From contig JAJTDQ010000105.1 in the NCBI GenBank assembly GCA_021300505.1, positions 1 through 35,045 on the forward strand: 35,045 nucleotides of DNA. Reading direction: 5' to 3'. Below are positions 1 through 35,045 of this stretch, one piece after another. The stretch comes from Cryomorphaceae bacterium. GTDB taxonomy: Bacteria; Bacteroidota; Bacteroidia; Flavobacteriales_D; Crocinitomicaceae. How positions within the stretch are numbered: position 1 is the first letter of the stretch; every line of letters starts with the position of its first letter. The notes under the pieces were generated by a model. That model was not told the DNA's origin and did not search any database. It was given only the letters and a program-made list of their open reading frames with translations. The position numbers and the translations under genes were made by a program.

Positions 1-448
1 TTTCGCTCTTTGGGTAAATACCCGTGAAATGTAAAATTTTGACCTGAAAATCCACTTGAAATGAGTGCGAGTAAAATGGATGAAGGCCCCACCATCGGTT
101 CAACAGGAATTCCGTTTTGATGCGCCATTGCAACTACTTCAGCTCCCGGGTCTGCAATCCCCGCGCATCCTGCTTCGGATAAAACACCAACGTTATTTCC
201 ATTGCGTAATGCATAGAGTATTTTTGGTAAGTCGTCTACTCCAGCATGTTTTCCCAATGCATAAAACGTGCATTCATCAATAGGGAATTCTCTATCCATC
301 TTCCGCAACAAGCGTCGAGCAGATTTAATCTCTTAACTGCAAAAAATCGAAGTGCTATCGTTTGTTTGATGACGTCATTTGGAATTATGTCTTGAAGTGT
401 TTCTCCTCCGAGTGTATTGGGAATTAAATAAACGGTGCCTGTTTTCAT
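1..448 (-). pseudogene. rsmI: RsmI-like SAM-dependent methyltransferase, frameshifted and cut by the window edge
   Basis: Resembles the COG0313/RsmI family, which 2'-O-methylates a cytidine of 16S rRNA; Bacteroidota carry a shorter RsmI-like paralogue that starts the same way. Reading from ATG at 448, the first ~38 codons give the typical start (TVYLIPNTLG, then IALRFFAV). The frame is lost near 331-337. The rest of the family sequence continues in another frame to the window edge: EIKSARRLLRKMD, ALGKHAGVDDLPKIL, VGVLSEAGCAGIADPG, VGPSSILLALISSGFSGQ. A loss of one base, or of four if the usual VEN triplet is restored, explains the break. The start overlaps the phosphatase stop (ATGA), so the two are translationally coupled. 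The frame that stays open at 448 ends at 236 in unrelated sequence. Family call is firm; whether the frameshift is biological or a sequence error is unknown. Confidence 0.8.
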
Positions 449-906
449 TTGTGCGTCAATGTATGAATGATTTGGTCTGTTGCTCGATCAAGGAGCGAAT
501 AGACTTCTTTAAAGCCTTCATCACCGCCATAATAGGGGTCAGGGACTTCAAGATTTTTACCTGGTTCAATGAGGTCTAATATCAACGTGACCTTCTGCAA
601 GTCTACATTGTTTCGTGCCAATTTGGAAACATTATGTAAATTGTCCTTATCCATGACAAAGATGCTGTCAAAGATGTCGAAGTCTTGTTCTGTAAACTTT
701 CTAGAGCGGAGGTCGCTAATATCCAATCCGAATTGGCTTGCTGTTTTAATCATTCTATGATCTGGTTTATCGCCAGCATGAAGTCCAGATGTTCCAGCAG
801 AATCAACGATGACAGGAAGATTTAATTTTTGAACTTTATCTCGCAGTAAACCATCCGCCAATGGAGATCGACAAATGTTTCCAAGACAAACCATGAGGAT
901 TTTCAT
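445..906 (-). CDS. low-molecular-weight protein-tyrosine phosphatase
   Basis: Cytosolic phosphatase of the LMW-PTP fold that removes phosphate from phosphotyrosine (or arginine) residues. The P-loop CLGNICRS sits at residues 7-14, with nucleophile C7 and R13, as in the CX5R signature. The general acid is D123 in the DPYY motif. At 153 residues the protein is full length for the family and shows no sign of loss. It is the first gene of a pair with the RsmI-like methyltransferase, whose start codon overlaps its stop. A TATCTTTG element ends only four bases before the ATG, which implies a leaderless or nearly leaderless message. The substrate cannot be told from sequence. Confidence 0.95.
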   Translation of the reverse strand: MKILMVCLGNICRSPLADGLLRDKVQKLNLPVIVDSAGTSGLHAGDKPDHRMIKTASQFGLDISDLRSRKFTEQDFDIFDSIFVMDKDNLHNVSKLARNNVDLQKVTLILDLIEPGKNLEVPDPYYGGDEGFKEVYSLLDRATDQIIHTLTHK

Positions 907-910
907 GTTT

Positions 911-918
911 CAAAGATA
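911..918 (-). promoter_or_regulatory. Bacteroidota -7 element (TATCTTTG) before the phosphatase gene
   Basis: The minus strand reads TATCTTTG, an exact match to the Bacteroidota primary-sigma consensus TAnnTTTG. Only four bases (AAAC) separate it from the ATG at 906, so transcription would start at or next to the start codon. No clear TTTG -33 box is visible at the usual spacing. Confidence 0.6.
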
Positions 919-1100
919 ATAAAACGGCTTGGACTTGAGGGCTTGTAAAGCGTTATTCCGTCGAAACCAGTAAATATTCATTGGCTACTCACTTATATTC
1001 ATTTACCTGCGAAAATTCGTTAATTTATTAGGATGTAAACCAACCAATGCGTACCTTAAACGTTATAAGATTATAATGAAACCAAAAATCGATTATTACC

Positions 1101-1970
1101 ATGAGACAATTAAAAATCACCAAGCAGGTAACAAATCGGGAGACGGCGTCTCTTGATAAGTACTTGCAAGAAATCGGTCGCGTTGAGTTGATCACCGCCG
1201 AAGAGGAAGTGGAGCTCGCACGCAAAATTAAAGCAGGCGACAAAGCAGCATTGGAACGGTTAACGAAAGCAAATCTTCGTTTTGTTGTCTCTGTTTCCAA
1301 GCAGTATCAGAATCAAGGACTTTCTCTTCCAGACTTAATTAACGAAGGAAATCTTGGACTAATTAAAGCCGCTCAGCGATTTGATGAAACGCGCGGATTT
1401 AAATTCATTTCATACGCGGTATGGTGGATTCGCCAGTCAATTCTTCAAGCTCTTGCTGAACAAGCGCGCATCGTTCGTTTGCCCTTGAATAAAATCGGGA
1501 CCATCAACAAAATAAATCGTGCCTTTTCGGAATTGGAACAAAAATTTGAACGTCCACCATCTGCGGAGGAACTCGCTGAATTTTTGGAATGTTCAACAGA
1601 GGAAGTGCGTCAATCACTATCAAACACGGGTCGACATATTTCTATGGATGCCCCACTTATTGAAGGTGATGAATCATCTTCGAGTATGTACGATGTGTTG
1701 ACCAACGATTCACTTCCTGGACCTGAAAAGGAACTCGTAGTTGAATCGCTACGAAAAGATATCGAACGATCACTTTCGACACTAACACCTCGTGAAGGTG
1801 ATGTTGTTCGACTTTACTATGGATTGAATGGAAAGCACCCAATGACTTTGGAAGAAATCGGAGAGCGATTTGACCTTACACGTGAGCGGGTGAGACAAAT
1901 AAAAGAAAAAGCAATTCGACGGTTGAAACATGCTTCCCGAAGCCGGATGTTAAAATCATACCTTGGTTAA
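1101..1970 (+). CDS. rpoD: primary sigma factor RpoD/SigA, short Bacteroidota form
   Basis: Housekeeping sigma factor that directs RNA polymerase to TAnnTTTG promoters. At 289 residues it lacks region 1.1 and the non-conserved insert, as Bacteroidota SigA does (typically ~287 residues). Region 1.2 occupies the first ~40 residues ([16 protein letters not shown]). Region 2 follows, with [31 protein letters not shown] and the promoter-melting stretch [13 protein letters not shown]. Region 3 comes next, and region 4 ends the protein with the helix-turn-helix [18 protein letters not shown]. It starts at ATG 1101, immediately before the conserved MRQLKITKQ opening. It is monocistronic and converges on priA. 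No convincing promoter was found in the ~190 bases upstream. This is one of the window's conserved genes that appears fully intact. Confidence 0.97.
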
Positions 1971-1989
1971 GCGGGATCGACGTCAACAA

Positions 1990-4365
1990 TTAGTCGAATC
2001 GATTTAAATGAAGGAGCGCTATAAAAAGAGTCAACAAACTTCGCACAACTGGAAACTCTGGACCATTCACCCGCTCATTAAATACAGATCTCAAATTCTT
2101 TGCAAGTTCTGCAGCTGCCTGATCGACTAAATGCTCATCAGAATGTTTCAGCGTGAACTGAATAATCTTGAAGAAAGGTGGATAAAAGAAGTTCTTACGT
2201 TCGATGATTTCACTTTTGTAAAATCCACTATAATCGTGCTCAATGACTTTGCGAATTACCCAATGTTCGGGATCGCCTGTTTGTATAACCACTGTTCCTC
2301 GCTTGCCCTTTCTACCTGAACGACCTGCAACTTGTGACATCAAGTGATAAGACCGTTCAAAAGCTCTAAAATCTGGTCGATTGAGCATCATGTCAGCATC
2401 AAGAATCCCTACCAAACTGACATTGTCAAAATCGAGTCCCTTGCTCACCATCTGTGTTCCGATCAGAATGTCGATTTTCCTATTTTCAAAATCAGTTAAA
2501 ATGGTTTCATAGGCATGTTTGGATCGCGTACTGTCCAAATCCAAACGTTTTATACTTACACCAGGAAAAATCAGTGACAACTCGTCTTCCACTTTCTCTG
2601 TTCCGAACCCAATCATTTTCAAACGATTGCTCCCACATGAACGACAAGTTCCAACCGGAGGTGAGTGGTATCCACAGTAATGACATTTCAATGAGTTCGA
2701 GTGCTTGTGATAGGTCAGCGATACGTCACAATTCGTACATTTAGGTGTCCAATTGCAAATCTCACAGCTCCATAGTGGTGTATATCCACGTCTATTTTGA
2801 AAGAGAATGATTTGTTCCTTTCGATTCAATGCTTCACGCATGTGCTCCACCAAAAAAGAGGTGAAATCCGATTGCATGCTTTTTTGTCTGCGTTCCTTTT
2901 TGACATCAGCACAGAATATTTCGGGGAGTTGAAGTCCACCATAGCGCGCATTCAATTCAACGAGTCCATATTTACCGGTTGTGGCGTTGTAATAACTCTC
3001 CATTGCCGGGGTTGCAGAACCAAGTAAAACTTTGGCTTTGTGGATTGTCGCTAAAACTATTGCTGCGTCACGGGCATTGTATCTCGGAGATGGATCATAT
3101 TGCTTAAAACTAGATTCATGTTCCTCGTCAACGATGATTAGTCCTAAATCTCTAAACGGTAAGAAAACAGCTGAACGTGCACCCAAAACGATTCGGAACT
3201 TGTTTGGGTCGTTTTGTAGTACATGGTTCCAAATTTCAACACGTTCGTTCTGGTTGAATTTGGAATGATATACCCCGATTTGTTCACCGAAATAGGCCGA
3301 TAATCGTTGGATTAGCTGCGTTGTAAGGGCAATTTCGGGCAATAGAAAAAGTACTTGCTTCCCTTTGTCGAGTTGTTCTTGAATCAATTGCACGTACACC
3401 TCTGTCTTTCCAGAACCCGTGACACCATGGAAAAGGGTGACATGATGTTTTTCAAAGGTTTGATGTATTTCGTCAAGCGCAGTTTGCTGTCCTTCGGATA
3501 AGGATTTGAACGATTGATCTCCCAAGCCACTTTTTGTAAATCGCGAAATTTGAACACGCTCCTGGCAAATGATCCCTTGTTTTTCTAAAGTGTTTAAGGT
3601 GGATTGTGAAATCCCTTTGTCGAGGAGTGTTTTGCGTTCAATCGGTTCTATGCCCAAGGCACTGTAATCCCCTTCTTGGAGAATCATTAAAAGTGTTTCA
3701 AGCTGTTGTTTTGCAGAAGGTTTTGCTTCTAAGCGTTGAATATGTCCGTTCAAGACATCCTCCGTTGTGCATTCATCAGAAAGTAAAATATAAACAGCAG
3801 TTTTTGCTGAAAATCGATCCTTCAACGCTTCGACCGAAATCACAATTTTCTTATCGATAAGTCGCTTTATGATTGGCTGAATCGTTTGGATACCAACAAT
3901 TTCTGCAATTTGTTTGAGGTCGAGTTGTTCGCTTATTTCTAGACTCTCAACAATCAATGTTTCGCGTTCATCCAGAGATGTATTGATGAGATCGGCATCT
4001 GGGTGAAGTACCACTTTGGTTTCGCTTGCCAACTTAAAGTTAGCAGGTAAAGCGGCATTCATCACATCGCCAATGGGTGCCATGTAATAATTCGATATCC
4101 ATTGCCAAAACTGATATTGTTCTTGGGTAACAATCGGTTCTTGGTCAAGGAAATGAGCCACATATTTTGCGGTATAAGCTGTTGGAGCAACTTCAGAAGT
4201 GCGAATGGCAATACCAGTAACAAGCTTCGAACGACCGAATGGAACGATCACACGACCACCGATACGAATGGAATCATTCATTTCGAAGGGTACGCGATAC
4301 GTAAATTCAGTGTAGACAGGAACCGGTAGGATCACATCAACAAATAACGTTCTCCGTTCACTCAT
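1990..4365 (-). CDS. priA: primosomal helicase PriA, C-terminus frameshifted
   Basis: Replication-restart 3'-5' DNA helicase that reloads the replisome at stalled forks. The N-terminal 3'-DNA-binding domain covers about the first 110 residues. The helicase core begins with Walker A GVTGSGKT at 314-321 and continues with the DEEH box and PRYNARDAAI. A cysteine-rich zinc insert follows (CEICNWTPKCTNCD, then CHYCGYH and CRSCG), then the C-terminal helicase lobe (GTQMVSKGLDFD, VAGRSGRKGKRG). After GPEFPVV near 2045 the reading frame turns into unrelated sequence and stops at 1990. The expected PriA ending survives in another frame (FVDSFYSAPSFKSIRLIVDV, then DPA) and would stop at 1967, overlapping the rpoD stop tail to tail. 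A loss of roughly 25-30 codons plus a frame change fits. The start overlaps the stop of the upstream lipoprotein gene. Core call is very secure. Confidence 0.95.
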   Translation of the reverse strand: MSERRTLFVDVILPVPVYTEFTYRVPFEMNDSIRIGGRVIVPFGRSKLVTGIAIRTSEVAPTAYTAKYVAHFLDQEPIVTQEQYQFWQWISNYYMAPIGDVMNAALPANFKLASETKVVLHPDADLINTSLDERETLIVESLEISEQLDLKQIAEIVGIQTIQPIIKRLIDKKIVISVEALKDRFSAKTAVYILLSDECTTEDVLNGHIQRLEAKPSAKQQLETLLMILQEGDYSALGIEPIERKTLLDKGISQSTLNTLEKQGIICQERVQISRFTKSGLGDQSFKSLSEGQQTALDEIHQTFEKHHVTLFHGVTGSGKTEVYVQLIQEQLDKGKQVLFLLPEIALTTQLIQRLSAYFGEQIGVYHSKFNQNERVEIWNHVLQNDPNKFRIVLGARSAVFLPFRDLGLIIVDEEHESSFKQYDPSPRYNARDAAIVLATIHKAKVLLGSATPAMESYYNATTGKYGLVELNARYGGLQLPEIFCADVKKERRQKSMQSDFTSFLVEHMREALNRKEQIILFQNRRGYTPLWSCEICNWTPKCTNCDVSLTYHKHSNSLKCHYCGYHSPPVGTCRSCGSNRLKMIGFGTEKVEDELSLIFPGVSIKRLDLDSTRSKHAYETILTDFENRKIDILIGTQMVSKGLDFDNVSLVGILDADMMLNRPDFRAFERSYHLMSQVAGRSGRKGKRGTVVIQTGDPEHWVIRKVIEHDYSGFYKSEIIERKNFFYPPFFKIIQFTLKHSDEHLVDQAAAELAKNLRSVFNERVNGPEFPVVRSLLTLFIALLHLNRFD

Positions 4366-5207
4366 GATGTAAAGTTACAAGAATGATTGCCCCAAATGAA
4401 ATTGTTGACACCAGTGCACGTCACCTCTATGGAATGGAATCTGCGTTGACCGATGGCTGCGTTATTTGTTGTGTTGTCACGTAATAACTCAAAGAAGATC
4501 TTCCCATTAGCAGTGAAAGATACAGATGGCGAACCATCAACAGTTTCTGTTTCACCAAGGTTCCAAACAAAAGATTTAAGAGTGTAGGTACCAGCCACGC
4601 GTTCGTAGAAGTTCACTTTCAACTTTGTGTTAATCACACGAGAATTACCTTTCGCAACAGCAACTCCTGTAGGTATATAGCTTCCTGGATTGTCCGCAAA
4701 CTTGAACTGGAAGTTTTGCAAATCAACGGCGGTTGCAATAACTCCATTCACCAATTTCGTCTCACCATCCACAGTAAACTCGCCACCGTTTACAGAAACG
4801 TGAAGTTTGTAGGTCATTGAAGCATCTAATGGAGCTGAAGCTGAAGTTTTGAAGTAATATACCTTTTGCTCTGGTGCATAGAAGACGCCGTTCTCATCTT
4901 TGTTCTGAATAACAGTATCTTCCAACGTCCATTCGCGGTATACAGTTCCGTTTTTGGTTTCTTGAATCGTTGCATCCACTTGTTGGAAGTAACTGGAATC
5001 AGGAATTTGAGCGATTTGCAATGAATTTCCGGGTCCGATAAATGCACGTGTAATTTTTACATAATGCAAGGTGTCTTGTTGATCTAGAAGTCCAACGATT
5101 ACAGCTGTTTCTTTAAAATCACCCACCAAGTTGATGTCCTCAGAGCAAGAAGAAATGCTTAATGCGACAAGGGCTACTACTGCAAATATGTATTTAAATG
5201 GATTCAT
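4362..5207 (-). CDS. DUF4249-type lipoprotein, possibly shortened at the C-terminus
   Basis: The N-terminal signal ends in a lipobox with C21 (LSISSC), so this is a membrane-anchored lipoprotein. The body has the DUF4249 layout: an opening of the form VIVGLLDQQDTLHYVKITRAF followed by predicted beta strands. DUF4249 proteins are Bacteroidota cell-surface or periplasmic lipoproteins of unknown role, often found near TonB receptors. At 281 residues it is shorter than most members (roughly 300-400). The last dozen residues (after TGVNNF) do not look like a family ending. A neighbouring frame reads FGAIILVTLHHE before a stop inside the priA start, so a frame change near 4385-4400 is possible but not demonstrated. 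The stop overlaps the priA ATG, and a TATATTTG element lies 20 bases upstream of the start. Confidence 0.7.
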   Translation of the reverse strand: MNPFKYIFAVVALVALSISSCSEDINLVGDFKETAVIVGLLDQQDTLHYVKITRAFIGPGNSLQIAQIPDSSYFQQVDATIQETKNGTVYREWTLEDTVIQNKDENGVFYAPEQKVYYFKTSASAPLDASMTYKLHVSVNGGEFTVDGETKLVNGVIATAVDLQNFQFKFADNPGSYIPTGVAVAKGNSRVINTKLKVNFYERVAGTYTLKSFVWNLGETETVDGSPSVSFTANGKIFFELLRDNTTNNAAIGQRRFHSIEVTCTGVNNFIWGNHSCNFTS

Positions 5208-5227
5208 TGGCTTGGGTAAATAGATTT

Positions 5228-5235
5228 CAAATATA
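5228..5235 (-). promoter_or_regulatory. -7 element (TATATTTG) for the DUF4249-priA operon
   Basis: Exact TAnnTTTG match on the minus strand, 20 bases before the ATG at 5207. A TTG lies only ~10 bases further upstream, which is short for a -33 box. Confidence 0.5.
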
Positions 5236-5271
5236 CTGAAATAAACAACGGTGTATATCGAATGATTTACC

Positions 5272-6336
5272 TTAATCGCGGACTTTATTCATACCCATGG
5301 CACGCAACATCCAGTTTGGTAAATATTTGCCTGGTTTTCTGTGTTTTAAATTGATGTACCATCCCCATTTTTTCATGACAGGAACTTTATGTGTTTCCAC
5401 AAACTCAATCCATGTTCCGTCTGGATCTTCGATATACGAGAATCGACCGCCAGCCTCTCCCATGTCAAAAGTGCCTGCACTGTCAACCGTAAAAGGAAAG
5501 CCTTTTGCTTCGCATTCTTTTTGCAATTGGTCCATTCCTTGAATGTCAAAGCAAAGATGGATGAAACCCCAATCTCCCCAAAAACGATTTTCAAAAATGG
5601 CGCGAACGTCAGTGCGGTCAATGGATTGGATGAGCTCAATTTCAGTTGGACCTAATAATTTGGCGAATGGACCTCTACGTTCTGCGCTATGTGTCAATAA
5701 AACTCGACGGTATTTCCCCGTTCCGCCGAAACGATTTAAGTCCTCAAATTCTCCTGTAACGTCTGATTCAATTTGATCGTAACCTAAAATCCCTTGATAT
5801 AAAGCCAACGCCTTGTCGATGTCGCGAACACCAATCACCGTTCCGGCTGCACCACCGCAAAGTGAAGCATGTCCAGAATTGGAGAAATAACCGCGTCCTT
5901 CCACAACTTGAAAGATGTTTCCATTTGGATCCTTGCAGTAAAATGTAGGTTTACCATTCGGTGCGGTATACATATCGCTCAATTCAGGCGCTCCGTTCTT
6001 TTTGAAATAAGCATGACTTTCGGCAACATTTCTTGATTTGATCTTGCAGATATACAAACCGGTATCACCTGGCTGTATGGTGAATGTCGCTTTTTCTGTA
6101 GGACGACTGGTGAACTGCCAGATTTCAAATCCTCCGCCACCTTCCATGCTTAGCGCGAGTGTAGCAGTGCGGGAATGTACTTTTCCGCCGGTATAACGTG
6201 TCATCAGTGGCGCCTCTGCAGCTTCTTCAAAAACGCGAACGTTTACACCAAAAAAGGTGCGGTACCATTTCCAAGCCGCCTGTACATCAGGAACACCGAT
6301 TCCCATTTGCTGAATTCCACAGATAATCTTTTCCAT
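5272..6336 (-). CDS. two-domain VOC (glyoxalase/dioxygenase fold) protein
   Basis: A 354-residue cytosolic protein built from two vicinal-oxygen-chelate modules. The first covers about residues 1-150 (IQQMGIGVPDVQAAWKWYR, then FYCKDPNGNIFQVVEG). The second covers about 165-320 (GTVIGVRDIDKALALYQGIL, GFIHLCFDI, YIEDPDGTWIEFVE). Both carry the paired H/E positions typical of metal-binding VOC folds: H264-type in IHLCFD and E in WIEFVE for the second module. The family includes glyoxalase I, extradiol dioxygenases, HPPD and methylmalonyl-CoA epimerase; nothing seen fixes the substrate. A basic tail after ~325 (KKWGWYINLKHRKPGKYLP) is unusual and may be membrane-proximal. It is monocistronic, with a TATCTTTG element 19 bases upstream. 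It looks complete. Confidence 0.85.
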   Translation of the reverse strand: MEKIICGIQQMGIGVPDVQAAWKWYRTFFGVNVRVFEEAAEAPLMTRYTGGKVHSRTATLALSMEGGGGFEIWQFTSRPTEKATFTIQPGDTGLYICKIKSRNVAESHAYFKKNGAPELSDMYTAPNGKPTFYCKDPNGNIFQVVEGRGYFSNSGHASLCGGAAGTVIGVRDIDKALALYQGILGYDQIESDVTGEFEDLNRFGGTGKYRRVLLTHSAERRGPFAKLLGPTEIELIQSIDRTDVRAIFENRFWGDWGFIHLCFDIQGMDQLQKECEAKGFPFTVDSAGTFDMGEAGGRFSYIEDPDGTWIEFVETHKVPVMKKWGWYINLKHRKPGKYLPNWMLRAMGMNKVRD

Positions 6337-6355
6337 AAACTTAGTTCAATGAGCG

Positions 6356-6363
6356 CAAAGATA
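6356..6363 (-). promoter_or_regulatory. -7 element (TATCTTTG) for the VOC gene
   Basis: Exact TAnnTTTG match on the minus strand, 19 bases upstream of the ATG at 6336 and just past the end of the patatin gene. It gives the VOC gene its own promoter. Confidence 0.55.
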
Positions 6364-6374
6364 ATATTGTTGGC

Positions 6375-8648
6375 TTAACGAATCGCTCTTTCATTAAACA
6401 GAACGTACCCAAAACTTAACTGAAAACTGAATGGTGTTTCCTGTTTTGGAAAGTAATTCACGGTGGCCCGTATTGGCCCAGCAAATGAATGGTAAATAAT
6501 GGATGCCGATGACATGTAGGTCTCTCCTTTAAAGGGTTTTGAATAGCCGAAAGTACCATCGCTATTTTGCTGAAGTGTGACAAACGGCTGATAGAAATAA
6601 CCGTCGAAGCGCAAGTCAAGGTCCTTACGAGGCGATAAAATTGCATTGATTCCTACTCCAAGGTACTGTGGAGAACGGTATTCCTTGAAGAAATGCGTTT
6701 CGGCATCTGGAACCAAAGAAAATGAAGACAATGTGAGCAAAGAGGCCGTGTAATTGGTAAAAAGCGACTGGCTATTAAAGACTCCCTTACCATGAATACC
6801 AAAGTGAAACATAGGTTTATCAATGAAGAAACTTTGGAATTCTGCATTTAGGTTAATCCAACTATGTTGATTTTCAACAACTTCATCTGTCTGAGAAGTA
6901 GTGCCTGGTAGATATTTTTCATTTCCTGTAACATATCGTGCTTTGAAAATGAAATAATGTCCTGAGCTTGCAAATTGCTTGCGGTTTAATGAGTTCTGTA
7001 CAAATTGCCAGCTGTATGTAAATCCGTTGAAGTTGGTAATATCCGATGTGTCTTTATTGCTGAAGTTCTCTGTTTGATAATAGTCGTCTTCTAACATGAA
7101 ATAGCGTGCATCAAAGGTGCTTTTACTGTTGTTACCAATTGGATGATCAAAACGTGCGCCGTAGTACATTTCGTTTTGTATAAGAAATGAGGGTTTTACG
7201 TCCTCAAAGAAGGTTGCAAAACTTCGGAAGTAATCCCAACGATTCATGGTAAAATAACCAGAAAGAGAAACGGGATAAACAGAAGGGATATCGACAGTGT
7301 ATTCGAGCTTAGCTGAACCATAGAATTTTCCAAAGTACGAGGAAGCTCGAATCGCTGAAGCTGTCTTACCAATAAAACGATAAGTTAAGCCCAAAAATCC
7401 AGTATTTACTGGTCTTGATGAGAAATGCCCGCCAACTTCTAACTTAAATGCTTTTGATTTTTTTGCTTCAGGATTCAGTTTATAGGTAGTGTCTTTCAAG
7501 GAAATCAATGGGTATAAAAACGTAAGTTGGCTTGTGGCATTAAGCCGATAATAGCGGTTTTCGAGTTGTCTTAATGAAAGCACTTCATTTTTCCGTTCTC
7601 GGATGAGTGATGTAGAGACAAACTCTACTGGGCGCTTGTAATTTGAGGTGGTTGTAATTTCACTTACTTTCAATGGGACAATTTTCTCACGAAATGCTTT
7701 TCGTCGTGCCGCAAGTTCTTCGGGAGTCACGCGACGTTCAACATGCATGGCAATGGAGTCTAGGTACAACAACGCATTTTGATAGCCATTTTCTATTGCC
7801 AACTTAACATCCTCGAATTCAAAGGTGGACACATCAGTTTTTGGTTGAATAATAATTCCAGCATCACAAGGCAGGTTATAGTCCGAGTAAGAGACAAGCA
7901 TGTTGGTCAGCTGGCTGATGAGGTCGTCTTCAGATGGTGGTTTTGCATTGTTTGAAACGTTGCTTCCAATGATGTAGTCAGGGTTGAAATCGTTATACAT
8001 CACATTTGCGGGGAAATTGTTGTACAGCCCACCATCGAACATTAGGGTTCCATTAACCCGAATTGGAAACAGATAAAATGGGAAGGTCATCGATGATCGA
8101 ACAGCTTGATTCAGTGGGCCTTCATTAAATACGACACTTCTTTTATTTACGATGTCACTCGCTACACAGCGGAAGGGAACAAATAAGCTGTCGAAATCAT
8201 TGTTATAGGAAGCTCCTGTGGTTCCTAATATTTTAAGCATTTCAAAATCAAGGAAAGCTGAAGAAATAAAGTTGGTGGGCAATGACTTTTTAATGATACT
8301 ATCGCCTGAAAAGGAAATGTCGACCATCGAAGCATTGTACTCCTGCTCTTTGTAAAGGAACCGTTGAGTGCTCTTCAATTTTCCCAAAGTCATGAGTTGA
8401 AAATCATCACTCAATACGTAGGCTTCAATTTCTTCAAGACTAAAGCCACTTGCATATAAGGACCCAACAAGTGCTCCTGCTGATGTCCCTGTGATGTAAT
8501 CGATAGGGATCCCTTTTTCTTCCAATGCCTTGAGTACGCCAATGTGTGCAAGCCCGGTTGCACCACCACCACTCAAGACCAGACCAACCTTTTGCGCATG
8601 CGAAAATCCGCTCCAAAGCAAGAGGCATAGGCAGAAAACATAGCGCAT
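6375..8648 (-). CDS. patatin-like phospholipase fused to a POTRA/outer-membrane barrel
   Basis: Autotransporter-like lipase of the type Vd (PlpD) plan. A signal peptide (residues 1-18, ending FSHA) is followed by a patatin domain with oxyanion loop SGGGATGLAHIG at 26-37, nucleophile elbow GTSAG at 54-58 and catalytic Asp in DGG at 205-207. After ~residue 330 a POTRA-like linker leads into a C-terminal barrel of alternating aromatic strands resembling the surface antigen/Omp85 fold, ending RAIR. It should hydrolyse membrane lipids at or outside the outer membrane. The frame is open to a TTG at 8678, but ATG 8648 is preferred because it begins directly with the signal peptide. At 757 residues it is full length for the Bacteroidota family. 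It diverges from the methyltransferase gene. Confidence 0.9.
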   Translation of the reverse strand: MRYVFCLCLLLWSGFSHAQKVGLVLSGGGATGLAHIGVLKALEEKGIPIDYITGTSAGALVGSLYASGFSLEEIEAYVLSDDFQLMTLGKLKSTQRFLYKEQEYNASMVDISFSGDSIIKKSLPTNFISSAFLDFEMLKILGTTGASYNNDFDSLFVPFRCVASDIVNKRSVVFNEGPLNQAVRSSMTFPFYLFPIRVNGTLMFDGGLYNNFPANVMYNDFNPDYIIGSNVSNNAKPPSEDDLISQLTNMLVSYSDYNLPCDAGIIIQPKTDVSTFEFEDVKLAIENGYQNALLYLDSIAMHVERRVTPEELAARRKAFREKIVPLKVSEITTTSNYKRPVEFVSTSLIRERKNEVLSLRQLENRYYRLNATSQLTFLYPLISLKDTTYKLNPEAKKSKAFKLEVGGHFSSRPVNTGFLGLTYRFIGKTASAIRASSYFGKFYGSAKLEYTVDIPSVYPVSLSGYFTMNRWDYFRSFATFFEDVKPSFLIQNEMYYGARFDHPIGNNSKSTFDARYFMLEDDYYQTENFSNKDTSDITNFNGFTYSWQFVQNSLNRKQFASSGHYFIFKARYVTGNEKYLPGTTSQTDEVVENQHSWINLNAEFQSFFIDKPMFHFGIHGKGVFNSQSLFTNYTASLLTLSSFSLVPDAETHFFKEYRSPQYLGVGINAILSPRKDLDLRFDGYFYQPFVTLQQNSDGTFGYSKPFKGETYMSSASIIYHSFAGPIRATVNYFPKQETPFSFQLSFGYVLFNERAIR

Positions 8649-8710
8649 TATTGGGTTCAAATTCGTTCTTTTGTACAAAGTAAAAGGAAATTAATCATAA
8701 AAAGGCAAAG

Positions 8711-9901
8711 ATGGGTACAGAGATGAAGGAGCAAGACCGTAAAATGGTGATTACACTGAAGACATTTTATGGTTTGGAGGAAGTTCTGAAAGAGGAACTC
8801 GAGGAATTGGGATACTCAGATGTTGTCATTTTAAATCGTGCCGTTCAAATCAAAGGGAATTGGAACGATGTCTATTATTTGAATTTACATTGCCGTTGTG
8901 CAATTTCCGTTTTGTTGCAGTTGGCTGTTTTTGAATTGAAAACAGAAGATGATTTGTACAAGCGCTGCGCGAAGATGAATTGGACATCACTTTTTGATAA
9001 AGACAAAACATTTGCTGTAAAGGGTGCCATTTTTTCTGATTTATTTCGCCATTCTCAATATCCATTTTTAGTGGTAAAAGATGCCATTGCTGACTCTTTC
9101 CGTGAAAAATATGGTGAACGTCCTGATGTAAATGTGAAGACACCTCAAGTGATGATCGATTTGTATGTCAATAACACAACAGCAACAATCTCTTTGAATA
9201 CAAGTGGATTGCCTTTGTTCCAGCGCGGATATCGCGAATCAGTAGGGGAGGCACCAATCAACGAAGTTGTGGCGGCTGCTCTTATTCGTATGAGTCGTTG
9301 GGACCGTAAATCGACCTTTGTGGATCCTTTTTGTGGTTCAGGTACCCTTTTGATTGAGGCGGCACTTTTAGCTACTGGGATTCCATCAAACATTGAACGT
9401 CAGCATTATGCGTTCAAGAATCTATTGAATTACGACGCTGAGGTATGGGATGAAATGTATGAAGAGGCCAACAAGAAAGTGAGAAGCTTGCCTTGCCGAA
9501 TCATTGGTTCGGACATTAGCGATGAGATGGTAACCAAGACGCGTCGCAATTTGCGGGGATTCTCCTTTGGACGCTTTGTAGAGACTTCTGTGTGTAGTTT
9601 TGATGAGGTAAAACGTCCTGAAGAACACGGAACGATGATTACCAACCCACCTTACGGGGAACGCTTGGATGTGAATGTAGAAGAAATGTACGATGCCTTA
9701 GGCACATGGATGAAGCACGAAATGAAAGGCTTTGAATGTTGGGTGATTTCTTCAAGCGAAGAAGGATTTAAGTCATTAGGCTTAAAGCCAGACAAAAAAA
9801 TTCGATTGTTCAATGGAGAATTGGAATGCAGTTTCCGAAAGTACAGCATATACGATGGCTCGAAGAAGGTAGCTAAGCAGGATGGAGATCTGAGTTACTA
9901 A
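8711..9901 (+). CDS. THUMP-domain RNA methyltransferase (RlmL N-terminal/YpsC type)
   Basis: Class I SAM-dependent enzyme likely to make N2-methylguanosine in 23S rRNA. The N-terminal ferredoxin-like and THUMP region covers about residues 12-170 (FYGLEEVLKEELEELGY, TISLNTSGLPLFQRGYR). The Rossmann methyltransferase follows with SAM motif I DPFCGSGTLLIEAA, the GSDISDEM acidic loop, and the catalytic TNPPYGERL (NPPY). At 396 residues it matches single-domain relatives; E. coli RlmL is longer because it carries a second methyltransferase domain. Start choice is open between ATG 8711, 8723 and 8744; the last begins just before the conserved region. The stop TAA is merged into the ATTACGA repeat array that follows. 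It appears intact. Confidence 0.9.
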   Translation: MGTEMKEQDRKMVITLKTFYGLEEVLKEELEELGYSDVVILNRAVQIKGNWNDVYYLNLHCRCAISVLLQLAVFELKTEDDLYKRCAKMNWTSLFDKDKTFAVKGAIFSDLFRHSQYPFLVVKDAIADSFREKYGERPDVNVKTPQVMIDLYVNNTTATISLNTSGLPLFQRGYRESVGEAPINEVVAAALIRMSRWDRKSTFVDPFCGSGTLLIEAALLATGIPSNIERQHYAFKNLLNYDAEVWDEMYEEANKKVRSLPCRIIGSDISDEMVTKTRRNLRGFSFGRFVETSVCSFDEVKRPEEHGTMITNPPYGERLDVNVEEMYDALGTWMKHEMKGFECWVISSSEEGFKSLGLKPDKKIRLFNGELECSFRKYSIYDGSKKVAKQDGDLSY

Positions 9902-9929
9902 TTACGAATTACGAATTACAAATTACGAG
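9901..9929 (+). repeat. ATTACGA heptamer array after the methyltransferase stop
   Basis: Four consecutive 7-bp units (ATTACGA, ATTACGA, ATTACAA, ATTACGA) begin on the last base of the stop codon. The same heptamer occurs at 23154-23188, and in inverted, variant form at 23329-23353 and 31288-31337. Confidence 0.85.
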
Positions 9930-9938
9930 TTTGGTGGC

Positions 9939-10200
9939 TGAGGTGCGATAGCAGACTCGAAGCCACGAATTACGAATTTGACACCGTACGATTCGAAGAT
10001 CAATTAAGTCCATTGTCTTTTGTCTTATAGCGTAGCGGTCTTTTGTCTAATTACAATTATGAATTTGGAGGCTCCACCGCAGCGGACACGTGAGGTGCGA
10101 TAGCAGACTCGAGGCCACGAGTTGGACACTGTACCATTCGAAGATCAATTAAGTCCTTTGTCTTTTGTCATAAAGCGCAGCGGTCCTTTGTCTTTTGTCT
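9939..10200 (+). repeat. two ~110-bp direct repeats in the intergenic region
   Basis: The stretch 9939-10048 is repeated, imperfectly, at 10091-10200. Both copies open with the same 22 bases (TGAGGTGCGATAGCAGACTC, then GA), share ATTCGAAGATCAATTAAGTC in the middle and end in the GTCTTTTGTCT word. The copies differ by scattered substitutions and small gaps. No protein reading is convincing. About 40 bases between the copies are unique. This region and the terminators after it fill the 360-base gap between the methyltransferase and citrate synthase genes. Confidence 0.85.
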
Positions 10201-10204
10201 TTAA

Positions 10205-10228
10205 GTCAGCCACGGCTGACGAGTCTTT
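10205..10228 (+). terminator. intrinsic terminator of the methyltransferase gene
   Basis: GTCAGCC and GGCTGAC form a perfect inverted repeat (10205-10220) followed by GAG and a run ending in six T, a Rho-independent terminator for plus-strand transcription. Confidence 0.6.
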
Positions 10229-10234
10229 TTTCTC

Positions 10235-10262
10235 AAAAAAAAAGCGCCTTGCGGCGCTTTTA
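10235..10262. terminator. bidirectional intrinsic terminator between convergent genes
   Basis: AAAGCGCC (10241-10248), loop TTGC and GGCGCTTT (10253-10260) form a perfect 8-bp stem flanked by an A run on the left and T residues on the right. It sits one base beyond the citrate synthase stop and serves that gene on the minus strand, and probably the plus strand too. Confidence 0.8.
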
Positions 10263-11540
10263 TTAACGTTTCGAAATCTCTACATAATCTCTCGGTGTTT
10301 CGCCAGTATAGATTTGACGTGGACGTCCGATTGGTTCTTTGTTTTCAGTCATTTCTTTCCATTGTGCAATCCATCCTGGTAAACGACCCAATGCAAACAT
10401 CACAGTGAACATTTCAGTTGGGATACCAAGCGCTTTGTAGATGATTCCTGAGTAGAAATCTACGTTTGGATACAAGTTACGCGCTTTGAAGTATTCATCT
10501 TCCAATGCCACTTTCTCCAATTTTTTAGCAATCTCCAACATTGGATCGTTGATGCCCAATTTTGAAAGAATATCATCACATGCTTTTTTGATGATCTTCG
10601 CACGTGGATCGAAGTTTTTGTAAACGCGGTGTCCGAAGCCCATCAAACGGAAAGGATCTTCTTTGTCTTTCGCTTTAGCGACCCACTTGTCGACGTCTCC
10701 ACCATCTTGGTGAATTTTCTCCAACATCTCAATTACCTCTTGGTTTGCTCCACCGTGCAGTGGCCCCCACAAAGCTGAGATACCCGCTGAAATTGTTGCG
10801 TATAAGTTTGCTTGCGATGAACCAACGATACGTACTGTCGATTTTTGTTCGTGGTCAGCATGTAAGATCAACAGTTTGTTCAATGCCTCAACAACAACAG
10901 GATCAACATTGTAATCTTCTGTTGGCATAGCGAACATCATGTACAAGAAATTCTTGCAGTAATCGAATTCATTGCGCGGATACATGAATGGATGACGCAT
11001 CGCGTTTTTGTACGACCAGGCAGCCAATGTAGGCAACTTCGCTAGAAGGCGGTGAATAGTCAAGTTCTTCGCTTCAGCGCTGCGGTTTGGATCCAATGAC
11101 TCTGGGTAGAATGTTGACAATGAACAAATCATTGAGGAAAGTACTCCCATTGGATGCGCTTTCGCAGGATAAGCTTCGAAGAACTGCTTCATGTCTTCGT
11201 GAACAAGCGTATGCTTTTGAATGCTCGTTTTGAACTCATCCAGTTGCGCCTGCGTTGGCAATTCGCCATAAATTAACAAATAGGCAACTTCTAGAAATGA
11301 AGCTTTCTCAGCCAACTGCTCAATAGGATATCCACGGTAACGAAGAATTCCTTCTTCACCATCAAGAAACGTAATCTTACTTGTTGTAGCACCGGTGTTT
11401 TTGTAGCCAGTATCGAGGGTTACATATCCTGTTGTATCTCTTAGTTTGCTAATATCGATAGCCTTTTCATTTTCGCTACCAACCACTACCGGAAATTCGT
11501 ATACCGTGCCGTCAAGTTCAATTTTTGCAACGTTACTCAT
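10263..11540 (-). CDS. gltA: citrate synthase (type II), with a small in-frame loss
   Basis: Condenses acetyl-CoA with oxaloacetate to citrate, the entry step of the TCA cycle. The 425-residue protein is of the GltA-like, hexameric type II length. It shows a N-terminal beta-strand domain, then GPLHGGAN and GFGHRVYKN with the two catalytic histidines, and the aspartate in NVDFYSG. The conserved stretch HADHEQNCSTSTVR, where the second family histidine contacts oxaloacetate, reads HADHEQKSTVR here. That is three residues short plus one change, consistent with a 9-base deletion between two copies of TCGACA near 10840-10850. The rest is normal. It is monocistronic and followed by a strong terminator. 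Only a weak TTTCTTTG resembles a promoter element upstream. Activity is uncertain if the loss is real. Confidence 0.95.
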   Translation of the reverse strand: MSNVAKIELDGTVYEFPVVVGSENEKAIDISKLRDTTGYVTLDTGYKNTGATTSKITFLDGEEGILRYRGYPIEQLAEKASFLEVAYLLIYGELPTQAQLDEFKTSIQKHTLVHEDMKQFFEAYPAKAHPMGVLSSMICSLSTFYPESLDPNRSAEAKNLTIHRLLAKLPTLAAWSYKNAMRHPFMYPRNEFDYCKNFLYMMFAMPTEDYNVDPVVVEALNKLLILHADHEQKSTVRIVGSSQANLYATISAGISALWGPLHGGANQEVIEMLEKIHQDGGDVDKWVAKAKDKEDPFRLMGFGHRVYKNFDPRAKIIKKACDDILSKLGINDPMLEIAKKLEKVALEDEYFKARNLYPNVDFYSGIIYKALGIPTEMFTVMFALGRLPGWIAQWKEMTENKEPIGRPRQIYTGETPRDYVEISKR

Positions 11541-11667
11541 GATGTCGTCCTGTTATTTGTAAATTTTCCGCCTAAGTTAACAAAGAAAAATCAATCTTTA
11601 ATCAAGCACATGAAGGGAATGTTAAAAAAAAACAACTTCTGTTCAACGATAGTTTTCAGACAAAGAT

Positions 11668-13671
11668 TTAAAGATTATTCAAGGTGTAGTTCAACATCAT
11701 GTTAAATAGGTGGTTTCGTGTGTTTCCGCCATAAATTCCATGGTTTTTATTCGGATAAATGAACAAGTCGAATTGCTTATCTGCTTTCACCAAGGCATTG
11801 ATCATCTCCATCGTGTTTTGATAATGAACGTTGTCATCCGCCGAACCATGGATCAATAAATACTTTCCTTTCAGTTGTTTTACGAAGTTTACTGGTGAAT
11901 TTTCATCATACCCACTTGCGTTTTCCTGAGGTGTGCGCATAAATCGCTCGGTGTAAATGTTGTCGTAGTATCTCCAACTTGTTACAGGTGCCACGGCAAT
12001 CGCCATTTTGAACACATCCGATCCTTTCGTGATTGCTAGTGAAGACATAAACCCTCCATAACTCCAACCCATAATACCGATACGGGTTGGATCAACGTAG
12101 GAGAGTGCCTGAAGTGTTTTGGCTGTATTGATGATGTCTTCGGTCTCCAATTTACCCAATTGAAGGTAGGTGCATTTTTTGAACTCTGTTCCACGATACA
12201 TGGTTCCTCGTGGATCCACCGAAACAACAATATATCCCCTTTGTGCCAATAATTGGTGGAACATGTAATCATTTCCGTCCCAAGCATCTGTCACTTCATT
12301 GTGACCAGGACCACCATAGATATTCATGTAAACAGGATATTTCTTTGTAGGATCAAAATTGGTCGGTTTAATGATGGAGGCATTCAACTTAATACCATTT
12401 GCATCCAAAGTGATGAATTCCTTTTTCGACAGGGTGTACTCTGCTAACTTTTTGTTCAAGGCAGTATTTTCTTCCAAAACACGAATAGCCTTTCCATCAT
12501 TGCTGCAAAGCGTGTAGACAGGAGGGGTGTTGGCATCTGACCATGTCTTCACGAAGTACTTCATACCAGAGGTAAATTCTGCGCTGTTATATCCTTCTGC
12601 ACTGCTAATTGCTTCTTTTCCTGTACCATCCAAGTTGATGCGGTAAATGCACTTGTAGATGGCACGATTGCCAACCTCAGCGTAATAGATTTTCCCGCTG
12701 GCTTCGTCGATTCCATAAAATTCCATGACATCATTCCCATTCGTAATCTTTGTGTTGGTGCCGTCAAAGGTTAATTTGTAAATACGGTTGTATCCGTCAG
12801 CTTCTGAAGTGCGAAGAATCGTATTTCCATCTTTTAAAATCAATAGGTTGTCGTCGATTTCAACGTAGGTTTTTGATGTTTCTTCAAAGAAAACTTTCTG
12901 TGACATTTTTTTACCAGTGAGATCGATCAAGTGGTATTTCAGTTGATTTTGATGGCGGTTTAATGTTTGAATGACCAATTGATTCCTTGTTCCTGACCAT
13001 TGTAAACGCGGGATGTACTCGTACTCACCCAAAACTATTGGCGTGATTTTGCGGTTTGAAATAGTTACGATGTGTGCCGTCACAGTACTATTCGCCTCAC
13101 CCGCTTTTGGATATTTGAAGGTATATTTCTCCGGATAAAGATCTTCGTAATACATCATTGTGAATTCTTTTACTTCTTTAGCTAAATCTTTGACATAGAG
13201 GTCGTTTTTATGAATGTAAGAGACCTTTTTTCCATCCGGCGAGTATTCTGCCAATGTTTGTGGTTGATGTGTATCATCTAAAGGACTTAGCTTTTTTGTT
13301 TTTAAGTCAAAGAGGTAATATACCGCGGTATAACTTCGTCGGTAAATCGATGCTGTATTTGTAGTAAGGAGAACTTTGGTTTCATCGTTATTGAAGAAGT
13401 AATCATCAAATTGAATCGATACACCGTTTAATACTAGGTCTTTTGATTCAAAAAGTACTTCTCCTTTGCCATTTTCTTCAGTGATCAAGTACTTAACAAC
13501 AGCCTGTCTTCCGTCTTTTACTTCAACTTTCGTGTAGTGTAAACCATCATTCATGGAAGTGAAACCATCAACACCACTAGAACGGAATTCATAGGTTTTC
13601 CAAATTTTTTCAACCGTTAGTTGAGAGAACACGTTTAGGTTGATCAGTAAAAAGAGAGCAAGAATGCGCAT
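11668..13671 (-). CDS. S9 prolyl oligopeptidase family, DPP-IV-like, lacking a segment of the propeller
   Basis: Secreted or periplasmic serine peptidase that would cut dipeptides from N-termini. A signal peptide (MRILALFLLINLNVFSQ) precedes a DPP-IV beta-propeller domain, then an alpha/beta hydrolase domain with nucleophile GWSYGGF, Asp in GSADDNVH and His in NKNHGIYGG, all in the expected order. At 667 residues it is about 50 shorter than usual Bacteroidota DPP-IV proteins. The gap falls after NDLYVKDLA near 13170-13185, where KEVKEFTMMYYEDLYPEKY resumes at once. The missing part normally contains the DWVYEEEF motif whose glutamates hold the substrate N-terminus, so exopeptidase activity would be lost. 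The join is in frame. It is monocistronic, with a TATCTTCG element upstream. Confidence 0.9.
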   Translation of the reverse strand: MRILALFLLINLNVFSQLTVEKIWKTYEFRSSGVDGFTSMNDGLHYTKVEVKDGRQAVVKYLITEENGKGEVLFESKDLVLNGVSIQFDDYFFNNDETKVLLTTNTASIYRRSYTAVYYLFDLKTKKLSPLDDTHQPQTLAEYSPDGKKVSYIHKNDLYVKDLAKEVKEFTMMYYEDLYPEKYTFKYPKAGEANSTVTAHIVTISNRKITPIVLGEYEYIPRLQWSGTRNQLVIQTLNRHQNQLKYHLIDLTGKKMSQKVFFEETSKTYVEIDDNLLILKDGNTILRTSEADGYNRIYKLTFDGTNTKITNGNDVMEFYGIDEASGKIYYAEVGNRAIYKCIYRINLDGTGKEAISSAEGYNSAEFTSGMKYFVKTWSDANTPPVYTLCSNDGKAIRVLEENTALNKKLAEYTLSKKEFITLDANGIKLNASIIKPTNFDPTKKYPVYMNIYGGPGHNEVTDAWDGNDYMFHQLLAQRGYIVVSVDPRGTMYRGTEFKKCTYLQLGKLETEDIINTAKTLQALSYVDPTRIGIMGWSYGGFMSSLAITKGSDVFKMAIAVAPVTSWRYYDNIYTERFMRTPQENASGYDENSPVNFVKQLKGKYLLIHGSADDNVHYQNTMEMINALVKADKQFDLFIYPNKNHGIYGGNTRNHLFNMMLNYTLNNL

Positions 13672-13691
13672 AGAATTATTTTTTAGAAAGG

Positions 13692-13699
13692 CGAAGATA
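13692..13699 (-). promoter_or_regulatory. possible -7 element (TATCTTCG) for the S9 peptidase gene
   Basis: One mismatch to TAnnTTTG, 20 bases before the ATG at 13671. The same TTCG variant occurs before the dihydrolipoyl dehydrogenase gene (24857-24864, minus) and the barrel gene (22401-22408, plus). Confidence 0.3.
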
Positions 13700-13740
13700 G
13701 GAATTGTTTTGAAAGCTTGGCTAGAGTAGGGGCAAACAAA

Positions 13741-13766
13741 AAGAGCCAGCTGTTGGGCTGACTCTT
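13741..13766 (-). terminator. intrinsic terminator of the TonB/DUF5689/T9SS operon
   Basis: On the minus strand AAGAGTCAGC, a 6-base loop and GCTGGCTCTT pair over ten positions with one G-T type mismatch and run into a T-rich tail (TTTTTG). It lies 18 bases beyond the last gene of the operon. Confidence 0.65.
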
Positions 13767-13784
13767 CACGTTAGTTTTACCTAA

Positions 13785-15155
13785 TTATTTCACGAATACA
13801 CGGAAAGTTTTGCCTTCAACTTGGATCAAGTAAAGACCACTTTTCAATGTGATTTGAGTTTGTTTTGTAGAAAGAACTTTCGCTCCCAATGTATTGTATA
13901 CATCGATTGTTGCGTTGTTTGCGTTCTTCACGTTGATTACACCATTTGAAGGGTTTGGATAGATCACGATTTCTTCAGAAGCTTCTTCGTCAAGTCCAGC
14001 ACCGAATACCAATTCTACATCGGCAGCGTTGCGCGGAAGGATTTTGAATGCAGCGAAAGAGTGATTCACAACACCTGTTACATTGTACACTGCACTAACC
14101 GCTGGAGCTGGAGCTGTCAAGTACATGAAGTCATCCACTTTGATTGGTCCAGTACCGTCGCTTACTGTCCACTCGTTGAATGAATCAGGAATTGCAGTAA
14201 CAGCAGCATTTGATACTTTCACCAACATACTTTCATACATTTCAGCGTTGACATCTAAAGTTGAAAGTGTTAATGCAGGATAAGCAGTGTAAGAACCTAC
14301 ATTTGTAAATGAAGTAACCCCACTGATTTGTGTTGTTTTCTCAGTACTCGCTCCTGGTGCGTATTCTACAACAGATCCAGAAACCAATACACTATCACCA
14401 AGGGCTACAGCATTATTTCCAAAGTCATAAACATAGATTCCACTGAAACCAGATGTTCCATCTTGAATAAAGAATCCGCTTCCCACTTTGAATGCAGACA
14501 CACGTCCACCAACAGTAACCAATTGACCAGCCATATTAGAAAGGTCACCTCCAGTTGTTGCTTGAACTTGTGCAATAGACATAGGTGGAGCTGTAACTCC
14601 ATTTTCCAAAGCTTGGATATCATCTAACTCCCATGTTGCAGCTCCAGTAGTTGTACTTGCATAAACGAAAGCTACACGAACATTAGCTGTCCCATTGTAA
14701 GTACTCAAACTCACATTACCAGAGTTTACGAATGCAAATCCACCTGTTGAAAGTGCGCAAGAAGAAGTGATATCCGTCCATGTAGCTGTACTTGGTGCTC
14801 CAGCTGAATAGTTGGTAGATACTTTCACAGCGATTGGCAAGCCAGAATAGTTTTTCGCACTATTGAAGTTCAACATTGGGTTTGTTGCAGTCGTTAAGTT
14901 CATTGCCGGAGAAATGAACCAAATTTCAGCATTGTCTCCTGCCATTGTTGTGGCATTGTATCCAGATGCCTTCAAATAGTAATCCGATGGCGAACCAGTA
15001 TTTGACACAGACCAGTTGTAGCTGCCAACAACTGCTTGATTGGCCCATCCACCAGAAGTCAATGATTGGTCTTGGAAATCCTTCAACGGAAGGTACGTTT
15101 GCGCTGATACGCAGTGCCCAAGGGCGATTAAAGAAACAAGTAGAACTTTTTTCAT
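13785..15155 (-). CDS. T9SS-secreted choice-of-anchor-J / OB-fold protein
   Basis: The signal peptide (MKKVLLVSLIALGHCVSAQ) is followed by a choice-of-anchor-J/cleaved-adhesin-like beta-sandwich over about residues 20-185 (SGGWANQAVVG, WFISPAMNLTTATNPMLNF, WELDDIQ). A second region at about 195-370 has an OB-fold look, similar to the DNA-binding module found with secreted nucleases (VGGRVSAFKVGSGFFIQDG, GDSVLVSGSV). The last ~70 residues are a type A T9SS sorting domain (IVIYPNPSNGVINV, then GLYLIQVEGKTFRVFVK). It should therefore be exported through the outer membrane and attached to the surface or released. There is no catalytic motif. It is the last gene of the TonB-DUF5689 operon, 23 bases after the DUF5689 gene. 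A nucleic-acid-binding role is inferred from the divergent nuclease operon. Confidence 0.8.
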   Translation of the reverse strand: MKKVLLVSLIALGHCVSAQTYLPLKDFQDQSLTSGGWANQAVVGSYNWSVSNTGSPSDYYLKASGYNATTMAGDNAEIWFISPAMNLTTATNPMLNFNSAKNYSGLPIAVKVSTNYSAGAPSTATWTDITSSCALSTGGFAFVNSGNVSLSTYNGTANVRVAFVYASTTTGAATWELDDIQALENGVTAPPMSIAQVQATTGGDLSNMAGQLVTVGGRVSAFKVGSGFFIQDGTSGFSGIYVYDFGNNAVALGDSVLVSGSVVEYAPGASTEKTTQISGVTSFTNVGSYTAYPALTLSTLDVNAEMYESMLVKVSNAAVTAIPDSFNEWTVSDGTGPIKVDDFMYLTAPAPAVSAVYNVTGVVNHSFAAFKILPRNAADVELVFGAGLDEEASEEIVIYPNPSNGVINVKNANNATIDVYNTLGAKVLSTKQTQITLKSGLYLIQVEGKTFRVFVK

Positions 15156-15178
15156 GTTTTGATTTTTAAATTATTGGA

Positions 15179-16429
15179 TCAATCTTTAATTAGGATGTCA
15201 TCGATTTCCCAAGTACTACCATTTGTACCTGTACCGACGTATTTAAATGCCACATGGACATTAGAAGATAAAAACGAAAGGAGGCTAATGTCTCCAGAAC
15301 TTACCCAGTTCCATGCACCTGTAGACAAGTTAGCAGAAACTTGAACCCAAGTTGCTGTTGAAGGCGCACTAGAGCCATCATAATTTGTCGAAACCCAAAC
15401 TGAGAGTGGAGTCCCGGCGTAGTTGTATGCATTTTGGAATGACAAGGTAGGTGACGTCCCTCCAGTTAAATTCATGGACGGAGAAATCAACCATGTTTCA
15501 CATGCTGAATTTGAACCACCAATATAATTCGAGATTTGTCCGTAGGCCGATCCAAACACTGCTCCTTGCGTATTTGAAGTCCAACTCACACTTCCATTCA
15601 CCATTTGTACAGACCATCCACCAGAAGTCACGTTTTGATCTTCAAAATTTTTGCTCGCATAAACCGTTGGCTGACAAGAAGGATTCGGCAATACGATGTC
15701 TGATGTTCTACGTAAATACAATTGTAAATCTGCATTGAAGCGACCGAGGATAGCGGTTACACTTCCATTACCAGCAGGAACGGTTGCACTCGCGAAATTC
15801 GAATATCCACTTGTTCTCATGATGATTGAATTTCCAGAACATTCCAAAAGGGTGATGTTTTTTGACGTCTGATTCGTTGCATTGGCGAAGGTGTTTCCAA
15901 CGTCCATATAGCTAAATTCAACATTTGAAATACGCACCAAGCGTGACTCCAAAGATGGGTCGGTGAGTAACTGTGACATTGTAACATCAACAGGAGTTAC
16001 TTGCACTCCAGTTTTCAACTTTACCACATTTTTGTTTACATCCACGGAATCCAATTGAAGAATCCCGTTGTATTCGTTCAAAATAGCACCGTTCAAATTG
16101 ATTCGAATAGAATCCCCTTCGTACAAACCTCCAGAAGCCGTGATGCGCACATTCAATCCAGACTGACCATCTGTAACATATACATTTTTGTACAAGTTTC
16201 CGGAAACTTCATCGGCAGTCACTAAACAGTAAAGGTTTGTATCACCATCACCAAAGTGAATCGCAGTGCCTTGGTAAAGGGCACGGAGCTCGGTAACGTC
16301 AAGTTTGGCACTCTCAGGAATCTCCTTGTAAGGAGGGTTGTCGATTTCTTTGCGACAGCTTGACAAAGACAAAACTGCAAATAGGGCCATCATTAACCCG
16401 GTTATTGATACATGTTTCATACGCTTCAT
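15179..16429 (-). CDS. DUF5689 lipoprotein with choice-of-anchor-J domain
   Basis: A lipobox with C25 (LSLSSC) marks a lipoprotein of 416 residues. The N-terminal half matches the DUF5689 pattern (LDVTELRALYQG, YVTDGQSGLNVRI, YEGDSIRINLNGAIL, LQLDSVDV), a putative OB-fold found in Bacteroidota surface proteins. The C-terminal ~150 residues are a choice-of-anchor-J sandwich (NFEDQNVTSGGW, ETWLISPSMNLTG, WEIDDILIKD) closely resembling the N-terminal domain of the downstream protein. It starts one base after the receptor gene ends, so the two are surely co-transcribed. By analogy with SusCD-type pairs it may be the surface ligand-binding partner of the receptor; that is inference. It appears complete. 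Confidence 0.85.
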   Translation of the reverse strand: MKRMKHVSITGLMMALFAVLSLSSCRKEIDNPPYKEIPESAKLDVTELRALYQGTAIHFGDGDTNLYCLVTADEVSGNLYKNVYVTDGQSGLNVRITASGGLYEGDSIRINLNGAILNEYNGILQLDSVDVNKNVVKLKTGVQVTPVDVTMSQLLTDPSLESRLVRISNVEFSYMDVGNTFANATNQTSKNITLLECSGNSIIMRTSGYSNFASATVPAGNGSVTAILGRFNADLQLYLRRTSDIVLPNPSCQPTVYASKNFEDQNVTSGGWSVQMVNGSVSWTSNTQGAVFGSAYGQISNYIGGSNSACETWLISPSMNLTGGTSPTLSFQNAYNYAGTPLSVWVSTNYDGSSAPSTATWVQVSANLSTGAWNWVSSGDISLLSFLSSNVHVAFKYVGTGTNGSTWEIDDILIKD

Positions 16430-16430
16430 A

Positions 16431-18830
16431 TTAAAAGAGATAAGTAACCATTAAGAAATAAGATGTTCCGTACATATAGCCATACTTTGGAGGGAAGCGA
16501 CCAATGTTGTTTGAATCGAAACGCAATTGCTCAAAACCTCCCGTGCGGAAGTTTGTATTGTTCAAGATATTGTTCACTGATGCTGAAAGACGAATCATTT
16601 TGTCCTTGATCTTGATTGAACCACCTATGTACATGTCAAGTGTGTAGTTGTTTTCGAAGAATTTGTTTGTTTTCAATGTGTGAATGACTGTTTCACCCAC
16701 GATTTCATTCCATTGAGGATCATCTGGCGTATATTTCGCTAAAGCTTCTTCGGTTCTGCGCGCAGGATTGGGATCGATGTAGATGTCCGTAAAGTAGTTG
16801 AATGATGCACCAACGAACCAGTATTTAGGTGAGCTGTATTTCAATCCAATTGAACCTGCTGTTTGTGGCATTCCTCCAATGTGGAAGTTCTTCAAATAAA
16901 CGGTTTGATCTTGTGCAATCACAACAGGTGAGTTGTTTACAGTTACTGTGGCTACTGGACGAGAGCTATACAAGAATTGTCCCGTTCCTAAAGCTGCGCT
17001 TACTGTCCAGTCTGTTGCAATCGTTGCCTCACGCACTTGGTAATTGATATCACCAGACATAATTTCCATGTTCGTCATTCCATCAACCGTTTTGTCACGG
17101 TTTCTTGGTGAAATGTACACATTGTAGCTGTAAGGAGCCTTTGTCTGGTAAATAGCATTGATGTTGACGAAGTGACGACCAGTAATTTTATATACTAATC
17201 CAGCTTTCACGCCATAGTTGATGTAGTTGTGTTTTTGTCCAACCCCAAATGATTCATTTGGAAATTGTCCATTTCTCATGTTTCCTTCACGGAAGAAAGT
17301 GGTGTGTGACAATTCTAATGCAGCATACCAATCAATTATCTTTCCTTGATCCTTGATTTGGCCGAATACGTTTTGTGAGTTCACATGCATGTTGTAATCG
17401 TAGCCAAACGTTTCTCCTTGACCAACAAGGTTATTCGGCATATCGATGTTGTTCTGAGAAATGTTCGGATCTGCAAACGATTGTTCGGCAAACTGATTTA
17501 CATCCAACCAATAATCACCCCCCATGAGGTCAAGCATTTTTCTGTAATTGTGACTTACGTAGCGGTCGATATTAATTCCTCCAGACAACAACATGTCATC
17601 ACTCAAGCGGCGCGAGAAAATGGAGTTAATACCTATTTGTAGAGGATCGACGCGATACTCCTCCATGATGTAACGCGAACGCTTAAATTCGAGTGAGTTT
17701 CCAGCAACGCCATCAATATTCGTTTGTGTAAAGAGGTTGTTGTAATTGGAATTATAGAGAGCGTCCCAGTTGATTTGACTCACCGATTGATCGCTTCCCC
17801 ACGCAGCAGCTGTATTAGCGGATGCAACAGGATCAGTCGTTGCTGTGTAACTAGGTAGGTATTTATAGTAGTCGGGACGTGGGTCTTGGGCATCGTTCCA
17901 ATTCAAATTCGAATTTCCCGTTTTACCAAAAGTGGCATAAACTGCTGTATTTACAGAGGTGTTTTTATTTGGTGTCCAATAGTGATTAAAGAAAATAGAC
18001 GGACGGTGATTGTTACGCTCGTGTGCATTGCGTTTTACTCTCTCACCAGTATTTCCATCTGTCTGCCAACCCCAATATGGGTTATAGTAATTATTTCCGG
18101 TTAAATCAAAGGCCTCTTGAATTGCGATACCAGAACGACCTTGAACGGTTGGAGAACCAAATCCTACAAACCCAAGACTGTGTTTCGCATTGATTTTCTT
18201 TTCAACGGAAAGGAAATAACTTGCCCCACTGAAGTAAGTGCCTTCCACATACCCTTCTTGACTCCATCGGTAAGAACCTGAGAATGTTACTGCCCAACCA
18301 TTGGCCATTTGACCGGTTGAATGGGTGAACATCAAACGGTTCCTGTATGTACGATTCGTCATGGCATAGCTCACACGCGACTCTTTTCTATCGGCAGAAG
18401 CACGTAGATCCATGTTTGAAAACCCACCTAGACCACTGAAATTATAGGTTGAAGCACCTAATCCAACCCCTGACTCAGGATAACGTGTCACATCATTCAA
18501 TCCTCCCCAATACGAGTAAATACCCCAACCCATCTCAGGGTCATTCATCGGTACACCATTAATCAATACAGAATATTGGTCTGATTCAAGACCGCGAATT
18601 TGATAACGCGCGTTACTAAAATTGAATCCCGCAATACTTGCAAAAACATCTCGAGAAGATTGCAATAATGTGGAAATATCTTGATTTTGCGCATCGGTCT
18701 CCAAGTCATCCGCGGTAAGACTGAAAACAACCACCTCTGTGGTATCTTTCGCTTTCACCGTGGAGTCTGGGACCTGTGTCCAAGAAGTTAAGGGAAGCAA
18801 TAAAAGGATTAAACCTATAACTCTGCGCAT
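16431..18830 (-). CDS. TonB-dependent outer membrane receptor, with an internal gap in the barrel
   Basis: The signal peptide (MRRVIGLILLLLPLTSWTQ) starts at ATG 18830; the frame stays open to 18977 but that extension is poor protein and overlaps the promoter. The plug domain follows (LLQSSRDVFASIAGF, YQIRGLESDQYSVLINGVPM) and then a long barrel ending in an aromatic residue (TYLF). It belongs to the Bacteroidota receptor group with NNYYNPYWGWQ and DPRPDYYKYLPSY. Compared with that group, about 55 residues are missing after SGDINYQVR near 17027-17036; family members there have several strands including a FYHDEYRTFVNY-like motif. The join is in frame. It heads the operon with the DUF5689 and T9SS genes and is likely to import a nuclease product such as oligonucleotides or nucleosides. 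Confidence 0.88.
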   Translation of the reverse strand: MRRVIGLILLLLPLTSWTQVPDSTVKAKDTTEVVVFSLTADDLETDAQNQDISTLLQSSRDVFASIAGFNFSNARYQIRGLESDQYSVLINGVPMNDPEMGWGIYSYWGGLNDVTRYPESGVGLGASTYNFSGLGGFSNMDLRASADRKESRVSYAMTNRTYRNRLMFTHSTGQMANGWAVTFSGSYRWSQEGYVEGTYFSGASYFLSVEKKINAKHSLGFVGFGSPTVQGRSGIAIQEAFDLTGNNYYNPYWGWQTDGNTGERVKRNAHERNNHRPSIFFNHYWTPNKNTSVNTAVYATFGKTGNSNLNWNDAQDPRPDYYKYLPSYTATTDPVASANTAAAWGSDQSVSQINWDALYNSNYNNLFTQTNIDGVAGNSLEFKRSRYIMEEYRVDPLQIGINSIFSRRLSDDMLLSGGINIDRYVSHNYRKMLDLMGGDYWLDVNQFAEQSFADPNISQNNIDMPNNLVGQGETFGYDYNMHVNSQNVFGQIKDQGKIIDWYAALELSHTTFFREGNMRNGQFPNESFGVGQKHNYINYGVKAGLVYKITGRHFVNINAIYQTKAPYSYNVYISPRNRDKTVDGMTNMEIMSGDINYQVREATIATDWTVSAALGTGQFLYSSRPVATVTVNNSPVVIAQDQTVYLKNFHIGGMPQTAGSIGLKYSSPKYWFVGASFNYFTDIYIDPNPARRTEEALAKYTPDDPQWNEIVGETVIHTLKTNKFFENNYTLDMYIGGSIKIKDKMIRLSASVNNILNNTNFRTGGFEQLRFDSNNIGRFPPKYGYMYGTSYFLMVTYLF

Positions 18831-18852
18831 CTGATGTTTCTTGTTAGCGAGG

Positions 18853-18860
18853 CAAATGTA
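18853..18860 (-). promoter_or_regulatory. -7 element (TACATTTG) for the TonB receptor operon
   Basis: Exact TAnnTTTG match on the minus strand, 22 bases before ATG 18830. It supports the shorter start of the receptor. No clean -33 box is seen. The divergent EEP operon starts at 18976 with no equally good element. Confidence 0.6.
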
Positions 18861-18975
18861 CCACTTAAAATGCAGAAATCTGTGGATTTCACAGGAATTT
18901 AAACTTAATCGTTTAAGTATTATTCCTGTGTGAATATCATGATACAATCCGATTTTATTTTGTTCTTTTGCAAGC

Positions 18976-19782
18976 ATGAGAATGTGGTTTTTATTTAGCG
19001 TTGTTTTTGTTCAGATAGGTGTCGCATACGGACAGCAGCTGATTGATGGTCTTGTAGCGATGCCTTCAATAAAGGGTCGGAATTATAAAATTGTACATTA
19101 CGATTCTCCAGACCGTCGAGGAGTAGATGTTGCTTTGCTTTATCAGGAAAAGTACTTCCAATACGAATCGTCAGCGCCGTTTACACTCAAGGATTCGAAC
19201 GACACAACTTTTTACACTCGGGATCAATTGTTGGTTAATGGAAAAATAGGTGGTGAGAATTTTCATTTTATTGTTGCACACTGGCCATCAAGAAGAGGAG
19301 GGGAGCGCAGAAGCCGCCCAAAACGAATGCTTGCCGCTCAACTTGGAATGAGCATCATGGATTCTATTCGTAAAAGCGAACCCAATGCCAAGATCATTTA
19401 TATGGGTGACTTAAATGATGATCCAGTAAGTTACAGCATTAAAAATGTGATGGCAACGGAAGGAGACATAACGAAAGTTCAAGCAGGTCAACTTTACAAC
19501 CCTATGGAAAAATTGTTCCTTCAGGGCATAGGAACATTAGCATGGCGCGATTCATGGAATCTATTCGACCAGTTTATGTGTACATCCCCTCTGGTGGAAA
19601 CTGGCAGTGAATTTTCTTCGTACAAATTATTCAAAGCAAAGGTCTTTAATGCTGCATACTTGAAAGGTGCCACCGGTAGTTTTGCGGGGTATCCTTTTCG
19701 AACCTATGTGGGATCAAATTGGCAAGGTGGGTTTAGCGATCACTTTCCTGTATACCTCTACCTCATCAAAGAAAAACAGTAA
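18976..19782 (+). CDS. endonuclease/exonuclease/phosphatase (EEP) family protein lacking its N-terminal catalytic part
   Basis: Secreted EEP-fold (DNase I-like) protein. A signal peptide (MRMWFLFSVVFVQIGVAYGQ) is followed directly by IKGRNYKIVHYDSPDRRGVD, which in full-length relatives (about 340-350 residues) lies ~110 residues into the mature protein. The skipped part normally holds the metal- and phosphate-binding Asn and Glu (YNxEN and EVEN motifs). The later motifs are intact: HWPSRRGGERRSRP, GDLNDDP and the catalytic GGFSDHFPVY near the end. At 268 residues and without the first half of the active site it is unlikely to be a working nuclease as written. The join, near 19025-19045, is in frame. 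It is the first gene of a tight operon, two bases before the next EEP gene. Confidence 0.85.
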   Translation: MRMWFLFSVVFVQIGVAYGQQLIDGLVAMPSIKGRNYKIVHYDSPDRRGVDVALLYQEKYFQYESSAPFTLKDSNDTTFYTRDQLLVNGKIGGENFHFIVAHWPSRRGGERRSRPKRMLAAQLGMSIMDSIRKSEPNAKIIYMGDLNDDPVSYSIKNVMATEGDITKVQAGQLYNPMEKLFLQGIGTLAWRDSWNLFDQFMCTSPLVETGSEFSSYKLFKAKVFNAAYLKGATGSFAGYPFRTYVGSNWQGGFSDHFPVYLYLIKEKQ

Positions 19783-19784
19783 CC

Positions 19785-20920
19785 ATGACGAGTAAAACAC
19801 TGCTTTTGGGTGTAGTTATTGCACTCAGTATTCATGGTGCTCAAGCGCAGGATACGATCAAATTTATGACCTACAACATCCTCAATTATCCTGATATAAA
19901 CACGTCTCGCATCGCTTACTTGAAAACCATTGTCCAACATATCAAACCGGATGTGTTTTTAGTGAATGAAATTACACAGCCCGTCGGTGCGACGAACATC
20001 ATTTCGCAAGCATTAAATCAAAATGGGATAACCTATTACGATAAAGCGTTGTATGTGCAAAGCTCAGATGATGAGAATATGTTGTTCTATAACACCCAGA
20101 AATTGGGGCTTGTGGAACAAAATACGATCACCACCTCATTGCGTAACTTCAATGAATACGTCTTGTATTACAAAGAGCCAGGAATGACAGCACAATCGGA
20201 TACAGTCTATTTTTATGTTTATGCTGCGCATTTAAAGGCGGGAAATACAGCATCTGATATTGCTCAAAGAGGTTCTGAGACATCCATTTTGAAAAGTTAT
20301 TTGTCGACAAGGGCTTATGCTGAAAATACAATCGTTGCCGGAGACTTGAACGTTTATAACAATACCGAAGCCGCGTATATTAACCTTACAGGGGCAACTC
20401 AAGCAAATTTGCATGATGTGGTGGGAAGTGGAGTTTGGCACTCAAACAGCTTCTATAAAATGCACTTCACGCAAAGTACGCGTATCGTTGCCATAGACGG
20501 AGGCGCGACGGGTGGGATGGATGACCGCTTCGATATGATTTTGTTTTCGGATGATATGCAAACAGGCTCAAAGGGCGCGAAATACATCCCCGGAACGTAC
20601 CGTGCTGTTGGTCAGGATGGTTTGCGCTTAAATAGTTCACTCATTGATCCGGTCAATAACTCAGAACCAACAAATGTCATCAATGCACTTTACTATATAA
20701 AGTCTATCCTGTTCCAGCGAATGATTTGCTTTACGTTAAAGTTGATGCTGATGTGAAATCAATCCATTTGGTGGACTTGTCTGGCCGTACTTTAACCTTG
20801 TCCCCTGAAATCTCTGGGGATGTTCTAAAATTGGATGTTTCTACCTTTGCCGTTGGGAGTTATTTACTTCAAGTGGAAACTTCCATGGGGTCTTACACTG
20901 AACGAATCATCATTGAGTAA
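19785..20920 (+). pseudogene. T9SS-secreted EEP-family nuclease, broken by deletion and frameshift
   Basis: The signal peptide (GVVIALSIHGAQAQ) leads into an EEP domain with MTYNILNYPD (catalytic Asn), FLVNEI (Glu), AAHLKAG and VAGDLNVYNN (Asp/Asn). The first open frame runs to 20756 but loses sense after NVINALYY near 20695. Family members continue there with SDHxPV, the catalytic histidine motif, which is absent. From about 20699 another frame gives KVYPVPANDLLYV and runs to a stop at 20920 as a type A T9SS sorting domain (IHLVDLSGRTLTL, GSYLLQVETSMGS). A deletion that removes the SDH segment and shifts frame explains both halves. The remaining sorting-domain stop overlaps the ATG of the next gene by one base (TAATG). 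Family and lesion are clear; cause is unknown. Confidence 0.85.
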
Positions 20921-21477
20921 TGCGTTTCGGAATCATTGTTCTGCTCTTATTCATCCTCGGTGCGTGTGCATCTACCGATACGATTGCAGTGCATCCCGAA
21001 ATGATCAGCATTAAGGCGGATTCAATCCCAAACAATGAATTGTCAGCGATCATTGGTCCTTATCGTGATTCACTAAAAGGTGAAATGGATCGCGTTGTTG
21101 GATACGCTCCATTGCATATGATGGCTGCGCGCCCTTCCTCATCGCTCATGAATTGGGTAGCAGATGCGGTATTTACCGATCAAACACGTGCAGTTCGACT
21201 CAGTACACCAACGTTTTGTTTGCTCAATAATGGTGAACCCATTGCCAATGCACGTGTCGAAAAAGGAAAATTAATGGTCAATGGCATGCGTGACGGAGTT
21301 ACTCATTTTTGGGTAATTACCTCCGACTATTTAATGAATGGTGGCGATAAGGCTACATTTTTTAACAAGCGAACAGAGGTAAACCGAACAGGACGCTTGG
21401 TGCGCGATGCGCTCATGAGTGAAATTGAACGTGTGGGAACCATCAGTGCAGACACTACTTTACGAATTACTTTTTAA
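20920..21477 (+). CDS. 5'-nucleotidase C-terminal (substrate-binding) domain lipoprotein, missing its middle
   Basis: A stand-alone 5_nucleotid_C domain, made as a lipoprotein with C16 (FILGAC). In whole 5'-nucleotidases this domain stacks the nucleobase and supplies the substrate-binding Arg. Seen here are SSSLMNWVADAVF near the start, LLNNG, EPIANARVEKGKLMVNGMRD and the DYLMNGGDKATFF motif. LLNNG normally continues as GGIR and runs ~45 residues, including a PFxN motif, before the SGGEPI part. Here LLNNG joins EPI directly near 21231-21236, in frame. At 185 residues it is short against ~230-250. It is probably the partner of the catalytic domain encoded immediately downstream, two bases on. 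As written, the key substrate Arg loop is missing. Confidence 0.85.
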   Translation: MRFGIIVLLLFILGACASTDTIAVHPEMISIKADSIPNNELSAIIGPYRDSLKGEMDRVVGYAPLHMMAARPSSSLMNWVADAVFTDQTRAVRLSTPTFCLLNNGEPIANARVEKGKLMVNGMRDGVTHFWVITSDYLMNGGDKATFFNKRTEVNRTGRLVRDALMSEIERVGTISADTTLRITF

Positions 21478-21479
21478 AG

Positions 21480-22382
21480 ATGGATAGAAGGTCATTTCTC
21501 GGAACTGGATTTTTAGTCACTGGAGGGGTTTTGTTTGCGCCATCTCTCTTGGCTGCCGAAAACTCAACGCGCCTCAAAAAGGTAACAATCCTTCATACCA
21601 ACGATACCCATTCCAACATCGATCCTTTTCCAGACAATCATGCGAAGTTCCCAGGCATGGGTGGCGTAGAGAAACGTATGATGTTGATTGAAAAGATTCG
21701 TTCTGAAGAAGGGCATGTCTTGTTATTGGATTCAGGCGATATCTTTCAAGGAACGCCTTACTTCAACAAATACAAAGGTGTCTTGGAAATGAAGTGCATG
21801 AGTGCGATGGGCTATGATGCTGCCACGATGGGGAATCATGATTTCGATGCGGGAATGGAAGGATTTCTTAAGGCGACCGAGCATGCGGATTTTTCTTTTT
21901 TGTGTGCCAACTATGATTTTACAGATACAGTGCTAAACAAGAAGACACAACGCACTAAGGTTTTCAAAAAAGGTGGAATTAAAATAGGTGTATTTGGTGT
22001 TGGAGTAGAGTTAAAAGGCTTGGTGACTGATACAATTTTTGGCAAAACTCAGTATTTAGATCCAATAATAGAGGCCAATGCATGTGCCCTTGAATTGAAA
22101 AAGGAGGGCTGTGATTTAATCATTTGCTTGTCCCATTTGGGCTATGAGTATGGAGATGAGCAAGTGTCCGACAAAGTTCTGGCTGCGAATAGTGAACACA
22201 TACACGTCATTTTAGGCGGACATACCCACACCTTTTTGGCAGAACCCACGCAGGTGAAGAATCGCATTGGGAACACGGTCTTGATCAATCAAACAGGGTG
22301 GGGAGGAGTGCACCTTGGACGCCTTGATTTTTATGTTGATGACCAGCTGTTGGCGAAAAAAGAAATGTTGGTGGTGCAATAA
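21480..22382 (+). CDS. 5'-nucleotidase metallophosphatase domain protein, Tat signal
   Basis: The catalytic half of a 5'-nucleotidase (calcineurin-like phosphoesterase fold), which removes phosphate from extracellular nucleotides. The N-terminus MDRRSFLGTGFLVTGG is a twin-arginine signal ending near LLAAEN, so the protein is exported folded. The dinuclear-metal motifs appear in order: LHTNDTHSN, DSGDIFQGTPYF, GNHDFDAG, SHLGY and GGHTHTF. At 300 residues it is full length for the split Bacteroidota form and has no visible lesion. The substrate-binding domain is a separate gene immediately upstream, so the pair is split and in reverse order compared with the usual fused enzyme. It is the last gene of the EEP operon. 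Confidence 0.93.
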   Translation: MDRRSFLGTGFLVTGGVLFAPSLLAAENSTRLKKVTILHTNDTHSNIDPFPDNHAKFPGMGGVEKRMMLIEKIRSEEGHVLLLDSGDIFQGTPYFNKYKGVLEMKCMSAMGYDAATMGNHDFDAGMEGFLKATEHADFSFLCANYDFTDTVLNKKTQRTKVFKKGGIKIGVFGVGVELKGLVTDTIFGKTQYLDPIIEANACALELKKEGCDLIICLSHLGYEYGDEQVSDKVLAANSEHIHVILGGHTHTFLAEPTQVKNRIGNTVLINQTGWGGVHLGRLDFYVDDQLLAKKEMLVVQ

Positions 22383-22426
22383 ATCGATTGATTTTACATT
22401 AACTTCGTTACAAATTAAAAACAATC

Positions 22427-23146
22427 ATGATAAAACAGTTGTCCGTATTTTTTCTTGCATCCCTTTCTTTTGGGGCTATTGCACAAGATCAAAAGGTGGT
22501 GATCATCGACAAAGGATCATCGTATAACTCGCCGAAAAAGCGTAAAGAACCACTCGTTACCAATAACATTAACATCATTAAATACAGCCCACTACAATTG
22601 TTGGTGGGGGAAATCAATCTTGGCTTCGAGCGTGTATTGAACGAAATGTCGAGTGTAGAATTCGAAATCGGCCCTACCTTGTCAAACATTCGCTTGAGTG
22701 TTCAAGGAAATCACTACTTCGATCCAGGTTTCGGCCCTAGTGTTGATAGAACTTCAGGTGTAGGATTTTTCTTTGGCACAGGATACCGAATGTATCCCTT
22801 GAGAGGAGGATTAGCGCCGAACTGGTTTTATATTTCTCCGGTGTTTAAGTTTCGCCAAATGAACTATGGATTTCGCGATTATTCAGGATTGCTTCCTAGC
22901 GTCAAAGGATCTGAAAAAGACTTTAACTTTTCATTCAACTTTGGATCACAATTCTGGTTGGAAGAAAAATTCTCTTTAGATGTTTTTGCAGGATTTGGTT
23001 TGGCGTTTGAAAGCTATAAAGATTATGTGATGACCAATGTATACGATGGAAATACTGGTCAATACGTTTTCGGTTGGAAAGAAGATAACTACAGTGGGGT
23101 ACGCTTCTTATTCACTGGAGGTGTGAAGATTGGTTTGGCACAGTAA
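22427..23146 (+). CDS. predicted outer-membrane beta-barrel protein of unknown function
   Basis: The signal peptide MIKQLSVFFLASLSFGAIAQ is followed by ~215 residues of alternating, aromatic-rich strands with glycines (VGEINLGFERVLNEMSSVEF, FYISPVFKFRQMNYGF, FGSQFWLEEKFSLDVFAGFG, FLFTGGVKIGLAQ). That is the look of a small DUF3575-like or OmpA-type beta-barrel. No catalytic or binding motif is seen. It lies 44 bases after the 5'-nucleotidase gene with a weak TAACTTCG element at 22401-22408, so it may be read through from the nuclease operon or be separate. The stop is followed at once by a repeat array. The specific family is not recognised with confidence. Confidence 0.7.
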   Translation: MIKQLSVFFLASLSFGAIAQDQKVVIIDKGSSYNSPKKRKEPLVTNNINIIKYSPLQLLVGEINLGFERVLNEMSSVEFEIGPTLSNIRLSVQGNHYFDPGFGPSVDRTSGVGFFFGTGYRMYPLRGGLAPNWFYISPVFKFRQMNYGFRDYSGLLPSVKGSEKDFNFSFNFGSQFWLEEKFSLDVFAGFGLAFESYKDYVMTNVYDGNTGQYVFGWKEDNYSGVRFLFTGGVKIGLAQ

Positions 23147-23153
23147 TTTAAGA

Positions 23154-23188
23154 ATTACGAATTACGAATTACGAGTTACGCGTTACGC
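23154..23188 (+). repeat. heptamer array (ATTACGA x3, GTTACGC x2)
   Basis: Five consecutive 7-bp units eight bases after the stop of the barrel gene, the same unit as at 9901-9929. Confidence 0.85.
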
Positions 23189-23207
23189 GTTTTCGAAGAA
23201 CGATCTA

Positions 23208-23255
23208 GTCCTATGTCTATTGTCCTATGTCTATTGTCCTTTGTCTATTGTCCTA
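23208..23255 (+). repeat. 14-bp tandem repeat, 3.4 copies
   Basis: GTCCTATGTCTATT at 23208-23221, again at 23222-23235, and with one change (GTCCTTTGTCTATT) at 23236-23249, then GTCCTA. The GTCC/TTGTC word also ends both 110-bp repeats near 10040 and 10190. Confidence 0.9.
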
Positions 23256-23261
23256 ATTTTT

Positions 23262-23353
23262 ATTCTTAACATCCTGATGTCTTGAAATCTTAATATCCTT
23301 AAGAGCGTAAACATCGAAGTTGGCCCAAACTCGTAATTAGTAACTCGTAACTT
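23262..23353. repeat. intergenic repeat words shared with the 31.2-kb region
   Basis: TTCTTAACATCCTGATGTCT (23263-23282) and CTTAAG recur, reverse-complemented and slightly changed, at 31211-31261. CTCGTAATTAGTAACTCGTAAC at the right end is the inverted form of the ATTACGA heptamers. No coding sense was seen. With the two arrays to its left this fills the ~300-base gap up to the terminator. Confidence 0.65.
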
Positions 23354-23390
23354 TTTGAAGTCTCTTGTTCATCAGTGAAGTAGTCTGCAT

Positions 23391-23423
23391 AAAAAAGGAG
23401 CGTGATATCACGCTCCTTTTTTT
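23391..23423. terminator. strong bidirectional intrinsic terminator
   Basis: A perfect 20-bp palindrome (23397-23416, GGAGCGTGAT and its complement) is flanked by six A on the left and seven T on the right. It serves the dehydrogenase gene on the minus strand and the barrel gene on the plus strand. Confidence 0.85.
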
Positions 23424-23442
23424 ATGTGTGAAATATGTATTC

Positions 23443-24834
23443 TTACAAATGAATCACTTCACCGTATGCCGCTGCTGCTGCCTCCATTACTGCTTCTGAC
23501 ATAGTAGGGTGAGGGTGAACCGTTTTGATGAGCTCTTCACCTGTTGTTTCAAGCTTACGCACCGCAACACATTCGGCGATCATCTCAGTGACATTCGCAC
23601 CAATCATGTGTGCCCCAAGCAATTCTCCGTACTTCGCGTCAAAGATCAATTTCACAAATCCATCTTTCACTCCGGCTGCACTTGCTTTACCAGACGCAGA
23701 GAATGGGAATTTACCAACTTTAAGTTCATAACCTGCCGCTTTCGCTGCCTTCTCAGTATATCCTACAGATGCAATTTCAGGTGAACAATATGTACATCCA
23801 GGTATGTTGTTGTAATCCAATGGCTCTGGGTGATGTCCTGCGATTTTTTCAACACAGATGATTCCTTCTGCTGATGCAACGTGTGCCAAAGCTGCAGTTG
23901 GTATCACGTCACCAATCGCATAATATCCTGGGATGTTTGTTTGGTAATATTCATTTGCTAAGATGCGACCGCGATCAACTACGATTCCAAGTTCTTCTAG
24001 ACCAATATTTTCAATGTTTGCTTGAATACCGACAGCAGAAAGAACAACATCACATTCGATTTTTTCTTCGCCTTTGGCTGTTTTTATACTCACTACACAA
24101 CCTTTGCCTGATGTGTCAACTGACTCAACAGATGCGTTGGTCATGATATTGACGCCCATCTTTTTGAATGATTTCTCCAGTTGCTTAGATACGTCTTCGT
24201 CTTCAATTGGAACGATCCCTGGCATGTATTCAACAACTGTGACTTCTGTTCCAATGGCGTTGTAAAAATAAGCGAACTCAACACCAATTGCTCCTGAACC
24301 AACAACCACCATTTTCTTTGGTTGCGACTTTAGGGTCATGGCTTGACGGTAACCGATAATTTTTTCTCCATCTTGTGGCAAGTTCGGTAATGCACGTGAA
24401 CGTGCTCCGGTAGCAATGATAATTCCTTTGTTAGCAGCATGTTCAGTTACCGTTCCATCTTCTGCTGTTACAGCTACTTTTTTCCCTGCTTTCAATACTG
24501 CATTCCCCATGATCACATCGATCTTGTTCTTTTTCATGAGGAACTGAATACCATTGCTCATTCCATTGGCAACGCCGCGGCTACGGTCAATCATGGCACC
24601 GAAGTCTGCTTCTGCATCCTTCACCGTAATTCCATAGTCAGCAGCATGTGTGAGGTATTCGAACACGTTTGCACTTTTCAAAAGCGCTTTTGTAGGGATA
24701 CAACCCCAGTTCAAACAAATTCCACCAAGTGACTCACGCTCAACGATTGCCGTTTTAAGTCCAAGCTGTGAAGCACGAATCGCAGCGACATATCCACCGG
24801 GACCGCTTCCTACTACTATAATATCGTAATTCAT
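23443..24834 (-). CDS. lpdA: dihydrolipoyl dehydrogenase (E3)
   Basis: FAD flavoprotein that reoxidises the dihydrolipoyl groups of 2-oxoacid dehydrogenase complexes with NAD+. An N-terminal FAD Rossmann motif (VVGSGPGGYVAAIRASQLG) precedes the redox disulfide in GGICLNWGCIPTKA, with C40 and C45. The NAD-binding glycine motif VVGSGAIGVEFAYFY follows, then the second FAD site YYAIGDVIP, and the C-terminal HPHPTMSEAV with the catalytic His. At 463 residues it is full length with no visible loss. It stands downstream of the RND permease gene on the same strand, 57 bases apart, with a weak TAACTTCG element between, so it may have its own promoter. A strong terminator follows. Confidence 0.96.
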   Translation of the reverse strand: MNYDIIVVGSGPGGYVAAIRASQLGLKTAIVERESLGGICLNWGCIPTKALLKSANVFEYLTHAADYGITVKDAEADFGAMIDRSRGVANGMSNGIQFLMKKNKIDVIMGNAVLKAGKKVAVTAEDGTVTEHAANKGIIIATGARSRALPNLPQDGEKIIGYRQAMTLKSQPKKMVVVGSGAIGVEFAYFYNAIGTEVTVVEYMPGIVPIEDEDVSKQLEKSFKKMGVNIMTNASVESVDTSGKGCVVSIKTAKGEEKIECDVVLSAVGIQANIENIGLEELGIVVDRGRILANEYYQTNIPGYYAIGDVIPTAALAHVASAEGIICVEKIAGHHPEPLDYNNIPGCTYCSPEIASVGYTEKAAKAAGYELKVGKFPFSASGKASAAGVKDGFVKLIFDAKYGELLGAHMIGANVTEMIAECVAVRKLETTGEELIKTVHPHPTMSEAVMEAAAAAYGEVIHL

Positions 24835-24891
24835 AATCGAAATGTAAATGTTGCTGCGAAGTTACATATTTTTCTTTGCCTTGCGACTTCA

Positions 24892-27800
24892 TTATACAGA
24901 GGCAATTTCTGTCTCTTCAAATGACTCGTCGTCTTTAACCTTCTTTTTTCCAAAACGATCTTTCACACGGTCAACCATGTAATACATCATCGGAACAACA
25001 ATAATGGTTAAAAACATCGAACTCGTAAGTCCACCAATCAGCACCCAAGCGAGGCCATTTTTCCATTCTGCACCCGAACCTGTTCCGGTCGCAATTGGAA
25101 TCATACCAATGATCATGGCAATTGTTGTCATCAAGATCGGACGCATACGTTCGCGCACTGACTCAAGTAAGGCCATGTATGTGGACTTCCCTTCGGCTTT
25201 CAGGTGATTGGTGAAATCCACAATCAAGATGGCATTCTTGGCGACGAGTCCGAGGAGCATAAGCATCCCAAGCATAGTAAAGATTCCCATTGATGATGAA
25301 CTCAAGTTGAGCGCAAGGATGGCTCCTACAAGGGAAACAAAAATGGAGAACAACACCACAAATGGATACACATAGTTGTCGTACAGGGCCACCATGATGA
25401 GGTAAACCAAGATCAAACCTATTCCCATTGCAGTACCCAATGCACCCATAGATTCTTTTTGACGTTTGATTTCACCACCCCAGAGCATACGGATGTTTTT
25501 ATCCAAAGGCTCTTTTTCAAGGTACTTTTCAATGGCCGCAGATACGTTACCAGATGCAGTTCCAAGCACGTAACAACGAATTGTTGTGTTTGAAATTCTG
25601 TTTTTACGTTCTAATGAACCATTCCCGTTTTCAACGCTGATACTTGCAAATTGACTCAAAGCTACTTGCTTTCCATCGTTTGTTGTGAAGGTCATTTTGC
25701 GGATGTCTTCTACATTTTTACGGTCAAATTTATCGGTCATCACGCGGATGTCGTATTCTTGACCTTTCTCGTCGAATTGTGCATCATCATTCCCTGTCAA
25801 GGCATTTTGAAGTTGCATTCCAACCACCGCAATAGGCAAACCCATTTGTCCCATTTTTTCACGGTCAAGGTCGATACGTATTTCAGGTGTAACATCATCT
25901 GTTGAAATCGTTGGATCTTTCGCTCCATCAATTTCTAGAATGGCAGCTCTCAATCGACGTGCTTCACTCAAAAGAAGTTCTGGGTCATCTGAGGACAAGA
26001 AAATCTCTATCGGCGCTTCTTCTGATTCAACCATTCCGATATTCAGTGCTTTCACTTCAATACCTGGATATTTATCCTCAATACGTTTACGAATCTCGTT
26101 CATGTATTGAATGGTTGGATACGTTTTTTGCATGCCTGGTTTCATCTTCACCGTAAGTTCTGATCTGTTTTCAGAACCGAAAGAAGCAGCCCCCATACCT
26201 GAGCTCGGACCTCCAACATTGGCGAAAACGATGTCAACGACGTCTTTTTGAGCGAGAATCATCTGCTCAATCTCTAGGGTAGTCGCATTGTTTTCTTCGA
26301 AAGTGGTGCTCTTGTCGTATTTCAATTTGATCATAAACTTCCCTTGATCCCCTTGAGCCACGAATTCCTGACCAACAATTCCAAGTCCCATGGTCGCCAT
26401 ACTCGCAACGAAAATTCCGAAAATAACAAGTCCCATGATGAGTTTGTGGCGCAGCGACCACCCTACCAATTTCACATATTGCTCTGTGAAAATGGTGATT
26501 CTGCGCTCAAACCAAAGTAGGAATGCTTGGAATGGTTTTTTCGGATTCAATTCAACCTCTTTCGCAAAACGTGATGCCAACCATGGTGTCAAAGTGAAGC
26601 ACACGAAGAGTGACATTAAGGTCGAGACCACAACCACAATCGAGAACTGGTGCAAGATATCTGAAATGGTTCCTTCGATGAAGACCACAGGAGAGAATAC
26701 CACGACATCCACAAGGGTAATCGCCAAGGCAGTAAATCCAATTTCATTTCGTCCATCGAGCGCTGCTTGACGTCGTTTCTTGCCCATTTGAAGGTGACGG
26801 TAAATGTTTTCCAAGACCACAATCGAGTCATCCACGAGAATCCCGATTACCAATGACATAGCCAATAAGGTCATCAAATTCAGGGTGTAGCCCAAGAGAT
26901 ACATCGCAACGAAAGTAGAAATCAACGACGCTGGAATCGAAATCAATACGATGAATGCATTTCGTAAGCTGTGCAAGAAAAGAAGCATCACCGCAGCGAC
27001 CAACAAAACAGCAAGTTCCAAATCATGGATAACTGCATCTACAGAGTCTATTGTTGGAATCGAAGTATCTGTCGCTTTGGTCGCTTTGGCCATGTCCACC
27101 GCATTGGCATCACTTTGTTTCTTGATGCGCAAACCAACACCATTTAACCCGTTCAAACGGCTGATGGTGATTTGATCTTTCGATGCATCCGTAACACTAG
27201 CGACATCGCTCAATCGAATAGTAGACGTTCCGTTGTTTGCAAGGATCAAATTCTGTAAATCTTCCACTTTTTTGAATTTTCCAGAGAAACGAACTGTCAT
27301 TTGTTCCGATTCATCCTTTACTTTACCTGTTGGGAATTCCGCATTTGCTGCACGAATGGCTTGATTTATTGCTCCCAATGAAAGTCCGTAGAGACGCATT
27401 TTTTCCGTGTCCACATTCACACGGAACTCGCGTTTTTCGCCTCCAATAACTTGTACATCACCAACACCTTTGATTTGTTTGATCTGCGGGATGATTTGAT
27501 CATCCATCAACTCCATAAAGGTGCGATCGTCCAAATTCTTACTCACGGCACTTACCTGAAGTACAGGAGATGCATTGGGTTCAATTTTCGAAAGTACGGG
27601 CGTTTGAGCTCCCTCTGGAAGGTTATTGCGTATGTTGTTTACTTTCCGCTGGGCATCTTCCAAAACTTTGTCAATATCTGCAGATTCCTTGAATTCAAGT
27701 AAGAGAATAGACGCATTGTCCAATGAAAAAGAAGTAACCTCAGAGATGTTCTCCAATCCACTTAAGGCATCCTCGAGGGGCTTTGATACTTGACTTTCAA

Positions 27801-27975
27801 CAGTCGCTGGCGATGCACCTGGATAGGTTGTCGTTACAGTGATGAGGGGAGGTGAAAAGTCGGGCAGTAACTCGACACTCAACTGATTGTAGCACAATAG
27901 TCCACCTCCAACAAGAATCGTGAAGATCACGATGATGAAGGACGGACGTTTAATTGATAATTCCGTAAGAGTCAT
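24892..27975 (-). CDS. RND efflux permease (AcrB/HAE1 type), small loss in the porter loop
   Basis: Inner-membrane proton-driven drug/metabolite exporter of the resistance-nodulation-division family. The protein is 1027 residues with the twelve-helix plan: TM1 near the start (PSFIIVIFTILVGGG), two large periplasmic loops and a cytoplasmic tail. Proton-relay residues are present: the Asp pair in TM4 (GILVDDSIVVLENIYRH) and Lys in TM10 (GLVAKNAILIVDF). Just before TM2, DANAVDMAKATKATDTSIP appears about 20 residues shorter than relatives, which have a coiled stretch (roughly ALEKEY...) here. The DNA at the join (27071-27090) shows a close direct repeat, AAAGCGAC twice, a plausible deletion scar. 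It is the last gene of the tetR-tolC-hlyD-RND operon, seven bases after hlyD. Confidence 0.93.
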   Translation of the reverse strand: MTLTELSIKRPSFIIVIFTILVGGGLLCYNQLSVELLPDFSPPLITVTTTYPGASPATVESQVSKPLEDALSGLENISEVTSFSLDNASILLLEFKESADIDKVLEDAQRKVNNIRNNLPEGAQTPVLSKIEPNASPVLQVSAVSKNLDDRTFMELMDDQIIPQIKQIKGVGDVQVIGGEKREFRVNVDTEKMRLYGLSLGAINQAIRAANAEFPTGKVKDESEQMTVRFSGKFKKVEDLQNLILANNGTSTIRLSDVASVTDASKDQITISRLNGLNGVGLRIKKQSDANAVDMAKATKATDTSIPTIDSVDAVIHDLELAVLLVAAVMLLFLHSLRNAFIVLISIPASLISTFVAMYLLGYTLNLMTLLAMSLVIGILVDDSIVVLENIYRHLQMGKKRRQAALDGRNEIGFTALAITLVDVVVFSPVVFIEGTISDILHQFSIVVVVSTLMSLFVCFTLTPWLASRFAKEVELNPKKPFQAFLLWFERRITIFTEQYVKLVGWSLRHKLIMGLVIFGIFVASMATMGLGIVGQEFVAQGDQGKFMIKLKYDKSTTFEENNATTLEIEQMILAQKDVVDIVFANVGGPSSGMGAASFGSENRSELTVKMKPGMQKTYPTIQYMNEIRKRIEDKYPGIEVKALNIGMVESEEAPIEIFLSSDDPELLLSEARRLRAAILEIDGAKDPTISTDDVTPEIRIDLDREKMGQMGLPIAVVGMQLQNALTGNDDAQFDEKGQEYDIRVMTDKFDRKNVEDIRKMTFTTNDGKQVALSQFASISVENGNGSLERKNRISNTTIRCYVLGTASGNVSAAIEKYLEKEPLDKNIRMLWGGEIKRQKESMGALGTAMGIGLILVYLIMVALYDNYVYPFVVLFSIFVSLVGAILALNLSSSSMGIFTMLGMLMLLGLVAKNAILIVDFTNHLKAEGKSTYMALLESVRERMRPILMTTIAMIIGMIPIATGTGSGAEWKNGLAWVLIGGLTSSMFLTIIVVPMMYYMVDRVKDRFGKKKVKDDESFEETEIASV

Positions 27976-27982
27976 GTCAGTC

Positions 27983-29038
27983 CTATTTTGAAGTTTTTAC
28001 GTTTGATTTATTCTGCAGATTGACTTGACCTTTCACTACGATGCGATCTGATTTAGAGATACCACTAATCACCTCAATGAATTCACCATCTGATGTTCCT
28101 GCATTAAATGCTGTAAGGATGGCTTTCCCATTTCGAATCACATAGACCTGTGGGTTTTTAGAAGAACCTACCAATGCTTTACGCGGAATTGCAAGGGCGC
28201 GAACACTTGATGTGTTTTGAAGGTTAACAGAACCATACATTCCTGCCAGTAACTCGCGGCTTGCATTTTTAACAGTGATTTGAATCTTGAAGTTATGTGT
28301 CTTGTCTGCTTGAACACCAATGTTAACGACTTTTCCGTCGAATAAACGTCCGCCATAGATATCTGCCCGAACAGAAACCGTTTGACCCAATGTGAATTTC
28401 AAGATGTCTCGTTCAGGAACACTTACCGTCAATTTCAATGAAGAGATGTCTGTGATTTCAAATAGGGGAGAACCTCCGCCAATCACTGATCCTAAATCCA
28501 CCATTTTCTTTGTAATGACACCAGCAAATGGCGCACTTATGTTCGTGCTTCGCAATTGTTTTTGCAATTGTTTTTTCTGTACTTCAGCTGAGCGTAACCC
28601 AAGACGGATTTTTTCTACTTGCATCTCAGGCACTGCATTGTCTCTAGACAAGTTGCTGTAACGCTTGTTATCACTGTCTTTTTCTTCAATTGAAATTTCA
28701 GCGTTTTCAAGTTGAAGTTGTAACATTTCGTCATCCACTTTTGCCAATAACTGACCTTGAGAAACAGCATCACCTTCTTCTACCGAAAGTCGAACGATTT
28801 TTCCTTGAGCATCTGAACCAATGGTATTTTGGCGAATAGGTTCAAAGATTCCCAAATAGGTGAAGGCACTTTCGAACGTATGCATCTGTGGAGCTGCCGC
28901 GTCAACAAGAACGGCCGCTTCAGTATCGTGGATGTAAATTTTCTTTTCTGCTTCCGCTTTGTTTGAAAGCAGTTTCATGATGGTAAGTCCAACGAGGAGA
29001 ACTGCGACGATTGCGATGGTAATGATTCTTTTGTTCAT
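27983..29038 (-). CDS. RND periplasmic adaptor (membrane fusion protein)
   Basis: Links the RND permease to the outer-membrane channel. It has an N-terminal anchor helix (IITIAIVAVLLVGLTIMKLL), a lipoyl/biotinyl-like half (GKIVRLSVEEGDAVSQGQLL), a coiled-coil hairpin over about residues 105-170 (LQLENAEISIEEKDSDNKR onward), the second lipoyl half (ISAPFAGVITKKMVDLGSVI), then beta-barrel and membrane-proximal domains. At 351 residues it is typical and appears complete. It lies 26 bases after the outer-membrane factor gene and 7 before the permease gene, so the three components are made together. Substrate range cannot be told. Confidence 0.93.
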   Translation of the reverse strand: MNKRIITIAIVAVLLVGLTIMKLLSNKAEAEKKIYIHDTEAAVLVDAAAPQMHTFESAFTYLGIFEPIRQNTIGSDAQGKIVRLSVEEGDAVSQGQLLAKVDDEMLQLQLENAEISIEEKDSDNKRYSNLSRDNAVPEMQVEKIRLGLRSAEVQKKQLQKQLRSTNISAPFAGVITKKMVDLGSVIGGGSPLFEITDISSLKLTVSVPERDILKFTLGQTVSVRADIYGGRLFDGKVVNIGVQADKTHNFKIQITVKNASRELLAGMYGSVNLQNTSSVRALAIPRKALVGSSKNPQVYVIRNGKAILTAFNAGTSDGEFIEVISGISKSDRIVVKGQVNLQNKSNVKTSK

Positions 29039-29064
29039 GATTTATGTAGTTGCTATGCTTGAAT

Positions 29065-30360
29065 TTATTTAATGCTTCCGATTGATTTAAGGTAGTCTAG
29101 CTCGGCCTGACGCAATTGGATGTATGACGCGACAACCGTTGTTTGCGCTTGTTGCAAAGCGTTGTCCGCCATGATGAGGTCATTCGAACTTGCCACACCT
29201 TGCTCAAATTTTGTAGCGGTTTGGTTGTAGATGTTATCTGCAAGTTTCAATTGCTCTTGAGCTATTTTTAGCGAAGTAGTTTGAATACCAATCTGATTTA
29301 ATGCATTTGATCTGCGCAAATCTAGTTGCTGTTGAGTTTGCTCCAATTGGTTGTTTAGCTTTTCAGCGTTAAATTTATTAGCAGCTTGCTTGTGCACTTT
29401 TTCAAGTCCATCAAATAATGTCCAATCCAAACGAAGACCTAAAAATGCACCTTCGATCCCAACACGGTAACTGTCTTCAGGTTTCATGTTCACACTGTAG
29501 TTGTATGTGCCATAAAATGAAAGGTTTGGAAGATAGGCCATGTTATTCCCCTTGCGCTCCTCCTTGTTCATCATCATCTGGGTTTTGATGAGTTCTAGTT
29601 CAGGGTAACTGGTCTCGCCAAGTTCAACAAGAATAGATTTTTCCACCATGGCATCAGGAGCCAAGCTTAGAGGTGCATCTGCATTCATTCCAATTAGAAT
29701 GCGCAATAAGCCCTCTAGTTGAAATTTTGTGGCTCTTAATGTTTGATCGGTATTCTGCAGGCTCAATTGGTTAATGGTTAACTTATCAACATCCGTTTGA
29801 AGCATTATTTGTTGCGCAACCATTGCTTCCATGTTGCGGATTAGTTTTTCCATGTTCGCTAAGTTTCCACGTACAAAGGTGAGTTGACGGTTCACTGCTT
29901 GAAGGTTGAAATAGGTACTTGCGATTTGATGACGTACTTCCTGTTCTGTCATACGCATTTGAATGTCAACGATTTGATTGTTTACACGTAAGGCTGCCAA
30001 ACCATAGTTGAGCTGCGTATTGAAAAGAATCTGTGTCAACTGTACATTGTTGCTCAATACGAAAGGAACCCCAAATTGAACTGTTGAAAAGGTTCCTGGA
30101 GGACCACCAAAAAATGCAGCAGGTACAACCTGGCCGGGAATAATCGCATTGTACTTGTAATCCCCAGTGAAGGAAATCTGTGGCAATCGTGCCGACAGAT
30201 AAGCATCGCGGTTTTTGTCCGTAATAGCGATGTCTAGCCGTGCATTCCGCAATGTGAGATTTGCTGTGTCTGCCATGCGTAGGCATGTTTCCAGGTCCAG
30301 TTGCTGTGCATGAACTGGAAGCGCTGAAATCAGGATAAATCCTGCGATTAGTCGTTTCAT
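29065..30360 (-). CDS. TolC-family outer membrane efflux protein
   Basis: Outer-membrane channel of the tripartite pump. The signal peptide (MKRLIAGFILISALPVHAQ) is followed by two TolC/OEP repeats: helical hairpins (ARLDIAITDKNRDAYLSAR; RATKFQLEGLLRILIG; QLEQTQQQLDLRRSNALNQI; ASSNDLIMADNALQQAQTTV) and strands forming the channel. At 431 residues it is full length. Its ATG overlaps the TetR stop (ATGA), so translation is coupled to the regulator. No sign of damage. Confidence 0.93.
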   Translation of the reverse strand: MKRLIAGFILISALPVHAQQLDLETCLRMADTANLTLRNARLDIAITDKNRDAYLSARLPQISFTGDYKYNAIIPGQVVPAAFFGGPPGTFSTVQFGVPFVLSNNVQLTQILFNTQLNYGLAALRVNNQIVDIQMRMTEQEVRHQIASTYFNLQAVNRQLTFVRGNLANMEKLIRNMEAMVAQQIMLQTDVDKLTINQLSLQNTDQTLRATKFQLEGLLRILIGMNADAPLSLAPDAMVEKSILVELGETSYPELELIKTQMMMNKEERKGNNMAYLPNLSFYGTYNYSVNMKPEDSYRVGIEGAFLGLRLDWTLFDGLEKVHKQAANKFNAEKLNNQLEQTQQQLDLRRSNALNQIGIQTTSLKIAQEQLKLADNIYNQTATKFEQGVASSNDLIMADNALQQAQTTVVASYIQLRQAELDYLKSIGSIK

Positions 30361-31010
30361 TTTTGTGTTTTTTGATTTGATATGCTGCCGGGAAATAAAT
30401 AACCGATGAGCATGTCTGTGACTATTTGTTTATGTTGAACAAGCTGTTTTTCGTATTGTTCGTCGCTGATGCCATGCACCTGCTTGATAACTGCCGCGGC
30501 CATGAACGGAAATTGACAATTGGACATCATAAGCACAGTGATGCTTGTAATATCGATTTCACGCATTCTTCCAGCCGCTTGTTCTACCTTGCATTCAGCG
30601 AAAATCCCTGTATGTTCGATGCATTCAAAAACCGCGGTATTGTCAATGTGAACACCATCTTTTCTTCCCATTTCATTGATGATGAAGCTTGGAATTTCAG
30701 GATACTTCGCTAAAAACTCATATTCGCGATCAAGATAGTTACGCAATTTTTCTTCAAGAGGTAAATCGGTGTTGAAGACATCAAGCATAGAAAGCAAGAA
30801 ATCTCCCATTGCCGCCTCAAAAATAATTTTGAACAAGGCAGTTTTTGATCGAAAGTAGTAGTTCACCAGGGCCACATTCATTCCCGCTGCTTTCGCAATT
30901 TCTCGCGACGTACAACCAGAAAAACCTTTCGCAATGAATACTTCCTTCGCTGCGTCTCTGATTTTTTGCTCTGTGGAAGAATCTGCTTTCAATTTCGTCA
31001 ATTTGAGCAC
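30357..31010 (-). CDS. TetR/AcrR-family repressor of the efflux operon
   Basis: DNA-binding regulator. The helix-turn-helix is CTSREIAKAAGMNVALVNYYF near the N-terminus, after KIRDAAKEVFIAKGFSG; the rest is the ligand-binding helical domain. The frame is open to a TTG at 31025 and no ATG precedes the domain. GTG at 31010 or TTG at 30992 are the realistic starts, and 31010 is chosen because the upstream TTG lies at the edge of the operator. It is first in the tetR-tolC-hlyD-RND operon with a coupled ATGA overlap to tolC. The perfect inverted repeat just upstream (31026-31045) is its likely operator, so it should repress itself and the pump until an inducer binds. The start is the only weak point. 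Confidence 0.9.
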   Translation of the reverse strand: MLKLTKLKADSSTEQKIRDAAKEVFIAKGFSGCTSREIAKAAGMNVALVNYYFRSKTALFKIIFEAAMGDFLLSMLDVFNTDLPLEEKLRNYLDREYEFLAKYPEIPSFIINEMGRKDGVHIDNTAVFECIEHTGIFAECKVEQAAGRMREIDITSITVLMMSNCQFPFMAAAVIKQVHGISDEQYEKQLVQHKQIVTDMLIGYLFPGSISNQKTQK

Positions 31011-31025
31011 AAAATTAAGCAGCAA

Positions 31026-31045
31026 TTTTAAACAAACGTTTAAAA
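31026..31045 (-). promoter_or_regulatory. palindromic operator of the TetR-regulated efflux operon
   Basis: TTTTAAAC, a 4-base spacer and GTTTAAAA form a perfect 8-bp inverted repeat immediately upstream of the tetR start. On the minus strand it contains AACGTTTG (31033-31040), one mismatch from the TAnnTTTG -7 consensus, so repressor binding would cover the promoter. Confidence 0.7.
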
Positions 31046-31114
31046 CAGAGTATTAAAATTACTTATTTTTTTAGTTGCTTGATTTTTAATGTATTGAATA
31101 GATTCAAGGACAAT

Positions 31115-31160
31115 GGACCGCTTACGCTGATAGAAGATGGACCGCTTCGCTGATAGAAAA
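31115..31160. repeat. tandem ~23-bp repeat (GGACCGCTTACGCTGATAGA)
   Basis: The unit GGACCGCTTACGCTGATAGA at 31116-31135 is repeated at 31139-31157 with one base missing, followed by AAAATTG. On the minus strand it reads TCTATCAGCG(TA)AGCGGTCC, like the TCTTATAGCGTAGCGGTC word of the 10-kb region. Confidence 0.7.
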
Positions 31161-31220
31161 TTGATTGATCCATATTCTATGCTCCATGCTCCAAAAAAAA
31201 CCGTTTCGCTCAAAGACTTA

Positions 31221-31337
31221 AGGTAAAGACATCAAGATGTTAAGTTTTCAAGATGTTAAGACTTGATTTCTACAGAAGTTTTGACTTAACTCGTAATTCA
31301 GTAACTCGTAACTCAGTAACTCATAACTCGCAACTCA
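31221..31337. repeat. intergenic repeat words and inverted heptamers after dapD
   Basis: GACATCAAGATGTTAAG, then a second AAGATGTTAAG, lie at 31228-31260 and mirror the 23263-23282 word. From 31288 to 31337 seven copies of a GTAACTC-like heptamer end four bases from the dapD stop; read with dapD they are GAGTTAC, the same family as ATTACGA. With the tandem repeat at 31115 this accounts for most of the ~300-base gap between dapD and tetR. The 31046-31114 stretch is A/T-rich with nothing recognised. Confidence 0.7.
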
Positions 31338-31340
31338 AGA

Positions 31341-32150
31341 CTAAACCGCCACATTATGCTCTCTGAGCGCGTCGTTCAATGAAGTCTTGAGGTCGGTTGA
31401 TTCTTTTCGTTTTCCGATGATGAGTGCGCAAGGCACTTGGAAATCACCAGCAGGAAACGATTTCGTGTAACTGCCTGGGATCACCACACTGCGTTCAGGG
31501 ACGAATCCACGGTGTTCGATAGGTTCTGGACCGCTGACATCGATGATCTTTGTAGATTTCGTTAGGACTACATTTGCACCGAGTACCGCTTGTTTGCCAA
31601 CGTGAACGCCTTCCACGACAATACAACGAGAGCCTATGAAGGCGTCGTCTTCGATGATCACAGGTGAAGCTTGCAGGGGTTCTAAAACGCCACCGATTCC
31701 AACGCCACCCGAGAGGTGAACATTTTTTCCGATTTGTGCGCAAGAGCCCACCGTAGCCCATGTGTCTACCATTGTTCCGCTATCTACAAAAGCTCCAATA
31801 TTTACATAGGAAGGCATGAGAATTACTCCCGGAGCGATGAACGCACCATAGCGCGCTACTGCATGCGGAACAACGCGAACACCAAGTTCTTTGTAGTTTC
31901 TTTTTAACGCCATTTTATCGTGAAATTCGAAAGGTCCAACTTCAATGGTTTCCATTGTTCGGATTGGGAAATACATGACAACAGCCTTTTTAACCCATTC
32001 GTTTACATTCCATCCACCTTCTTCATTTGGTTCTGCAACGCGCAGTCTGCCTTTGTCTATATCTTCAATCACTGCTTCAATGGCAGCAACTGTTTCTGGT
32101 TGTTGTAATAGGCTTCGGTCGTCCCAAGCAGCTTCGATAATGGATCTCAT
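31341..32150 (-). CDS. dapD: tetrahydrodipicolinate N-succinyltransferase
   Basis: Transfers a succinyl group to tetrahydrodipicolinate in the lysine/diaminopimelate pathway. The 269-residue protein has an N-terminal helical domain (residues 1-100) and then a left-handed beta-helix of hexapeptide repeats (GAFIAPGVILMPSYVNIGAF, GTMVDTWATVGSCAQIG, VHLSGGVGIGGVLEPLQASP, IGSRCIVVEGVHVG). These are the family's signature motifs, and the GGV-LEP-QA stretch is highly characteristic. Length matches the ~270-residue norm and no loss is visible. It diverges from ruvX, with its own TATCTTTG element 12 bases upstream. Its 3' flank is repeat-rich. Confidence 0.96.
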   Translation of the reverse strand: MRSIIEAAWDDRSLLQQPETVAAIEAVIEDIDKGRLRVAEPNEEGGWNVNEWVKKAVVMYFPIRTMETIEVGPFEFHDKMALKRNYKELGVRVVPHAVARYGAFIAPGVILMPSYVNIGAFVDSGTMVDTWATVGSCAQIGKNVHLSGGVGIGGVLEPLQASPVIIEDDAFIGSRCIVVEGVHVGKQAVLGANVVLTKSTKIIDVSGPEPIEHRGFVPERSVVIPGSYTKSFPAGDFQVPCALIIGKRKESTDLKTSLNDALREHNVAV

Positions 32151-32162
32151 GGCTTTTTTTTA

Positions 32163-32170
32163 CAAAGATA
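32163..32170 (-). promoter_or_regulatory. -7 element (TATCTTTG) for dapD
   Basis: Exact TAnnTTTG match, 12 bases before the dapD ATG, giving a short A-rich leader. Confidence 0.6.
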
Positions 32171-32198
32171 AACATTGAAGTGAATTTGAAATTGCTTG

Positions 32199-32206
32199 TA
32201 TCTTTG
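32199..32206 (+). promoter_or_regulatory. -7 element (TATCTTTG) for ruvX
   Basis: Exact TAnnTTTG match with only four bases (AGGA) before the ATG at 32211, which implies a leaderless ruvX message. It is the mirror image of the dapD element, 28 bases away. A TTG lies 21 bases upstream. Confidence 0.6.
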
Positions 32207-32210
32207 AGGA

Positions 32211-32627
32211 ATGGGAAAAGCAATAGCGATAGATTTTGGATTGAAGCGATCAGGGATTGCCATCACGGATGATCTTAAACTGTTTGCTTTCCCTCATGAA
32301 ACAGTGGAATCGCAAGGTTTGATGGGTTATCTTGAGGCTATTGTACCCAAAGAACTGGTGGATACCATTGTGTTGGGCGAACCGAAGCGCATGGACAACA
32401 GCGATACCCACATTACGGAGAATGTGCGCTTGCTCTATGAAGCCCTTGTGTTGAAGTTTGCAGAGTTGAATGTGGTGCTTATGGATGAACGATTTACCTC
32501 TAAAATGGCTGTTCAAGCAATGATCGCCGGAGGTATGAAGAAAAAGGACCGCCAAGTCAAGGGGAATATTGACAAGATTAGTGCAGCAATCGTTCTTCAA
32601 TCCTACCTTTCTGCCAATAATCATTAA
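32211..32627 (+). CDS. ruvX: Holliday junction resolvase-like RuvX (YqgF)
   Basis: RNase H-fold nuclease homologue needed for pre-16S rRNA 5'-end maturation and possibly recombination. Motifs: AIDFGLKRSGIAITDD at the N-terminus, with the first catalytic Asp; the LGEPKRMD stretch; and DERFTSKMAVQAMI with the acidic pair. At 138 residues it is full length and looks intact. The start is at ATG 32211, immediately after a -7 element. def follows 73 bases downstream from its own promoter, so they are probably separate units. Confidence 0.95.
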   Translation: MGKAIAIDFGLKRSGIAITDDLKLFAFPHETVESQGLMGYLEAIVPKELVDTIVLGEPKRMDNSDTHITENVRLLYEALVLKFAELNVVLMDERFTSKMAVQAMIAGGMKKKDRQVKGNIDKISAAIVLQSYLSANNH

Positions 32628-32653
32628 ATCGAAGAAATTAGATGCCTTTTCGC

Positions 32654-32684
32654 TTTACATTTCCTTTAAATGAGCGTAATTTTG
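32654..32684 (+). promoter_or_regulatory. promoter for def (TTTA -33, TAATTTTG -7)
   Basis: TAATTTTG at 32677-32684 is an exact TAnnTTTG match. TTTA at 32654-32657 sits 19 bases upstream, the expected spacing for the Bacteroidota -33 box (TTTG consensus, one mismatch). Confidence 0.65.
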
Positions 32685-32700
32685 CACTTAAATTAATGAC

Positions 32701-33306
32701 ATGATCTTACCTATTGTTGCATACGGTGATCCAGTCCTGAAAAAAGAGGCTGAAGAGATCGATAAAGATTACCCGGGCTTAATTGATTTGATAGCCAATA
32801 TGTTTGAAACAATGTATGATGCTAGTGGTGTCGGATTAGCCGCACCTCAAGTCGGGAAATCCATTCGCATGTTTGTCGTCGACGGTTCACCATTCGTTGA
32901 AGATGAAGAGGACATCGGTGAAGACGGACCTGATCCAAAAGCTGTTGGAATGGAAAACTTCAAGAAAGTCTTTATCAACCCTGTCATTGAAGAAGAAGAG
33001 GGTGAAGAATGGGGCTTTTTTGAAGGATGTTTATCTATCCCAAAAATTCGTGAGGAAGTCTATCGCAAGGAGAAAATTCATATCAGTTATTACGATGAAA
33101 ACTGGAATTTTCACGAAGAAACCTATGATGGTTATGCGGCACGAATTATTCAGCACGAATATGACCATGTGGATGGAATCTTATTTACAGACCACCTATC
33201 ACCATTGAAACGACGACTATTAACAAAACGACTTCAAAATATCTCTAAGGGGGATGTTCGAGTAGATTATAAAATGAAATTTCCATTGATTAAAAAAGGT
33301 AGATGA
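32701..33306 (+). CDS. def: peptide deformylase
   Basis: Removes the N-formyl group from new proteins; a metal-dependent cytosolic enzyme. All three signature motifs are present: GVGLAAPQVG at residues 43-52, EGCLSIP with metal ligand C110, and QHEYDHVDG with H152, H156 and E153. It has an insert of acidic residues (about 63-85, EDEEDIGEDGPDP) seen in Bacteroidota forms, and at 201 residues it matches them. The stop overlaps the start of the following lipoprotein (ATGA), so the pair is coupled. No lesion. Confidence 0.97.
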   Translation: MILPIVAYGDPVLKKEAEEIDKDYPGLIDLIANMFETMYDASGVGLAAPQVGKSIRMFVVDGSPFVEDEEDIGEDGPDPKAVGMENFKKVFINPVIEEEEGEEWGFFEGCLSIPKIREEVYRKEKIHISYYDENWNFHEETYDGYAARIIQHEYDHVDGILFTDHLSPLKRRLLTKRLQNISKGDVRVDYKMKFPLIKKGR

Positions 33307-33773
33307 TGAAACAGAATAGTTGGATAACCATGTTTGTTTTTGCGCTTGGACTTTCTCTCATGTATGCTTGTGGAGGAGGTTTGAATGAAGATGAAGAAGG
33401 AAAAGTAGGCCGTGTGGAATTGAAAAGTCGAATCAAAGAAATGGAAGATTCGATTCGTGATTTACAGGCAAGTTTGCCACAAACCAAGACCATCCCTAAT
33501 CTCACTCATTTTGAGTTAATTAACCGATTGTTGGATTATTACCATGCCTATCCAGAGGATGATTATGCAGCCGAATGTTTGGATAAAGTGCACATGAAGT
33601 ATGCGGGATTGAACATTTTGACACGTGCCGTTCAGTATGCGGACACCTTGCTTCAGAAATACCCGAATTACATCAATCGTGCGATGGTACTCGAAAGATT
33701 CCGTTTGCGTCACCTCGACTTGACATTTGAAGAGTTTATCGACTATCAAATGAATGAGATTTCGAAACGTTAA
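33303..33773 (+). CDS. lipoprotein with helical-repeat/coiled-coil character, probably shortened
   Basis: Lipoprotein with lipobox cysteine C23 (LSLMYAC). A charged helical stretch (VELKSRIKEMEDSIRDLQAS) is followed by TPR-like helices (FELINRLLDYYHAYPEDDYA, AGLNILTRAVQYADTLLQKY). The end, RHLDLTFEEFIDYQMNEI, is the conserved ending of the small Bacteroidota lipoprotein family that often follows def. In relatives, as recalled, about 35-40 residues separate NRAMVLE from this tail; here they join directly near 33693-33700, in frame. It is coupled to def by an ATGA overlap. No function is known for the family. Confidence 0.7.
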   Translation: MMKQNSWITMFVFALGLSLMYACGGGLNEDEEGKVGRVELKSRIKEMEDSIRDLQASLPQTKTIPNLTHFELINRLLDYYHAYPEDDYAAECLDKVHMKYAGLNILTRAVQYADTLLQKYPNYINRAMVLERFRLRHLDLTFEEFIDYQMNEISKR

Positions 33774-33803
33774 TTGTCGCTGTTAACGATGTGTTAAAAA
33801 TAA

Positions 33804-33832
33804 TTTGAGCGGCTTTTACAAAGGTATATTTG
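33804..33832 (+). promoter_or_regulatory. promoter for the DUF1573 gene (TTTG, 17 bp, TATATTTG)
   Basis: Best promoter in the window: an exact TTTG -33 box (33804-33807) and an exact TAnnTTTG -7 box (33825-33832), 17 bases apart, followed by an A-rich 30-base leader. Confidence 0.8.
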
Positions 33833-33862
33833 ACTCTATTAAGAAACTAAAAAAAAAAGATC

Positions 33863-34306
33863 ATGAAAAAAGCACTTTTATCTCTTGTAGTCTTGTTTGT
33901 TGCCTCTGTTGCGATGAACACTGCTGTTGCTCAACTTGAAACTGGAGCAAAAATCGAATTTACAAAAGACACACACGACTATGGTACTGTGAAATACGGT
34001 GCTGACGGAACATGTACGTTTGAGTTCAAAAACACAGGAAACGAACCATTGATTATCTCGACGGCAAAAGGATCTTGTGGATGTACAGTTCCAGAATGGC
34101 CGAAAGAACCAATTGCACCAGGAGCAAAAGGAACAATCACGGTAAAATATGATACTAAGCGTCCAGGCGCAATCAACAAAAGCGTGACGATTACTTCAAA
34201 TGCAGTAAATGAGCCAACGAAGGTGATTCGCATTAAAGGTAACGTTCTTCCTGCGCCTGAAAGTGGCACACCAGTGAACAACTCTGGAGCACCAACAAAC
34301 AATTAA
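33863..34306 (+). CDS. DUF1573 (Ig-like) secreted protein
   Basis: The signal peptide (MKKALLSLVVLFVASVAMN through AVAQ) is followed by one DUF1573 Ig-like beta-sandwich: HDYGTVKYGADGTCTFEFKN, the conserved SCGCTVPEWP, and PGAKGTITVKYDTKRPGAIN. It is a small exported protein of unknown role, common in Bacteroidota, often highly expressed. The C-terminus is a short P/N/S-rich tail. At 147 residues it is full length. It has the strongest promoter in the window and a terminator 39 bases after the stop, so it is a single-gene unit. Confidence 0.92.
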   Translation: MKKALLSLVVLFVASVAMNTAVAQLETGAKIEFTKDTHDYGTVKYGADGTCTFEFKNTGNEPLIISTAKGSCGCTVPEWPKEPIAPGAKGTITVKYDTKRPGAINKSVTITSNAVNEPTKVIRIKGNVLPAPESGTPVNNSGAPTNN

Positions 34307-34344
34307 TTCGGAAAGGCGTTTCTTCGCTGACTACATACATTTTG

Positions 34345-34388
34345 AATTCCGCCTTCAGCTTACGTTGAACGGCGGAATTTCTTTTTTA
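34345..34388 (+). terminator. intrinsic terminator of the DUF1573 gene
   Basis: AATTCCGCC (34345-34353) pairs with GGCGGAATT (34371-34379); a smaller inner TTCA/TGAA stem may form in the loop. A T-rich run follows. Confidence 0.8.
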
Positions 34389-34498
34389 TGGTTCTAGAAA
34401 AGAGCATTCAACACCCCAAAAAGTTTCCGCCTGTTGATATTTTTTAGGTTAGATTTCATGACCTTATTCGTACATTTAATCGCTAACTGCAGATTTTC

Positions 34499-35045
34499 AT
34501 GTACATCATATTCGATACCGAGACAACAGGACTTCCGAGAGATTGGAAGGCCCCCATTTCTGATACGTCAAACTGGCCACGCGTCGTGCAAATTGCATGG
34601 CAAATTCATGACGAAATGGGGCGTTTGGTCGAACAAAAGGATTATTTAATTCGTCCAGAAGGTTTTGATGTTCCGTATGATGCCGAAAATATTCACGGGA
34701 TCTCCACAGAATTGGCAACAGCCTATGGTGAATCACTAAAGGTTGTGCTAGAAGCTTTCAACAAGGCCCTTTCCATTTCAAAATTTGTTGTTGGACAAAA
34801 TGTAGGCTTCGACCGCAACGTGCTTGGCTGCGAGTTTATTCGCTGTGGGATGGATTCTCCAATGCTCGATATGCCCGTCTTGGACACATGTACCGAGCGA
34901 ACAGCAGAGATGTGTCAAATAGCTGGAGGACGTTACGGTAAGTTCAAATTGCCAACACTTACCGAGCTTCATGATTTCCTTTTCAATCAACCTTTTGCAG
35001 AGGCCCACAATGCAACAGCAGATGTGGAGGCAACGACGCGTTGCT
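34499..35045 (+). CDS. dnaE: DNA polymerase III alpha subunit with N-terminal exonuclease domain (5' part only)
   Basis: The frame opens at ATG 34499 and runs off the window (182 codons seen). It is a DEDDh 3'-5' exonuclease: FDTETTG at residues 5-11 gives the first Asp and Glu, GQNVGFDRN the next Asp, and EAHNATADVEATT the His/Asp. The overall sequence (IHDEMGRLVEQKDYLIRPEG, NIHGISTELA, KLPTLTELHDFLF) fits the exonuclease that Bacteroidota fuse to the front of DnaE, as in PolC, rather than a free DnaQ. The polymerase part is outside the window, so a stand-alone exonuclease is not excluded. The upstream TACATTTA (34470-34477) is one mismatch from a -7 box. No lesion in the visible part. Confidence 0.8.
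   Translation, partial: MYIIFDTETTGLPRDWKAPISDTSNWPRVVQIAWQIHDEMGRLVEQKDYLIRPEGFDVPYDAENIHGISTELATAYGESLKVVLEAFNKALSISKFVVGQNVGFDRNVLGCEFIRCGMDSPMLDMPVLDTCTERTAEMCQIAGGRYGKFKLPTLTELHDFLFNQPFAEAHNATADVEATTRC

Follow-up and report, generated by a model that had tools for sequence, protein, structure and literature searches.

According to Chen et al. 2020 (PMC7111523), metagenome-assembled genomes (MAGs) whose scaffold joins and local assembly errors are left uncorrected bring incomplete or incorrect protein-coding genes into public databases; such error sites lack read support, and Ns are sometimes inserted despite overlapping flanks. Joins that carry no N and omit 57 to 293 bp, of the kind proposed below, are not among the errors described in the part of the paper that we consulted. 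Another point of comparison is the MAG UBA5422 (L244), which, like the draft genome studied here, is scaffolded and contains N runs (117 to 137 bases in UBA5422), one of them inside its citrate synthase gene. In UBA5422, however, identical letters stand on both flanks, which makes the Ns surplus (120 of them at ~6343 to 6462, within the citrate synthase gene), whereas in our draft genome sequence is absent, mostly with no N to mark the place.

The stretch of DNA analyzed, referred to here as the window, comprises bases 1 to 35045 (35,045 nucleotides) of contig G000:C107 in the draft genome G000, which has 2,408,460 bases in 174 contigs and a listed completeness of 85.16%. Compared with close relatives, the genes of the window lack nine blocks of 57 to 293 bp; citrate synthase is in addition short by 9 bp, and rsmI by a single base. 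We put at roughly 90% the probability that the absence of these blocks arose in the construction of a draft derived from a metagenome and does not reflect deletions in a living bacterium.

Losses in the window

A citrate synthase search of the genus, covering 26 genomes with G000 among them, found matches in 24, with the nearest proteins in G018 (98% identity), G014 (97%), and G016 (95%). DNA searches and direct alignments show these three genomes to be colinear with the window, at a nucleotide identity of ~74 to 87% over long pieces. The breaks in the alignments fall at shared positions of the window, and there the relatives carry extra sequence. The 10 sites with losses of at least 9 bp are all covered by G014 and G018, and eight of them by G016, the exceptions being the S9 peptidase and the def-linked lipoprotein. 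An initial annotation of the window had proposed alignment to relatives as a check on the apparent losses, and this bears it out: at the sites that they cover, G014, G018, and G016 keep the longer forms, and the window's lengths and joins recur in none of them.

Several of the losses disrupt the reading frame or remove the end of a gene. In the gene called rsmI in the initial annotation (324..335, minus strand), a net loss of one base relative to all three relatives breaks the frame, and ORF 3-311 is cut off. priA (2040..2042, minus strand) lacks 85 bp near its 3' end, with a frameshift, and the Pfam domain PriA_C is matched by the G014 PriA protein, whereas the window protein gives no match to it at E 0.001. 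The adjoining lipoprotein gene (4408..4409, minus strand) lacks 293 bp relative to both G014 and G018, its C-terminus and stop codon being gone. The second of two endonuclease/exonuclease/phosphatase (EEP) genes (20698..20699, plus strand) is frameshifted by the absence of 79 bp present in G014, G018, and G016, and PF03372 falls just below the cut-off.

Six further blocks are absent in frame. The S9 peptidase (13179..13181, minus strand) lacks 153 bp and still matches Pfam DPPIV_N and Peptidase_S9, and the TonB-dependent receptor (17031..17036, minus strand), with its Plug domain matched, lacks 153 bp as counted against G018, the count of 154 against G014 being due to one extra aligned base. 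From the first EEP gene (19049..19054, plus strand) 255 bp are missing, and PF19580 is matched only from profile position 67, while the RND permease (27075..27077, minus strand), short by 57 bp, matches ACR_tran. The remaining two, named as in the initial annotation, are the 5'-nucleotidase C domain gene (21231..21233, plus strand; 144 bp absent) and the def-linked lipoprotein (33694..33697, plus strand; 117 bp absent); a Pfam search gave no match for the window ORF of either. The ten genes said in that annotation to lack pieces are thus all altered relative to the relatives, but in rsmI the change is a single base and no piece is lost, and the list overlooked an eleventh gene, the lipoprotein gene beside priA.

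Citrate synthase (10843, minus strand) lacks 9 bp at the motif HADHEQ relative to G014, G018, and G016. Among 103 citrate synthase loci, a set of named and unnamed loci that may count some genomes twice, 102 span the site, and every one of these has HADHEQNCS followed by an eight-residue continuation of equal length. The window reads HADHEQKSTVR, a short form found in none of the 102. Several MAG records that contain relatives of this citrate synthase (L224, L225, L229, L233, L237, and L278) bear unlikely names (Polynucleobacter, Chitinophaga, Sphingomonadales, Chryseobacterium, and Lishizhenia), suggestive of mixed bins or of names loosely given.

Losses across the draft genome

To place the window in its genome, we compared 40 stretches of G000 (548,928 bases, window included) with 1,604,991 bases of G014. 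The two aligned over 227,494 bases, 34,508 of these in the window and ~193 kb on other contigs. Thirty clean losses of at least 40 bp were detected in G000, and 27 were kept, nine from the window and 18 from elsewhere; those dropped were two gaps internal to an alignment, of 40 bp and 47 bp, and one loss of 865 bp. The 47-bp gap lies among intergenic repeats, at a place where the relatives disagree. Clean gains in the same comparison numbered two (86 bp with 15 bases left over, and 43 bp). Gaps of 6 to 39 bp, counted over all aligned sequence including intergenic repeats, divide into 36 losses and 18 gains. The larger losses occur on other contigs whatever the function of the gene, and outside the window they affect clpP, rfbA, lpxB (at its start), and a Mur ligase. 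Plain extrapolation gives ~286 losses over the whole genome.

Control comparisons against the same reference genome, G014, and limited to the region syntenic with the window revealed no clean loss or gain of at least 40 bp in either G018 (37,464 bases) or G016 (29,803 bases). At the rate seen outside the window, finding zero losses in 67 kb has a probability of 0.0019. The losses are not evenly spread, with 9 of 27 falling in the 15% of the aligned sequence that the window represents (P 0.015), and this concentration counts against an artefact.

As signs of scaffolding, five N runs (4, 4, 38, 42, and 105 bases) are present in the 549 kb of G000, and none in the 1.60 Mb of G014 or in the fetched parts of G018, G016, G006, and G012. 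At L108:3568-3571, outside the window, NNNN stands where G014 has 142 bp, and here one of the clean losses coincides with an N run, in favor of an artefact. Over the stretches around the second 4-base run and the 42-base run, the relatives are longer by 43 to 44 and by 9 to 10 bases, respectively. Around the 38-base run they are shorter by 49 to 90 bases, making it the one over-sized case among four measurable runs, as the 105-base run could not be sized. The differences come to about +136, +44, +10, and -50 bases, net values over ~3 kb (136 being local) that presumably belong to the N runs themselves. No constant offset connects the runs, which rules out a uniform under-sizing of gaps, and because the differences take either sign, gap sizes in G000 are unreliable in both directions. 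Two aspects of these data count against an artefact: of the 27 losses, 26 are free of Ns and only the one at NNNN coincides with a run, and the over-sized run shows that the sizing error is not one-directional.

Reading frame, junctions, and missing segments

Twenty-two of the 27 losses lie inside a G014 gene and could be counted by frame; of the five excluded, three overlap a gene end or start and two have no ORF. Lengths that are multiples of three make up 11 of the 22 (P 0.079 against one third). In the window the figure is 6 of 8 tested (P 0.020), which leans toward a kept frame and counts against an artefact, whereas outside the window it is 5 of 14 (P 0.52), with no such lean.

At the 11 frame-breaking losses, the frame of the relative was read to either side. 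Split by codon position, the differences number 135/63/648 downstream (4894 sites) and 127/52/559 upstream (3996 sites), and this guided frame contains no stop on either side of any of the 11. The relaxed constraint expected behind the frameshifts of decaying genes was therefore not seen in these 11 genes, and genes whose frame had truly been lost some time ago do not fit this pattern. Among the in-frame losses, the guided frame has stops at L185:13741 (one downstream), L185:20308 (one upstream), the S9 peptidase (two upstream), the 5'-nucleotidase gene (two upstream), and the def-linked lipoprotein (one upstream), all of which we attribute to alignment gaps or to leader sequence ahead of the start codon.

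Junctions were usable for a repeat test in 22 of 28 cases, six being excluded for poor match or size. Their placement is ambiguous by a mean of 1.32 bases (n=22), compared with 1.22 for 5000 simulated random cuts, which points neither to deletion mediated by repeats nor to their collapse. The direct repeat at both ends of the absent segment that would mark repeat-mediated loss was not found beyond the level of random cuts. The missing segments themselves are unremarkable. Their conservation between relatives is 0.836 for G018-G014, against 0.845 for random segments, and 0.934 for G016-G014, against 0.909, and because it is not lower we rule out that they are extra-variable or dispensable. A drop-out driven by GC content is likewise ruled out, as their GC (0.423) equals that of the genome (0.422). 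Two of the nine segments absent from the window were searched for elsewhere in G000 without a match, an empty answer that is uninformative here.

Weighing the explanations

The initial annotation favored an artefact over decay, and here it holds up: the losses are peculiar to this draft, they recur on its other contigs, and codon constraint is intact behind the frameshifts. The alternative, real deletion-driven decay in a lineage that recently lost many 57- to 293-bp blocks genome-wide, draws some support from the frame kept at six of the eight losses tested in the window and from the great excess of losses over gains. It would have to accommodate damage to priA and citrate synthase, and outside the window to lpxB, clpP, and a Mur ligase, with ~286 events implied genome-wide and none in the sister comparison. 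Small coding indels of one or a few bases, moreover, are nearly absent from the window, and the junction repeats do not exceed chance. Together with the persisting codon constraint, these points make decay extremely unlikely. Even fainter is the chance of a real recent burst in a free-living bacterium, in which a few hundred repeat-less deletions of 57 to 293 bp would have struck essential genes before constraint relaxed.

Two further explanations involve the assembly. As its leading reading, the initial annotation took the losses for collapse between short repeats, and it placed several of them at or between short direct repeats. The junction at the 5'-nucleotidase gene, which can be placed over a range of ~6 bases, agrees with this. 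Across the set, however, 8 of 22 junctions can be placed in one way only, and the mean ambiguity is that of random cuts; the junctions look blunt, and neither the placement at repeats nor the collapse mechanism is supported, leaving this version very unlikely. Metagenomes often contain several strains, and the assembly could instead have chosen the shorter alleles of a mixed population. Such a choice calls for real deletion alleles in priA, in citrate synthase, and across the genome, yet the 67 kb over which G018 and G016 were compared with G014 contain no clean loss or gain that reaches 40 bp, and we consider strain variation as improbable as decay.

Blunt joins made during assembly remain the explanation that we prefer. 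Contigs of a few kilobases would have been ordered and then joined blunt while scaffolds or a consensus were being built, and the 57 to 293 bp between them would have been omitted or replaced by too few Ns, mostly unmarked. Candidate steps are the scaffolder, a gap closer, or a consensus stage that dropped uncovered stretches. Particular programs may trim or drop uncovered stretches, although our argument does not rely on this. Since 26 of the 27 losses lack an N, it is from the genome-wide pattern that we infer that the N-less losses in the window arose as blunt joins too. The living cell, by the same reasoning, would have the full genes. The 9-bp loss in citrate synthase and the one-base loss in rsmI may have another cause.

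Gene truncations in the G000 draft should accordingly not be taken as biology. The signature of unmarked joins, namely clean losses of 57 to 293 bp that mostly ignore the frame, leave constraint intact, and spare sister genomes, could serve as a screen for public draft genomes, in which joins of this kind would raise the number of apparent pseudogenes and conceal catalytic residues.

Other features of the window

Two intergenic regions of the window, 9880-10260 and 23149-23340, consist of dispersed repeats for which self-folding is possible. Bases 9909-9978 have 28 matching places in G000 (549 kb) and 47 in G014 (1.60 Mb), and bases 23149-23255 have 94 and 117, respectively. Besides the sigma-70-like gene at 1101-1931 of the window, another contig carries a second one (G000:C92:12177-13004), with 67% DNA identity to the first.
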